DNA of 64,000 bases, taken from the NCBI RefSeq assembly GCF_009707865.1, contig NZ_WMBA01000047.1, positions 1-64,000 of the forward strand, read 5' to 3'. The translations under genes and the position numbers were made by a program. Below are positions 1-64,000 of this stretch, piece by piece; the stretch's first letter is position 1; each line of letters opens with the position of its first letter. The notes beneath the pieces were generated by a model. That model searched no databases. It had not been told where the DNA came from and worked only from the letters and a program-made list of their open reading frames with translations. This stretch comes from Amycolatopsis pithecellobii (GTDB lineage: Bacteria > Actinomycetota > Actinomycetes > Mycobacteriales > Pseudonocardiaceae).

Positions 1-130
1 GCCTCCCAGCGCGTGCCGGCCCACGCGGTCCGGCGAACCACCTCAGCCGACCCCCCAACCGGCTCGGCCGGCTGGCCCCAAAACGGTGTTATAGTCGATC
101 CCGGTTATGACAACTGTCTTAGGAGCGTGC

Positions 131-622
131 ATGGCGGACACCCGGCAGAAGACCATCACCTGGCACGACCCACTCGCGGCGGCGGCGCTCGGGCGGACGA
201 TGAGTGGCCTGGACTACCTGACCGCGCTCGCCGAGGAGCGGATCCCGCAGCCCCCGATCGCTGCGCATCTCGGTATGTCGCTGGTGCGGGTGGCCGAGGG
301 CGAGGTCGAGTTCGCCGCCACCCCGGACGAGTCGCTGTACAACCCGATCGGCCTCATCCACGGCGGTGTCGCCGCGACGATGCTCGACTCCGCGATCGGC
401 TGCGCGGTGCACACGCTCCTCCCGGCGGGCGTCGGCTACTCGTCGATCGAGCTGAAGGTCAGCTACCTCAAGGCGATCCACCCGTCCGCCGGCGAACTGC
501 GCGCCCACGGCCGCGTGGTCAAGGCCGGTTCACGGGTCGCCTTCGGTGAAGCCGAACTCCGTGACATGGCAGGCGTCCTGCTCGCGACCGGCTCCAGCAG
601 CTGCCTGCTCATGCGCCCCTGA
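131..622 (+). CDS. PaaI-family hotdog thioesterase
   Basis: The protein (163 aa) is a single hotdog-fold domain. The segment NPIGLIHGGVAATMLDS, about residues 75-91, is the PaaI/YbgC-type active-site helix region with its conserved HGG. Such enzymes hydrolyse acyl-CoA thioesters in the cytoplasm; the substrate cannot be told from sequence. I start it at ATG 131 because AGGAG at 121-125 lies five bases upstream; an in-frame ATG at 107 has no such site. It is convergent with the sigma factor gene that ends at 766. The 130 bases before it show no gene. The family assignment is solid, the substrate unknown. Confidence 0.88.
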   Translation: MADTRQKTITWHDPLAAAALGRTMSGLDYLTALAEERIPQPPIAAHLGMSLVRVAEGEVEFAATPDESLYNPIGLIHGGVAATMLDSAIGCAVHTLLPAGVGYSSIELKVSYLKAIHPSAGELRAHGRVVKAGSRVAFGEAELRDMAGVLLATGSSSCLLMRP

Positions 623-765
623 CCCGCTCGCGCGCGACTGCCGGCGCCCGACCTGCGCGCCCCAGACCGACGCGCCCCTGATCGGCTTGCCCCGGATCCG
701 CTCGCGACTCACCCGCGCGTCAAGACCCACGCGCGCAGGCCCCCGACCGCACCCCCCAATGCCCG

Positions 766-1539
766 TCACGAATCGTCAATAAGCTTCTCCCGCAGCTGCT
801 GCAGTGTCTGCGCCAGCAACCGCGACACGTGCATCTGCGAGATGCCCACTCGCTCCGCGATCTGTGTCTGCGTCATGTTGCCGAAGAACCGCAGCATCAG
901 GATCCGCCGCTCGCGCTCGGGCAGCTCACGCAACAACGGCCGCAGCGCCTCGTGGTTCTCCACCGACTCGAGCCCCGTGTCGTCTTCGCCGAGGGTGTCG
1001 GCCAATGACGTCGACTCGCCCTCGTCCCCGGTCGGCCGGTCGACGGAAACCGCGTAGTACGCGTTGCCCGCCTGCAGGCCTTCGCTTACCTCGTCGATGG
1101 AAACGTCGAGTGCGCGGGCCAGCTCGGACGGCGTCGGCGCCCGGCCGAGTTTCTGGCCCAGCTCACCGCTGACCTGCCCGATCCGCAGATGCAGTTCCTT
1201 GAGCCGCCGCGGGACCCGGACCGACCAGCTCGCGTCCCGGAAATGCCGGCGGACCTCGCCCATGATCGTCGGTACCGCGAACGACAGGAAATCGCTTCCC
1301 CGGTCCGGCTCGAAGCGGTCGACCGCGTTGACCAGGCCCAGGCGCGCCACCTGAACCAGGTCGTCATGCGCCTCGCCGCGTCCGGCGAATCGCCGCGCGA
1401 TGTGCTCGGCTACCGCCAGGTATTCGGTGACCAGTGCCGTCCGTAGCTGCGTGCGGCGCGGATCGTCGGGACCGGCCGCCGCCAGCTGTTCGAACAACGC
1501 TTTCTTCTCGTCGTCGCTGAGTGTGCGGGACGGCCTCAT
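766..1539 (-). CDS. sigF: SigF/SigB-type RNA polymerase sigma factor
   Basis: This 257-aa sigma-70 group 3 factor directs RNA polymerase to stress or developmental promoters. Region 2 (residues about 33-105) contains HDDLVQVARLGLVNAVDRF and the -10 recognition stretch; region 3 follows; region 4 (about 200-250) ends in an HTH, TQTQIAERVGISQMHVSRLL, that reads the -35. It lacks region 1.1, as SigF/SigB/SigG factors do. It is the last gene of a leftward operon after an RsbW-like anti-sigma factor and a STAS antagonist, the classical partner-switching set. I start at ATG 1539; the Shine-Dalgarno is weak, so translation may depend on the upstream genes. The subfamily letter (F, B, G, H) is inferred from the context. 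Confidence 0.9.
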   Translation of the reverse strand: MRPSRTLSDDEKKALFEQLAAAGPDDPRRTQLRTALVTEYLAVAEHIARRFAGRGEAHDDLVQVARLGLVNAVDRFEPDRGSDFLSFAVPTIMGEVRRHFRDASWSVRVPRRLKELHLRIGQVSGELGQKLGRAPTPSELARALDVSIDEVSEGLQAGNAYYAVSVDRPTGDEGESTSLADTLGEDDTGLESVENHEALRPLLRELPERERRILMLRFFGNMTQTQIAERVGISQMHVSRLLAQTLQQLREKLIDDS

Positions 1540-1589
1540 GGTCCGGGATACCCCGTTCCCCCGGTGGCCCAATCCTCGCGCCACCGGTA

Positions 1590-1602
1590 GTCCATTGTGG
1601 AC
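1590..1602. repeat. GTCCA-N3-TGGAC palindrome, copy 1
   Basis: GTCCATTGTGGAC lies between the STAS gene and sigF (the 15-bp arm extends to AGTCCA/TGGACT). Confidence 0.8.
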
Positions 1603-1604
1603 TC

Positions 1605-1961
1605 TCAGGGTCTCGCGACGAGCTGGAGGGCTGCGGGCACACTGGGCTGCAATGGCAACCGGGGCGCGAGCCCCGTCACCTCCAACGGCCTTGCCACGGC
1701 TCGCGTTGTGCCCACCAGGGCCCAGCGCAGCCGCCTGCTCAGTACAGCGCGGTCCGTATCCAGCAACACCTGGAGTCCGGCCGAGCTGAGGAAAGTGACC
1801 TCGTCGAGGTCGAGGACGAAGTCGCGCGCCGCGGCCAGCTGGTCGCCGACGAACTCGCGCAGGCGGGGTGCGCTGAGTGCGTCGATCTCGCCGGCCGTAC
1901 GGGCCAGCGTGATTCCTTGCCGCTGCTCCGTGTCGATCCGGACGTCGTTCGGTGTGTGCAC
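1605..1961 (-). CDS. STAS-domain anti-anti-sigma factor (RsbV/SpoIIAA type)
   Basis: This 118-aa single STAS domain should bind the anti-sigma kinase encoded upstream and so free the sigma factor. The loop VTFLSSAGLQVLL (about 55-67) is the phosphoacceptor region; Ser60 aligns best with the SpoIIAA phospho-serine, while the usual preceding Asp is replaced by Ser, as in many actinobacterial homologues. It starts at GTG 1961 with GGGAG about six bases upstream. It lies between the anti-sigma gene and sigF on the same strand, with gaps of 182 and 65 bases. The role is inferred from family and context. Confidence 0.88.
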   Translation of the reverse strand: MHTPNDVRIDTEQRQGITLARTAGEIDALSAPRLREFVGDQLAAARDFVLDLDEVTFLSSAGLQVLLDTDRAVLSRRLRWALVGTTRAVARPLEVTGLAPRLPLQPSVPAALQLVARP

Positions 1962-2143
1962 GGCGGCTCCCGATTCGTCGAAGGTGCTGCCGAGCGCGGA
2001 TCACATCCGGCGCTGAACCCCAAAACGCCGGTCCGTGCGTTGATTCGCGCACCCGGCGCGGCTGGCTGTCCAGCCGCTCGTCTCCCCGACCGTACGGAGC
2101 GCCAAGGCGCCATGCAAGGGAGGTCGTTCGTTCGTGAAATATC

Positions 2144-2512
2144 TCAGGCGGCGAGTCGTGCCCACACTGTTTTTCCACCGGAGGACGACGGTGTGCAGCC
2201 CCATGTCCGCGCCGCGTCCGCGATCATTTTCATGCCGTACCCGCCACGCCCGCCGTCGTCGCGCACATAGGCACGGCGAGGATTGTCGTCGGACACCGCG
2301 ATGGTCAGTTCACCGCGGCGCAGTTCCAGGCTCAGCCTGGGGGTGGATTCCGTGTGCTGGAGCGTGTTTTCCACGAGTTCGCTCGCCACGAGCTCGGCCT
2401 CGCCGGTCAGTGTGGGGACGTGCCAGCCTTCGCATATCCCGTCCACGAACCGACGTGCCCTGCGCGGCGCTTCGGGAGTCCTCACCAGCGTGATCTCCGC
2501 ATGGTTTCGCAT
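2144..2512 (-). CDS. Anti-sigma factor, HATPase_c serine kinase (RsbW/SpoIIAB type)
   Basis: This 122-aa GHKL ATPase-fold protein has the N-box [10 protein letters not shown] (residues 45-54, Asn49) and a glycine-rich G2-like segment [15 protein letters not shown] (about 87-101). Family members bind a sigma factor and phosphorylate the STAS antagonist. The usual G1 box DxGxG is degenerate here (SDDNPR, about 74-79), so ATP binding or kinase activity may be weak or altered. It is the first gene of the leftward partner-switching operon and follows a strong SigF-type promoter, which suggests autoregulation of the module. Confidence 0.87.
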
Positions 2513-2548
2513 CTGCCTTCAGCTCCTACCTCTCAGGACGGCGGAGTA

Positions 2549-2574
2549 ATACCCTCCGTCACCATCGGCGAAAC
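2549..2574 (-). promoter_or_regulatory. SigF/SigB-type promoter of the anti-sigma/antagonist/sigma operon
   Basis: On the minus strand there is GTTT (2574-2571), a 16-base spacer, then GGGTAT (2554-2549). This matches the SigF/SigB-family consensus GTTT-N14-17-GGGTA exactly. Transcription would begin near 2541, about 30 bases before the anti-sigma start at 2512. The sigma factor encoded in the operon would thus amplify its own operon, as in other sigF/sigB loci. The motif is seen directly; its use is inferred. Confidence 0.75.
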
Positions 2575-2600
2575 AAGCCGGAACCAGGGGGTTGCCTGGC

Positions 2601-2626
2601 TTTTGGCGCGGGAGGACAGTGGGTAA
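2601..2626 (+). promoter_or_regulatory. Possible second SigF-type promoter, facing ctaD
   Basis: TTTT (2601-2604), a 16-base spacer and GGGTAA (2621-2626) lie 38 bases before the ctaD start. The -10 fits the SigF consensus well; the -35 has T instead of G at its first base. If real, ctaD and the sigma operon are divergently transcribed by the same sigma factor. Confidence 0.45.
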
Positions 2627-2664
2627 GCCAGGTCAGCACTGAGTGCGACGAAGGCGAGGATGCG

Positions 2665-4428
2665 ATGACCGAAATGCGCGCCCGGCCCATCGTCCTGGGT
2701 AACCGCTACGACCTCCCGGCCCGGCACCGGCGAGGGCGTGCCATTCTGCGCCTGGCCAGGACGACCGATCACAAGCAGATCGGGCTGCTGTACTTGTTCA
2801 CCTCGCTCGGGTTTTTCGTGGTGGGCGGTGCGATGGCGCTGCTGATGCGGGCCGAGCTGGCGCGTCCCGGCCTGCAGTTCCTGTCGAACGAGCAGTACAA
2901 CCAGTTGTTCACGATGCACGGCACGATCATGTTGCTGTTGTACGCGACGCCGAACCTCTTCGCCTTCGCCAACCTGGTGCTGCCGCTGCAGATCGGCTCG
3001 CCCGATGTCGCCTTTCCGCGACTGAACGCCTTTTCGTACTGGCTGTTCCTGTTCGGCGGACTGATCGTGTTGTCGTCGTTCGCGACACCCGGCGGTGCCG
3101 CCGATTTCGGCTGGACCGCGTACAACCCGCTGGCGGATTTCACGCATTCACCGGGTATCGGCGGAAATCTCTGGGCGGCGGGGCTCATCGTGTCCGGGCT
3201 CGGGACCATTCTCGGCGCGGTCAATATGGTGACCACCATCGTGACCCTGCGCTGTCCGGGGATGACGATGTGGCGGATGCCGATCTTCACCTGGAACATC
3301 CTGTTCACGTCGATTCTGGTGCTCGCGGTGTTCCCGATCCTGACGGCCGCCCTGTTCGCGCTGCTGGCCGACCGGATCATCGGGGCACACGCGCTCGACC
3401 CCGCCAATGGTGGCGCGATCCTGTGGCAGCACCTGTTCTGGTTCTTCGGTCATCCCGAGGTGTACATCGTCGCGTTGCCGTATTTCGGGATCGTCACCGA
3501 AATCATTCCGGTGTTCAGCCGGAAACCATTGTTCGGCTACCGCTTGATGGTGTTCGCCACCATCGGCATCACCGCGCTTTCGTTCGCGGTGTGGGCGCAC
3601 CACATGTTCGCCACCGGTGCGGTGCTGCTGCCGTTCTTCTCGTTCCTGACATTCCTGATCGCGGTGCCGACCGGGATCAAGTTCTTCAACTGGATCGGCA
3701 CGATGTGGAAGGGGCGGATCTCGTTCGAAAGTCCGATGCTGTGGGCGGTCGGCTTCCTGGTGACGTTCCTGCTCGGCGGGCTGACCGGGGTCATCCTCGC
3801 CGCACCGCCGCTGGACTTCCAAATCCACGACTCATATTTCGTGGTGGCGCATTTCCACTACGTGCTGTTCGGAACCATTGTGTTCGCCACCTTCGCCGGG
3901 GTCTATTTCTGGTTCCCGAAGATGACCGGAAGAATGCTCGACGAGAGTCTCGCGAAGCTGCATTTCTGGACCACGTTCATCGGTTTTCACGCCACGTTCC
4001 TGGTGCAGCACTGGCTCGGTGCCATGGGTATGCCACGCCGTTATGCGGACTACCTGCCGACGGACGGATTCACGTTGCTGAACACCGTTTCCACGATCGG
4101 AGCGTTCATCCTGGGTGCGTCGATGCTGCCGTTCATCTACAACGTGGTGCGCAGTTACCGGTTCGGCGATCCGGTCGAAGTGGACGATCCGTGGGGTTTC
4201 GGCAACTCGCTGGAGTGGGCCACGAGCTGCCCGCCGCCGCGGCACAATTTCACCGAATTGCCGAGGATCCGCAGTGAACGGCCCGCGTTCGAGCTGCACT
4301 ATCCGCATATGGTGGAACGCTTGCACGAGGAAGGTCACATCACGCTGACCGGCAAACCGGTCTCGCATTCGGACGCCACCGAGACACCGTCGCAGAAGGC
4401 CGCCGGGGCCAGCGCTCCGCACGAATAG
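2665..4428 (+). CDS. ctaD: Cytochrome c oxidase subunit I (aa3 type)
   Basis: This 587-aa polytopic membrane protein is the catalytic subunit of the haem-copper oxidase that reduces O2 to water and pumps protons. All expected ligands are visible: His85 in FTMHGTIM (low-spin haem), His263 and the cross-linking Tyr267 in WFFGHPEVY, the His312-His313 pair in [10 protein letters not shown] (CuB), and His396/His398 in VAHFHYV (haem a3 and a). Length and the tail [13 protein letters not shown] are typical of actinobacterial CtaD. GAGG lies five bases before ATG 2665. No ctaC, ctaE or ctaF is adjacent, so it works with subunits encoded elsewhere or is a second copy. A SigF-like promoter upstream suggests stress control. 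Confidence 0.96.
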
Positions 4429-4476
4429 CCGCGCTCTCTCTGGGTAGCCGGGAACAGGAGCTACTTGGAGGAGACG

Positions 4477-4860
4477 ATGACCGCAGAATCGCGTTCGATC
4501 CCGCAGCTGGTCAAGGACATGTCCGAGCAGACACGTCGTCTTGTGCGCGACGAGATGCGTATCGCGGAGGCCGAACTCAAAGAGGGCGGCAAGCGCGCCG
4601 GTATCGGCGCCGGGCTGGGTGGCTTCGCGGCCGTCATCGCGTTTCTCGGTGGCGGGGCGCTGGTCGCAGCCGCTGTGCTGGCGCTGGCACTGGTGCTGCC
4701 GGGCTGGGCCGCCGCGGTGATCGTCGGCGCGGTGCTCTTCGCGGCGGCGGGTCTTTTCGCGCTGGCCGGTAAGAAGCAGGTCCAGTCGGCGGCGCCCACG
4801 GAGACCGCGGACGAGATGCGCAAGGACGTCGACCTGATGCGGGGGCACAGTCATGCCTGA
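4477..4860 (+). CDS. Phage holin-superfamily III / DUF1469-like membrane protein
   Basis: The 127-aa protein has an N-terminal amphipathic helix (residues 1-40, charged, SIPQLVKDMSEQTRRLVRDEMRIAEAELKEG) and two hydrophobic segments (about 48-70 and 76-98), the layout of the actinobacterial phage_holin_3_6 family. Despite the name these are chromosomal envelope proteins of uncertain role. GGAGGAG at 4467-4473 fixes ATG 4477 as the start, rather than the in-frame TTG at 4465. Its stop overlaps the next start by eight bases, so the two are translationally coupled. It is probably co-transcribed with the DUF3618 gene and the 53-aa gene that follow. Confidence 0.85.
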   Translation: MTAESRSIPQLVKDMSEQTRRLVRDEMRIAEAELKEGGKRAGIGAGLGGFAAVIAFLGGGALVAAAVLALALVLPGWAAAVIVGAVLFAAAGLFALAGKKQVQSAAPTETADEMRKDVDLMRGHSHA

Positions 4861-5038
4861 GGACTTTCCCATTGACAGCGAACAGGCCCGCCTCGACGCC
4901 GAACTGACCCGGCAGGAACTGGCGGAAACGGCGCGGGAGCTGACCCACAAGGCGTCGAAGGCCGCGATCGCGGCGGGCGCTTTGCTGGGCTTGGGTCTGG
5001 TCCTGATCATCGTCGGGAGGCGTTATGCAGCGAGGTAA
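4853..5038 (+). CDS. DUF3618-family small membrane protein
   Basis: This 61-aa protein has a charged N-terminal helix with the motif RQELAETARELTHK (about 20-33), characteristic of DUF3618, followed by one transmembrane helix (about 38-56, AIAAGALLGLGLVLIIV). DUF3618 proteins commonly pair with holin-3_6-like proteins, as here. The start overlaps the preceding gene by eight bases. Function is unknown; the pairing suggests a role at the membrane. Confidence 0.82.
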   Translation: MPEDFPIDSEQARLDAELTRQELAETARELTHKASKAAIAAGALLGLGLVLIIVGRRYAAR

Positions 5039-5186
5039 TGATAAGCACAACCCGCGTGAGGACGACCAGCTGAAGCACGAGCTTCGCGGAACACTGCAAG
5101 GCAACCGGCCGACGCGCGCGGAGGAATGGCGCGACCCCGAACCTCCCGCCGACGACGACCCGGAAACCCGGGAGTGGCGACGGTAG
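5025..5186 (+). CDS. Conserved small hydrophilic protein (53 aa)
   Basis: This short gene begins MQRGNDKHNPRED and ends TREWRR. It is rich in charged residues and proline, with the segment RAEEWRDPEPPADDDPE (about 31-47), and has no membrane segment. GGGAGG at 5015-5020 is ideally placed before ATG 5025, and the start overlaps the end of the DUF3618 gene by 14 bases, so it is the third member of this operon. I recall similar short proteins with an EEWRxPEPPxDDD motif beside such genes in actinobacteria, but have no function for them. Confidence 0.75.
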   Translation: MQRGNDKHNPREDDQLKHELRGTLQGNRPTRAEEWRDPEPPADDDPETREWRR

Positions 5187-5311
5187 GTCAGTACCGCGGT
5201 GCACCGCTTGCGGTGGCAAGACAGGCAGGTGCGCCCCGCTAGCGTGACGTTCGGTCGTGTCGGCGGTGGGGGCGGTCGAGTATCCTGCGTGGGCGAAGGA
5301 GGGGAACGAAC

Positions 5312-5884
5312 ATGACGGCCCTGTCGCACGACTGGTTCATCCCACCCCCCGGTGGTTGGACTCTGGCCGACGTTCGTTCGCTGCCCGAGGACAGCCGGGT
5401 CGAAGTCCTCGACGGAGCCCTCATCGTGAACCCGCGCCCACTGCCCCTGCACCAGCGCATCACCCGCCGGCTCGCGGCAGTGCTCGAACCGCAGTTACCG
5501 GGCGGCTGGCAGCTGGAGACCGATGTGGATGTCCTGCTGGCCGAAGAGCCGCTGGACTACGTCGCGCCGGACCTCGTGGTGTTCGCCGCCGAGCTGCCGC
5601 TGACCACCCGGCCTATCCCGGGCGACCAGGTCCTGCTCGTGGTCGAGGTGGTGTCACGGGGGAGTAGGCGCGAAGACCGAGGCGCGAAACCGCTGGCGTA
5701 TGCCGAGGCCGGGATCCGGCATTTCTGGCGTGTCGAGAGCCCGGTCAGCGGTGCGCTCGCGCTGAGCGTCCACACCCATGTCCTCGCCGATGGTGCCTAC
5801 CGCGCCACCGGCGAGCACACCGGTCTGCTCCGCACGACCGTCGAGTATCCACTTGAGATCGACTTGGCCGGGCTCACGCATTGA
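5312..5884 (+). CDS. Uma2-family (DUF820) PD-(D/E)XK-fold protein
   Basis: This 190-aa protein fits the Uma2/DUF820 family: RVEVLDGALIVNPRP near residues 29-43, DYVAPDLVVFAAE (about 81-93), VLLVVEVVSRGSRREDRGAKPLAYAEAGIRHFWRVE (about 106-141). The E-V-S-D/R-K core resembles PD-(D/E)XK nucleases. Members are annotated as putative restriction endonucleases but biological roles are largely unproved, and they are often multi-copy in actinobacteria. GGAGGGG lies before ATG 5312. It stands alone between unrelated genes. Confidence 0.88.
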   Translation: MTALSHDWFIPPPGGWTLADVRSLPEDSRVEVLDGALIVNPRPLPLHQRITRRLAAVLEPQLPGGWQLETDVDVLLAEEPLDYVAPDLVVFAAELPLTTRPIPGDQVLLVVEVVSRGSRREDRGAKPLAYAEAGIRHFWRVESPVSGALALSVHTHVLADGAYRATGEHTGLLRTTVEYPLEIDLAGLTH

Positions 5885-6081
5885 GCCTGGCACCGACCGC
5901 AGCCGGTTTCTGACTGTCCAAAGTGGATGTAACCGCGGCACGTCCGGCCGACGTCAAGGTTGACCGAACTTGCTGGGAATACGGAAAGATCCCCCCGTCC
6001 CATCGCCAAACTCACAGGAAATTGCCAGCAAAACCCGGGATGATGGACGTAGCGGTTCGAGCGGTCGAGGGGAGGGGACTC

Positions 6082-7266
6082 ATGCGCTGGAAGCCCGTCG
6101 CGTACACGGCGCTGGGCCTCACTTCCGCGCTCCTGCTCGGCATAACCGGTTACGCGTATTCCCAGCTCAACCGCCTCAACAACGGACTCGCCACGGCCGA
6201 CGTCATCGAGCCGGCCGCCCAGCTGCCGAGCGTCGCCCCGAACGTGCCGGTGCCCGAGCAGAACATCCTGCTCGTCGGGATCGACTCGCGCACCGACGCC
6301 CAGGGCAACCCGATCCCACAGAACCTGCTCGACCAGTTGCATGCCGGGGACACCAGTTCCGGTGGCGACACCACGGACACGATGATCGTCGTGCACATCC
6401 CCGAAGGCGGCGGGACGGCGACCGCGATCTCGATCCCGCGCGATTCCTACGTGCAGATCGCCGGCGGCTACGGCAAGCACAAGATCAACTCCGCGTACAC
6501 CTACGGCAAGCAGGCGGCACTCGGTGAGCTGGCGGGGCGAGGCATCACGGGTACGCAGGGTCAGCGGCAGGCCGACCAGGCGGGCGCGCGCACCGCGATC
6601 CAGACCGTCGAGCAGTTCACCGGGCTGACCATCAACCACTACGCCGCGGTCAACCTGCTTGGTTTCTACACGCTGAGCCAGGCCGTCGGCGGCGTCCCGG
6701 TCTGCCTGAACCAGCCCGCGCACGACAGCTACTCGGGCGCCGACTTCCCGGCCGGCCCGCAGGTGCTCTCCGGCGCGCAGGCGCTGGCGTTCGTGCGGCA
6801 ACGCCACGGGCTGGCCACCGGCGACCTCGACCGCATCGCGCGCCAGCAGGCGTTCCTCGCCAGCGCCGCAAAGGTGGTGCTGGACGCAGGCACCCTGGCC
6901 AACCCCGTCAAGCTGGACGGGCTGATCAAGGCCGTGCAGCAGTCCGTGCTCATCGACTCGGGCTGGGACATCCTGACGTTCGCCCAGCAGCTGCGCGGGC
7001 TGTCCGCCGACGGGATCAAGTTCGAAACGATCCCGGTGCAGTCACTCAACCTCTCGACCCCGTCGGACGGTGACGCGGTCAAGGTCGACCCGGCGCAGGT
7101 GCGTTCGTTCGTCGGCGCCCTGTTCGGGCAGAACGCGCGCACGTCGTCGTTGCTGCGGCCCCCGGCCGGCGAGGCACAGGCAGCCGAGAGCAGCTCGCCG
7201 CCGACCGCCGAAATCCCGGTCTCGCCCAGTGCGAACAGCGTGGAGCTGGCCGGCTGCGTCAACTGA
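6082..7266 (+). CDS. LytR-CpsA-Psr (LCP) family cell-wall glycopolymer ligase
   Basis: The 394-aa protein has a short cytoplasmic start, one transmembrane helix (about 6-26) and an extracytoplasmic LCP domain. LCP hallmarks are present: ILLVGIDSRTD (about 62-72), DTMIVVHI (99-106), ISIPRDSYV (117-125), INSAYTYG and later LAFVRQRH. LCP enzymes move lipid-linked polymers such as arabinogalactan or teichoic acid onto peptidoglycan. GGGGAGGGG (about 6070-6078) supports ATG 6082; the frame is open further upstream but has no comparable site. The Ser/Pro-rich tail (about 365-394) looks disordered. Confidence 0.92.
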   Translation: MRWKPVAYTALGLTSALLLGITGYAYSQLNRLNNGLATADVIEPAAQLPSVAPNVPVPEQNILLVGIDSRTDAQGNPIPQNLLDQLHAGDTSSGGDTTDTMIVVHIPEGGGTATAISIPRDSYVQIAGGYGKHKINSAYTYGKQAALGELAGRGITGTQGQRQADQAGARTAIQTVEQFTGLTINHYAAVNLLGFYTLSQAVGGVPVCLNQPAHDSYSGADFPAGPQVLSGAQALAFVRQRHGLATGDLDRIARQQAFLASAAKVVLDAGTLANPVKLDGLIKAVQQSVLIDSGWDILTFAQQLRGLSADGIKFETIPVQSLNLSTPSDGDAVKVDPAQVRSFVGALFGQNARTSSLLRPPAGEAQAAESSSPPTAEIPVSPSANSVELAGCVN

Positions 7267-7300
7267 GCGGCTGCTTCCCTTGTCTGGGGGAGCGGCGGAG

Positions 7301-7510
7301 CTAGGTGGTGGCCGGGACCCAAGCGCGTTCGCGCGCGGCGAGCACGGCACGGCGCCGCAGGCCGGCGAGGCTGTGCTTGGCCGGGACGAGCAGGGCGGTC
7401 AGCCACGTGCGGTGGTACTCCTCCAGGGCGAGCGCGACCGTGCGGTGCTCGAGACAATGCACCAGCCCCGGTGTGCCGAGCCGGTGCCGGCCGGCGTGCT
7501 TCCCTGACAT
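7301..7510 (-). CDS. Small hypothetical protein (69 aa)
   Basis: I do not recognise this basic 69-aa protein (MSGKHAGRHRLGTP at the N terminus, LVPAKHSLAGLRRRAVLAARERAWVP near the end). I call it because GGAGG lies four bases before ATG 7510, and because the reverse frame has no convincing product. It is convergent with the LCP gene, 34 bases away, and divergent from coaE. It has no membrane segment or clear motif. Confidence 0.5.
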   Translation of the reverse strand: MSGKHAGRHRLGTPGLVHCLEHRTVALALEEYHRTWLTALLVPAKHSLAGLRRRAVLAARERAWVPATT

Positions 7511-7735
7511 CGTTCCTCCGTGTGGGTGCCTTTCCGCCGCGGAGCGTACCCGGGCAGTGGCGAGCAAGCGTAATACCTGGTCGGCGTGTCACCCATATCG
7601 GTTCGATCACCGATTAGCAATCCGGCCGAAAGTAGGCGGACACGGTCCGCGGCCGACCTGCTTGTAGACACCTGTTTCCGCCGTGGCTGCCGCCGGATTG
7701 GTCACGAACGGCGCAGCGCCTGGTTGAATGCGGTC

Positions 7736-8920
7736 ATGCTGCGTGTGGGGCTCACCGGCGGGATCGGTGCGGGCAAATCGACGGTCGCGGCCCGGCTCGC
7801 GGAGCATGGGGCGGTGCTGATCGACGCCGACAAGCTCGCTCGTGAGGTGGTCGAGCCGGGAACCGAGGGGCTCGCCGCGCTCGTCGAGGAGTTCGGCGCA
7901 GGCATACTCACCGTCGAAGGGGCGCTCGATCGGCCGGCGCTCGCCGCGAAGGCGTTCGCCGACGAGGGCTCGCGCCAGCGGCTCAACGGCATCCTGCATC
8001 CGCTCATCGGTGCGCGCACGGCCGAGCTGATGGCGGCCGCGGCACCCGACGCGATCGTCGTGCACGACGTCCCGCTGCTGGTCGAAGGTGGCATGGCGGC
8101 CAACTACCACCTGGTGCTGGTGGTCGATGCGCCGGTCGAGGTGCGGGTTCGCCGGCTTGTGGATGCCCGCGGCATGGCCGAGGCCGACGCGCGGGCACGC
8201 ATCGCGGCACAGGCGACCGGCGAGCAACGACGCGCGGCCGCGGATGTCTGGCTCGACAACGGGAGCACCCCGGACATCGTGGTGGCCGAAGTGGACCGGC
8301 TGTGGGCGGACCGGCTCGTCCCGTACGAGGCGAACCTCCGGCTGCGCCGTCGGCGCCCGCAGATGTCTCCGAAAATCGTGCCCTACAACGAAGAATGGCC
8401 CGCGCAGGCGGCCCGCGCGCTCGCGCGGGTCCGGCGTGCGGCGGGTGAGCGGGCGCTGCGGGTCGATCACATCGGTTCGACCTCGGTGCCAGGGTTGCCC
8501 GCCAAGGACATTGTGGACCTCCAGCTGGTCGTGTCCACTTTGGAGGATGCCGACGCGCTCGCGGAAGCGTTGCTGGACGCGGGTTTCCCGCGCACGGAGG
8601 GGGAGTGGACGGACACTCCACAGGACGGCTCGAGGCCATGGCCCAAACGCGTGCACACCGGTGGTGATCCGGGCCGCGCGGTGAACCTGCACGTGCGCTC
8701 GACCGAAACTCCGGCCTGGCGCCTCGCCCTGCTGTTCGCCGGCTGGCTTCGCGGCAATCCCGGTGAGCGTGAGGCTTACGCCGAGGTGAAACGACAGCTC
8801 GCCGAAGCCCACGCGGGCGATGGCAGCATCGGTGCTTACGCCGCCGAAAAACAGGGCTGGGTCAACGAAGCCTTCCGCCGCGCCGAGACCTGGGCCGCCA
8901 CGACAGGCTGGACTCCCTGA
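7736..8920 (+). CDS. coaE: Dephospho-CoA kinase fused to a GrpB domain
   Basis: The N-terminal half (about residues 1-200) is dephospho-CoA kinase, the last step of coenzyme A synthesis: P-loop LTGGIGAGKST (5-15), then IDADKLAREVVEPG, VHDVPLLVEGGMAANY and an Arg-rich lid. The C-terminal half (about 205-394) is a GrpB/UPF0157 nucleotidyltransferase-like domain: IVPYNEEWP, VDHIGSTSVPGLPAKDIVDLQLVV, and HTGGDPGRAVNLHVR. The CoaE-GrpB fusion is standard in actinobacteria (M. tuberculosis Rv1631, from memory); the GrpB part appears to aid folding or regulation. The start is ATG 7736, just before the P-loop. The neighbouring DUF402 and uvrB genes follow the same synteny. Confidence 0.95.
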   Translation: MLRVGLTGGIGAGKSTVAARLAEHGAVLIDADKLAREVVEPGTEGLAALVEEFGAGILTVEGALDRPALAAKAFADEGSRQRLNGILHPLIGARTAELMAAAAPDAIVVHDVPLLVEGGMAANYHLVLVVDAPVEVRVRRLVDARGMAEADARARIAAQATGEQRRAAADVWLDNGSTPDIVVAEVDRLWADRLVPYEANLRLRRRRPQMSPKIVPYNEEWPAQAARALARVRRAAGERALRVDHIGSTSVPGLPAKDIVDLQLVVSTLEDADALAEALLDAGFPRTEGEWTDTPQDGSRPWPKRVHTGGDPGRAVNLHVRSTETPAWRLALLFAGWLRGNPGEREAYAEVKRQLAEAHAGDGSIGAYAAEKQGWVNEAFRRAETWAATTGWTP

Positions 8921-8921
8921 A

Positions 8922-9449
8922 TCAGTGTCGCTGCCAGGAAAGCTCGATGTCCATTGTGGACAGCCAATCGTGGATCTTGTAGCCGTGCGCGGCCAGCCCG
9001 CCGACGGTGGCGTAGGCGATCTCCAGTGCGCGCCGCGCGTCGGCAGGGCTGATCAGCCCGGCCGCGGACGCGGCGAGCAGCTCATCGGTGTCGAGCACCT
9101 GCAGGCCGCGTCCTTCGCGTAGCACGATGTCGAGGTACCAGTCGGTGGAGCGCCACACGTCGCCGTCACGATCGATGTGCACGACGTCGAGGTAGAAGTC
9201 CTGGTCCCGCTCATGCCCTGGACTGAACCAGAAGTCGGTCAGCCGCAACCCGAGTCCGGGCAGCAGCCATGACTCCAGATAGTGGAACTGTGCGCGCCCG
9301 GGGGTGGGACGTGCGAGGTAGAGGCCGAACGGCTCCACCCGGTATTGCTCGACTTTCCGGAGGTGGCCCTTCGGATCCGTGTTCGTGCCCGCGGCGACGT
9401 CGAAGGTTTCGATCTTCGGCGGGTGGATCGTCCCCGCGTGCTCTGTCAT
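8922..9449 (-). CDS. DUF402 domain protein (putative nucleoside phosphatase family)
   Basis: The 175-aa protein carries a DUF402 barrel in its middle: WFSPGHERDQDFYLDVVHIDRDGDVWRSTDWYLDIVLREGRGLQVLDTDEL (about 72-125), with the acidic cluster typical of divalent-metal nucleotide phosphatases in this family. It is convergent with coaE, one base apart. The same gene order, coaE then a reverse DUF402 gene then uvrB, occurs in mycobacteria as I recall it. Substrate unknown. A palindrome GTCCATTGTGGAC sits inside the gene at 8949-8961. Confidence 0.82.
   Translation of the reverse strand: MTEHAGTIHPPKIETFDVAAGTNTDPKGHLRKVEQYRVEPFGLYLARPTPGRAQFHYLESWLLPGLGLRLTDFWFSPGHERDQDFYLDVVHIDRDGDVWRSTDWYLDIVLREGRGLQVLDTDELLAASAAGLISPADARRALEIAYATVGGLAAHGYKIHDWLSTMDIELSWQRH
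8949..8961. repeat. GTCCA-N3-TGGAC palindrome, copy 2
   Basis: GTCCATTGTGGAC lies inside the DUF402 gene (arms extend to TGTCCA/TGGACA). On that strand it is read as TCC-ACA-ATG-GAC, using the rare Thr codon ACA. Confidence 0.8.
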
Positions 9450-9508
9450 GCGGACATCTTTGCCGGTTTACACGCCGAAAACGAGTGTCACGACGGTAGG
9501 GTGATCGC

Positions 9509-10768
9509 GTGGTGGACGAAGCGACGGTGACCGGCTGGGTTTCGCGCATCGCGGGAGATCTCAGTGGCCAGGCCAATCAGCTCACCGCCGACATGGTGCA
9601 GCTGTATGCGCGCGAGTTGCCGCATCTTGTCAATGACGACGAGAGCGTGGTCAGTCTCCTGTCGGCGAGCCTGTTCCAGAACATCGACACCGCACTGCGG
9701 ATCTTCCAGCACGGGATCGACCCGACGCGTGTCGAGGCGCCCGCCGCGGCGATGGAATACGCGCGGCGCCTTGCCCAGCGCGGGACCCCGGTCGTCGACC
9801 TGATCCGCGCCTACTATCTGGGCCAGACCGCGATTCTCAACTACGCGCTCACCGAAGCCGCCGAGCAGATCCACGATTCGCAGGTGCTCGGCGCCATGAT
9901 GAGCAAGGCGCTGACCGGCACGTTCGCCTTCATCGACCGGGTCACGCAACAGGTCGTGTCGGCGTACCAAGAGGAACGTGACCGCTGGCTGCTCAACCGC
10001 AACGCGGTGCGGGCGGCACGGGTGCGGGAATTGCTCGACGGCGACATGTTCGACATCGACACGCTCGAGACGGCGCTGGGCTACCGGTTACGTGGCACGC
10101 ATCTGGCGATGATCGTGTGGCATGCGGTGGAACCCAAACAGGGCAACGCTCTCGCGTCGCTTCAGTCAGTCACCGCGGCGATCGCCGAGTGCCTGCAGAC
10201 GGCCGGGGCGGCGCTGCTGGTGCCGGCGGACGAGCGGTGCGCGTGGGTGTGGTTCCCGCTGGAGAAGGTCGCACTGCCGGACGAGGATCATGTGCAGCGC
10301 GTGCTCGCGAAGGCGGAGCCGACGGTGCGGCTCGTGTTCGGCGACCCTGCTGACGGGATCGAAGGGTTCCGGCGCAGTCACCGGCAGGCCGAGCGGGTGC
10401 ATGCGCTGTCCACCGCGGCGGGCGAACAGTGCGAGCGAGCGTTGACCTTCAGAGATGTCGGGGCGATCGCGCTGATGACCGCGGACCTTTCAGCGGCGCG
10501 CAGCTGGGTCGCCGACACCCTGGGCGCACTGGCCACCGACGATGAGCAGCACGAACGGTTGCGGGAGACGCTGCTGGTGTTCCTGGCGACGGGCAGCAGT
10601 TACACCGCGGCGGCGGCGAGGCTGACCATGCACAAGAACTCGGTGCAGTACCGAGTGCGCAAAGCTGAGGAGACGATCGGGAAGCCGGTCATCGATAATC
10701 GGCTTGACGTCGAACTCGCGCTCCGGCTGTGCCGGAGGCTGGGCACTGCGGTGCTGGCAAAGGCCTGA
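9509..10768 (+). CDS. PucR-family transcriptional regulator
   Basis: The 419-aa protein has a RsbT/GGDEF-like central part and a C-terminal PucR HTH: LRETLLVFLATGSSYTAAAARLTMHKNSVQYRVRKAEETIG (about 352-392), which is the diagnostic CdaR/PucR helix-turn-helix. The N-terminal 160 residues look like a helical sensory domain. Members usually control purine, amino-acid or sugar-acid catabolism; no target operon is adjacent, so the regulon is unknown. Two GTG codons at 9509 and 9512 are possible starts. Confidence 0.9.
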   Translation: MVDEATVTGWVSRIAGDLSGQANQLTADMVQLYARELPHLVNDDESVVSLLSASLFQNIDTALRIFQHGIDPTRVEAPAAAMEYARRLAQRGTPVVDLIRAYYLGQTAILNYALTEAAEQIHDSQVLGAMMSKALTGTFAFIDRVTQQVVSAYQEERDRWLLNRNAVRAARVRELLDGDMFDIDTLETALGYRLRGTHLAMIVWHAVEPKQGNALASLQSVTAAIAECLQTAGAALLVPADERCAWVWFPLEKVALPDEDHVQRVLAKAEPTVRLVFGDPADGIEGFRRSHRQAERVHALSTAAGEQCERALTFRDVGAIALMTADLSAARSWVADTLGALATDDEQHERLRETLLVFLATGSSYTAAAARLTMHKNSVQYRVRKAEETIGKPVIDNRLDVELALRLCRRLGTAVLAKA

Positions 10769-10898
10769 TCAACACGGCTGTTTTCCTGGCTGAACAATCG
10801 CATGGCCGATACTTTCGGTCTATGACACCAGTCACCCGAGTGATCGTTGGGCCGTTAGCACGAAGCGGTCCGCGATTATTCCGGTTTACGATCCCCAC

Positions 10899-11156
10899 AT
10901 GGGGAACGTCATCCACGCAGAGCCGACAGATCTCTTGGCGGTGATCCGCCTGCGGCGCGGCGTGGTCGGCGAGTGCAGACGCGTCAGCCACCTTGTGCCG
11001 CTCCCCGCGGAGGGCCCCATCCCGATGCAGCTGACCGCCCTTTGCGGCGAGATCATCCTGCCCAGCGACGCCGAGGTACTGAACCGCATCGGCGGCATGC
11101 CCTGCGAAGCCTGCCTGGCCCGCCAGGCCCGGCGCGAGTACCGCGCCCTCCGGTAG
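10899..11156 (+). CDS. Small cysteine-containing hypothetical protein (85 aa)
   Basis: The protein has Cys26, His31, Cys49 and a C-terminal CxxC (Cys69, Cys72: GGMPCEACLARQ), an arrangement that could bind zinc. I recall related short proteins in Pseudonocardiaceae but no function. It starts at ATG 10899. The upstream stretch 10769-10898 shows no gene. It is followed by the G/T-rich repeat region. Confidence 0.62.
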   Translation: MGNVIHAEPTDLLAVIRLRRGVVGECRRVSHLVPLPAEGPIPMQLTALCGEIILPSDAEVLNRIGGMPCEACLARQARREYRALR

Positions 11157-11194
11157 CGGTCCTCGCTGCTGCCGGCCCGCCGGCCGGGGTCGGT

Positions 11195-11470
11195 TCGCAA
11201 GGGCCCGTTGTCTGCGCGCCGAGTGCTTGGGTTGGGGCGCCGGGGTTCGCTGCGGGCGCTTGTGTTGGCGAGGCCGGGTGGCCTGGCCGGGTCGGTTGGT
11301 GAGGGCCCGTTGCCTGCTTGCGCCGGGTGTTGGCGCGGCGGGGTTCGCTGACTGCGGTCGCGTGAGTGGGGTGGTCTGGCGAAGGGGTGGCGAGGGCCCG
11401 TTGTCTGGTTGCGCCGCGTGGTGATGTTGGCCGGCTGGGGTTCGCCGCCCGTGCTTGCGCTGCCGACCGC
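11195..11470 (+). repeat. Degenerate 91-101 bp direct repeats in a 430-bp gene-free region
   Basis: Between the small Cys protein (ends 11156) and uvrB (ends 11589) lies a gene-free stretch whose + strand is rich in G and T. The core AGGGCCCGTTG recurs at 11201, 11302 and 11393, each time followed after about 30-50 bases by a copy of GGGGTTCGC. Periods are 101 and 91 bases. I see no credible gene here, although frames are open because of the GC bias. It may serve as a terminator-like or structural region between convergent genes. Confidence 0.55.
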
Positions 11471-11588
11471 CCTGCTGAGGCCGATTCGCCTGCCCGCGTT
11501 GGTTTTCCGCGCCGCCCGTGAGGCCTCGTGCTGCGGGCTCGCCACCAGGGCAGGACTCGGCCGGCCAGCCCGGCCAAGTCCAGCCCCG

Positions 11589-13802
<2,214 letters not shown>

Positions 13803-13856
13803 GGAAACCAGGGTAGGCCCACCCACCGACAATTTCCGTTCCGCCGGCTCCAGGGC

Positions 13857-14237
13857 TCATTCCGCGGAGGTGTCGTTCTCCAGCAACCCGAAGATGTTGC
13901 CCTCGGTGTCCGTGCAGTACACCAGCCAGCCCATCCCGGTCAGCGCCGTCTTCGGCACCACGACCGAGCCGCCGGCCTGCCCCACCCGCCGGACCGCGGC
14001 ATCCACATCCGGCACTTCCATCGTGTTCGGATACGCGTTCACCGGGGCCCCCTCCGCGGGCGCCGGCCCCTGCCGCGGCACCAGGCCGCCGTCGATCCCC
14101 GGCCCGCAGCCGGTGCTGATAAGCCAGTACGGCTTGGTACCCCAGCGCTCGAAGGACCATTCGAAAACGGTGGTGTAGAACGTGATCGCACGCTCCGGGT
14201 CCGAGGCGTGGATCTCGAAGTGGACCGGACGGGGCAT
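13857..14237 (-). CDS. VOC-superfamily (glyoxalase-like) protein
   Basis: This 126-aa protein has two beta-alpha-beta-beta-beta modules of the vicinal oxygen chelate fold: VHFEIHASDPERAITFYTTVFEWSFERWG at the start and the second half ending WLVYCTDTEGNIFGLLEND. Candidate metal ligands are His6 and a glutamate near the end (not certain). These proteins include dioxygenases, resistance proteins and lyases; no substrate is indicated. It is 54 bases upstream of uvrB on the same strand. Confidence 0.85.
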   Translation of the reverse strand: MPRPVHFEIHASDPERAITFYTTVFEWSFERWGTKPYWLISTGCGPGIDGGLVPRQGPAPAEGAPVNAYPNTMEVPDVDAAVRRVGQAGGSVVVPKTALTGMGWLVYCTDTEGNIFGLLENDTSAE

Positions 14238-14277
14238 GCGTCGCCTCCTCGCGTACTGAAAGGGGCAAACTCCGAGC

Positions 14278-14757
14278 TTACCCGGCGTCCCGCGGCTTGA
14301 GCCAGATGATCGACAGATGCTCCCGTTCGACGTCGCTGGTCAGCTCCTCGACGGTCGGCAGGTGTGGCACCGTGATCTTGATGCCCAGCAGCCGCTGTGC
14401 CTGCTTCGGCCCCAGCTCGTCGATGCGCTGCCGGTACATCTCGGCCACCGTCCGCGCCTGCTCGACGAGCACTCCGCGCATCGGCGTCGTGCGGCCCTCG
14501 AACACGACGTCGAGGTCACGTCCGCCGCGGAAGTTGACCCGCCACGGTGCGCCGGTCAGCGACATCAGCGTGCCGTCCGCCCGGTGCGCCGTGACGGGCA
14601 CGGCATAGCGACGCCCGCTCTTACGGCCCGTGAAACGCAGGACCATGATGGCTTTTCGCGCCGGGCCCCCGAGCGGAGTGGGCAGCGCGAACACGAGTAC
14701 GCGATTGACCAGCCGGATCAGCGCGGCCGGCGGGTGTGAGACCTCGATGGCGGTCAT
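14278..14757 (-). CDS. Ddn-like nitroreductase / F420-dependent split-barrel protein
   Basis: The 159-aa protein contains ALRFTGRKSG-type sequence (IMVLRFTGRKSGRRYAVPVTAH, about 37-58) and WRVNFRGGRDLDVVFEGR (about 72-89), matching the deazaflavin-dependent nitroreductase/quinone reductase family that is expanded in actinobacteria. Related enzymes use cofactor F420H2 to reduce quinones or nitro compounds; which this one does is unknown. It lies 10 bases from the ABC permease gene and on the same strand. Confidence 0.8.
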   Translation of the reverse strand: MTAIEVSHPPAALIRLVNRVLVFALPTPLGGPARKAIMVLRFTGRKSGRRYAVPVTAHRADGTLMSLTGAPWRVNFRGGRDLDVVFEGRTTPMRGVLVEQARTVAEMYRQRIDELGPKQAQRLLGIKITVPHLPTVEELTSDVEREHLSIIWLKPRDAG

Positions 14758-14767
14758 CCGCGAATTA

Positions 14768-15694
14768 TCAGCTCGTAATGTCCTTCGTGGCGAATCGGCG
14801 GGCGGCCAGCAACGTCAGCACGGTCGCGTAGATGACCGCCGACAGCACGCCGGCCGCGATGTTCGTCCAGTCGATGTCGGTCGAGAACAGGTCTATCCAG
14901 GCCGACGAGTAGTGCGTCGGCAGGTAGTTGCGCAGGCTGCCCAGAGCCGTGATCTGGTCCAGGATCTGCGACAGGATCGCCGCCAGCACCGCCCCGCCGA
15001 CCGCGCCGAGCGGGGCGTCGGTGGACACACTCAGCAGCAGCGCGAGCCCCGCCACCCAGGCCAGTTGCACCACGAGGTACACCGTGCTCACCGCGAGCAC
15101 CAGCAGGCTCTGGCCGAACCCGATCGCGTCACCGGTCGGGCTGATCGCATCGCCCGCGCCGTACCACAGCAGCCCCACCACCAGGGAGACCACCGGCAGC
15201 AGCACCAGCGCGAGGATCGACAGCAGGCCGGACACGATCGCCTTCTGCCGCAGCACCCGATGTCGTGGCACCGGGATCGCCAGCAGATACTTCAAGCTCG
15301 ACCAGGACGCCTCGCTCGCGATCGTGTCCCCGAAGAACAGCGCGACGATCGTGGGCAGCAGGAACCCGCTCGCCACGAACAGGCCGAGCACGACGAAGTT
15401 CGGCGCGCTCGCGGTGGCCAGGTCGACGAACCCGCCGGAGCGCCGGTTCGGGCTGGACTGCCCGATCTCGAACGCGGCCACCAGGATGAACGGCAGCAGC
15501 ACGACGAACCCGAGTACGAGCTGGGTGCGCCGGCGGCGGAACTGTCGGCGCAGTTCCACGCTCAGCCGGAGGGTGCGGCCCGGTTTGTACCCGGCGACTC
15601 CGCCGTTCTCGCCGACTTCGGTCTGCTCGTGCCGCGCCGCCTCGGCCAGCTCGTCGAGCGCGGCCGGGTCGGTGTGGACTCCGTTCTCGGTCAC
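14768..15694 (-). CDS. ABC-2 type transporter permease
   Basis: The 308-aa protein has a hydrophilic 50-residue start and about six transmembrane segments beginning at LVLGFVVLLPFILVAAFEI, in the ABC-2 permease pattern. It starts at GTG 15694 with GGAGG just upstream and overlaps the stop of the preceding gene by four bases (GTGA), so it is translated together with the hydrolase-ATPase fusion that must energise it. The substrate is unknown. Cargo export or antibiotic/peptide resistance is possible. Confidence 0.88.
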   Translation of the reverse strand: MTENGVHTDPAALDELAEAARHEQTEVGENGGVAGYKPGRTLRLSVELRRQFRRRRTQLVLGFVVLLPFILVAAFEIGQSSPNRRSGGFVDLATASAPNFVVLGLFVASGFLLPTIVALFFGDTIASEASWSSLKYLLAIPVPRHRVLRQKAIVSGLLSILALVLLPVVSLVVGLLWYGAGDAISPTGDAIGFGQSLLVLAVSTVYLVVQLAWVAGLALLLSVSTDAPLGAVGGAVLAAILSQILDQITALGSLRNYLPTHYSSAWIDLFSTDIDWTNIAAGVLSAVIYATVLTLLAARRFATKDITS

Positions 15695-18504
15695 CGTGCC
15701 TCCTCCCCAACCAGACGCAGGAACGCGTCCTCCAGCCGGCGCCGCGGCCCGGCCTGCTCGACCCTGACCCCGGCGCCCACCAGCGCGGCCACCGCCTCGG
15801 CGCGTGGCAGCCCGTCGAGATCCGCGTGCACCAGCTCGCCTTCGATGTCCACTTCGGACACTCCGGGCGTCGAGCGCAGCACACCCGCCGCCGCTTCCGG
15901 GTCGTCGACCCGGAAGGTCGCTTCACCGCCCGCCGCGGCGAGATCGCTGACCTCGCCGGACGCGACGAGCGCGCCGCGGTGCATGACGACCACATGCGAA
16001 CAGGTCTGCTCGACTTCGGCCAGCAGATGGCTCGACACGACCACGGTGCGCCCGGTCGCCGCGTAGCGCTGCAGGACCTCGCGCATCTGGTGGATCTGGG
16101 GCGGGTCGAGCCCGTTGGTGGGTTCGTCGAGCACGAGCAGCTCCGGCAGGCCGAGCATCGCCTGTGCGATGGCGAGTCGTTGCCGCATGCCCTGGCTGTA
16201 GGTGCGGACCTTGCGATGGACCGCGTTGCCGAGGCCGGCGATTTCCAGTGCCTCGGCGAAATGCGCCTTCTCCGCGGGGCGACCGGTGGCGTCCCAGTAC
16301 AGCCGCAGGTTCAGCTCACCGGACAGGTGCGGCAGGAAACCCGAACCCTCCACAAAGGACCCGATCCGCGACAGCACCGGCGCGCCGGGATGCACCTCGT
16401 GGCCGAATACCCTGATCTGCCCGGCCGTCGGCGTGATCAGGCCCATCAGCATGCGCAGGGTCGTTGTTTTCCCGGCGCCGTTGGGTCCGAGCAGGCCCAG
16501 CACCTGGCCCGGCTCCACCCGGAACGACAGGTTCTTGACGGCGGTCACCCCACCCGGATAGGCCTTGGTCAGGCCTTCGATCACCAGCGGCACCTCGGCC
16601 AGTTCCGGATCCGCGCGGCCCGCCCGGCGCCGGCGCAGCCCGGCGATGACCGTCACCGCCAGCGCGGCGATCAGCACCCCCGCGATGCCCAGGAGGTTGC
16701 CCAGCGGCCAGCCGCCGCCGACGGCGTTGCCGGGGACGACGGGCACCGAAAGTCCGCCGTCGAGCGAGATTTGGTACCCCGCAGGGGAAACCGGCGTCGC
16801 GTAGGCCTGGTCGGTGGTGGTGACCACGACTTGCAGCGCGTGCCCGGACTCGATGGGTCGCACGACGCCGGCGAGCGCCACGGTCATCTCGGCCGCGCCG
16901 CCGGCCAGCGGAACCCGGATCGGCGCGACCGCATTGCCCGGTAGCGCACGGGTCCCGTCCGGGCTGACGTCGTACAGCTTCACGAACAACACCGCGTCCG
17001 GGGTGGTGCCCGCGACGCGCAGCCGGACCGTCGGTGAGCCGGCCACCAGCAGTTGTGAATCCAGCGGTGCACTGGTGAACCGCGCGGACTGGCCGGGCGG
17101 GTCGATGCCGAACAGACCGGACACCCGCGAGGACCCGGCGAGCCCGTTGAGCCCGGGTATCCCGCTGACCGCAGCCGGCGTCCCGCCCGGCGGGTTGGTC
17201 ACCGTCTGCGGCCGGGAACCCAGCGTGACTTCCTTGCGCTGCACCGGATCCCCGCCCAGACCGGGGTAGTCCGGCGCGTTGAGGATGCGCACCGACGGCG
17301 TGCCCGAGGCCCGCAGCGATCCTTGTACGTCGTAGGCGAACCCGGTGACCGGGTTGCTGCCCTCCCCGGTGAGCTGGAACCACAACCAGTCCGCGACCTT
17401 CGCGCGCAGCTGTGGTCCCGGCCCGCCGCCGTCGTGCCCGCCCGCGTACCAGATCAGTTGTACTTTCCCGCCCGCCGCGGCGATCTGGCGCGCGTTCGCG
17501 TCGGCCTGCTCCAGCCCGAACAGCGTGTCGGCCTCGCCCTGCACCAGCAGCGTGGGCGCGGTGATCCGGTTCGTCACCGACGCCGGGGACAACCGCCGCA
17601 GCAGCTCCACGGTCGCCGCACTGGCGCGGCCGGTGGTCGCGAGTTCCGTGTAGGCCTGGCAGATCTGCGCGGTGAAGCGGCCGCACACGCTGCTCGCCGG
17701 CGGCAGTTGCGCCGGTGCACCCGCCGCTCCGGAACCGCCGCCGCCCCCGGTGGCGCTCTGCGCGTTGTCGGTGCCGGCCTGTCCCGGCTCGGGTGCCTCG
17801 CCGAGGGCGCCCGTGGAGGTGCCCGCGGCGAAGAGGATCCCGGCCCACGACCGCTTGAACACCCCGTCGGCGCCGAACACCCCGGTCGCCGGAGTGGTGG
17901 CCACCGGGGCGGTGCCCGCGGCGTTCGGGACGAGTGCCTGCCCGAGATCGTTGTAGGTGATTTCCGGGGAGATAGCGTCGATGCGCTTGTCCTGCCCCGC
18001 AAGCAGAAGCGCCAGCGCCCCACCGTAGGACGCGCCGACGACACCGACGCGCGGATCGTTCGGGCCGTCGAGCCGGACGTCCGGTCGCTTCGCGAGGAAG
18101 TCGACCAGATGCGCCGCGTCGGCGACTTCGAGATCAGGGTCGTTGAGCCCGATCTGACCCGTGCTGTGCCCGAACCCGCGCGCAGACCAGGTCAGCACGA
18201 CGAACCCGCGTCGCGCCAGCTCCTGCGCCTCGTCCGCGACGCCGGTCTTGTCGGCGCCGAAACCGTGTGGCAGCAACAATGCCGGCGCCGGGGTGGTGGC
18301 AGGCAGGTAGAGGGTGGTGTCCAGGCGCACCTGGTCGGCCGAGCCGGGAGCGGCGGGCACATCGAGCACGGCGTCCTGGTGGGCGACCGGCGCGGGACCG
18401 CGGTTCGCAGTCACCCACACGGTGACGGCGGCGAGGAGCACCACCACCACACCGAGTGTCAGCAGCCGGCCGCGGCGGGTGTGCGGTAGTGGGTTACGGG
18501 GCAC
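15691..18504 (-). CDS. Extracytoplasmic alpha/beta hydrolase fused through a membrane helix to an ABC ATPase
   Basis: One 937-aa chain joins two unlike enzymes. Residues 12-32 form a membrane anchor. Residues about 45-590 form a CocE/X-Pro dipeptidyl-peptidase-like alpha/beta hydrolase, with nucleophile Ser159 in GASYGG, Asp326 in GEADTLFG, His357 in GGHDGG, and a C-terminal beta-sandwich region. A Gly-rich linker loop (253-262) lies inside the hydrolase. A second helix (about 602-622), followed by RRRR, returns the chain to the cytoplasm. Residues 640-937 are an ABC ATPase: Walker A GPNGAGKT (673-680), signature YSQGMRQR (769-776), Walker B LLVLDEP (789-795), His826. Start GTG 18504. It is coupled to the permease gene by GTGA. 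The topology suggests an exporter with a tethered outer hydrolase acting on its own substrate. Confidence 0.9.
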   Translation of the reverse strand: MPRNPLPHTRRGRLLTLGVVVVLLAAVTVWVTANRGPAPVAHQDAVLDVPAAPGSADQVRLDTTLYLPATTPAPALLLPHGFGADKTGVADEAQELARRGFVVLTWSARGFGHSTGQIGLNDPDLEVADAAHLVDFLAKRPDVRLDGPNDPRVGVVGASYGGALALLLAGQDKRIDAISPEITYNDLGQALVPNAAGTAPVATTPATGVFGADGVFKRSWAGILFAAGTSTGALGEAPEPGQAGTDNAQSATGGGGGSGAAGAPAQLPPASSVCGRFTAQICQAYTELATTGRASAATVELLRRLSPASVTNRITAPTLLVQGEADTLFGLEQADANARQIAAAGGKVQLIWYAGGHDGGGPGPQLRAKVADWLWFQLTGEGSNPVTGFAYDVQGSLRASGTPSVRILNAPDYPGLGGDPVQRKEVTLGSRPQTVTNPPGGTPAAVSGIPGLNGLAGSSRVSGLFGIDPPGQSARFTSAPLDSQLLVAGSPTVRLRVAGTTPDAVLFVKLYDVSPDGTRALPGNAVAPIRVPLAGGAAEMTVALAGVVRPIESGHALQVVVTTTDQAYATPVSPAGYQISLDGGLSVPVVPGNAVGGGWPLGNLLGIAGVLIAALAVTVIAGLRRRRAGRADPELAEVPLVIEGLTKAYPGGVTAVKNLSFRVEPGQVLGLLGPNGAGKTTTLRMLMGLITPTAGQIRVFGHEVHPGAPVLSRIGSFVEGSGFLPHLSGELNLRLYWDATGRPAEKAHFAEALEIAGLGNAVHRKVRTYSQGMRQRLAIAQAMLGLPELLVLDEPTNGLDPPQIHQMREVLQRYAATGRTVVVSSHLLAEVEQTCSHVVVMHRGALVASGEVSDLAAAGGEATFRVDDPEAAAGVLRSTPGVSEVDIEGELVHADLDGLPRAEAVAALVGAGVRVEQAGPRRRLEDAFLRLVGEEAR

Positions 18505-18612
18505 TCCGAAACCGTATGTGACGTTTCCTGAGAACGAGCGCGCGGTCCTCAGCAGTGATGAGGGCTACCTAAGCTGGCATCCGGATCTGAGATCGGACAT
18601 GATGGACAACAA

Positions 18613-18745
18613 GTGGAGGGGAGTATTCCTTCGCGGCGGTGTCGTCAGCACGGTGATCCCTCGGGGTCCCCGGCACCGTCGGCCAGGTGTTTTCGCACCC
18701 GGCGGAAGAGACCTCCGGCTAGCTGCTGTACGCGCTAACCGGAGG
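18613..18745 (+). ncRNA. yybP-ykoY manganese riboswitch upstream of terC
   Basis: The leader contains GGAGGGGAGTA at 18615-18625, GGTGTCGTCAGCACGG-type paired segments (about 18637-18653), and GGAAGAGACCTCCGG (about 18703-18718), which match the conserved blocks of the yybP-ykoY (Mn2+) aptamer as I remember it from streptomycete terC leaders. CCTCCGG (18712-18718) can pair with CCGGAGG (18739-18745), which contains the terC Shine-Dalgarno, so control is probably at translation start: ligand binding would free the ribosome site. It lies directly before a TerC family gene, a well-known partner of this riboswitch. Confidence 0.85.
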
Positions 18746-18755
18746 TTGTACGTCA

Positions 18756-19727
18756 ATGAATGTCCCCTTGTGGGTCTGGCTCACCACCGTCGCCGGCCTG
18801 CTCGTCCTGATCGCGATCGACCTGGTGATCGTCGACCGCAACCCGCATGCGGTGACCGCCGCCGAAGCGGCCAAATGGGTCGTGTTCTACGTGTCCTGTG
18901 CGGTGCTCTTCGGCGCCGGGGTGTGGATCTTCGCCGGGCATGATTCCGGCGTCGAGTTCTTCACCGGGTACATCACCGAGTACTCCCTGTCGGTGGACAA
19001 CTTGTTCATCTTCATGGTGATCATGGCCTCGTTCAAGGTGCCGCTGATCCACCAGCACCGCGTGCTGCTCGTCGGAATCCTGCTGGCGCTGGCCATGCGC
19101 AGTGTGTTCATCGCGGTCGGTGCGGCGCTGATCGCCCAGTTCGTGTGGGTGTTCTTCCTCTTCGGTGCGATCCTGCTGTGGACGGCGATCAGTATGGTCC
19201 GCGGCAACGACGACACCGAGGAGTACCACGAGAACGTGGTGACCAGGTGGGCGCGCAAGCTCTATCCGGTCAGCGAATCGTTCGAGGGCCACAAGATGTT
19301 CGTCCGGCGGGACGGCAAGCGGATGATGACGCCGATGTTCCTGGTGATCATCGCGCTCGGCAGTGCCGACCTGCTGTTCGCCGTGGACTCCATCCCGGCG
19401 ATCTTCGGCATCACCCAGGAGGCGTTCCTCGTCTTCACTGCCAACGCGTTCGCGCTGATGGGCTTGCGGCAGCTGTTCTTCTTGCTCGGCGGACTCGTCA
19501 AACGGCTGGTGTACCTCAATTACGGGCTCGCCGTGATCCTCGGCTTCATCGGGCTGAAACTGGTGCTGCACGCGCTGCACGAGTACCACCTGGCGCCGGA
19601 CTGGCTCGACATCAGCAACTGGCTCTCGCTGGGCGTGATCGTCGGAGTGTTGACCATCACCACCACCGCCAGCCTGCTCAAGAGCAGGCGGGACGCTCGT
19701 GTCGAACCCGCTTCCGCGTCACAGTAA
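18756..19727 (+). CDS. TerC-family membrane protein (probable Mn2+ exporter)
   Basis: The 323-aa protein has eight or nine predicted membrane segments and the TerC signatures: EFFTGYITEYSLSVDNLFIFMVIM (about 67-90) and FLVIIALGSADLLFAVDSIPAIFGIT (about 195-220), with the two conserved membrane aspartates. TerC proteins are now linked to manganese efflux and metalation of exported enzymes. GGAGG (18741-18745) lies ten bases before ATG 18756 and is part of the riboswitch hairpin. The next gene begins ten bases after its stop. Confidence 0.93.
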   Translation: MNVPLWVWLTTVAGLLVLIAIDLVIVDRNPHAVTAAEAAKWVVFYVSCAVLFGAGVWIFAGHDSGVEFFTGYITEYSLSVDNLFIFMVIMASFKVPLIHQHRVLLVGILLALAMRSVFIAVGAALIAQFVWVFFLFGAILLWTAISMVRGNDDTEEYHENVVTRWARKLYPVSESFEGHKMFVRRDGKRMMTPMFLVIIALGSADLLFAVDSIPAIFGITQEAFLVFTANAFALMGLRQLFFLLGGLVKRLVYLNYGLAVILGFIGLKLVLHALHEYHLAPDWLDISNWLSLGVIVGVLTITTTASLLKSRRDARVEPASASQ

Positions 19728-19737
19728 CCTCGCCGGA

Positions 19738-21672
19738 GTGCACCCCACTGATATCGAACTGCTGTCCACGCCCGGAACGCCTGCCCTGCAGGGAGATCTC
19801 CTGCTGACCGCGGTTTCGGCGCCACACGCGGAAACCAACACCTACCGCGGTGCCGTGTGGCGGATCGGGCTCGACGGAACGGCCACACCGTGGACCCACG
19901 GCGAGTACGACTCGGCGCCCGCCATTTCCCCGGACGGGCGCTGGGTCGCGTTCCTGCGTGCGGGCGAGCCGAAGGCGCCGCCGCAGGTGCATGTCATGCC
20001 GACGACGGGTGGTGACGCGCGGAGGCTGACGGATCTGCCGCTCGGTGCCGGCGCCCCGGTGTGGGCGCCGGACTCGCGCCGGATTGCTTTCACCGCAAGG
20101 GTTTCCGAGCCCGGGCGGTACGGCGTCGCCACGGCGGACGGGGAAAAGCTCGAGCCGGCCGAAGAAGCGCCGCGGCGTATTACGCGGTTCGACTACCGCA
20201 TCGACAACATCGGTTTCCTCCGTGACCGGCCGCAGCGGCTGTTCGTCGTCGACGCGACCGAGCCCGACGCGGACCTGGTTGCGCTCACCGACGAGCGGGT
20301 GGATGTGTCCGGGCCCGCGTGGACGCCGGACGGCGAGACGATCCTGGTCGCCGCGCCGCGCGACTGGGGCGCAAAGGAAACCGAGGAGGCGGACATCTAC
20401 GCGGTGCCGGCGCACCGTCCTGGTGAGCCGCGTCTGCTGATCCGGAGCGCGGGCGGCGTGGAGCGGATCACGGTCGGCGACGGCGTGGTGTGGTTCGTCG
20501 GCGCCGAATTCGCCCGGCCGTACGAGGCGGCCCGCAACCCCGGGCTGTGGTCGGCACCGCTGTCCGGTGGGACGCCGCGCCGCCTGACCGACGTGGAGAC
20601 GGTGCACGTCCACGCCGGGGCCGGCGCGCCGGCGGTGCTGGGTGACCGGCTGGTGGTCGCGGTGCTCAACCGAGGCGCGGTCGAACTGCGGGCGGTGCCG
20701 GACGACGCCGACGGGGTCCCGCTGGAGAAGCTCGCGCTGCTGGCCGGGGAGCGCGCCGCCGTGCGGTCGTTCACCGTCGACGGCGACCGGATCGCGGCGG
20801 TCGTGTCCGGCCCGGACAGCGCCGGTGACGTCGTGCTGATCTCCGGCGGCACCGGGAAAGTGCTCACCGACTGGTCAAAACCGTTGCGGAACAAGGGAAT
20901 CCGCCCGCTACAGGAGCTGACGGCGACCGCGCCGGACGGGTATCCGGTGCACGGCTGGCTCGTCGAACCCGAGGGAGACGGCCCGCACCCGGTGCTGCTG
21001 GTCGTGCACGGCGGCCCGTTCGCCGCCTACGACTGGGGCCTGTTCGACGAGGCACAGGTGTATGCCGCGGCGGGGTACGCGGTGGTGCTGGCGAATCCGC
21101 GTGGTTCGGCCGGGTACGGGCAGAGCCATGGCCGCGCGATCGTGCGCGCGCTCGGCACGGTCGACGTCGACGATGTGCTGGCGCTCCTGGATTCCGCGCT
21201 GGAGCGGCCCGCGCTCGACTCGTCGCGGGTCGGCGTGATGGGCGGTTCCTATGGCGGGTTCATGACGGCTTGGCTCGCCGCGCACCACGGCGAGCGGTTC
21301 CGCGCGGCGTGGAGCGAGCGGGCTGTCACCGCATGGGACTCGATGGTCGGCAGCTCCGATATCGGCTGGTTGTTCGTCGACGCCTACCTCGGCAGTGAGC
21401 CCGAGGTGCAGCGGGAACGCAGCCCGCTCACCTACGCCGACCGCATCAGCATCCCGTTCCTGGTGGCGCATTCCGAACATGACTGGCGCTGCCCGGTCGA
21501 GCAGGCGCAACGGCTTTTCGTGGCGCTCAAACGGGCCGGCGCGGAGGTCGAGATGCTGCTGTTCCCCGGCGAAGGTCACGAGCTGACCCGCTCGGGCAAG
21601 CCGCGGCACCGGATCCAGCGATTCGAGGCGGTACTGGAATGGTGGTCGCGCCACCTTCCGGTGCGGCGGTGA
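19738..21672 (+). CDS. S9-family prolyl oligopeptidase-like serine peptidase
   Basis: The 644-aa protein has an N-terminal beta-propeller (about 1-370) and a C-terminal alpha/beta hydrolase with the triad Ser504 (GGSYGGF), Asp582 (HSEHDWRCPVEQ) and His614 (GEGHEL). The segment DGYPVHGWLVEP marks the start of the catalytic domain. No signal peptide is seen, so it is likely cytoplasmic and cleaves short peptides or acylated amino acids. GTG 19738 is chosen because the family consensus HPTDIELLSTPG begins there; the frame opens earlier inside terC. The following GNAT gene overlaps its stop. Confidence 0.92.
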   Translation: MHPTDIELLSTPGTPALQGDLLLTAVSAPHAETNTYRGAVWRIGLDGTATPWTHGEYDSAPAISPDGRWVAFLRAGEPKAPPQVHVMPTTGGDARRLTDLPLGAGAPVWAPDSRRIAFTARVSEPGRYGVATADGEKLEPAEEAPRRITRFDYRIDNIGFLRDRPQRLFVVDATEPDADLVALTDERVDVSGPAWTPDGETILVAAPRDWGAKETEEADIYAVPAHRPGEPRLLIRSAGGVERITVGDGVVWFVGAEFARPYEAARNPGLWSAPLSGGTPRRLTDVETVHVHAGAGAPAVLGDRLVVAVLNRGAVELRAVPDDADGVPLEKLALLAGERAAVRSFTVDGDRIAAVVSGPDSAGDVVLISGGTGKVLTDWSKPLRNKGIRPLQELTATAPDGYPVHGWLVEPEGDGPHPVLLVVHGGPFAAYDWGLFDEAQVYAAAGYAVVLANPRGSAGYGQSHGRAIVRALGTVDVDDVLALLDSALERPALDSSRVGVMGGSYGGFMTAWLAAHHGERFRAAWSERAVTAWDSMVGSSDIGWLFVDAYLGSEPEVQRERSPLTYADRISIPFLVAHSEHDWRCPVEQAQRLFVALKRAGAEVEMLLFPGEGHELTRSGKPRHRIQRFEAVLEWWSRHLPVRR

Positions 21673-22211
21673 ACTGGACGGTGCGGCGCGCGGTTCCGGC
21701 GGACGCCGCCCGGATCGCCGAGATCAACGTCGACGGCTGGCGGGCGGCTTACCGTGGCCTGATCCCGGATTCGTATCTCGACGGGATGCGGTACGAGACG
21801 TTGCGCGAGCGATGGGCGACCGGGTTGCGTGGCCACACCGACGCGGCGTCGATGTTCGTCGCGACCGGTCCGGACGGCAGGATCGAGGCCTACGCGTTCG
21901 TGCGGTCGGTGCGCGACGAGGCGGACCGGCACCCGGTCCACGCGACGGGTGAGCTGTGCGCGATCTACGCCGATCCTCGTCGGCGCGGCACCGGTGCGGG
22001 ACACGCGGTGCATCAGGCCGCGCTCGGACACCTTGCCGCATATGGGTTCCGGCACGTCGTGCTGTGGGTGCTGACCGGCAACGGGCCGGCGCGGCGGTTC
22101 TACGAGGCGCACGGCTGGAGCTGCGACGAGGTCGAAAAGGACGGCGGGATCGCGGGGGAGTGGACGCCGGAGATCCGCTACTCGCGGCCGATTCAGGAAA
22201 GCAAGATGTAG
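21669..22211 (+). CDS. GNAT-family N-acetyltransferase
   Basis: The 180-aa protein begins VNWTVRRAVPADAARIAEINVDGWRAAYRGLIPDSYLD, a typical GNAT opening, and has motif A around ELCAIYADPRRRGTGAGHAVHQAALGHL (about 96-123; acetyl-CoA loop RRGTGAG). GTG 21669 overlaps the peptidase stop as GTGA, indicating coupling. The acceptor is not known. Its last 19 bases overlap the convergent RES toxin gene. Confidence 0.88.
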   Translation: MNWTVRRAVPADAARIAEINVDGWRAAYRGLIPDSYLDGMRYETLRERWATGLRGHTDAASMFVATGPDGRIEAYAFVRSVRDEADRHPVHATGELCAIYADPRRRGTGAGHAVHQAALGHLAAYGFRHVVLWVLTGNGPARRFYEAHGWSCDEVEKDGGIAGEWTPEIRYSRPIQESKM

Positions 22212-22846
22212 TTCAGCTGCTCGCACACCCGGCCGAGCGGGATGTCCAGACCAGGATGATCCAGCGGCAGCAACACATCCGGCTCGGCGGGCAGCGCGTC
22301 GCCGGCCGGCGGGTCCCACAGGCACACGGCGGGCCCGCCACCGTCCATTGAGGACCGGTACCACACCCCGTCGATGCCGGGGAAGGCCGCGCGGATCGCA
22401 CGTGCCCAGGCTTGCGTGATTTTCTTGGGGCCGCTGGAAATCTCCTGGGAAGCACCCACCCTGGTCGGCCACAGTCCGGACAGGTCCAGCAACCGCAAGG
22501 TCCGGGTCGGGCGGACCACGACGAGCTGCGGGCCCTTGGTGCGACGGTCCACAACGGACGATTCCTGGAACACCTCGGCGACGCTGGTGCGCACGGAGAG
22601 TCCGAAGTAGACGACACCGTTGCCGGGATCGTGCACCGCGGCACCGCCGTGCCCCGGTTGCTGCTGATCGAACCGGCCATGCGGCAGCGGACCGGTGCGG
22701 CGGAAGGAATTCCACTGTTGCGGGTGGTGGCCGCGCGCGCTGAAAACGCGGACGAGCCGGGTGGCCGGGTGCACCGCGACGATGTCCTCGTCACGCAGCT
22801 CACCGACCAGCACGGCGCGATCAGGCGGCAGAGGTAGCCGGGCCAT
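22193..22846 (-). CDS. RES-domain toxin (NAD+ phosphorylase/glycohydrolase family)
   Basis: The 217-aa protein has a RES domain: VRVFS (32-36), GRFD with Arg58, GVVYFGLSVRTSVAEVFQE (77-95; Tyr80, Glu91), RTLRLLDLSGLW (115-126) and GVWYRSS (160-166). These are the Arg-Tyr-Glu-Ser type residues that give the family its name and its NAD+-degrading active site in known toxins (MbcT, Res). It follows a gene whose C terminus resembles the Xre/MbcA/ParS toxin-binding domain, in the usual antitoxin-first order, 60 bases apart. Its own Shine-Dalgarno is weak. Toxicity is inferred from the family. Confidence 0.82.
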   Translation of the reverse strand: MARLPLPPDRAVLVGELRDEDIVAVHPATRLVRVFSARGHHPQQWNSFRRTGPLPHGRFDQQQPGHGGAAVHDPGNGVVYFGLSVRTSVAEVFQESSVVDRRTKGPQLVVVRPTRTLRLLDLSGLWPTRVGASQEISSGPKKITQAWARAIRAAFPGIDGVWYRSSMDGGGPAVCLWDPPAGDALPAEPDVLLPLDHPGLDIPLGRVCEQLNYILLS

Positions 22847-22906
22847 TGAGTACGTGAACCGCCTAGAGACTGTTCCGGAGTGGCTTGTGAAACTTCGGGC
22901 AGCGCA

Positions 22907-23485
22907 TCAGACGGCCGTGCCGAGTGTGCTCGCCAGCGCGGCGACGGGCCGGGGGTCGCCGCCGGCCAGCAGCCACTCGCGGGGGGCGACGGCCTCGCCC
23001 GCGATGAGCAGGTCGTCCTGTCTGCTGCTCATGAACGCGGCGACCACGAGCGCGGGCTCATCGGCGGGCACGGCGGCCAGCACCGCGTCCAGACCCGGCA
23101 GTACGCCGCCGTCGGTGAACTGCCACGCGGGCAGCCGCCAGCCGCTCTGGTCTTTCCAGCCGGCCAGCCGTCGCGCGGCGAGCCGGTGCCGGACGCGGCT
23201 CGGGTCGATGCCGAGCCGCCGGGCCGCGGCCGTGACGGTGAGCGCCGATTCGGCCAGTACCGCTTGCGCCGCAACGGAACGCGCCCGGTAGTCGGGTTCA
23301 TGCTCGTGATGCGGCGAGAGGTCGAGCCCGACGTCGGTGAGTGCCTCGCGCTGGGCGGCGGAAAAGAACTGCGCCGGTTCGGGATTCGGCGGCACGAGCC
23401 GGCGCGCCGCGTCCTCGACCAGGGTCAGGAAGTCCGCGGCGTCGATCCGGAGCCCCGCCTTCGCGAGTACGTTCTCCAGAGCCAT
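22907..23485 (-). CDS. Putative antitoxin of the RES pair (HTH plus toxin-binding tail)
   Basis: The 192-aa protein has a variable N-terminal region, a helix-turn-helix at about 82-107 (ALTVTAAARRLGIDPSRVRHRLAARRL), a beta segment GWRLPAWQF (115-123), and a C-terminal piece with APREWLLAGGDPRPVAALA (167-185) resembling the P-x-x-WL-x-G-x-P-x-x-V pattern of the DUF2384/MbcA toxin-binding domain. AGGTGG seven bases before ATG 23485 sets the start. Placed directly upstream of the RES gene, it most likely binds and neutralises it and represses the operon. It is longer than classical MbcA antitoxins and its HTH looks more excisionase-like than Xre-like. Confidence 0.7.
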   Translation of the reverse strand: MALENVLAKAGLRIDAADFLTLVEDAARRLVPPNPEPAQFFSAAQREALTDVGLDLSPHHEHEPDYRARSVAAQAVLAESALTVTAAARRLGIDPSRVRHRLAARRLAGWKDQSGWRLPAWQFTDGGVLPGLDAVLAAVPADEPALVVAAFMSSRQDDLLIAGEAVAPREWLLAGGDPRPVAALASTLGTAV

Positions 23486-23530
23486 CGTCACGCCACCTAG
23501 AATAGCACGGCCGTGCGCCTCCGTGCGTTC

Positions 23531-24502
23531 TCAGTGCCGGGTGCTGCCGCGCGGGATGAGGTGGGCGCCCAGAATCGTCACCACCGGCGGGTGGGCGGGT
23601 TCGGCGATGCGGGCCAGCAGCAGGCGCGCCGCCTCCGCGCCGATTTCGCGCGCGGGCTGTGCGACGACGGTCAGCGACGGGTTGATCAGCGTCGTCCACG
23701 GCGCGTCGTCGAAGGCAACCACGCCGACGTCTCGGCCCGGCCGCAGCCCCGCCTCGGCGAGCACTTCCAGTACCCCGATCGCCATCGAACTGTTGGCCAC
23801 CAGCAACGCGTCCGGTGAGTCGGCGAGCAGGTCCCTCGCGGCCTGCCTGCCCCCGGTCGTGCGGTATTCGGCCCGCCGTTCCAGGCGCGGGCTGCGTCCG
23901 TGTAGCGCGTCGCGGTACCCGGCGACCCGGTCGTCGGCGGTGCGCACCCCGGGCGGACCGCCGATACAGCCGATGCGCGTGTACCCGGCGGCGATGAGAT
24001 GCTCGGTCGCCTCCCGGGCGGCGCGCCGGGAATCCACCAGCACCTGGTCACACGCGATGAGCGGCCGGTCGACCGCGACCACCGGGGTGCCGCCGCGGCG
24101 AAGCCGTTCGATGCTCGGCGAGGCGCCGGTCGGCGACAGCACCACGCCGGCGACGCGTTCCTGCAGCGCGACATCGATGTAGCGCCGCTCCTTTTCCGGG
24201 TTCTCGTCGGAGTTGCACAGCACCACCGAGTAGCCCGCGGTCTGGGCGGTGTCCTCGACGCCACGGGCGATCGCGGTGAAGAAGGGGTTCTCCACGTCCG
24301 AGATGATCAGCGCGAACACGGCTGTCTCCCGGCGGCGCAGGTTCCTGGCCGGCCCGTTGGGCTGATAGCCCAGCTCATCGGCCGCCGACCGCACCCGTTC
24401 CGCCAGTGCGGGGTCCACTGTGGACTTTCCGTTGAGCGCCCGGGACACCGTCGCCGTGGAAACCCCGGCGAGGTGGGCCACGTCGTTGATCGTCGCCACC
24501 AC
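23531..24502 (-). CDS. LacI-family transcriptional regulator
   Basis: The 323-aa repressor has the LacI HTH and hinge at the N terminus (TINDVAHLAGVSTATVSRALNGKSTVDPALAERVRSAADELGYQPNGPARNLR, about 4-56) and a periplasmic-binding-protein-like effector domain. The hinge and effector pocket suggest a sugar or nucleoside ligand, but no transport or catabolic genes adjoin it. An operator-like palindrome lies 55 bases upstream of its GTG start, suggesting autoregulation. A GTCCACTGTGGAC palindrome falls in the HTH coding part at 24413-24425. Confidence 0.92.
   Translation of the reverse strand: MVATINDVAHLAGVSTATVSRALNGKSTVDPALAERVRSAADELGYQPNGPARNLRRRETAVFALIISDVENPFFTAIARGVEDTAQTAGYSVVLCNSDENPEKERRYIDVALQERVAGVVLSPTGASPSIERLRRGGTPVVAVDRPLIACDQVLVDSRRAAREATEHLIAAGYTRIGCIGGPPGVRTADDRVAGYRDALHGRSPRLERRAEYRTTGGRQAARDLLADSPDALLVANSSMAIGVLEVLAEAGLRPGRDVGVVAFDDAPWTTLINPSLTVVAQPAREIGAEAARLLLARIAEPAHPPVVTILGAHLIPRGSTRH
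24413..24425. repeat. GTCCA-N3-TGGAC palindrome, copy 3
   Basis: GTCCACTGTGGAC lies in the HTH-coding part of the LacI gene, read TCC-ACA-GTG-GAC (STVD), again using ACA. Confidence 0.8.
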
Positions 24503-24556
24503 GACCCCCTTCCGGATTCCCTTGACACCGCCCTCGGTCGAAGAATAGCTTCATTG

Positions 24557-24568
24557 GTAATCGTTTAC
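24557..24568. promoter_or_regulatory. Putative LacI-family operator
   Basis: GTAATCGTTTAC (24557-24568) is a near-perfect palindrome around a central CG, with one mismatch, in the form expected for LacI/GalR-family operators (GTAANCGNTTAC). It lies upstream of the leftward lacI gene (start 24502) and 137 bases before the rightward mgtC remnant. Confidence 0.6.
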
Positions 24569-24704
24569 TTGCCGCAGTTTCCCGTGTCGCGCCGGGAGGC
24601 CGGCCGATGTCGCTGCCGGCAGGCTGCTGGGGGGCTGGCCGTCGGCGGCATCGGCCGGGCACGGGCATGATGGACACTTTCCGGCCACGGGAAGGTGATG
24701 CGTC

Positions 24705-25543
24705 ATGTCCCCATCGCTGGCGTTCGGCATCGGCGAACCGGGCGGCCAAGGCTGGACGCAAGTGTGGGAGCTGCTGCTCGCCCTCCTGCTGTGCTCCCTG
24801 ATCGGGCTCGAACGTGAGCTCAAGCAGAAGAGCGCCGGGCTTCGCACGCACACCCTCGTCGGCGTCGGCGCGGCATTGTTCCTGCTGGTGAGTAAATACG
24901 GCTTCACCGATGTGCTGGCCGAAGGACGCGTCGTCCTCGATCCTCCCCTACTGTGGCGGAAAAGCATGCCACAGCGGGGGCCCAGCGAGTGGCGGCGCAG
25001 ATTGTGTCCGGTATCGGTTTCATCGGCGGCGGCCTGATCTTCGTCCGCCGCGACATCGTGCGCGGCCTCACCACGGCGGCGGTCGTCTGGATGAGCGTCG
25101 CGGTCGGATGTGCGTGCGCGGCCGGTCTCCCGCTGCTCGCCGTCGTGGTGACGGGAGCGCATTTCCTTGTGGTGTATGGCTATCCGCCGCTGATCCGGTT
25201 CGCCACCGGCTCCCGTGCGACGACGTCGGCCGTCCGCGTGACCTACCGCGACGGCGAGGGCGTCTTGCGGACGGTGCTCGAGCTTGCCACCCGCTCGGGC
25301 TATTCGGTCGAGCACGCCGTCACCGAGCGGCAGGAAATCGAAGGCGGCGACACGCTGGTCCGTGCGCGCGGGCTCATCGACCTGCGGTTGCGGTTGGCCG
25401 GGCCGCGGAATGTGAACGAGTTGCTGACCGCGCTGGCCGGTCAGCCGGGCGTCATCGAGGTCGAGACGGGCGAACTCGACGACCGAAGTGAAAAACGTTC
25501 ACCTTCCCCCATTCGAGTGAAAAGTTTCCTGATCGGGTCATAG
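24705..25543 (+). pseudogene. mgtC/sapB-family gene, broken by a 38-bp hairpin insertion
   Basis: The first part (24705 to about 24940) encodes the start of an MgtC-family membrane protein, WELLLALLLCSLIGLERELKQKSAGLRTHTLVGVGAALFLLVSKYG, ending VVLDP. The rest (RVAAQIVSGIGFIGGGLIFVRRDIVRGLTTAAVVWMSVAVG and a cytosolic ACT-like tail) continues in another frame from about 24986 to 25543. Between them sit about 38 extra bases containing a hairpin. Removing them restores one frame reading VVLDP-Q-RVAAQIV as in the family. As it stands the upstream frame stops at 25037, giving 110 aa. A GTG at 24953 could restart the C-terminal part (196 aa). MgtC proteins modulate Mg2+/phosphate homeostasis; this copy is probably inactive. 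Confidence 0.8.
24945..24979. repeat. Hairpin insertion in mgtC
   Basis: CCCC (24945-24948), CTGTGGC (24951-24957), a 10-base loop, GCCACAG (24968-24974) and GGGG (24976-24979) form a two-part stem of 7 plus 4 pairs. It is inside the 38-base segment that shifts the mgtC frame. Confidence 0.75.
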
Positions 25544-25623
25544 TCGTAACAATTCGCACTCTTCTGGCGAGTACCAGTTGACGCGCTTGGCGGAAGCGCG
25601 ACGAGCGGAGAGAAGACCCGGTC

Positions 25624-26109
25624 ATGGGTGTTGTCGTTCCCGCGGGGGTCCCCACACGGCGGCGAAGGCCGCGGTCCGGCACGGTGGTGCTGCTGGCCGC
25701 GTTGAGTGTGCTGGCCGCCATCGGCGTGGTGTCGGCGGTCGTCGTCGGCCATCGCCAGGGTGAGCCCGCACCGGCGACACTCAACGGGGTCAACCCGCCG
25801 GCCGCCCCGGCGCCCGCTCCGCTGGTGACTCACGACGTCACGTACCTGCTCACCGGGGACACCGACGCCCTCACCATCACCTACGTCGGCCAGGGCGCCG
25901 CCATCGAGCAGGTCGGCGAGGCCGCCATGCCGTGGTCGCTTTCCATCCAGCACACCAGCCGGGCCGGCAGCGACCAGTACTTCACTTTGACCGCGCGCAA
26001 CACGGGCCCTGGCAGTATCGGCTGCCGCATCGTCGTGGACGGCAGCACGGTCAGCGAATCCAGCGCCGGGCCACAGGACGTGGTGCGCTGCTCGAAATCC
26101 CTGAGCTGA
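25624..26109 (+). CDS. MmpS-like membrane-anchored protein
   Basis: The 161-aa protein has a basic N terminus, one transmembrane helix (about 20-43), a Pro/Ala-rich linker and an exported beta-sandwich. The sequence VTHDVTYLLTGDTDALTITYVGQGAAIEQ...MPWSLSI...YFTLTARNTGPGSIGCRIVVDGSTVSESSA follows the MmpS pattern seen in mycobacteria. MmpS proteins assist MmpL lipid and siderophore exporters, but no mmpL gene is adjacent, so the partner is elsewhere or absent. The pair of cysteines (about 139 and 157) could form a disulfide. Confidence 0.8.
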   Translation: MGVVVPAGVPTRRRRPRSGTVVLLAALSVLAAIGVVSAVVVGHRQGEPAPATLNGVNPPAAPAPAPLVTHDVTYLLTGDTDALTITYVGQGAAIEQVGEAAMPWSLSIQHTSRAGSDQYFTLTARNTGPGSIGCRIVVDGSTVSESSAGPQDVVRCSKSLS

Positions 26110-26131
26110 CGCGCACTGGCACGATCGGCCC

Positions 26132-26875
26132 GTGACGGGTTCGAACATCGTGCTCGGCCCCATGCTCGCCGTGGTGCTGGCGGTGCTGGTCGCGCTGGGC
26201 ACGGTGATCGTATGGCTCGGCGAGCTCGGCAAGGGCAGGGCCGTGGTGCTGGCCGCGGTACGGGCGGTCGGGCAACTGGCCGCGGTTTCGCTGGTGATCA
26301 CGGGAATCCTGAAATCGGGCTGGCTGACGGGTTTGTTCGTGGTGCTGATGTTCGGCGTCGCGGCGGTCACGTCGGCGCGGCGCATCGGGGTGCCACGGCA
26401 GGTGCCGCCAGTTGCGGTGGCGATCGCGGCAGGTGTGGTGCCCGTGCTCGCGGTCGTACTGGGAGCCGGGGTCGTGCCATGGCGCCCGATCGCGGTCGTG
26501 CCCATCGGCGGCATCGTGATCGGCGGGGCGATGACCGCGACGTCGCAGGCGGCCCGCCGCGCGCTCGACGAGCTCAAGATCCGGTACGGCGAGTACGAAG
26601 CGGCGCTCGCGCTCGGGTTCCTGCCGCGGGCCGCCGCGTTGGAGATCTGCCGCCCCTCCGCGGGGCAGGCGCTCATCCCGGCGTTGGACCAGACCCGCAC
26701 GGTCGGCCTGGTGACCCTGCCGGGCGCGTACGTCGGGATGCTGCTCGGCGGGGCGAGCCCGGTGGCGGCCGGGGTGACCCAGCTGCTCGTGCTGGTCGGG
26801 TTGCTCGCCGCCGAGTCGATCGCCGTGCTGGTCGCGGTGCAGTTGGTCGCGGCGGGATTGATCGCCAAGCGATAG
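26132..26875 (+). CDS. FetB/UPF0014-family ABC transporter permease
   Basis: The 247-aa protein has about seven transmembrane segments and FetB hallmarks: VIGGAMTATSQAARRALDELKIRYGEYEAALALGF (about 130-164) and ALDQTRTVGLVTLPGAYVGMLLGGASP (about 189-215). E. coli FetAB is an iron exporter. No ATPase gene (fetA) is next to it, so it is an orphan permease in this window. It starts at GTG 26132. Confidence 0.87.
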   Translation: MTGSNIVLGPMLAVVLAVLVALGTVIVWLGELGKGRAVVLAAVRAVGQLAAVSLVITGILKSGWLTGLFVVLMFGVAAVTSARRIGVPRQVPPVAVAIAAGVVPVLAVVLGAGVVPWRPIAVVPIGGIVIGGAMTATSQAARRALDELKIRYGEYEAALALGFLPRAAALEICRPSAGQALIPALDQTRTVGLVTLPGAYVGMLLGGASPVAAGVTQLLVLVGLLAAESIAVLVAVQLVAAGLIAKR

Positions 26876-26885
26876 CGTGAGGAGC

Positions 26886-27395
26886 ATGAGTGATGTCGCG
26901 GATCTCGTGATCGACGGCTTCGACCGGATCCAGCAGGTTGTGCACCGTGCGGTGCGGGGGCTGAGTGAGGACCAGCTCGCCGAGCGCCCCGGTGGTGCGA
27001 CGAACACGGTCGCCTGGCTGATCTGGCATCTCACCCGGGTCCAGGATGATCATCTCGCGGACCTCGCGGAAACCCCGCAGGTGTGGACGGAACAAGGCTG
27101 GCACGAGCGGTTCGGGCTGCCGTTCGGTCCTGGTGAGACCGGCTACGGCCACAGCGCCGGCGAGGTCGCGGCGGTTCGCGTGCCGTCCGCGTTACTGACC
27201 GGGTATCACGACGCCGTGCACGATCAGACCGTGGCCTGGCTGGGCGACTTGAAGGAATCGCAGCTGGACCGGATCGTCGACCGCGCGTGGGACCCGCCGG
27301 TGACCCTCGGCGTGCGCCTGGTCAGTGTGCTGTCGGACGATCTGCAGCACGCCGGGCAGGCGGCTTACGCGCGGGGAATCCTGCTGGGCCAGTGA
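26886..27395 (+). CDS. DinB-family (mycothiol-dependent enzyme-like) protein
   Basis: The 169-aa four-helix bundle has the DinB/DUF664 pattern: LVIDGFDRIQQVVHRAVRGLSEDQLAERPGGATNTVAWLIWHLTRVQDDHLADL (about 6-59), with metal-binding His near 45 and HAG near 160 (DDLQHAGQAAYARG). Family members are bacillithiol or mycothiol transferases or unknown. I prefer ATG 26886, where the family begins; GTG 26877 is an alternative that would lie one base after the FetB stop. It is convergent with RNase HI, one base apart. Confidence 0.85.
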   Translation: MSDVADLVIDGFDRIQQVVHRAVRGLSEDQLAERPGGATNTVAWLIWHLTRVQDDHLADLAETPQVWTEQGWHERFGLPFGPGETGYGHSAGEVAAVRVPSALLTGYHDAVHDQTVAWLGDLKESQLDRIVDRAWDPPVTLGVRLVSVLSDDLQHAGQAAYARGILLGQ

Positions 27396-27396
27396 T

Positions 27397-28203
27397 TCAG
27401 CGGCTGTGCCGCCGGATCCACTCGACGGTGCAGCACGCCTCGCACGGTTCGAGTTCGCCGGGAGCGACGCTGGCCCACGCGATCGGCACCACCTCGTGCG
27501 TCTGCTTGCCGAGGCGAGCGGCATAGCGCTGGCCCTTGCGGAGCCAGTCACAGTCGGGGTCGTTGTGGTAGGCGTCGCCGGCCACCCGGTAGCCGCGCGG
27601 CAGGACCCCCGGGGGCAGGGGTTTGCACAGCGCGCACCACGAGGCGGGCATCTCGTGCACGCATTCCGTGTCGTCGGGGCGGTAATCCGCTTTCGCCGGT
27701 TCGTTCAGCGGTAGCGCGCTTTGCGGGGTGGGGACGAGTTTTCGCGGCACCGGCGGCATCTTGGCCGCCTCCTTGACGCCGAGCACCGCGAGCCGGTCGG
27801 CGCGCTCGTTTTCCGGATGCCCGGCGTGCCCCTTGACCCAGTGCCACTCGATGTCATGCCGCTGCGCCGCGGTGTCGAGCCTGCGCCACAGATCCTCGTT
27901 CTTCACGGCGGTTTTGGCGGCGGTGCGCCAGCCGTTGCGTTTCCAGGTGGCGACCCATTTGAGCACGCCGTTACGTACGTAGCTGCTGTCGGTGTACAGG
28001 TGCACCACCGACGGCCGGGTGAGTGTCTCCAGCGCCTGGATGGCCGCCATCAACTCCATGCGATTGTTGGTGGTGGGACCGGGATCGCCGCCGTGGAGTT
28101 CGCGCTCGTGCTTGCCGTACCGCAGCACGGCACCCCAGCCGCCGGGGCCCGGATTACCACTGCAGGCGCCGTCGGTGTAGATCTCCACGGTCGGTTCCCC
28201 CAT
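27397..28203 (-). CDS. rnhA: Ribonuclease HI with a C-terminal Cys/His-rich extension
   Basis: Residues 1-145 are a complete RNase HI that cuts the RNA of RNA-DNA hybrids: catalytic Asp11 ([14 protein letters not shown]), Glu50 (NRMELMAA), Asp72 (YTDSSYV) and Asp135 (ENERADRLA), with the HWVKGHAG loop. Residues 175-268 are additional: Cys181, His183, Cys190, Cys193, His213, Cys218 and Cys254, Cys257, Cys258 suggest one or two zinc sites. Ordinary RNase HI is about 155 aa, so the tail nearly doubles it. It may bind nucleic acid or a partner. Start ATG 28203. Confidence 0.93.
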
Positions 28204-28218
28204 GCTGCGACTACACCC

Positions 28219-28899
28219 TCACCAGCCGCGCTCACGCCATTCGCCGAGTTTCGGCCGTTCCCTGCCGAGCGTCGAATCGTCCCCGTGGCCGGGGTAGAAC
28301 CACGTCTCGTCCGGCAGCACGTCGAAGATCCGGGACTCGACATCGTTGATCAGCGACGTGAAACGTTCCGGGTCCTGCTGCGTGTTCCCGACGCCGCCGG
28401 GGAACAGGGAATCGCCCGTGAACAGGTGGGGCGATCCGGCGGGATCGCGGTACAGCAAGGCGATCGAACCCGGGGTGTGCCCGCGGAGATGGATCACCTC
28501 GAGCGTGCAGTCACCGACGGACAACGTGTCCCCGTGTTCGACGAGGAAGTCCGGGGGCACCGGCAGCGGCTCCGCGTCCAGCGGGTGCGCCGCGGTGTTC
28601 GCGCCGTTCGCCCCCGCGACCGCGCCCAGCGCCTGCCAGTGATCACCATGCTGGTGCGTCGTCACGATGGTGCGCAGCGCCGGCCGGTCAGGGCCGTGGC
28701 CGATCAGGTCCGAGATGCGGTCCGGGTCGGCCGCGGCGTCGATCAGCAGCCCCTCGTTCTGGGCGCGGCACACCAGCAGGTAGACGTTGTTGTTCATCGG
28801 CCCGACCGACAGTTTCGTAATGGTCAGCGCCCCGAGCGTGCGCCGTGCGGCGTCGCCGCCCGGCTCGACGTGCCCGGTGTAGTCATCCACGACGTTCAC
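28219..28899 (-). CDS. MBL-fold metallo-hydrolase (glyoxalase II-like)
   Basis: The 226-aa protein has the metallo-beta-lactamase motif THQHGDHW (about 101-108), then GHTPGS (about 160-165), GDSLFPGGVG and PGHGDDS, the usual metal ligands. It resembles hydroxyacylglutathione hydrolase-type thioesterases; in an actinobacterium the thiol would be mycothiol or another. A homologue stands beside uvrA in mycobacteria (Rv1637c, from memory). It starts at GTG 28899 and is divergent from the acyltransferase. Confidence 0.88.
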   Translation of the reverse strand: MNVVDDYTGHVEPGGDAARRTLGALTITKLSVGPMNNNVYLLVCRAQNEGLLIDAAADPDRISDLIGHGPDRPALRTIVTTHQHGDHWQALGAVAGANGANTAAHPLDAEPLPVPPDFLVEHGDTLSVGDCTLEVIHLRGHTPGSIALLYRDPAGSPHLFTGDSLFPGGVGNTQQDPERFTSLINDVESRIFDVLPDETWFYPGHGDDSTLGRERPKLGEWRERGW

Positions 28900-29009
28900 C
28901 GGTCACACGGTAGTCGCCCGTACCCGGCGTGTTCGCACCCGTTCAGGCTGGTCTCAGATTCGTAACGTAGCCTCCGGTCCCGTTGCCGTCGTCGATCTTC
29001 AGGAAGCCC

Positions 29010-30236
29010 GTGTCCCGCTCGAAACCGCGCAAGATCAGCTGGGATGTGGTCCGCGTGGTCGCCGTGTTCTCGGTGCTGCTGGGGCACATCACGCATCAGG
29101 GCCCGTTCGCTCATCCCGAGCTCGGCGACTACCCGTTCCGGGACACGGCGCAGTTCGGTGCCGCGGTACTGATGGTGATCTCCGGTTTCTTCGTCTGCCA
29201 GACGATCCGCCGCGGCGGCACCGCACGCTGGTGGTGGTGCAAGGTTGCCCGTTTGCTGCCGCCGTACGTCATCGCCGTGTTGATCACCTACGTCGTGATG
29301 CGGTTCGCGGGCGCGGCGTTCAACCACCAGACCTTCGACAGCGGCTGGTTCGGCACGCTCTTCGGCCCCACCTCCGACGGCCTGGCCTGGGTGTCGTCGT
29401 GGTACGTCCCGGTCGGCCACGACCTGCTGATCAACCTGTTCCTGCTGCAGGGCTGGAACCAGTACTTCATCTGGCTGGACGGCTCCTACTGGACGCTTCC
29501 CGTGCAGCTCATGGTGTTCAGCGGCGCCGCGATGCTGTGGGCGGGCACGCCGTGGTTGCGTGGCACCCGCCGGGCCCAGCTGCTCGCCTGGGGCCTGGTC
29601 GTCGTCCCGTTGTTCGTCCGGTTCGTGGTGATCGGCGTGCACAACCCGGCGCCATGGGCCTACAGCGTCGTGTTCGGCCTCGGCCTGCACCGGATGCACG
29701 CGTTCGCCGCCGGCATCGGAATCTGGCTGTGGTCACGGAACCGGCTCGGCGGCGGGCATCTCACGCTGCTGCTCATCGCCGTCATCGCGGCGCAGGATCT
29801 GCACCTGTATCCCGATCACGTCGCGCTGCCGAGCGACCCGGCCCGGCTCCCGTCGGATCTCGGGTTCGCGGTGATGCTGCTACTCGTCTGCGCCGCCGCG
29901 AAGGGACCCGACTGGTCGCTGTTGCGGCCACTGGCGCCCGTGTTCACCTGGCTGGCCGGCATTTCCTACGGGGTCTACCTCCTGCACCAGGAACTGGGTT
30001 ACGTGCTGGCCCGCCTGCTGCTCGATGCCGGGGTGCCCGGCTGGGTCCGGTTGCCGATCCTGGTCGCCGCCGCGGTCATCGCCGGCTGGCTGCTCACTAC
30101 ACTGGTCGAGCGGCCGGCGTACAGTCGCCTGACCCGCCCGCGCCGGATGGTGCCATCGCCCCGGACCGCGCCGGACGACCTGCTCCCGGGTTCACCGAGC
30201 GGTCCGGCTCCCGTTTCTGTCGGTGGTCCGTCCTAG
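29010..30236 (+). CDS. Acyltransferase-3 family membrane protein
   Basis: The 408-aa protein has about ten transmembrane helices and the acyltransferase-3 (OafA/NodX) pattern: ISWDVVRVVAVFSVLLGHITHQG near the N terminus with the catalytic-type His, FFVCQTIRRGGTARWWWCKVARLLPPY, and SYGVYLLHQELGY near the end. These proteins acylate sugars or antibiotics at the membrane. AGGA five bases before GTG 29010 supports that start. It lies 54 bases upstream of uvrA, with no clear functional link. Confidence 0.9.
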   Translation: MSRSKPRKISWDVVRVVAVFSVLLGHITHQGPFAHPELGDYPFRDTAQFGAAVLMVISGFFVCQTIRRGGTARWWWCKVARLLPPYVIAVLITYVVMRFAGAAFNHQTFDSGWFGTLFGPTSDGLAWVSSWYVPVGHDLLINLFLLQGWNQYFIWLDGSYWTLPVQLMVFSGAAMLWAGTPWLRGTRRAQLLAWGLVVVPLFVRFVVIGVHNPAPWAYSVVFGLGLHRMHAFAAGIGIWLWSRNRLGGGHLTLLLIAVIAAQDLHLYPDHVALPSDPARLPSDLGFAVMLLLVCAAAKGPDWSLLRPLAPVFTWLAGISYGVYLLHQELGYVLARLLLDAGVPGWVRLPILVAAAVIAGWLLTTLVERPAYSRLTRPRRMVPSPRTAPDDLLPGSPSGPAPVSVGGPS

Positions 30237-30290
30237 CATGGGTCGCGGCTGGTGTGAACGGCCGAAACTCTCCAGCGAAGGGACCTTGGC

Positions 30291-33152
30291 GTGGCTGATC
30301 GCCTCGTTGTTCGCGGCGCCCGCGAGCACAATCTCCGTGGCGTCGATCTCGACCTGCCCCGGGACAGCCTGATCGTGTTCACCGGGCTGTCCGGCTCGGG
30401 CAAGTCGAGCCTCGCCTTCGACACGATCTTCGCCGAGGGCCAGCGCCGTTACGTGGAATCGCTGTCGGCGTACGCCCGCCAGTTCCTCGGGCAGATGGAC
30501 AAACCCGACGTGGACTTCATCGAGGGCCTGTCGCCCGCGGTGTCGATCGATCAGAAGTCCACGTCGCGCAACCCGCGGTCCACGGTGGGCACGATCACCG
30601 AGGTCTACGACTACCTGCGGTTGCTGTACGCGAGGGCGGGCAAGGCGCACTGCCCGCAGTGTGGCGAGCTGATCAGCAAGCAGACCCCGCAGCAGATCGT
30701 CGATCAGGTGCTCGAAATGGAGCCGGGCACCCGGTTTCAGGTCCTCGCGCCGGTGGTGCGCGGTCGCAAGGGGGAGTACGTCGATCTGTTCGCGAACCTG
30801 CAGCAGCAGGGGTATTCGCGCGCGCTCGTCGACGGGCAGGTGTATCAGCTCACCGATCCGCCGAAGCTGAAAAAGCAGGAGAAGCACAACATCGGCGTCG
30901 TGGTCGACCGGCTCTCGGTCAAGTCCTCGTCGAAGCAGCGCCTGACCGACTCGGTGGAGACCGCGCTGCGCCTCGCGGACGGGCTGCTGGAGCTGGAGTT
31001 CGTGGACCTGCCCGAACACGACCCGCACCGGATCCGCGGTTTTTCCGAGAATCTGGCCTGTCCCAACGGGCATCCGCTCGCGATCGAGGATCTCGAGCCG
31101 CGCTCGTTCTCGTTCAACTCGCCGTACGGCGCCTGCCTGGAATGCACCGGGCTCGGCATCCGCAAGGAGGTCGACCCGGAGCTCGTCGTCCCGGATGACG
31201 AGCTGTCCCTCGAGGAGGGCGCGATAGCGCCGTGGGCGGGTGGCCAGAGCGCCGACTACTTCCAGCGGCTGCTGGAGTCATTGGCGGAGACCATCGGGTT
31301 CCGGATGGACACGCCGTGGCGCACCTTGCCCGCGAAGGTGCAGAAGGCGGTGCTGCACGGGGTGAACGAGCAGGTGCACGTCCGCTACCGCAACCGGTAC
31401 GGCCGTCAGCGTTCGTACTACGCGAACTTCGAGGGCGTGATCCCCTTCCTGGAACGGCGGCTCGAGCAGACCGACTCGGAACAGATGCGCGAGCGCTACG
31501 AGGGGTACATGCGCGAGGTGCCGTGCCCGGCCTGCCAGGGCGCCCGGCTGAAGCCGGAGATCCTCGCGGTCACCCTGGAACACGCCGAGCAGGGTGACCG
31601 TTCGATCGCCGAGGTGTGTGCGCTGTCGATCGAGGAGGCCTCGGGGTTCCTCGACGGGCTCCGGCTCGACAGCCGCCAGAGCATGATCGCGGGCGCGGTG
31701 CTCAAGGAGATCCAGGCGCGGCTGCGCTTCCTGCTGGATGTCGGGCTGAACTACCTCTCGCTCGACCGGGCCTCGGCCACCTTGTCCGGTGGTGAGGCGC
31801 AGCGCATCCGGCTCGCCACGCAGATCGGCTCCGGTCTGGTCGGGGTGCTCTACGTGCTGGACGAACCGTCGATCGGCTTGCACCAGCGGGACAACCACCG
31901 GCTGATCGAGACGCTGAGCAGGCTGCGGGATCTGGGCAACACGCTGATCGTCGTCGAGCATGACGAGGACACGATCCGTTCCAGCGACTGGGTGGTGGAC
32001 ATCGGTCCGGGCGCGGGGGAGCACGGTGGCCGGGTTGTCCACAGTGGACCGTACAAGAAACTGTTGCGTAGTAAGGAATCCCTCACCGGACAGTACCTGT
32101 CCGGGCGGCGCGCCATCGCGGTGCCGGGCATCCGCCGTCCGGTGGATCGCAAGCGCAGGCTGACGGTCGTCGGCGCACGCGAGCACAACCTGCGCGGCGT
32201 GGACGTGTCGTTCCCGCTGGGGTGCCTGGTCTCGGTCACGGGAGTGTCGGGCTCGGGCAAGTCCACGCTGGTGAACGACATCCTCGCGACGGTGCTGGCG
32301 AACAAGCTCAACGGCGCTCGTCAGGTGCCCGGCAGGCACACCCGGGTCCGCGGGCTCGATCTGGTGGACAAGCTCGTGCGGGTGGACCAGTCGCCGATCG
32401 GCCGCACCCCGCGGTCCAACCCGGCGACGTACACCGGCGTGTGGGACCACGTGCGCAAGCTGTTCGCGGCCACCACGGAAGCGAAGGTCCGCGGCTACCA
32501 GCCGGGCCGGTTCTCGTTCAACGTCAAGGGCGGCCGGTGCGAGGCGTGCGCCGGGGACGGCACGATCAAGATCGAGATGAACTTCCTGCCGGACGTGTAT
32601 GTCCCGTGCGAGGTGTGCAAGGGCGCGCGGTACAACCGCGAGACGCTGGAGGTGCACTACAAGGGCAAGACGGTGTCGGACGTGCTCGACATGCCGATCG
32701 AGGAGGCGGCCGAGTTCTTCGAGCCGATCAAGGCGATTCACCGGCATCTGCAAACGCTGGTGGACGTCGGTCTCGGTTACGTCCGGCTCGGCCAGCCCGC
32801 GCCGACCCTGTCCGGCGGTGAGGCGCAGCGGGTGAAGCTGGCGAGCGAGTTGCAGAAGCGGTCCACCGGCAAGACGGTGTACGTGCTGGACGAGCCGACG
32901 ACCGGGCTGCACTTCGAGGACATCAGCAAACTGCTCGGCGTGATCAACGGCCTGGTCGACAAGGGCAACACGGTGATCGTCATCGAGCACAACCTCGACG
33001 TGATCAAGACTTCCGACTGGATCGTCGACATGGGCCCGGAAGGCGGTTCAGGTGGCGGCACCGTCGTGGCGGAGGGCACGCCGGAAGAGATCGCCGGGAT
33101 CGAGGAAAGCCACACGGGCCAATACCTGCGGACAGTGCTGACCCCGGCCTGA
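30291..33152 (+). CDS. uvrA: Excinuclease ABC subunit A
   Basis: UvrA (953 aa) is the damage-sensing ATPase of nucleotide excision repair. It has two ABC modules: Walker [17 protein letters not shown] (about 27-42) and [15 protein letters not shown] (about 647-661), two LSGGEAQR signatures, and [12 protein letters not shown] / [12 protein letters not shown] Walker B regions. The second zinc finger CEACAG...CEVCKG is intact (about 751-781). It starts at GTG 30291. I did not find a clear LexA-type palindrome immediately upstream. A 22-bp tandem repeat begins eight bases after its stop. One GTCCACAGTGGAC palindrome is inside at 32037-32049. Confidence 0.97.
32037..32049. repeat. GTCCA-N3-TGGAC palindrome, copy 4
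   Basis: GTCCACAGTGGAC lies in uvrA, read GTC-CAC-AGT-GGA (VHSG), using the rare Ser codon AGT. Confidence 0.8.
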
Positions 33153-33160
33153 GCCGACCG

Positions 33161-33267
33161 CGAGTCGCGCGTTCCGTGCGCGCGAGTCGCGCGTTGCGTG
33201 CGTGCGAGTTGCGCGTTGCGTGTGGTCGAGTTGCGCGTTGGCGTGCGTGCGAGTTGCGCGTTGCGTG
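33161..33267 (+). repeat. 22-bp tandem repeat, five units, just downstream of uvrA
   Basis: Units with the core CGAGTtGCGCGTTgCGTG begin at 33161, 33183, 33205, 33227 and 33250, giving periods of 22, 22, 22 and 23 bases. The first two have CGAGTC where the later three have CGAGTT. The array starts eight bases after the uvrA stop. The rest of the gap to 33440 contains no convincing gene. Confidence 0.88.
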
Positions 33268-33439
33268 TCGCCGTGGGGTGCGCAGCCGCGGCCCGGGTCG
33301 CCTGGCGGCACTGCTGGCCTGCTGCCCCCGCCACGTGACGCGCCCCAACGAGGTCCCCCCACTGCCGCCACCCCCGGCGAAGCCACACCGTCCACTTCGG
33401 ACTCCAGCGGCGCCGGCGACAGTCACGCATACTCACGTC

Positions 33440-33883
33440 GTGCGCCTCAACGACTACCGGTTCCGCGACACGTGGTTCCTGCCCGCGCCGCGGCGGGCGG
33501 TGTTCGACGCGGTCGTGGACGTGGAGAACTACCCCCGTTGGTGGCCGGATGTCCGTGCGGTGCGGCGGATCGACGACGACACCGCGGAGCTCGTGTGCCG
33601 GGCGACCCTGCCCTATGGTCTCGTCATCCGGATGCGCCGCGCGGAACAGAACGTGTCCACGGGCCGGCTGAGGGTGCACCTGGAAGGCGACCTCGAAGGG
33701 TCGCTCGCCGCCTCCGTGCTGCGGCATCCGGCGGGCACGACGCTCGAAATCACCCAGCGGGTTCAAGTGCGGAAACCGTTGCTGCGCAAGCTCGCGCCGG
33801 TGGCACGCCCGCTCTTCCTGGCCAACCACGCCGTGATGATGCGGCGTGGCCGGACCGGTCTGCGGGCGCGCCTCACGGCGTGA
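33440..33883 (+). CDS. SRPBCC-family (START-like) protein
   Basis: The 147-aa protein opens MRLNDYRFRDTWFLPAPRRAVFDAVVDVENYPRWWPDVRAVRRID, the standard N-terminal strand and helix of polyketide cyclase/dehydrase-like SRPBCC proteins, which bind hydrophobic ligands in a deep cavity. No ligand can be deduced. The frame is open upstream through the repeat array, but homologues start at this GTG. It is convergent with dctA, five bases apart. Confidence 0.83.
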   Translation: MRLNDYRFRDTWFLPAPRRAVFDAVVDVENYPRWWPDVRAVRRIDDDTAELVCRATLPYGLVIRMRRAEQNVSTGRLRVHLEGDLEGSLAASVLRHPAGTTLEITQRVQVRKPLLRKLAPVARPLFLANHAVMMRRGRTGLRARLTA

Positions 33884-33888
33884 GCAAC

Positions 33889-35244
33889 TCAGGTCAGCGC
33901 GTCCGCCGTCGGCCGTGAGTCTTCGGCCGGTTCCGGCGCGGGCGAGTCGTCCAGCAGCGTCGTCTCGTTGAAGGGTTCGCGCCCGGCCAGCACTTCCGTC
34001 GCCTTGGTGCGGTCGAACTCCTTCGTCCACGAGCTGATCAGCACCGTCGCCACCGCGTTCCCGGCGAAGTTCGTCACCGCCCGCGCTTCCGACATGAACC
34101 GGTCGATGCCGAGAATGAACCCGACACCGCCGACGAGGTCCGGCCGGTGCGACTGCAAGCCGCCGGCGAGGGTCGCGATACCGGCGCCGCTCACCCCGGC
34201 CGCCCCCTTCGACGCGATGATCATGAACACCAGCAGCGAGATCTGCTCCCCGATCGACAGCGGGCTGCCCTGCGCCGACGCGACGAACAGCGTCGCCATG
34301 GTCAGGTAGATCGCGGTGCCGTCGAGGTTGAACGAGTACCCGGTCGGCACGGTGATACCGGCGACCGACCGGCTCACCCCGAGGTGCTCCATCTTCGCGA
34401 TCAGCCGCGGCAGCGCGGATTCCGACGAGGACGTCGACACGATCAGCAGGAACTCGCGGCCCAGATAGCGCAGCAGGCGGAGCACACTGACCCGCGCCCC
34501 GAACCACAACACCGCGCCCAGCACGACGAATACGAACACCAGGCAGGTCAGGTAGAACCCGACCATGACCACCAGCAGGCTCCGCAGCGCGGCCCACCCG
34601 GTGTTGCCGACCACCGCCGCGATCGCGCCGAACGCTCCGACCGGGGCCGCCCACATGATCATCGACAGGATCCGGAACACCAGCTTCTGCAGGTGCTCGA
34701 TCCCGCGCAGGATCGGCTTTCCGGCATTGCCCATCTTCTGCAGGGCGAACCCGGCGAGCAGCGCCACCAACAACGTCTGCAGCACCGAACCTTCGGTGAA
34801 CGCCGACAGCAGCGACTCCGGGATGATCCCGAGCAGGAAGTCTGTGCTGCCCTCGCCCCCGGTGGCCTGCTGGTGCGCCTTGGCCGCGGACGCCGGGTCG
34901 AGATGCAGCCCCGAGCCGGGATGCAGCAGGTTGCCCACGACGAGCCCGATGGCGAGCGCGATCGTGGACATCACCACGAAGTACCCGATCGCGATCAGGC
35001 CCACCTTGCCGACCTTGGCCGCCTTCGCGACCGAGCCGACGCCGAGCGTGATCGTGCAGAAAATGATCGGGGAGATCATCATTTTGATCAGGTTGACGAA
35101 CCCGGTGCCCAGCGGCGCGAGTCCCTTCGCGAACCCGGGGGCGGCGAACCCGGCGATGATGCCCGCGGCCACCGCGGCGACCACCGCGAGATAGAGATAA
35201 TGCATCCGGTCGCGCCGCGGTGGCGCGGATTCTGCTGTCGGCAC
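33889..35244 (-). CDS. dctA: DctA-type dicarboxylate/amino acid:cation symporter (DAACS)
   Basis: The 451-aa membrane protein has eight helices and two hairpins of the glutamate/dicarboxylate symporter fold: serine-rich loop VSTSSSESALPRLIAKM (about 268-284), VPTGYSFNLDGTAIYLTMATLF (NLDGT motif, about 297-318), and GIDRFMSEARAVTNFAGNAVATVLI (about 376-400). C4-dicarboxylates are the likely substrate. GGAGG five bases before GTG 35244 sets the start; a TTG at 35256 overlaps that site. It is divergent from a CitA/DcuS-like sensor kinase gene 135 bases away, which probably controls it. Confidence 0.93.
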   Translation of the reverse strand: MPTAESAPPRRDRMHYLYLAVVAAVAAGIIAGFAAPGFAKGLAPLGTGFVNLIKMMISPIIFCTITLGVGSVAKAAKVGKVGLIAIGYFVVMSTIALAIGLVVGNLLHPGSGLHLDPASAAKAHQQATGGEGSTDFLLGIIPESLLSAFTEGSVLQTLLVALLAGFALQKMGNAGKPILRGIEHLQKLVFRILSMIMWAAPVGAFGAIAAVVGNTGWAALRSLLVVMVGFYLTCLVFVFVVLGAVLWFGARVSVLRLLRYLGREFLLIVSTSSSESALPRLIAKMEHLGVSRSVAGITVPTGYSFNLDGTAIYLTMATLFVASAQGSPLSIGEQISLLVFMIIASKGAAGVSGAGIATLAGGLQSHRPDLVGGVGFILGIDRFMSEARAVTNFAGNAVATVLISSWTKEFDRTKATEVLAGREPFNETTLLDDSPAPEPAEDSRPTADALT

Positions 35245-35378
35245 CTTTGCCTCCAAGTGGGGGATTGGCGCGCCCTCACCTGGCGCGGCTGGCGAGGTGA
35301 CTATGCGGTTCGCCGTGGCCGGCCGTCACGGTTGTGTTCATTGAGTTCGTGCTTCACGCCCTGGCTATCGTCTGGACC
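35245..35378. promoter_or_regulatory. Divergent control region between dctA and the sensor kinase
   Basis: This 134-base gap must hold both promoters. It contains the inverted repeat TCACCT (35276-35281) / AGGTGA (35295-35300), a possible regulator site. I see no strong consensus promoter. Assignment as the response-regulator target is inference from gene layout. Confidence 0.4.
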
Positions 35379-36995
35379 ATGAGAAATCGGCGTTGGAGCC
35401 TGGCGCGGCAGTTGTTGCTGGTGCAGGTGGCCGGGTTCGCCGCGCTGGTCGCCGCGGGCGCAGGGTTCGCCTGGGCGGACTTCTCGCGCGCGACGGACGA
35501 GCGGGCGACCGAGGTGGTGGCCGGGGTGTCGCGCACCATCGCCGCCAGCCCGACCGTCCTGAATGCACTGTCCACATCGGATCCCAGTAGCATGCTGGAG
35601 CCCTACGCCGTGCGTGTGCAGGCCGATACCGGCGTCGACTTCGTCACCATCATGACGCCCGAGGGAATCCGTTACACACACCCGAATCCGGCGCTGATCG
35701 GGCTGCCGTTCCTCGGTAATATCGAGCAGGCACGGGAGGGGCACCTCTACACCGAGACCTACACCGGCACCCTCGGCCCGTCGATGCGTGCCGTGGTCCC
35801 GGTTTTCGACGGCAGCCGGGTCGTCGCGCTCGTATCGGTCGGCATCAAGATCGACGCGATCTCCGCGCAACTGGCCACAGAGCTGTTCCGCCTGCTGATG
35901 GTGGCGGCGGCCGTCCTCATGGTCGGCGTCGCGGGCAGTGTGCTGGTCAGCTCACGGCTGAAACGGCAGACCCGCGGTCTTGCACCTGCCGAGCTGAGCA
36001 GCGTTTTCGCCTACTACGAAGCGACTTTGCACGCCGTTCGCGAAGGGCTGGTGCTGCTGGACCCGGACGGCGAGGTGGTGTTGTGCAACGACGGCGCGCG
36101 TGAACTGCTCGGGCTCGAGGAAGATCCGGCCGGGGAACCGGTGGGGGAGATCGGGCTGCCGCCCGCACTCGTGGCCACTTTTTGCGCCGGGGAACCGAAA
36201 ACGGACGAGATCCACGTGACCGACTCGCGCGTGCTCGTGGTCAGCACCGCGCCGGTGTACGAGGAGCAGCGCCTGCGCGGCGTCGTCGTGACCTTGCGCG
36301 ACCACACGGATCTCCAGCGGCTGACCGGCGAGCTCAACACGACGCGCGGGCTCGCCGAGTCCTTGCACGCGCAGGCACATGAGGCCGCGAACCGGCTGCA
36401 CACCGTGGTGTCGCTGGTCGAGATGGGCCGCGCGGCGGAGGCCGTCGAGTTCGCGACGGCGGAGCTGCGGATCGCGCAGCAGCTGACCGACCGGGTCGTC
36501 GGCGCGGTGGCGGAACCGGTGCTGGCCGCGCTGCTGCTCGGCAAGGCCGCGGAGGCGAACGAGCGCGGCGCCGAGCTGATCCTGACCGACGACACCGCGC
36601 TCGACGAGCTCGACATGGAACCGCGCGACCTGGTCACGGTGCTGGGCAATCTCATCGACAACGCCATCGACGCCGCGATCGAGAACGCCGCGTCGGCCCG
36701 GCCGCGGGTCATCGTGACCGTCCGGACCGATGGCGGCGATCTGCTGCTGCGGGTCGCGGACACCGGCAAGGGTGTCGCCGATGCCGCGAAGAGCGAGGTG
36801 TTCCAGCGTGGCTGGTCCACCAAACCGCAGGACGGCCCAGTCGGTCACGGGCTCGGGCTGGCGCTCGTGGGACAGGTCGTGCGCCGGCACGGCGGCGAGA
36901 TTTCCCTCGGCAACGACAGTGGGGCGGTGTTCACGGTACGGTTGCCGTTGCGGCAGGGGGCGATGCCGATCCGACCGAAAGCAGGCCGACCGTGA
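35379..36995 (+). CDS. CitA/DcuS-family sensor histidine kinase
   Basis: The 538-aa kinase has a membrane helix (about 12-32), an extracytoplasmic PDC/CitAP sensor (about 33-175; VDFVTIMTPEGIRYTHPNPALIGLPFLGNIEQAREG), a second helix (about 178-200), a PAS domain (about 215-310), and a histidine kinase core: HEAANRLHTVVSLVEMGR (phosphoacceptor His in the AHEAANRLH region, about 337-345), N-box LGNLIDNAIDAA, and DTGKGV / GHGLGLALV. Its relatives sense citrate, malate or succinate. ATG 35379 is preferred; the upstream in-frame ATG at 35334 lacks a membrane-protein-like start. It overlaps the regulator gene by four bases. Confidence 0.93.
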   Translation: MRNRRWSLARQLLLVQVAGFAALVAAGAGFAWADFSRATDERATEVVAGVSRTIAASPTVLNALSTSDPSSMLEPYAVRVQADTGVDFVTIMTPEGIRYTHPNPALIGLPFLGNIEQAREGHLYTETYTGTLGPSMRAVVPVFDGSRVVALVSVGIKIDAISAQLATELFRLLMVAAAVLMVGVAGSVLVSSRLKRQTRGLAPAELSSVFAYYEATLHAVREGLVLLDPDGEVVLCNDGARELLGLEEDPAGEPVGEIGLPPALVATFCAGEPKTDEIHVTDSRVLVVSTAPVYEEQRLRGVVVTLRDHTDLQRLTGELNTTRGLAESLHAQAHEAANRLHTVVSLVEMGRAAEAVEFATAELRIAQQLTDRVVGAVAEPVLAALLLGKAAEANERGAELILTDDTALDELDMEPRDLVTVLGNLIDNAIDAAIENAASARPRVIVTVRTDGGDLLLRVADTGKGVADAAKSEVFQRGWSTKPQDGPVGHGLGLALVGQVVRRHGGEISLGNDSGAVFTVRLPLRQGAMPIRPKAGRP

Positions 36996-37747
36996 GCAAC
37001 CGGAAGCCGTCCCCCGAAAGCCAATTCGCCGTGACCGACGGCGGGACGGGGAACGAGCGGCCCAGTATGGTGCTGGTCGTCGAGGACGATCCGGTGGTGG
37101 CGGAGGCACATCGGCAGTACGTCGAGCGGGTCGCCGGATTCACGGTCGCCGGTGTGGTCCATTCCGGCGCGGAGGCCCTGCGGTTTTGCGAGCGGCACGC
37201 CGTCGATCTGATGCTGCTGGACTTCTATCTGCCCGATATCCACGGTCTCGCGGTGTGCCGGTCTTTGCGCGCGTCGGGCAGCGCGGTGGATGTCATCGCG
37301 GTGACGTCCGCGCGGGATCTGGCCGTGGTGAAGACCGCGGTGTCCGTCGGTGTGGTGCAGTACCTGCTCAAGCCGTTCACTTTCGCTTCCCTGCGAGAAA
37401 AGCTGGAAACCTACCTGCGTTTCCGGGCCAGTGATGGTGAAGCCGCCGATCAGACCGATGTGGACCGTACACTCGCGACATTGCGCACCCCGGTTCGTCG
37501 TGCGCTGCCGAAGGGAATGAGCGCCGAGACACTGGACGCGATCATCGCCGCGTTACGTGCCGAGCCGGCGGGAATGGCCGCCGGTACGGCCGGGGAGATG
37601 GTCGGTGTTTCGCGGGTGACCGCGCGCCGGTACCTCGAATACCTGGCCGACAACGGGCTCGCGAGACGAGAACCACACTACGGTCAGGTGGGCAGGCCCG
37701 AGGTTTGGTATGTGGCGCCCGGCTACCAGCTACGCTCCCAGCCATGA
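36992..37747 (+). CDS. CitB/DcuR-family response regulator
   Basis: The protein (251 aa from GTG 36992) has a receiver domain with the acidic pair Glu31-Asp32-Asp33, phosphoacceptor Asp77 (LMLLDFYLPD) and KPF, then a C-terminal HTH: GMAAGTAGEMVGVSRVTARRYLEYLADNGLARREPHYGQVGRPEVWY (about 194-240), as in CitB/DcuR. GTG 36992 overlaps the kinase stop (GTGA); ATG 37067, nearer the receiver start, is an alternative. Expected to activate dctA when the kinase detects its acid ligand. Confidence 0.92.
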   Translation: MSNRKPSPESQFAVTDGGTGNERPSMVLVVEDDPVVAEAHRQYVERVAGFTVAGVVHSGAEALRFCERHAVDLMLLDFYLPDIHGLAVCRSLRASGSAVDVIAVTSARDLAVVKTAVSVGVVQYLLKPFTFASLREKLETYLRFRASDGEAADQTDVDRTLATLRTPVRRALPKGMSAETLDAIIAALRAEPAGMAAGTAGEMVGVSRVTARRYLEYLADNGLARREPHYGQVGRPEVWYVAPGYQLRSQP

Positions 37748-38163
37748 CTCAGGGATATCCACAGCAGCAGTACCCGATCCTGTTGTCCACGATGAACGAT
37801 TTGCCGGGCTACCAGGTCGTGCGGGTGTTCGGCGAGGTCTTCGGGCTCACCGTGCGCAGCCGGAACATGTTCTCCACCATGGGTGCCGGATTCAAGGCGA
37901 TGGCGGGCGGTGAGCTGAAAGGTCTGTCCAAATTGCTCTCCGACTCCCGGCACGAGGCGCTGGGGCGGCTCGCTCAGGAGGCGATGAACTACGGCGCGAA
38001 CGCGGTGCTGGCATTGCGCTTCGACTGTAACGAGATCGCGCAGACGGCCAGCGAGATCGCGGCCTACGGCACCGCCGTTTACGTCGTCCCGGAAGGAACT
38101 CAGCAACAGCCGCAGCAGCAACAACCCCAGCAATACCCACTGAAGGCCTACCCACAGCAATAA
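37744..38163 (+). CDS. YbjQ/UPF0145-family protein
   Basis: The 139-aa protein has the YbjQ core: ILLSTMNDLPGYQVVRVFGEVFGLTVRSRNM (about 11-41) and ARHEALGRLAQEAMNYGANAVLALRFD-like sequence (about 72-100), which forms a pentameric fold of unknown function sometimes labelled heavy-metal-binding. It ends with a Gln/Pro-rich tail. ATG 37744 overlaps the regulator stop (ATGA), so it is the third gene of the two-component operon; a functional link is not evident. Nothing is visible in 38164-38289. Confidence 0.88.
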   Translation: MTQGYPQQQYPILLSTMNDLPGYQVVRVFGEVFGLTVRSRNMFSTMGAGFKAMAGGELKGLSKLLSDSRHEALGRLAQEAMNYGANAVLALRFDCNEIAQTASEIAAYGTAVYVVPEGTQQQPQQQQPQQYPLKAYPQQ

Positions 38164-38289
38164 CCGTGCTACGGCCGGGGGCGGCGTCGAGCCGGGGCAG
38201 CTGGTGCTCGCGCAGCCGCGTGAGGAACTCGGGAAATCACGTGGCTGCGCGCTCCAGGCCAGTTCAGTGCAGCGCGGGGGTCTGAACCA

Positions 38290-39351
38290 CTAAAGCAACA
38301 CGGTCGCCACTGACGGCACCGCAAGGGAACCGGCGGCGGCACCGAGCCGTCCGGTCGTCGGGTCGCGGGGGAGCCAGTTCACCGTGCCGGACCGCTGGTT
38401 CGACACATACATCCAGCGTTGCCCGGCGTCCAGCGTGAAATGTCGCGGCCACACCCCGCCGCTGGGCATGTTTTCGCCCAGCCGCACCAGTTCCCGGCCG
38501 CGGACGGCGAATGTGGCGATTGTGTTTTCTCCCCGCACGGACACGTAGACGAACCGGCCGTCCGCGGAAACCTCGATCTCGCCGGGATAGTTCGGCCCTG
38601 GTGAGCTCGCCGTGTCCACAACCTGTTCCGCGGTAACGGTTCCGCCGGCCGGATCCCAGCCGAGCACGGTCACCACCGGTGTCAGCTCACAGGCGAGGTA
38701 GGCGAGTCTTTCGTGGGGATGGAAGGCAAGATGCCGTGGACCGCTGCCGGCGGGCAGCACGAGTTGCTGGTGCGGCCTGAGTTTCCCGTTCGTCAGCTGA
38801 TAGACGTACACCGAGTCGGTGCCCAGATCCACCGCGAGCACCCAGCGGCCACTGGGATCGGTCACCACTTGATGCGCGTGCGCACCGTCGCCGTGTTCGA
38901 CGAGATCCGTTGCGGCGCCGAGCCCCCCGCCGGGCAGGATCGGGTGTACCACCACGGAACCGCTGGTGTAGTTGGCGGTCAGCAGGTACCGACCACTGGG
39001 ATGCACCGAAAGATGCGTCGGAGCGGCGCCGAGTGCCGGTTGCGTGCCCAGAATCCGCGGTTTCCCGCTGATGTCGAGCGCGGTCACCGAGCCGGGGTCG
39101 CTTTCGTTGGTGACGTAGAGAACGTTGCCGCGACGCGCGAACCACGACGCGTCGGGCACCCCCGGCACGGTGAAGTCCGCGTCGAGCCCGGGCTTCCCAG
39201 CTTTCACCACGTCAAGTCCGTGACCGGCGGGGTCGGAATTGGTGTAACTCCCGACGAAGGCGCGGTGGCGCTGGCCTGCCCGCGCGGTCATCGCGGGTGT
39301 CGCGGCGAGTGCGAATGCCGTGATCCCGAGAAAAATGCGGCGAGGGAACAT
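38290..39351 (-). CDS. Exported lactonase-family seven-bladed beta-propeller
   Basis: The 353-aa protein begins with a signal peptide (MFPRRIFLGITAFALAATPAMTARA, cleavage near 25; the RR suggests Tat or Sec) followed by a 6-phosphogluconolactonase-type (YbhE/cycloisomerase 2) beta-propeller: FVGSYTNSDP, THLSVHPSGRYLLTANYTSGSVVV, DLGTDSVYVYQL, PRHLAFHPHERLAYL, and FVYVSVRGENTIATF. It is the last gene of the leftward D-amino-acid operon, ten bases after the permease. Its link to that pathway is unclear. Confidence 0.85.
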   Translation of the reverse strand: MFPRRIFLGITAFALAATPAMTARAGQRHRAFVGSYTNSDPAGHGLDVVKAGKPGLDADFTVPGVPDASWFARRGNVLYVTNESDPGSVTALDISGKPRILGTQPALGAAPTHLSVHPSGRYLLTANYTSGSVVVHPILPGGGLGAATDLVEHGDGAHAHQVVTDPSGRWVLAVDLGTDSVYVYQLTNGKLRPHQQLVLPAGSGPRHLAFHPHERLAYLACELTPVVTVLGWDPAGGTVTAEQVVDTASSPGPNYPGEIEVSADGRFVYVSVRGENTIATFAVRGRELVRLGENMPSGGVWPRHFTLDAGQRWMYVSNQRSGTVNWLPRDPTTGRLGAAAGSLAVPSVATVLL

Positions 39352-39361
39352 ACCGAACCTC

Positions 39362-40747
39362 CTACACGAAGCCCATCACGATGGCGGCGACGGCGAAACC
39401 GGATACCGACAGCAGTGTTTCCAGCACAGTCCACGATTTCAGGGTTTCGGCCACCGTCAACCCGAAGTACCGGGACACGATCCAGAACCCGCCGTCGTTG
39501 ACGTGCGAGGCGATGATCGACCCGGCCGAGATGGCGACCACGAGCAGCGCCAGCTGCACCTGCGAATAGCCGAGTTCGGAGACCGTGGGGGCGATGATGC
39601 CGCTCGTGGTCACGATGGCGACGGTCGCCGAGCCCTGCGCGACCCGCAGCCCGCAACTGATCACGTATGCCGCGAGGATCACCGGAAGACCGGCGTTGTG
39701 CAACGAGTCCGCGACGGCCTTGCCGATCCCGGTCGCGGCGAGCACGGCGCCGAAGAACGCGCCCGCGCCGACGACGAGCAGGATCATGGCGACCGGCCGA
39801 AGCGCCGACCCGGCCAGCTCGGACAGCTCCTTGCCGGTGAGCCCGCGGCGGTAGCCGAGCAACCACGAGGCGAGCAGCACGGTGATCGTCAGCGCCACCA
39901 CGGGGGTACCGACGAACGTCGCGACGCCGGCGAGCCGGGATCCGGCGGGCAGCCAGATACTCCCGAAGGTGCCCGCGAGAATCAGCACCAGTGGCACCGC
40001 GATGATCCGGGCGACCAGTCCGAGTGACGGCGGGTCGGTGTCCTCCTCTTCGTCGTCGGCGACGATCATGTCCTGCGGCACCGGGATGTTCATCCGCTTG
40101 CCGATCCAGCTCGGGAACAGCACACCGCTGACGAACCACGCAGGGATGCCGCACACCGCACCCATCAGGATGATCCAGCCGAGGTCCACATGCAACAGTC
40201 CCGCCGCGGCGACCGGGCCGGGGTGTGGCGGGATGAACGCATGCGTCATGGACAGGCCCGCGAGCAGGGGCAGGCAGTACAACAGGATCGAACGTCCGCC
40301 CTGCCGTGCGGCCACGTACACCAGCGGCGCCAGTACGAAGATGCCGATGTCGAAGAACACCGGGATACCGAAGATCAGCCCCGCCAGGCCCATCGCCAAT
40401 GGCGCGCGCTTCTCTCCGAACGCCCGCAGCAGCCCGCCGGTCAGCACCCGGGCGCCACCGGAACGCTCCAAAATGGACCCGAGCAGGGTACCGAGCCCGA
40501 TGATCGCCGTGATGTGCCCGAGTATGCTGCCGAACCCCTTTTCCAGCAACGAATCCGAGGTTTTCTGTGCAGTACCGACGATCGTGCCGACCGGAAGACC
40601 GGCGGCGAGCGCGGTCAGCAAACCGACCACGATCAGCGCGATGAACGGCTCGACTTTCCAGCTGATGATCAGCAGGAGAAGGACGGCGATGGACGCGGCG
40701 GCGAGGACGAGCAACCCGCCCGTTGTGTGCTGCAACCAGTGGATCAA
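39362..40747 (-). CDS. GntP-family permease, probably DsdX-like
   Basis: The 461-aa protein has about 12 transmembrane segments and matches the gluconate:H+ symporter family: LIVVGLLTALAAGLPVG, GFGSILGHITAIIGLGTLLGSILERSGGA, HAFIPPHPGPVAAA (about 168-181), and SGLRVAQGSATVAIVTT-like sequence (about 362-378). The family includes the D-serine transporter DsdX. Because it follows a D-aminoacylase and a D-serine deaminase-like gene, D-amino acid uptake is more likely than gluconate. TTG 40747 has GGAGG five bases upstream and overlaps the previous stop (TTGA). Confidence 0.9.
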   Translation of the reverse strand: MIHWLQHTTGGLLVLAAASIAVLLLLIISWKVEPFIALIVVGLLTALAAGLPVGTIVGTAQKTSDSLLEKGFGSILGHITAIIGLGTLLGSILERSGGARVLTGGLLRAFGEKRAPLAMGLAGLIFGIPVFFDIGIFVLAPLVYVAARQGGRSILLYCLPLLAGLSMTHAFIPPHPGPVAAAGLLHVDLGWIILMGAVCGIPAWFVSGVLFPSWIGKRMNIPVPQDMIVADDEEEDTDPPSLGLVARIIAVPLVLILAGTFGSIWLPAGSRLAGVATFVGTPVVALTITVLLASWLLGYRRGLTGKELSELAGSALRPVAMILLVVGAGAFFGAVLAATGIGKAVADSLHNAGLPVILAAYVISCGLRVAQGSATVAIVTTSGIIAPTVSELGYSQVQLALLVVAISAGSIIASHVNDGGFWIVSRYFGLTVAETLKSWTVLETLLSVSGFAVAAIVMGFV

Positions 40748-42327
40748 GCGGACCTCCGTCGGAGAGAGTGCCCGGCGAGCGTGCCGGTGGGGGACCCGTC
40801 GTCGAGCGCGGCGATGCCGTTCACGAAGACGTAGGGGATGCCCTCGGCCTGCTGCCTCGGGTCGTCGAAGGTGGCGGTGTCCCGGACGGTGTCCGGGTCG
40901 AACAGCACGAGATCGGCGGCGTAGCCCTCTTTGATGAGACCGCGATCGGCCAGCCGCAGCCGCCGCGCGGGCCGTCCGGTCAGATGTGCGATGCACTCGG
41001 CCAGTTCGAGCACACCCAGTTCGCGCACATAGCGCGCCAGGTAACGGGGAAAGGTGCCCCACGCGCGTGGATGCGGACGGTCGCCGACCAGCAGCCCGTC
41101 GCTGCCGCCGGTGTGCGTGCGATGCCGCATGATGGTCTGGACGTTATCTTCGTGCCCGACGTGCATCAGACACGAAGTGCCGAGCCGTTCGGAGACCAGC
41201 ACGTCGAAATACAGCTGTGCGGCGGGAATCCCGGCGCGGCGGGCGGATTCGGCGACGCTGTGACCGACGAGATGCACGTTCTCCGCCTTGCGCACGCCGT
41301 TGATCTCGATGCTGTCCCAGTCGATCGGCACCCCGTGCGCGCCGTCCGAACCGATCTCCTCGATATCCGCCCGGATCCGCTCGCGGGTGTCCACATCAGA
41401 CAGTCGCGCCAGTGTCGCCGCCAGGCCGCCGTCGGCCGCCCAGCTCGGGAGCAGGGCGGACAGGACGGTGGAACCCGGCAGATAGGGGTAGGTGTCGAGC
41501 GAGATATCGGCTCCGTCGTCGAGCGCCTCGTCGATCAGGCGCAGCAACTCGGGCGCCTTTCCTTTGTTCACCGAGAAGTTCATCGTCGCGTGCGCCAGGT
41601 GCAGCGGGCAGTTCGCGCGCCGGCAGACGTCGATCATTTCCGTGTACGCCGCCAGCGCGTCCTTGCCGTAGCTGCGGTGGTGGGGGCTGTAGTAGCCGCC
41701 GAGGGAACCGACGACCTCGCACAGCGCGACGAGTTCTTCGGTGCTCGCGTACATCCCGGGCGTGTAGGTCAGACCCGAGGACATACCCATTGCGCCTTCG
41801 CGCAGGCCGGTCGCGACCAGTTCGCACATCCGGTCCACTTCGGACTCCGTGGCGGGCCGGTCGCCGGAACCGACGGCGAGCATCCGCACGGTTCCTTGCG
41901 GCACAAGGTAAGCGGCGTTGACCGCGATACCTTCGTCGAGCCGGTCAAGGTACTCGCCGACCGATCTCCAGGTCCAGGCGAAGTTGTCCGGGTCGTCGTT
42001 CCAGCCGGCGATGTGTTCGCGTATCGCCGCGAGTGTCGTGTCGTCGACCGGGGCGTAGGACAGCCCGTCCTGGCCGAGTACCTCGGTGGTGACCCCCTGG
42101 GAAAGCTTCGCCAGATGGTCCGGCCGGGCGAGTAGCTGCAGGTCGGAGTGTGCGTGCATGTCGATGAATCCGGGTGCCAGCACGAGATCGCCGGCGTCCA
42201 GGACCCGGGTGCCGGTGAGCGCACCGCCGATCGCGGCGATGCGTCCGTCACGGATTCCGACATCGGTACGGACCAATGGCGCGCCCGTGCCGTCGGCGAC
42301 GCGCGCGCCCCGGATGACAATGTCCAT
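40744..42327 (-). CDS. N-acyl-D-amino-acid deacylase (D-aminoacylase, amidohydrolase superfamily)
   Basis: The 527-aa amidohydrolase begins with a beta-sandwich strand (IVIRGARVADGTGAPLVRTDVGIRDGRIAAIG) and metal site GFIDMHAHSD (about 53-62); later come SSGLTYTPGMYAS (about 184-196), LHLAHATMN, VHLVGHS and CLMHVGHEDNVQTIMRH, all close to D-aminoacylases. It should cleave N-acetyl- or N-formyl-D-amino acids. It lies between the PLP deaminase and the permease on the leftward strand. The palindrome GTCCATTGTGGAC overlaps its ATG. Confidence 0.9.
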   Translation of the reverse strand: MDIVIRGARVADGTGAPLVRTDVGIRDGRIAAIGGALTGTRVLDAGDLVLAPGFIDMHAHSDLQLLARPDHLAKLSQGVTTEVLGQDGLSYAPVDDTTLAAIREHIAGWNDDPDNFAWTWRSVGEYLDRLDEGIAVNAAYLVPQGTVRMLAVGSGDRPATESEVDRMCELVATGLREGAMGMSSGLTYTPGMYASTEELVALCEVVGSLGGYYSPHHRSYGKDALAAYTEMIDVCRRANCPLHLAHATMNFSVNKGKAPELLRLIDEALDDGADISLDTYPYLPGSTVLSALLPSWAADGGLAATLARLSDVDTRERIRADIEEIGSDGAHGVPIDWDSIEINGVRKAENVHLVGHSVAESARRAGIPAAQLYFDVLVSERLGTSCLMHVGHEDNVQTIMRHRTHTGGSDGLLVGDRPHPRAWGTFPRYLARYVRELGVLELAECIAHLTGRPARRLRLADRGLIKEGYAADLVLFDPDTVRDTATFDDPRQQAEGIPYVFVNGIAALDDGSPTGTLAGHSLRRRSA

Positions 42328-42334
42328 TGTGGAC
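42322..42334. repeat. GTCCA-N3-TGGAC palindrome, copy 5
   Basis: GTCCATTGTGGAC overlaps the ATG of the D-aminoacylase gene (start 42327) and the gap after the deaminase gene. Confidence 0.8.
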
Positions 42335-42336
42335 CC

Positions 42337-43605
42337 CTAGAAGTAGGTGTGGACGAAGTCGACGACCGTGTCCCCGTCGACGACGGGAATGAGCTGCCAT
42401 TTGTCGAACACCGTGCATGGATGGGACAGGCCGAGCCCCACCCAGTCACCGACCTCCAGCGGCGAACCGGACGGCAGCTCGAGGAACGAGTGCTGGTCGT
42501 TCATCGCCGTCACGGTGTGCCCGTCGAGCCGCCTGGTGATGCCGTCACGGCGGAACAGGTGCGGTTCCGGCAATCCCTCGTCGAACGACGCGTCGCGCTT
42601 GCCGATCGTGAGCAGTGCGAGATCTGACGCCGGCTTCGAGGTCACCTGTGCCCAGGCGCGCAACGCCGGGCGCAACCGGTGGCGCAGCGGGGAAATCCCG
42701 CGGTAGAAGCCGTCGTCGTGGGTGACGTACGCGCCGCTGCGCAACACGGTCAGCACGTCGAACCCGTCCGGCCATCCGGTCAGTTCCGCGGCCACCTGGT
42801 CGAAGTAAGCGCTTCCACCGGCGGTGACGATGATCTGACCGGTGAAGAATCCGTGTTCTGCCAACGTGATCGTGAGTGCCCGCAGCCGCCGCAGGTAATC
42901 GCCGACGGCCTGCTCCGAATGCGCGGACCGGTCGTGTCCGAACGCACCTTCGTAGCCGCTGACGCCCACGAGCCGCAATGCCGGGCTCGCCCGCACGGCT
43001 TCCGCGATGGCGAGCGCGGTCGCCTCGTCACGAGCCCCGGTGCGCCCGCCGTCCCCGCCGAGTTCCACCAGGATGTCGACCTGCTTTGCCGCCCCGCGAA
43101 GGGTTTCCGTCATCAGCTCCACCGAGCGGACGGAGTCGGCCCAGCAGCTGAACTCGAACCCCGGATCGCGTTCGAGCTCGGCCGTGAGCCACCGCAGCGC
43201 CGCGGGATCGACGAGCTGGTTCGCCAGCATGACCCGGGAAATGCCGAAGGCGCGGAAAATCCGCAGCTGGCTCGCGTTCGCCGCGGTGAAGCCCCACGCG
43301 CCGTGCTCGATCTGGCGGGCGAACAGCTGTGGCGCCATGGTCGTCTTGCCGTGCGGGGCGAGCCGGACGCCGTGTTCGGCGCACCAGGCCGCCATTGTGA
43401 CGAGATTGTGCTCCAGCGACTCCGCGTCGATCGTCACCACCGGGGCCAGAAATCCGCCGTCGAACAGACTGAGCCGTTGTTTTGCCGCATCCGCCAGCGA
43501 AACGCCCCACAGTGAGGAGGGAATCGCTTTGCACCGCCAGTCGAGCACCTCGCGGCGAAGCGCCGCGAGCGCTGCGGGGTCCACCGAGCAGTCCGAGGAG
43601 GTCAT
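42337..43605 (-). CDS. D-serine/D-threonine deaminase-like PLP protein (alanine racemase-like barrel)
   Basis: The 422-aa protein has the fold type III PLP domain: FLAPVVTIDAESLEHNLVTMAAWCAEHGVRLAPHGKTTMAPQLFARQ, in which the Lys of PHGKT (about residue 88) should bind PLP, plus DILVELGGDGGRTGAR and IIVTAGGSAYFD, and a C-terminal zinc-type barrel (DDGFYRG ... MNDQHSFLEL ... GLSHPCTVFDKW; His and Cys ligands of DSD1-type enzymes). GGAG five bases before ATG 43605 fixes the start. It is the first gene of the D-amino-acid operon. Confidence 0.9.
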   Translation of the reverse strand: MTSSDCSVDPAALAALRREVLDWRCKAIPSSLWGVSLADAAKQRLSLFDGGFLAPVVTIDAESLEHNLVTMAAWCAEHGVRLAPHGKTTMAPQLFARQIEHGAWGFTAANASQLRIFRAFGISRVMLANQLVDPAALRWLTAELERDPGFEFSCWADSVRSVELMTETLRGAAKQVDILVELGGDGGRTGARDEATALAIAEAVRASPALRLVGVSGYEGAFGHDRSAHSEQAVGDYLRRLRALTITLAEHGFFTGQIIVTAGGSAYFDQVAAELTGWPDGFDVLTVLRSGAYVTHDDGFYRGISPLRHRLRPALRAWAQVTSKPASDLALLTIGKRDASFDEGLPEPHLFRRDGITRRLDGHTVTAMNDQHSFLELPSGSPLEVGDWVGLGLSHPCTVFDKWQLIPVVDGDTVVDFVHTYF

Positions 43606-43622
43606 CGGCACTCCGTTGCGTT

Positions 43623-43644
43623 ATGTGCAATGGCGATTGCACAT
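43623..43644. promoter_or_regulatory. Perfect palindrome, probable IclR operator
   Basis: ATGTGCAAT (43623-43631), a GGCG spacer, and ATTGCACAT (43636-43644) form a perfect 9-base-arm inverted repeat between the divergent deaminase gene (start 43605) and the iclR gene (start 43702). Its position 18 bases from the deaminase start fits repression of that operon and of iclR itself. Confidence 0.75.
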
Positions 43645-43701
43645 GTTGAGTTCCGTAGATGTAGCATCACAGCTCGTGCGGGTCAATGGGAGTGGTGGCG
43701 G

Positions 43702-44448
43702 TTGAGTCAGAGTCTTGATCGTGGGTTGAGCGTGCTGGACGCGCTCGCGGAAGGTGCGGACACGCTGGACGCGCTCGCCGACCGGCTCGGCGTGCACAAG
43801 TCCACCGTGCTCCGGCTGCTGCGCACGCTCGAAGCGCATCACTTCGTGCGGCGCGAGGGTGTGCGCTACTACCGGCTCGGCAGTGCACTGTTCGACCTCG
43901 CCAGCCGGGCGCTCGAAAGTTCCGACGTCCGGCGCAGCGCCGCGCCCGCGCTGGCGGAGCTCAACGCGCGCACCGGGCACACCGTGCACCTGGCCACCTA
44001 TGAAGACGGCGAGGTCGTCTACGTCGACAAGTACGAGGGCCGGCACAGCGTGCGGATGTACTCGCGGATCGGCAAGCGCGCGCCGGTGCACTGCACCGCG
44101 GTCGGAAAGGTGCTGGTTTCCGCGCTCGGTCCCGATCGTCGCGCGGAGGTTGCCCATGCGATCGACTATCCGGCGCTGACCGGGAACACGATCACCGATC
44201 CCGTGGCGTACCTGGCCGAGCTGGAACGGGTGGCGGAGCAGGGATACGCCGTCGACAACGCCGAGCACGAGGACTTCATCCACTGCCTCGCCGCGCCCGT
44301 GCGCGGCCCGGGCGGAACGGTGCTCGCCGCGGTGTCGCTTTCGGTGCCGAAGGTATTGCTGGACTACGAAGGACTGCTGGCGCTGCTGCCGGACCTGACG
44401 GCGGCGGCACGCAACGCGTCCGTCCACAGTGGATGGACGGGACAGTGA
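43702..44448 (+). CDS. IclR-family transcriptional regulator
   Basis: The 248-aa protein has an N-terminal winged HTH (SLDRGLSVLDALAEGADTLDALADRLGVHKSTVLRLLRTLEAHHFVRRE, about 4-52) and the IclR effector domain (GHTVHLATYEDGEVVYVDKYEG, HCTAVGKVLVSAL, AAPVRGPGGTVLAAVSLSVP). I choose TTG 43702, just before the usual family start; an ATG at 43630 lies within the operator palindrome. It should sense a D-amino acid or derivative and control the divergent operon. Confidence 0.9.
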   Translation: MSQSLDRGLSVLDALAEGADTLDALADRLGVHKSTVLRLLRTLEAHHFVRREGVRYYRLGSALFDLASRALESSDVRRSAAPALAELNARTGHTVHLATYEDGEVVYVDKYEGRHSVRMYSRIGKRAPVHCTAVGKVLVSALGPDRRAEVAHAIDYPALTGNTITDPVAYLAELERVAEQGYAVDNAEHEDFIHCLAAPVRGPGGTVLAAVSLSVPKVLLDYEGLLALLPDLTAAARNASVHSGWTGQ

Positions 44449-44462
44449 GAGAAGGAGAATCG

Positions 44463-44843
44463 ATGGCGAAGGTCGCGATCAGCACCGAGAATGCGCCGAA
44501 ACCCGCGGCGGCGTACTCCCCGGGCGCGCGCAAGGGCAACATCCTGCAGGTCGCCGGACAGGTCGCGGTCGATCCGAAGACGGGCGAGGTCGTCGGCGGC
44601 AGCGTCGGCGAGCAGGCACGGCAGGCGTTCGCGAACGTCGAGGCGGTTCTCGAAGCGGCCGGCTCGAGCTTCGCCGACGTGGTGATGGTGCGGGTCTACC
44701 TCACCGACACCGCCCACTTCGCGGAGTTCAACGAGGTCTACAACCAGCTGGTGAAGGAGCCCTACGCGGCCCGCACCACGGTCTACGTCGGCCTGCCCGC
44801 AGGGCTCCTCGTCGAGATCGACGCACTCGCCGTCCTGGACTGA
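44463..44843 (+). CDS. RidA-family enamine/imine deaminase
   Basis: The 126-aa protein is a full-length RidA/YjgF: AAAYSPGARKGNILQVAGQVAVDP, GEQARQAFANVEAVLEAAGSSFADVVMVRVYLTD (conserved Asn and Val positions), and a C-terminal loop with ARTTVYVGLPAGLLVEIDALAV (conserved Arg near 105 and Glu near 118). RidA removes 2-aminoacrylate or imines produced by PLP deaminases, so it suits the neighbouring D-Ser/Thr deaminase. GAAGGAG precedes ATG 44463, 14 bases after iclR. Confidence 0.93.
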   Translation: MAKVAISTENAPKPAAAYSPGARKGNILQVAGQVAVDPKTGEVVGGSVGEQARQAFANVEAVLEAAGSSFADVVMVRVYLTDTAHFAEFNEVYNQLVKEPYAARTTVYVGLPAGLLVEIDALAVLD

Positions 44844-44850
44844 GTCCTGG

Positions 44851-45210
44851 TCAGAGCACGGGGCCGGTGTACTTCTCGCCCGGCCCCTGGCCCGGTGCGT
44901 CGGGCACGGCGGAGGATTCCCGGAACGCCTTCTGCAGCGACTGCAGGCCGTCACGCAGGGGAGCGGCGTGCACGCCGAGGTACTCGACGGACGAGGTGAC
45001 CAGCCCGGCCAGCGCGGTGATCAGCCGCCGCGCCTCGTCCAGGTCGCGGTGGGGGCTCGTGTCCGGGTCGTCATCGGCCAGCCCGAGCCGCTCCGCGGCG
45101 GCGGACATCAGCATCACCGCGGCCCTGCTGATGACCTCCACGCTGGGGATGTCCTCCAGTTCGCGCACGTCCGGGGAATTCTCGGGCTGGGAGGAAGCGT
45201 TGTAAGACAC
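44851..45210 (-). CDS. DUF1844 domain protein
   Basis: The 119-aa protein has DUF1844 features: DIPSVEVISRAAVMLMSAAAERLGLADDD (about 20-48) and HRDLDEARRLITALAGLVTSS (about 54-74). The function is unknown; in many actinobacteria it lies just upstream of infC in the opposite direction, as here. I start at GTG 45210, with a weak GGAAGGG upstream. A longer frame exists but extends into the infC leader. Confidence 0.85.
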   Translation of the reverse strand: MSYNASSQPENSPDVRELEDIPSVEVISRAAVMLMSAAAERLGLADDDPDTSPHRDLDEARRLITALAGLVTSSVEYLGVHAAPLRDGLQSLQKAFRESSAVPDAPGQGPGEKYTGPVL

Positions 45211-45359
45211 GTCTGCTACCCTTCCACGTGCGACCAGCCCTCGAGTGATCGGGGGCCGCAAGTGGAGCCCCGCTCCCACCCGTGTTGCCAGACTCAGGCG
45301 GCCGGGTCCGGTCTCGCCACCCGCGAGGTGGTGAAGCGTCTTCGGACGCGATCGGAACA

Positions 45360-45401
45360 GGGCCCCGCATACCAGCGTGAGAGAGGCTGGTGACGGGGCC
45401 C
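45360..45401 (+). promoter_or_regulatory. Large hairpin in the infC leader
   Basis: GGGCCCCG (45360-45367) pairs with CGGGGCCC (45394-45401), enclosing a smaller CCAGC/GCTGG stem. It sits about 60 bases before the infC start within a 250-base leader (45211-45460) that contains no gene. It could act in translational feedback or attenuation of infC-rpmI-rplT, analogous to L20 or IF3 leaders of other bacteria, but it is not a match I recognise. Confidence 0.6.
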
Positions 45402-45460
45402 GTGGTATGTGGGCACCAGGTCGAGCAGGCTAGACATTTTCCTCGGACCAAGGAGGCCAC

Positions 45461-46015
45461 ATCAGCTCCGAGACACGCATCAACGACCGCATCCGCGTTC
45501 CCGAGGTCCGGCTCGTCGGACCCAACGGTGAGCAGGTCGGTATCGTCCGGATCGAGGATGCGCTCCGACTCGCGCAGGAGGCGGATCTAGACCTCGTCGA
45601 GGTCGCTCCGCAGGCGCGCCCGCCGGTCTGCAAGCTCATGGACTTCGGCAAGTTCAAGTACGAGAGTGCGCAGAAGGCCCGCGAGTCCCGCCGCAACCAG
45701 CAGCTGACCGTCATCAAGGAACAGAAGCTGCGTCCGAAGATCGACCAGCACGACTACGAGACGAAGAAGGGGCACGTGTCCCGCTTCCTCTCCGCAGGGA
45801 ACAAAGTGAAGGTCACCATCATGTTCCGCGGGCGTGAGCAGTCCCGGCCGGAGCTTGGTTTCCGGCTGCTGCAGAAGCTCGCCGACGAGGTGGCCGAGCT
45901 CGGCTACGTGGAGTCGTCGCCGAAACAGGACGGCCGGAACATGATCATGGTTCTCGCGCCGCACAAGAACGCGAAGGCGAAGGCCAAGGCGGTCAGGGAA
46001 CCGGTCGAACCCTGA
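45461..46015 (+). CDS. infC: Translation initiation factor IF-3, AUC start codon
   Basis: The 184-aa protein has both IF-3 domains joined by the basic linker: [54 protein letters not shown], and [35 protein letters not shown]. The only start that gives the complete N domain is ATC at 45461, four bases after a perfect AGGAGG (45451-45456); there is no ATG, GTG or TTG for the N terminus. IF-3 rejects non-standard starts, and infC genes with AUU or AUC starts use this for autoregulation. rpmI and rplT follow. Confidence 0.95.
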
Positions 46016-46039
46016 CGGGCCAGCCGTCTGACGCAGTCC

Positions 46040-46067
46040 GCAGCACACCGGCCGCCCGGTGTGCTGC
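46040..46067 (+). promoter_or_regulatory. Perfect 12-bp hairpin between infC and rpmI
   Basis: GCAGCACACCGG (46040-46051), a CCGC loop, and CCGGTGTGCTGC (46056-46067) form a perfect stem, followed at once by the rpmI Shine-Dalgarno (GGAG). No T-run follows, so it is not a simple terminator. It may set relative expression, mark processing, or act in L20 feedback. Confidence 0.7.
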
Positions 46068-46087
46068 ACTTTGAAGGAGAGCAACGA

Positions 46088-46282
46088 ATGCCCAAGATGA
46101 AGACGCACAGCGGGACCTCCAAGCGGGTCCGCGTGACCGGCACCGGCAAGCTGCGCCGGCAGAAGGCCGGTCGCCGTCACCTGATGGAGAAGAAGGCCAG
46201 CAAGGTCACCCGCCGCCTGGAGGGCACGACCGAAATCGCCAAGAACGACGTGGGCCGGGTCAAGCGGCTTCTCGGTCGCTGA
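46088..46282 (+). CDS. rpmI: Ribosomal protein bL35
   Basis: The 64-aa basic protein [36 protein letters not shown] (start) to [10 protein letters not shown] is a standard-length bL35, part of the large ribosomal subunit. GAAGGAGAG precedes ATG 46088. It lies in the conserved infC-rpmI-rplT order, 63 bases before rplT. Confidence 0.97.
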
Positions 46283-46307
46283 GCTTTACCGGACTTGCCT
46301 TAACCCC

Positions 46308-46323
46308 GGGGCGCTCGCGCCCC
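46308..46323 (+). promoter_or_regulatory. Short GC hairpin between rpmI and rplT
   Basis: GGGGCG (46308-46313) and CGCCCC (46318-46323) form a stem with a CTCG loop. It is 22 bases before the rplT start. No T-run is present. Confidence 0.55.
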
Positions 46324-46345
46324 CCGAGATCGACAGGATGGACCC

Positions 46346-46735
46346 GTGGCACGCGTCAAGCGGGCGGTGAACGCCCAGAAGAAGCGTCGCGCAACTCTCG
46401 AACTGGCCAGCGGCTACCGCGGTCAGCGTTCGCGGCTGTACCGCAAGGCCAAGGAGCAGACGCTCCACTCGCTCAACTACGCCTACCGGGACCGCCGTGC
46501 CCGCAAGGGTGACTTCCGCCAGCTGTGGATCACCCGCATCAACGCAGCAGCCAGGCAGAACGGCGTGACCTACAACCGGTTCATCCAGGGCCTCAAGGCC
46601 GCTGGTGTCGAGGTCGACCGCAAGGTGCTCGCCGACCTCGCCGTCACCGACGCCGCCGCGTTCGCCGCGCTCGCCGAGCTCGCGAAGCAGAACGTGACGA
46701 CGGGGCCCGACACGACCGAGAAGAAGTCGGCCTGA
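46346..46735 (+). CDS. rplT: Ribosomal protein bL20
   Basis: The 129-aa protein [62 protein letters not shown] is bL20, a large-subunit assembly protein and, in other bacteria, a translational regulator of this operon. It starts at GTG 46346. Its stop overlaps the probable start of the rRNA methylase gene (CTGA). Confidence 0.97.
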
Positions 46736-47577
46736 GCGAGAACACCACCCGGCCCGGGGCGGAACCGTTCACACAGCGGTCCCCCCGGGTCGTTGCTGCG
46801 CGGCGCCTGACACGGCGCGCGGAACGGGAGAAGGCGGGGCGCTTCCTCGCGGAGGGCGCGAACGCCGTCGGCGCTGCGCTGGCTGGCGAGCGGGGTCTCG
46901 TGCACGAGTTGTTCGTGACAGCCGACGCGGCGGAGGCGAATCCCGAGCTGGTCTCGGCTGCCCGTGCGGCAGGCGCCCGGGTCTCACCGGTCACCGACCG
47001 CGCCGCGGCGGCTTTGTCGGAAACCGTGACCCCGCAAGGCATTGTCGCGGTCTGCGAGCTGCTCGGCCGGTCACTCGACGCAGTACTTCCGCCCGCCGCC
47101 CGGCTGGTCGCCGTGCTCGTGGACGTGGCTGATCCCGGTAACGCGGGCACCGTCATCCGCGTCGCCGACGCGGCCGGGGCCGACGCGGTGATCCTCGCGG
47201 GGGACAGCGTCGATCCGCACAACGGCAAGTGCGTGCGCGCCTCGGCGGGCAGCCTGTTCCACGTCCCGCTGGCCAGGACACGAGACGCGCACGCCGCACT
47301 CGAGGTCTGCCGCGCGGCCGGGTTACGGCTGTTCGGCGCCGATGGTTACGCGAAAACCGGGCTGGATTCGCTGGCGCTGGACGTGCCCGCGGCGTGGGTC
47401 TTCGGCAACGAGGCGCACGGTCTGCCGGGTCGGATCCTCGAATCGGTCGACGAAGGTGTCCGCATCCCCATCTACGGCCAGGCCGAAAGCCTCAACCTGG
47501 CCACCGCGGCCGCGGTCTGCCTGTACGGCAGCGCGATGGCACTCAGCCCCGCGGAGCGCAGGTCGAGCGGAGGGTGA
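46732..47577 (+). CDS. TrmH/SpoU-family RNA 2'-O-methyltransferase (TsnR-like), probable CUG start
   Basis: The 281-aa protein has the SpoU knot: [54 protein letters not shown] (about 124-177), [11 protein letters not shown] (about 221-231) and [22 protein letters not shown] (about 243-264), binding S-adenosylmethionine to methylate rRNA or tRNA. The family N terminus [25 protein letters not shown] has no ATG, GTG or TTG upstream that is close enough. CTG at 46732 overlaps the rplT stop as CTGA, mirroring other NTGA couplings here, so I use it. The true start remains uncertain. Confidence 0.85.
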
Positions 47578-47668
47578 CCCGTCGTGACCGAACGCGGGTC
47601 GCCTAGAATCTCCCGGTAATCGCTTACGTGTGCTCGTGCCGAGCCGCGGACCGTCAAGCGGACGCTGA

Positions 47669-48742
<1,074 letters not shown>

Positions 48743-48811
48743 ATGATCGACGACGGCGGAGCCCTGATCATTCGGGCCGACCGGGTGTCCCGCAAGGTAC
48801 AGGAGGCGTAG
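48743..48811 (+). CDS. Possible 22-codon mini-gene between pheS and pheT
   Basis: ATG 48743 begins directly after the pheS stop and reads MIDDGGALIIRADRVSRKVQEA, stopping at TAG 48809-48811, whose last G is the first base of the pheT GTG. A perfect GGAGG (48733-48737) lies five bases upstream of the ATG. It may simply carry ribosomes from pheS to pheT, or be a small peptide; I know no family for it. Confidence 0.4.
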   Translation: MIDDGGALIIRADRVSRKVQEA

Positions 48812-51336
48812 TGCGAGTTCCCGTGAGCTGGCTTCTCGAGCATCTCGACGCCGGCGAAGTCGGGCCGCAGGAGCTGGCCGACGCCTTCGTCCGGATCGGG
48901 ATCGAGGTCGACGGCGTCCATCCGCTCGACGCGGTGACCGGCCCGGTCGTGATCGGCCGCGTCGCCGAGATCGAGGAGCTGACCGACTTCAAGAAGCCCA
49001 TCCGCTACTGCCGCGTCGAGACCGGCGAAGAAGCGCCTGAGGACGAGGACTCCGACGAGGACGACCAGGGGCCGCACGGCATCCACACTCGCGGGATTGT
49101 GTGCGGCGCGACCAATTTCGTCGAAGGTGACCTCGTGGTCGTGGCGTTGCCGGGCAGTGTGCTGCCGGGTGGGTTCGCCATCGCGCAGCGCAAGACTTAT
49201 GGCCGGGTCAGCGACGGCATGATCTGCTCGGCGCGCGAGCTGGGGCTCGGCGAGGACCATACCGGCATCCTGGTGCTGCCCTCGTCGACGGCTTCGCCCG
49301 GCGACGACGCGCGTGAGGTGCTCGGCCTCGGCGACACGGTGCTCGACCTCGTGCCCACTCCGGACCGCGGCTACGCGCTCTCGGTCCGGGGCCTGGCGCG
49401 TGAGCTCGCGTGCGCGCTCGACGTGCCCTTCGGAGACCCGGCGTCGCTGGACCTGCCCGAGCCGGAAGGAGAGGCCTGGCCGGTCCGAATCGAGGACGAG
49501 GACGGTTGCGGCCGGTTCGTGCTCCGGCGGATCACCGGGCTCGATGCCACCGCACCGACCCCATGGTGGATGCACCGGCGGCTGCTGCTGGCCGGTATCC
49601 GGTCGATCTCGCTGGCCGTGGACGTCACCAACTACGTGATGCTCCAGCTCGGCCATCCGCTGCACGCCTTCGACACCTCCTCGGTGAAGGGCGACCTGGT
49701 GGTCCGCCGCGCGACGGCGGGCGAGAAGCTGACGACTCTCGACGACGTCGAACGCGCCCTGGACCCGGACGACATCGTGATCGCCGACGACAGCGGGGTC
49801 ATCTCGCTGGCGGGCACGATGGGCGGCGCGAGCACCGAGATCAGCCCGGAGAGTACCGACGTCCTGCTCGAAGCCGCGCACTGGGACCCGGCGTCGATCA
49901 GCCGCACCGCCCGCAGGCACAAGCTGTTCTCCGAGGCGGCCAAGCGGTTCGAGCGGTTCACCGACCCAGGACTGTGCGCCGCGGCGGTCGAAGTCGCCGC
50001 CCGCCTGCTGCGTCGCTACGGCGACGGCAGCATCCAGCCGGGCCGCACCGACGTCGGCCATGTCGCGCCGATGGCTCCCGTGACGATGCCGATCGACCTG
50101 CCAGACCGGGTGGCCGGAATCCGCTACGAGCGTGGCGTGACCGTCCGCCGACTGAGCCAGATCGGCTGCAAAGTTCAGATCGGCACGTCCGACCAGGGCG
50201 TCGCCCAGGTCACCGCCGTGCCCCCGAGCTGGCGCGGTGACCTGCTGCAGCCGGCCGATCTGGTGGAAGAGGTACTGCGGCTCGAGGGCTACGACAGCAT
50301 CCCCTCGACCCTCCCGCTCGCACCGGCCGGCGCGGGGCTCACCGAGACGCAGCGCCGTCGCCGTACCGTCTCGCGCGCATTGGCCGAAGCCGGTTATGTC
50401 GAAGTGCTGCCCTTCCCGTTCATGTCGGCCGGCACGTGGGACGCGTTCGGCCTGGCCGAGGACGACGTGCGCCGGCACACCGTGAAGGTGCGCAACCCCC
50501 TGGAGGCCGACAAGGACCAGATGGCCAGCTCGCTGCTGCCCGGTCTGCTGGAAACCTTGCAGCGCAACGTTTCCCGCGGCTTCCGTGACCTGGCTCTGTT
50601 CCACATCGGGCAGGTTGTGCTGCCCAGGGCGACCCCGCTGCCGGTTCCCGACCTGGCGGTCGATCATCGGCCCGGCGACGAGGATCTGGCCCGGCTCGAG
50701 GCCGCGGTCCCACCGCAGCCACAGCACGTGGCGGTGGTGCTGGCCGGGCAGCGAGCGCGATCCGGCTGGTGGGGCGAGGGCGAACAGGCGAGCTGGGCCG
50801 ATGCCGTGGAGGCCGCGCGCATCGTGGGCGCGGCCGCCGGGATCACGCTGCGGGTGCGCGCCGCTGATCTCGCGCCCTGGCACCCCGGCCGCTGCGCCGA
50901 GTTGCTTGTCGGAGACTGGCCCGTGGGCCACGCGGGCGAGCTGCATCCCAAGGTCGTGGAAGCGCTCGGCTTGCCCAAGCGGACCGTGGCGATGGAGCTC
51001 GATCTGGACGCGATCCCGCTGCCTGACGACCGTCCCGCGCCGGCTGTCTCGCCGTACCCGCCGGTGCTGCTGGACATCGCGCTCGTGGTGGATGCCAAGG
51101 TGCCCGCCGCGGACCTGGCCCAAGCCGTGGTGACCGGCGGTGGGGAGCTGCTGGAGGACGTCACGCTGTTCGACGCCTACAGCGGCGATCAGGTCGGCGA
51201 CGGCAAGCGGTCCCTGGCCTACAAGCTGCGGTTCCGTGCCCCGGACCGGACACTGACCGTCGAAGAGGCGACCAAGGCTCGTGACGCGGCGGTCGCGGAA
51301 GCGGCCTCCCGGTTCGGCGCGGCGCTGCGCGGCTGA
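48811..51336 (+). CDS. pheT: Phenylalanyl-tRNA synthetase beta subunit
   Basis: The 841-aa subunit has the tRNA-binding OB domain (about 40-170), B3/B4 editing domain, B5 domains (about 415-510; EEVLRLEGYDSIPSTLP), the catalytic-like core (ALAEAGYVEVLPFPFMS), and a C-terminal anticodon-binding FDX domain (YPPVLLDIALVVDAKVPAADL to RFRAPDRTLTVEEA). An acidic loop EEAPEDEDSDEDDQGPHG (about 71-88) inside the OB domain is longer than in some species. GGAGG (48802-48806) precedes GTG 48811. Confidence 0.97.
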   Translation: MRVPVSWLLEHLDAGEVGPQELADAFVRIGIEVDGVHPLDAVTGPVVIGRVAEIEELTDFKKPIRYCRVETGEEAPEDEDSDEDDQGPHGIHTRGIVCGATNFVEGDLVVVALPGSVLPGGFAIAQRKTYGRVSDGMICSARELGLGEDHTGILVLPSSTASPGDDAREVLGLGDTVLDLVPTPDRGYALSVRGLARELACALDVPFGDPASLDLPEPEGEAWPVRIEDEDGCGRFVLRRITGLDATAPTPWWMHRRLLLAGIRSISLAVDVTNYVMLQLGHPLHAFDTSSVKGDLVVRRATAGEKLTTLDDVERALDPDDIVIADDSGVISLAGTMGGASTEISPESTDVLLEAAHWDPASISRTARRHKLFSEAAKRFERFTDPGLCAAAVEVAARLLRRYGDGSIQPGRTDVGHVAPMAPVTMPIDLPDRVAGIRYERGVTVRRLSQIGCKVQIGTSDQGVAQVTAVPPSWRGDLLQPADLVEEVLRLEGYDSIPSTLPLAPAGAGLTETQRRRRTVSRALAEAGYVEVLPFPFMSAGTWDAFGLAEDDVRRHTVKVRNPLEADKDQMASSLLPGLLETLQRNVSRGFRDLALFHIGQVVLPRATPLPVPDLAVDHRPGDEDLARLEAAVPPQPQHVAVVLAGQRARSGWWGEGEQASWADAVEAARIVGAAAGITLRVRAADLAPWHPGRCAELLVGDWPVGHAGELHPKVVEALGLPKRTVAMELDLDAIPLPDDRPAPAVSPYPPVLLDIALVVDAKVPAADLAQAVVTGGGELLEDVTLFDAYSGDQVGDGKRSLAYKLRFRAPDRTLTVEEATKARDAAVAEAASRFGAALRG

Positions 51337-51380
51337 CGTGGCGAGCATGGTGGGGAGCCGGAGCCTGGCGCCCCACCTGC

Positions 51381-52064
51381 TCAGCGCGGCACGTGCTTGA
51401 GTGCTTCGCGCACGGACAGTGGCGACAGCCCGGGATGCGCGTCGACGAACCGCTTGACCCAGTCCGGATCCCGCCGCGCATGCTGCCGCAACGCCCAGCC
51501 GATTCCTTTGCGGAGGAAGAAGTTGCTTTCTCCGATGCTCGCTTCGATCACGAAGGTGAGCAGATCCAGATCGACCTCCTCCTTCGCGCCGAGCTGGCAG
51601 ATGATCGCCGTCCGCCGTCGCCAGTGGTCCTCGTCGACGGCCCACCGGCGCAATACCGGACCCATGATCGCGGGCTCGGTACGCAGGATCGGCCCGACCC
51701 GGCGCGCCGCGAGCTCGTCGACATAGTCCCACCACGCACCCGTCACGATCATCTCTTCGTAGAGCGGCAGCAGACTGCTGTCCTGCCAGCGCGCATAGGC
51801 GCGGTGACCGGTCAGGTCGATGGCGACATACCGTTCCTCGCGGAATTGCGCTTCGCGCCACAGTCTTTCGGCTGCCGCCACGAAGGAACCCTTGTCCGGT
51901 AAGGGAAACTCGGCGAACAGCCGCCGGGTCACCGCCTGCCGCCCCGGTTTCGGCACGCCGCGGAACGGCATCGTGGACTTCATGTACCGGCGCATCGCGG
52001 GCGCTTTCGCCGGATCTCCTGCCGCCGCGAGCGCCTTCCGGGCCGCGCTCACCAGATCGTCCAC
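51381..52064 (-). CDS. AlkD-like DNA alkylation repair glycosylase
   Basis: The 227-aa protein is a HEAT-repeat helical protein of the AlkD family: MRRYMKSTMPFRGVPKPGRQAVTRRLF (about 24-50), YVAIDLTGH, WWDYVDELAARRVG (about 111-124, catalytic Asp region), and FFLRKGIGWALRQHARRDPDWVKRFVDAH. AlkD removes 3- and 7-alkylpurines. GTG 52064 has GGAGG eight bases upstream; a GTG at 52073 overlaps that site. It is convergent with pheT. Confidence 0.9.
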   Translation of the reverse strand: MDDLVSAARKALAAAGDPAKAPAMRRYMKSTMPFRGVPKPGRQAVTRRLFAEFPLPDKGSFVAAAERLWREAQFREERYVAIDLTGHRAYARWQDSSLLPLYEEMIVTGAWWDYVDELAARRVGPILRTEPAIMGPVLRRWAVDEDHWRRRTAIICQLGAKEEVDLDLLTFVIEASIGESNFFLRKGIGWALRQHARRDPDWVKRFVDAHPGLSPLSVREALKHVPR

Positions 52065-52193
52065 TTCGTCCACCTCCGCAGATTAGCCACGCCCGCTCGC
52101 CGAGACGGCGAAGTCCTTCGTGCCTGCTCAGAAGCGTTTTCATCCGGCCCCCAGATGGCTGGTAGTGATGATGCGAGGACCGTACGTCAGGGG

Positions 52194-52249
52194 TCCGACA
52201 ATTTCGGAGCGCGATCGAGCGGGAGCGGTCGGTGACGAAAATTGTCGGA
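52194..52249. promoter_or_regulatory. Widely spaced 11-bp inverted repeat before an HTH gene
   Basis: TCCGACAATTT (52194-52204) and AAATTGTCGGA (52239-52249) are perfect reverse complements 34 bases apart, 22 bases before the ATG at 52272. The A/T-rich arms stand out from the surrounding GC-rich DNA. This could be a pair of half-operators or a large leader hairpin. Confidence 0.6.
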
Positions 52250-52271
52250 GGGTGCCGCTAGCCTCTCCGGC

Positions 52272-52754
52272 ATGACGATTGTCGAAGAGCACCGGAGCAA
52301 GGTTCGGGCCGGCGAGAACACCTATTCCATCGAGGTCACCGCGCTGCCGGGTGGTGACCAGCCAGACCGGCTGATCGTGAGTGTCGGCGGTGCGGGGCCG
52401 CGTGGTGACGTCCTCGCGGAGGGCCATCTCGAGGTCAGCTCGGATGTCGCCGTCGCGCTGGGTTCCGTGCTGTCGGAGACGTTGCGCCATCACGTCGCGA
52501 TCAGCTTGGCGGGTGGCCGCAGAACACGAGCGCGTCCCGCGAGCCAGGGACGGCCGTGGACGCCCGAGCTCGACGCGGAACTGGAGGAGTCCTGGATAAG
52601 AGGGGAGACGGTGGAGGACATCGCGGTTCGCTTCGGGCGCAGCCCCGGGGGTATCCGCGCACGGCTGCCGCGGGTGGGCTGCGATCCCGAACGGCCGGGG
52701 GAGTACCTGCCTGAACCGCCCAGCCAGCGTTCGACGATGGCCGAAGATCCGTAA
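52272..52754 (+). CDS. Conserved hypothetical protein with C-terminal HTH (SANT/Myb-like)
   Basis: The 160-aa protein has an N-terminal region with beta character (YSIEVTALPGGDQPDRLIVSVGG) and a C-terminal HTH-like stretch, GRPWTPELDAELEESWIRGETVEDIAVRFGRSPGGIRARLPRVG (about 93-136), as found appended to various actinobacterial proteins. ATG 52272 follows CTCTCCGGC, a poor Shine-Dalgarno. It is divergent from alkD and may be a DNA-binding regulator that acts on the inverted repeat upstream. Function unknown. Confidence 0.72.
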   Translation: MTIVEEHRSKVRAGENTYSIEVTALPGGDQPDRLIVSVGGAGPRGDVLAEGHLEVSSDVAVALGSVLSETLRHHVAISLAGGRRTRARPASQGRPWTPELDAELEESWIRGETVEDIAVRFGRSPGGIRARLPRVGCDPERPGEYLPEPPSQRSTMAEDP

Positions 52755-52785
52755 CGAGCCGGCGCCCGCTTCCGCCGTCCCGTGA

Positions 52786-55003
<2,218 letters not shown>

Positions 55004-55007
<4 letters not shown>

Positions 55008-55920
55008 CCCCATCCGAAGCCCTGGTCCCCGCCGACGACCGGCTCGCCTCCGCGGCGGAGAAAGCCGGCGTCCTGATCGAGGCCCTGCCCTGGCTGCAGC
55101 GGTTTCACGGTGCCACCGTCGTGATCAAGTACGGCGGCAACGCCATGGTCGACGACGAGCTCAAGCACGCCTTCGCCCAGGACATGGTCTTTCTGCGGAT
55201 CGCCGGTCTGCGCCCGGTCGTGGTGCACGGCGGTGGCCCGCAGATCACCAGCATGCTCGGCCGCCTCGGCATCGAAGGCCAGTTCAAGGGCGGGCTGCGG
55301 GTCACCACCCCCGAGACGATGGACGTCGTGCGAATGGTGCTGGTCGGTCAGGTCAGCCGCGAACTGGTCGGCCTGATCAACGCGCACGGTCCGTATGCCG
55401 TCGGGATCTCCGGCGAGGACGCGCAGCTGTTCACCGCCGAGCGTAAGCACGCGACGGTCAACGGTGAGGCGGTCGACGTCGGCCTGGTCGGCGAGGTCGC
55501 CTCGGTCAACCCGGACGCGGTACTCGACATCGTCAACGCCGGTCGCATCCCGGTCGTCTCGACGGTGGCCCCGGACGTGGACGGCGTCGTGCACAACGTC
55601 AACGCGGACACGGCCGCGGGTGCGCTCGCGGCCGCGCTCGGCGCCGAGAAGCTCGTCGTGCTGACCGATGTCGAGGGGCTGTACGCGAACTGGCCGGACC
55701 GTTCGTCCCTGATCGACCGCATCCAGGTCGGCCGGCTCGAACAGCTCCTGCCGACCCTGGCCAGCGGCATGATCCCGAAGATGGAAGCCTGCGCGAAGGC
55801 CGTCCGCGGCGGGGTCCGGCGCGCGCACGTGATCGACGGCCGGATCGCGCATTCCGTACTGCTCGAAGTCTTCACGTCCCGTGGCATCGGCACCATGGTC
55901 ATCCCCGAACAGGAGCCGTC

Positions 55921-55924
<4 letters not shown>
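55004..55924 (+). CDS. argB: Acetylglutamate kinase
   Basis: ArgB (306 aa) phosphorylates N-acetylglutamate. It has [11 protein letters not shown] (about 39-49, ATP-binding Lys), [10 protein letters not shown] (about 71-80), [26 protein letters not shown] and GMIPKMEAC. The N-terminal helix (about 1-30) is of the type that mediates hexamer formation in arginine-inhibited enzymes. ATG 55004 overlaps the argJ stop (ATGA). Confidence 0.97.
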
Positions 55925-58533
<2,609 letters not shown>

Positions 58534-58553
58534 GTACGTGAAGGAGAATGGGA

Positions 58554-61168
<2,615 letters not shown>

Positions 61169-61768
61169 GTGCTCGATCATCTCGTCTACGCGACACCGGA
61201 CCTCGACGGCACGGTGGCGCAACTGCGGGGGCGTGGACTGCCGCTCAGCCCCGGCGGCCAGCACGCCGGACGCGGTACGAGGAACTTCCTTGCGGGGCTG
61301 GGCGGGGCCAGGTATCTCGAAGTGATCGGTCCTGATCCCGAACAGCCCGAGCCGGCTGAGCCGCGGCCGTTCGGTATCGACTTGCTGACGTCAGCCAGGC
61401 TGGTCACCTGGGCCGCCCGGGTGACCAGCCTGCCGAATGCGCTCGTGAGGGCCGGGGCGGCAGGTTACGAACTGCTGGGCCCGGTGCCGATGTCCCGGCG
61501 CCGCCCGGACGGTGTCGTCCTCGAATGGGAGCTCGCGTTCCCGCCGGACGGCGACGGGGTGGTCCCGTTCCTCATCGACTGGCACGGGTCCCCGCATCCC
61601 GCGGAGAGCCTGGATCACGGCGTCCGCCTGGAATCCCTACGCGCCGTCCATCCCGATCCTGGCCTGATCGCCCGGCGCCTTGCCGCGGTCGGCCAGGAAC
61701 TCGACGTCGAGCGCGGCGACCAGCCGGGGCTGGAAGCGGTCGTCAGCGGCGATGTGGTGCTGCGATGA
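61169..61768 (+). CDS. VOC/glyoxalase-like domain protein
   Basis: The 199-aa protein opens LDHLVYATPDLDGTVAQLRGRGLPLSPGGQHAGRGTRNFLAGLGGARYLEVIGPDPEQ, the pattern of the glyoxalase-like (DUF4187-type / VOC) proteins seen in many bacteria. Its GTG is immediately after the argH stop and its stop overlaps mpg (ATGA), so it is in the operon. No role in arginine metabolism is known to me. Confidence 0.8.
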   Translation: MLDHLVYATPDLDGTVAQLRGRGLPLSPGGQHAGRGTRNFLAGLGGARYLEVIGPDPEQPEPAEPRPFGIDLLTSARLVTWAARVTSLPNALVRAGAAGYELLGPVPMSRRRPDGVVLEWELAFPPDGDGVVPFLIDWHGSPHPAESLDHGVRLESLRAVHPDPGLIARRLAAVGQELDVERGDQPGLEAVVSGDVVLR

Positions 61769-62379
61769 GGCTGTTCAAACGGGAGGAGCTCGCCGTCGAT
61801 CCGCTGGATCTGGCGCGGCTCCTGCTGGGCGCGGTGATCGAGACGACCGAGCCGGAAGGCACCGTCGCGGCTCGTCTGGTCGAGGTCGAGGCGTATCGGG
61901 GCCAGGACGATCCGGCTTCGCACTCCTATCGCGGGCAGACCGCGCGCAACGCGGTGATGTGGGGCCCCGCCGGTCATCTGTACGTCTATTTCGTCTATGG
62001 CATGCACTTCTGCGCCAATGTCGTGGGAGGTGAAGACGGGGGGCCGGGCGCGGTCCTGCTCCGCGCCGCCGAAGTGACCGAGGGCCTGGACCTGGCCCGC
62101 GCACGCCGCAAAGCCGCCCGCCGCGATCACGAACTCGCCCAGGGACCCGCGCGGCTGACTTCCGCGTTGCGCATCGGACCCGAGCACAACGGTGCCGATC
62201 TCCTCGACCCGGCCTCACCGGTGCGCTTGTTCACGGGTGATGACATCTCCGCGCAGGACATTCGCACCGGCCCGCGGGTCGGGGTCGCGGCCGCGATGGA
62301 TACGCCGTGGCGGTTCTGGATCGACTCGCCCGCGGTGTCGGCCTACCGGCGCGGCGGGCGGGTCAGGCCCGGCAAATAG
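61765..62379 (+). CDS. mpg: DNA-3-methyladenine glycosylase (AAG/Mpg family)
   Basis: The 204-aa monofunctional glycosylase removes alkylated purines. Motifs: DLARLLLGAVIE, VEVEAYRGQDDPASHSYRGQTARNAVMWGPAGHLYVYFVYGMHFCANVV (active site Glu in the LVEVEAY segment, near residue 41), and RIGVAAA-like RVGVAAAMDTPWRFW at the end. ATG 61765 overlaps the preceding stop. Neighbouring tyrS follows by nine bases, as in mycobacteria. Confidence 0.95.
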   Translation: MRLFKREELAVDPLDLARLLLGAVIETTEPEGTVAARLVEVEAYRGQDDPASHSYRGQTARNAVMWGPAGHLYVYFVYGMHFCANVVGGEDGGPGAVLLRAAEVTEGLDLARARRKAARRDHELAQGPARLTSALRIGPEHNGADLLDPASPVRLFTGDDISAQDIRTGPRVGVAAAMDTPWRFWIDSPAVSAYRRGGRVRPGK

Positions 62380-62388
62380 TATCGGTGC

Positions 62389-63663
62389 GTGAGCGAACAC
62401 ATTCTCGACGAACTGTCCTGGCGGGGGCTCATCGCCCAGTCCACCGACTCCGACGCCCTCCGGAAGGACCTCGACGCCGGTCCGCTCACGCTTTACGGCG
62501 GCTTCGACCCGACCGCGGACAGCCTGCACGCTGGCAACCTGGTGCAGCTGCTGACCTTGGCCCGTTTCCAGCGCGCTGGGCACCGGCCCATCGTCCTCGC
62601 GGGCGGCGCGACTGGCCAGATCGGCGACCCACGTGACGTGGGGGAGCGGACGCTGGTCAGCGTCGACGTCATCCAGGAACGCCTGCTGCGCATCGGGGCG
62701 CAGCTGGAGAAGTTCGTGACGTTCGACAATTCGCCCACCGGCGCGATCATCGAAAACAACCTGAACTGGTTCGCCGAAGTCAGCGCGCTGGATTTCCTGC
62801 GCGATGTCGGCAAGCATTTCTCGATCAATGTCATGCTGGCGCGGGAGACGGTCAAGCGGCGCCTCGCCGCGGACGGGATGTCCTACACCGAGTTCAGCTA
62901 CCTGCTCCTGCAGTCCTACGACTACTTCCAGCTGCACCGCCGCTACGGCACGAAACTGCAGATCGGCGGCTCGGACCAGTGGGGCAACATCGTCGGCGGG
63001 GTGGACTACATCCGCAAGGTGGACGGCGCCGCCGTGCACGCGCTGACCACGCCGCTCGTCACGGATTCCGAAGGCCGGAAGTTCGGAAAGTCCACGGGCG
63101 GCGGGAACCTGTGGCTAGACCCGTCGATGACCTCGCCGTACGCGTGGTTCCAGTACTTCGTGAACGTCGGGGACGCGGAGGCCATCCCGTACTTGAAGAT
63201 GTTCACCTTCCTCGGCCGCGAGGAGATCGCCGAACTCGAGCAGCTGACCGCCGACAAGCCGCAACTGCGGGCGGCGCAACGGAAACTCGCCGAGGAGCTG
63301 ACCACGCTCGTGCACGGCGAGGAGCAGACCCGGCAGGTGACGCTGGCGAGCCAGGCCCTGTTCGGCCGGGGTGAGCTCGGTGAACTCGACGAGCGGACAC
63401 TCGACGCGGTCATGGCCGAAGTCCCCACCGGGGAGATCCGGCTTGCCGATCAGCCCACGATCGTCGACCTGTTGCTCGCGCCGGGTTTGGTGGAGAGCAA
63501 GGGCGCTGCCCGTCGCGCGGTGAAGGAAGGCGGGGCGTACGTGAACAACGTGAAGATCGCCGACGAGGAATGGCGCCCGTCCACAGCCGACGCGCTGCAT
63601 GGCACGTGGCTCGTCGTGCGCCGTGGCAAGCGAACCACTGGCGGCGTCCGATTGACGCCCTGA
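62389..63663 (+). CDS. tyrS: Tyrosyl-tRNA synthetase
   Basis: The 424-aa class I synthetase has [20 protein letters not shown] (HIGH-like HAGN, about 36-55), the tyrosine pocket [31 protein letters not shown] (KMSKS motif, about 230-234), and an S4 RNA-binding domain at the C terminus ([28 protein letters not shown]). It starts at GTG 62389. It is the last gene before the rRNA leader. Confidence 0.97.
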
Positions 63664-64000
63664 CCTGCGGGTTCGCGATTAAGTGACCCCCCTGTTTCGC
63701 GGGTGTCAGATGGGTGTAATCTTCTCTTCGTCGCCAGGGAGACCGGGCGGCGGAGGGGCCACGAACCAAGCTCCCACCTCAGGTGGTAGAGTGGGTGGCC
63801 TTGACCTCCGGGTAGGAAATCCATCTCTGGGAATTTTGAGAGTGGTTGGTTTCTGCTTGGGGTTGCCAGAAGCAGTGGTGTGTTGTTTGAGAACTCAACA
63901 GTGTGCTAGTGAACTAAGCCAGTAGAGCTTTTGTTTTGAACCCCTTTTTGTGGGTTCCTTTGAGATTGATTTTCGAGTCGATCGAACTTGTCATTGTTGG
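63664..64000 (+). promoter_or_regulatory. Leader and promoter region of an rRNA operon (16S gene outside the window)
   Basis: No protein gene is visible. The stretch TGTTTGAGAACTCAACAGTG (63884-63903) is the boxA/boxB-like leader motif found before 16S in actinobacteria. GAACCC (63938-63943) / GGGTTC (63952-63957) and CTGCTT (63853-63858) / AAGCAG (63870-63875) are small stems, perhaps RNase III sites. TTGACC at 63801-63806 is a candidate -35, but I cannot match a good -10 to it. The DNA becomes notably AT-rich towards the end, as rRNA leaders do. Confidence 0.75.

Follow-up and report, generated by a model that had tools for sequence, protein, structure and literature searches.

A gapped 13-bp palindrome highly iterated in Pseudonocardiaceae genomes, a candidate site for a chromosome-wide DNA-binding protein

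We analysed a 64 kb stretch of DNA from Amycolatopsis pithecellobii (the window), which includes uvrA, uvrB, argC, argJ, argD and argR as well as genes for sigma-70-type, LytR_cpsA_psr, DUF402, LacI-type and amidohydrolase proteins. Genes and frames were called with a simple ORF caller of our own, and no annotation was used. The palindrome GTCCA-N3-TGGAC occurred five times in perfect form, and allowing up to one mismatch gave 22 copies (Table 1), against 2.65 in 100 dinucleotide-preserving shuffles (sd 1.62, maximum 7). A reading of the window made from its letters alone (the sequence-only reading) had placed the five perfect copies correctly, and the copies that it listed of the relaxed form TCCA-N3-TGGA and of the related word GTCCACTTCGGAC were recovered a few bases or less from where it put them. 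For perfect copies in 64 kb, base composition gives 0.063, in agreement with the 0.06 that this reading had expected.

Table 1. Copies of GTCCA-N3-TGGAC with at most one mismatch in the 64 kb window (strand "." throughout).
Positions	Copy	Sequence	Location	Aligned relatives
1590..1602	perfect	GTCCATTGTGGAC	probable start of sigma-70-type gene (766-1584, minus)	
5916..5928	one mismatch, TCCA-N3-TGGA	GTCCAAAGTGGAT	over possible GTG start of LytR_cpsA_psr gene	
8533..8545	one mismatch, TCCA-N3-TGGA	GTCCACTTTGGAG	in gene 7724-8920	perfect in the sole relative, G496
8949..8961	perfect	GTCCATTGTGGAC	DUF402 gene 8922-9449 (minus)	perfect in the sole relative, G496
13266..13278	one mismatch		in uvrB	
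15847..15859	one mismatch	GTCCACTTCGGAC	gene 15691-18504 (minus)	GTCCACAGTGGAC in relative G494
22343..22355	one mismatch	GTCCATTGAGGAC		kept in 1/4
22547..22559	one mismatch			perfect in 4/4
24413..24425	perfect	GTCCACTGTGGAC	LacI-type regulator gene	identical in 4/4
30578..30590	one mismatch		in uvrA	1-3 mismatches
32037..32049	perfect	GTCCACAGTGGAC	in uvrA	identical in 5/6
33390..33402	one mismatch	GTCCACTTCGGAC	intergenic	
37785..37797	one mismatch			one mismatch also in 6/6
40466..40478	one mismatch, TCCA-N3-TGGA	CTCCAAAATGGAC		kept in 0/2
41833..41845	one mismatch	GTCCACTTCGGAC	in amidohydrolase gene	
42322..42334	perfect	GTCCATTGTGGAC	over start codon, gene 40744-42327 (minus)	perfect in 1/4
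44422..44434	one mismatch, TCCA-N3-TGGA	GTCCACAGTGGAT		
53562..53574	one mismatch		in argC	
54212..54224	one mismatch		in argJ	same column in 12/33 other Pseudonocardiaceae loci
55935..55947	one mismatch		near argD start	perfect in 5/6; same column in other genera
58086..58098	one mismatch		at argR start	
58518..58530	one mismatch	GTCTACTTTGGAC	at argR end	identical in 6/6

The perfect core was counted 412 times in the whole source genome, where composition predicts 7.8 and the pattern read backwards gave 3. The full consensus, GTCCACWGTGGAC, with a central W between the arms, was present in 160 copies (about 0.3 expected by composition); across 249 genomes it reached up to 640 copies, and the full-word controls gave 0–2. 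Perfect core sites occurred about once per 6–50 kb and numbered up to about 1000. The overrepresentation is thus real and larger than the window alone reveals, and a count near that of control palindromes, named beforehand as a refutation, did not occur. GTCCACWGTGGAC is a lineage-specific, highly iterated palindrome; a literature search of open-licence papers found no paper on it. The spacer is fixed: 464 kb of the source genome held 27 copies with N3 and 0–2 with each other spacer from 0 to 15. When palindromes with 5-base arms were surveyed, GTCCA-N3 ranked first in the source genome and in genome G008 and second in G068, behind its own inner part, and was absent from the leading palindromes of G219 and of four pools of other families. 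The same kind of survey gave 50 copies of CGACC-N1-GGTCG against 6.2 in a Micromonospora pool of 11 orthologous loci, a figure that shared descent may inflate.

One-base neighbours of the word were also enriched. In the 464 kb of the source genome, the change of A5 to G was found in 38 copies (12.8-fold) and that of A5 to T in 16 (11.8-fold), and changes of G1 to A or C were enriched 8–10-fold. Changes of C4 were rare, with one copy to G and three to T, the latter being 14-fold on an expectation of 0.21. G534 and G545, which belong to other families, were likewise enriched in changes of A5 to G and T. The two halves of the palindrome were much alike after allowing for codon usage. Such graded tolerance of one-base changes is as for a site read by a protein.

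Across much of Pseudonocardiaceae the word was frequent; its occurrence was patchy in a few further families of the order, and counts in the remaining samples were near chance. Differences between genera were extreme: the 640 full words belong to another genus than the source genome, all 15 sampled genomes of genus g42 had none, and in Pseudonocardia the full word was near chance, with 1–4 copies in four genomes. Some genomes of the phylum sample exceeded the reversed control for the core (34 vs 1 in G440; 8–25 vs 1–8 in family f5); G440 had no full word, and its listed core centres were mostly GC-rich, as chance predicts. No Pseudonocardiaceae plasmid was found among the 30 listed of 93 plasmid records, and one search gave no phage match to window positions 1–20000.

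Single sites were conserved between relatives as 13-mers with diverging flanks. Of 82 site-genome pairs, 50 agreed at all ten arm bases, where 13.1 were expected; 59 permuted control words showed some excess too (266 of 806 pairs, 151 expected). Series of near matches were seen at 49731 and 15847. The aligned coding sites of the window differed from their relatives by substitutions and not by gaps, a comparison confined to window sites because those taken from relatives had been preselected as gap-free. No sequence beyond the 13 bp was shared among the compared copies, and nothing pointed to the insertion of a longer conserved unit containing the word. A small mobile palindrome that inserts its own copies, which the sequence-only reading had offered as one of three mechanisms, is disfavoured because nothing beyond the word is shared and the substitutions are gap-free; the strong frame preference described below also argues against it. 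The high copy number and the patchy spread across lineages would suit it, but it is scarcely credible.

Perfect copies lay in genes in 92 of 111 cases, a share proportional to the coding fraction (90.6 expected), and were spread evenly along genes. Synonymous-codon shuffles of the genes gave 1.8, 2.9 and 2.2 copies where 22, 30 and 18 were observed. Codon choice is therefore no explanation of the word, and full explanation by codon-pair usage, a further outcome named as refuting, did not occur. Most in-gene copies (77 of 92) were in the frame that reads S-x-[VLM]-D, and proteins were bent towards S-T-V-D at these copies. In three carrier genomes the second codon of in-gene copies was most often ACT, followed by ACA, AAT and ATT, in line with the unusual codons that the sequence-only reading had pointed out. 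Together, the shuffles, the proportional share of genes and the bending towards S-T-V-D strongly support its view that what is preserved is the DNA word and not the protein. A link to start codons was considered for the window sites that overlap candidate starts and was dropped, since three genomes showed no clear excess towards gene starts.

Mapping of the spacing, which had been proposed as a check, showed no regular arrangement: in 300 kb of G008, where one stretch of 47.6 kb had no perfect copy, the 47 sites had a coefficient of variation of 1.38, and 50 sites of G201 had one of 0.92. The latter are the listed ones of 86 full words in a genome of about 7.3 Mb (the other 36 lie outside the listing) and were evenly distributed along the first 4.41 Mb of contig C1 (50 words vs 52 expected; KS p = 0.60), with no confinement to one region in that stretch. 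Close pairs of words occurred in 10 of 19 rich genomes. One pair had the same 32 bases in G008 and G040, with a similar version in G078; in G040 and G078 its place is within GMP synthase, and a role of paired sites as an autoregulated hub was therefore rejected.

No candidate reader protein was found in the motif-rich genomes. A weak lead comes from the single genome G491, whose 4.0 Mb contain only two full words, 33 bp apart, both upstream of a gene with PadR and Vir_act_alpha_C domains, beside a DUF1707 gene; the putative reader may thus belong to the PadR-type winged-helix regulators. The longest DUF1707 frame would cover both words if started at its first TTG. The word was upstream of none of nine other PadR genes (eight of 19 listed plasmid-record matches and one in motif-poor G219), which were 33–36% (plasmid records) and 39% (G219) identical to the G491 protein. 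In the motif-rich DNA compared, which was part of each genome, nothing matched the G491 protein at E ≤ 1e-4.

Several explanations were weighed. The methylation or repair signal suggested by the sequence-only reading would make the word a by-product of an orphan DNA methyltransferase that marks it and of methylation-biased repair that creates and keeps it. By the account in PMC4390886, such an origin was proposed by Elhai for cyanobacterial HIP1, the closest described precedent. Among the classes covered (PF00145, PF01555 and PF02384), PF01555 methyltransferases were present in 21 of 24 motif-rich and 4 of 19 compared genomes (p = 2.4e-5). The idea is nevertheless weakened, and in our judgement unlikely, because none of the three classes was present in all 24 motif-rich genomes: PF00145 was missing in seven, PF01555 in three and PF02384 in four, and of these classes G194 had PF02384 only, G006 PF00145 only and G066 PF01555 only. 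PF01555 proteins compared from 17 of these 21 genomes (one match each, two in G034 and G016) also fell into several unlike groups, with at least 6 of 17 in one group at about 50–81% identity. To our knowledge actinobacteria lack MutS/MutL repair, which we counted against methylation as well. That the word is an ordinary operator through which a single transcription factor controls a very large regulon would suit the palindromic, operator-like form, the pair ahead of the PadR gene in G491 and the 5–6 of 22 window sites that overlap possible start codons; it is quite unlikely in view of the proportional share of genes, the lack of a clear gene-start excess and the absence, by our own simple gene calls, of any concentration in promoters.

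A DNA-repair or recombination signal, either a bidirectional Chi-like or a self-marking word, is consistent with the even spread over the G201 contig, over genes and gaps, and with the empty stretch in G008; the Chi and uptake words that we know of are not palindromes, and we regard this reading as more doubtful still. Very unlikely, finally, is an RNA hairpin, a codon-pair or protein-level effect, or a set of DnaA boxes. The preferred frame would fit a protein-level effect, against which the codon shuffles speak. A hairpin alone would have –4.1 kcal/mol; the G.U vs A.C asymmetry was 16:10 and 28:11, where codon usage alone predicts a ratio of 2.3–2.4, and changes of A5 to T and of T9 to A were about even (16 vs 14). 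The asymmetry leaned further in G068 (12:3, small numbers and no formal test). The DnaA box includes GTCCAC, and TTGTCCACA occurred 9 times in 480 kb of G008 against 0–3 for six control words; this mild excess was confined to G008 (3 vs 1–4 for controls in the source genome; 3 vs 0–2 in G068), and most copies lacked the TT flank of TTGTCCACA, with T at –1 in only 0.31–0.38 and at –2 in 0.14–0.24 of copies.

The third proposed mechanism, a DNA-binding or chromosome-organising site, remains the best candidate. On this reading, to which we give an even chance, a homodimeric protein with sequence-specific DNA binding would recognise the word and, much as a nucleoid protein does, act along the whole chromosome and not at promoters. 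New sites would arise by point substitution, selection on the DNA would then hold them, strongly enough to change amino acids and bring in rare codons to fit them, and the homodimer would bind them chromosome-wide. Against it, one perfect site per 6–50 kb is sparse for DNA packaging, the spacing is irregular, and site conservation could also stem from biased repair that restores the word. A fuller proposal is tentative and lies on the unlikely side: Pseudonocardiaceae and a few other actinobacterial families would have a DNA-protein system, undescribed until now, that works across the chromosome. In it a dimeric regulator, possibly of PadR type, may have expanded its reach from one local operator to hundreds or a thousand sites, most of them within genes, organising the chromosome and reshaping proteins (S-T-V-D) to keep its sites. 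The sharp differences between genera and the positional conservation of sites provide a natural experiment for finding the putative reader. The bending of protein sequences by a DNA word in a lineage-specific way calls for caution.

The matS site of MatP is likewise a 13-bp palindrome recognised by a dimer, with arms of 5 bases on either side of 3 central bases; matS has a few dozen copies confined to one chromosome region, whereas the present word is spread evenly over up to about 1000 sites. PadR-family regulators are winged-helix dimers that bind palindromes, often ahead of their own gene, as the two perfect copies in G491 stand; they are known as local regulators, whereas this word is chromosome-wide and absent upstream of the nine other PadR genes. 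HIP1 (GCGATCGC) and the alternate HIPs of cyanobacteria are described in PMC4390886 as short, hugely overrepresented and lineage-specific palindromes with notable one-base neighbours, features that the present word shares. Unlike HIP1, it is an actinobacterial gapped 13-mer with a central W, its perfect core is found once per roughly 6–50 kb and not about once per kb, and no tested methyltransferase class is common to all carriers. HIP1 is an unsolved puzzle; with this word there is now an independent second case of an iterated palindrome, in a different phylum. Gbn, the GATC-binding nucleoid protein of Streptomyces, is described as occupying a short word in over 2,800 bound regions, with Gbn-like proteins reported in Pseudonocardia too (PMC9239103). 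Our system resembles that account in being actinobacterial, with a short word at many sites, here known from sequence; the word itself differs, and Pseudonocardia, with its reported Gbn-like proteins, has the full word near chance.

The core word, GTCCA-N3-TGGAC, occurred in 5 perfect copies in the window, where copies with at most one mismatch numbered 22 against 2.65 expected (maximum of 7 among 100 shuffles). In the whole genome (7.90 Mb in 144 contigs), 412 perfect copies were found, compared with 3 for the control, which is the pattern read backwards. The overrepresentation claimed by the sequence-only reading is thus upheld, as the genome-wide count is not near that of the control. Across 464 kb of the window's genome, N3 was the one enriched spacer (27 copies; 0–2 for the remaining spacers of 0 to 15), and no other 5-base arm at N3 matched GTCCA in count and ratio together, the runners-up being CGTCT (3 against 0.2) and GATCG (17 against 4.5). 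The centre was mostly C-W-G, and the full word is therefore GTCCACWGTGGAC, present in 160 copies genome-wide against about 0.3 predicted by composition.

In the same 464 kb, the variants A5 to G (38 copies) and A5 to T (16 copies) were enriched 12.8- and 11.8-fold, and G1 to A or C 8–10-fold; substitutions at C4 were rare, with 4 copies in all, of which 3 were C to T (14-fold over an expected 0.21). No strong conservation was observed outside the 13 bases; the flanks were somewhat AT-richer, with G avoided at −1. One-base variants were roughly balanced between the two halves after allowing for codon usage, which indicates that the word behaves as a DNA dyad. The half-site variants of the carrier G068 lean to one side (12:3, small numbers).

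After shuffling of synonymous codons, in-gene copies averaged 1.8 instead of 22 in the window's genome, 2.9 instead of 30 in G068, 2.2 instead of 18 in the carrier G008, and 1.2 instead of 13 and 0.7 instead of 9 in G534 and G545, carriers from other families of the order. Perfect copies in coding DNA numbered 92 of 111, with 90.6 expected. These results bear out the earlier view that the DNA word rather than the protein is kept, and codon choice does not account for the copies; the full explanation by codon-pair usage, which would have refuted that reading, did not emerge. The frame nnG TCC ANN NTG GAC was used by 77 of the 92 in-gene perfect copies. The peptide S-T-V-D was inflated in the carriers G008 (37 in 480 kb) and G068 (19 in 400 kb) and in the window's genome (11 in the 464 kb) relative to the non-carrier G219 (2 in 180 kb), and the rare ACT was its most frequent second codon.

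In-frame copies with at most one mismatch were distributed along gene length, the 50 listed full words of the genome G201 were evenly placed over 4.4 Mb, and no regular spacing between sites was seen. The NTG fell on a possible start codon at window positions 1590, 5916, 42322, 44422 and 58086; a link to start codons gave no clear trend in three genomes. In G008:C1:1-300000 (L136, L156–L169), from the densest genome, 47.6 kb (134297–181851) lacked a perfect copy; this stretch, with normal GC (69.4%) and 10 one-mismatch copies, may be acquired DNA.

Conservation was examined against six congeneric regions (82–87% identity), to at least one of which 20 of the 22 window sites could be aligned. 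Of 82 site-genome pairs, 50 retained all ten arm bases, against 13.1 expected by codon position; among perfect sites (4 of 5 represented), 11 of 12 pairs did so, against 2.1 expected. Part of this excess is generic, because 59 permuted-arm control words were also unchanged in 266 of 806 pairs against 151 expected. The flanks of motif sites were conserved slightly under expectation, and sites 22343, 30578, 40466 and 42322 were changed or lost in several relatives. The argD and argJ sites recurred in other genera at the equivalent protein column, and position 49731 showed a near-match series separated by substitutions, including Leu CTC versus TTG. A double site whose two words are separated by 6 bases (L209:1501-1532, L201:1501-1532 and G008:C6:179473) had 32 identical bases in G008 and G040, of different genera, and a similar sequence in G078, of a third genus; it lay inside GMP synthase in G040 and G078, the two genomes in which the gene was read.

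Core-word counts ranged from 1 to 1018 in 249 family genomes (controls 0–18) and from 0 to 34 in the genomes outside the family within a phylum sample of 246 (controls 0–15), where some genomes exceeded their own control (e.g., G440, 34 against 1). The full word was present in 209 of the 249 (controls 0–2), with 405 copies in G068 and 500 in G125; controls for these and G008 were 0–1. In an order sample of 130 genomes, of which 108 were outside the family, 5 of those outside it had at least 3 copies. Named genomes numbered 34, comprising 32 of 33 family loci (L041 left out) and two others. ArgJ matches in named genomes put the window in Amycolatopsis: among the best 80 of 583, the closest were A. 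alkalitolerans (91%), A. bartoniae (89%) and A. acididurans (87%).

Full-word copies per genome
Group	Copies	Remark
g9	640	G008, single genome sampled
g17	330–500
g34	323–426
g2	189 and 277
Window's own genus	24–160	sample of 249
g42	0	15/15 genomes
g5, g24, g38	0–2
Amycolatopsis	52–228	9 named genomes
Saccharothrix	63–89	3 genomes
Lentzea	90
Kibdelosporangium	48
Actinosynnema	12 and 79
Actinokineospora	19 and 54
Actinophytocola	10 and 41
Gandjariella	53
Saccharopolyspora rectivirgula	0
Actinopolyspora	0 and 1
Halopolyspora	1
Actinoalloteichus	0
Thermocrispum	2
Pseudonocardia	1–4	4 genomes
Unclassified family MAG	2
Micromonospora	0
Mycolicibacterium	0
Outside family, order sample	G534 237, G545 114, G538 37, G544 23, G535 3	all others 0–2

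In the tree built from four Arg proteins, Pseudonocardia branched off before the carriers. Thermocrispum and the Saccharopolyspora-Actinopolyspora-Actinoalloteichus group have apparently lost the word; since several deep nodes were weakly supported, separate gains in carriers may be the alternative. Words of G534 and G545 showed the spacer, centre and A5 tolerance of the window's genome. A second palindrome, CGCGTACGCG, was overrepresented in G534:C1:1-240000 (L218–L229), with 29 copies in these 240 kb where 2.9 were expected. Pooled Micromonospora loci (L064, L069–L072, L075, L083, L094, L096, L100, L102) held 50 copies of CGACC-N1-GGTCG against 6.2 expected, which may reflect shared descent because the loci are orthologous.

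The word is best fitted by a homodimeric DNA-binding protein that would read the palindrome and act chromosome-wide, given the fixed spacer, graded tolerance, local conservation and placement regardless of promoters. Of the chromosome-organising protein proposed earlier, this much stands: the site pattern fits such a dimer, whose existence we infer. A possible reader came from G491, in another family of the order, whose 4.0 Mb contained just two full words, 33 bp apart and directly upstream of a gene for a 179-aa protein carrying PadR and Vir_act_alpha_C domains (L258:5468-6070, G491:C3). This pair looks like an autoregulated operator and suggests that a PadR-type protein may read this exact word. 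A DUF1707 gene adjoins on the opposite strand, and its longest frame from the first TTG would cover both words. Against this reading, no such site was found at the eight PadR genes examined, of 19 more distant ones from plasmid records, or at one in G219, and no relative of the G491 protein occurred in the fetched carrier DNA, which covers only a small fraction of each genome. Two further motif-poor genomes had a single copy each, beside dnaN (L263) and among DnaA-box-like sequences (L275); these were taken as overlap with DnaA boxes.

The methylation idea of the sequence-only reading corresponds to the model for HIP1, the highly iterated palindrome of cyanobacteria, which predicts a cognate methyltransferase (PMC4390886). 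PF01555 was lacking in 3 of 24 motif-rich genomes and present in 4 of 19 motif-poor ones, and is therefore associated with the word (p=2.4e-5, uncorrected for kinship and genome size). However, PF00145 and PF02384 were absent from 7 and 4 motif-rich genomes and present in 11 and 14 motif-poor ones, so that none of the three families covers all 24. Moreover, the PF01555 proteins (fetched in 18 of 21 positive genomes, 17 read; one match each, two in G034 and G016) were of several groups; members of one, comprising at least 6 of the 17, shared about 50–81% identity. The methylation model is thus weakened but may still hold. That group is a putative N6/N4 methyltransferase of six motif-rich genomes (L238, L244, L246, L253, L254, L255), adjoined by a C5 methyltransferase match in G016, G226 and G232; the L239 and L250 proteins are more distant, with no SPPY motif in the sequence read. 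No published account of the word was found in a library of openly licensed literature, and we class it as a variant of the highly iterated palindromes.
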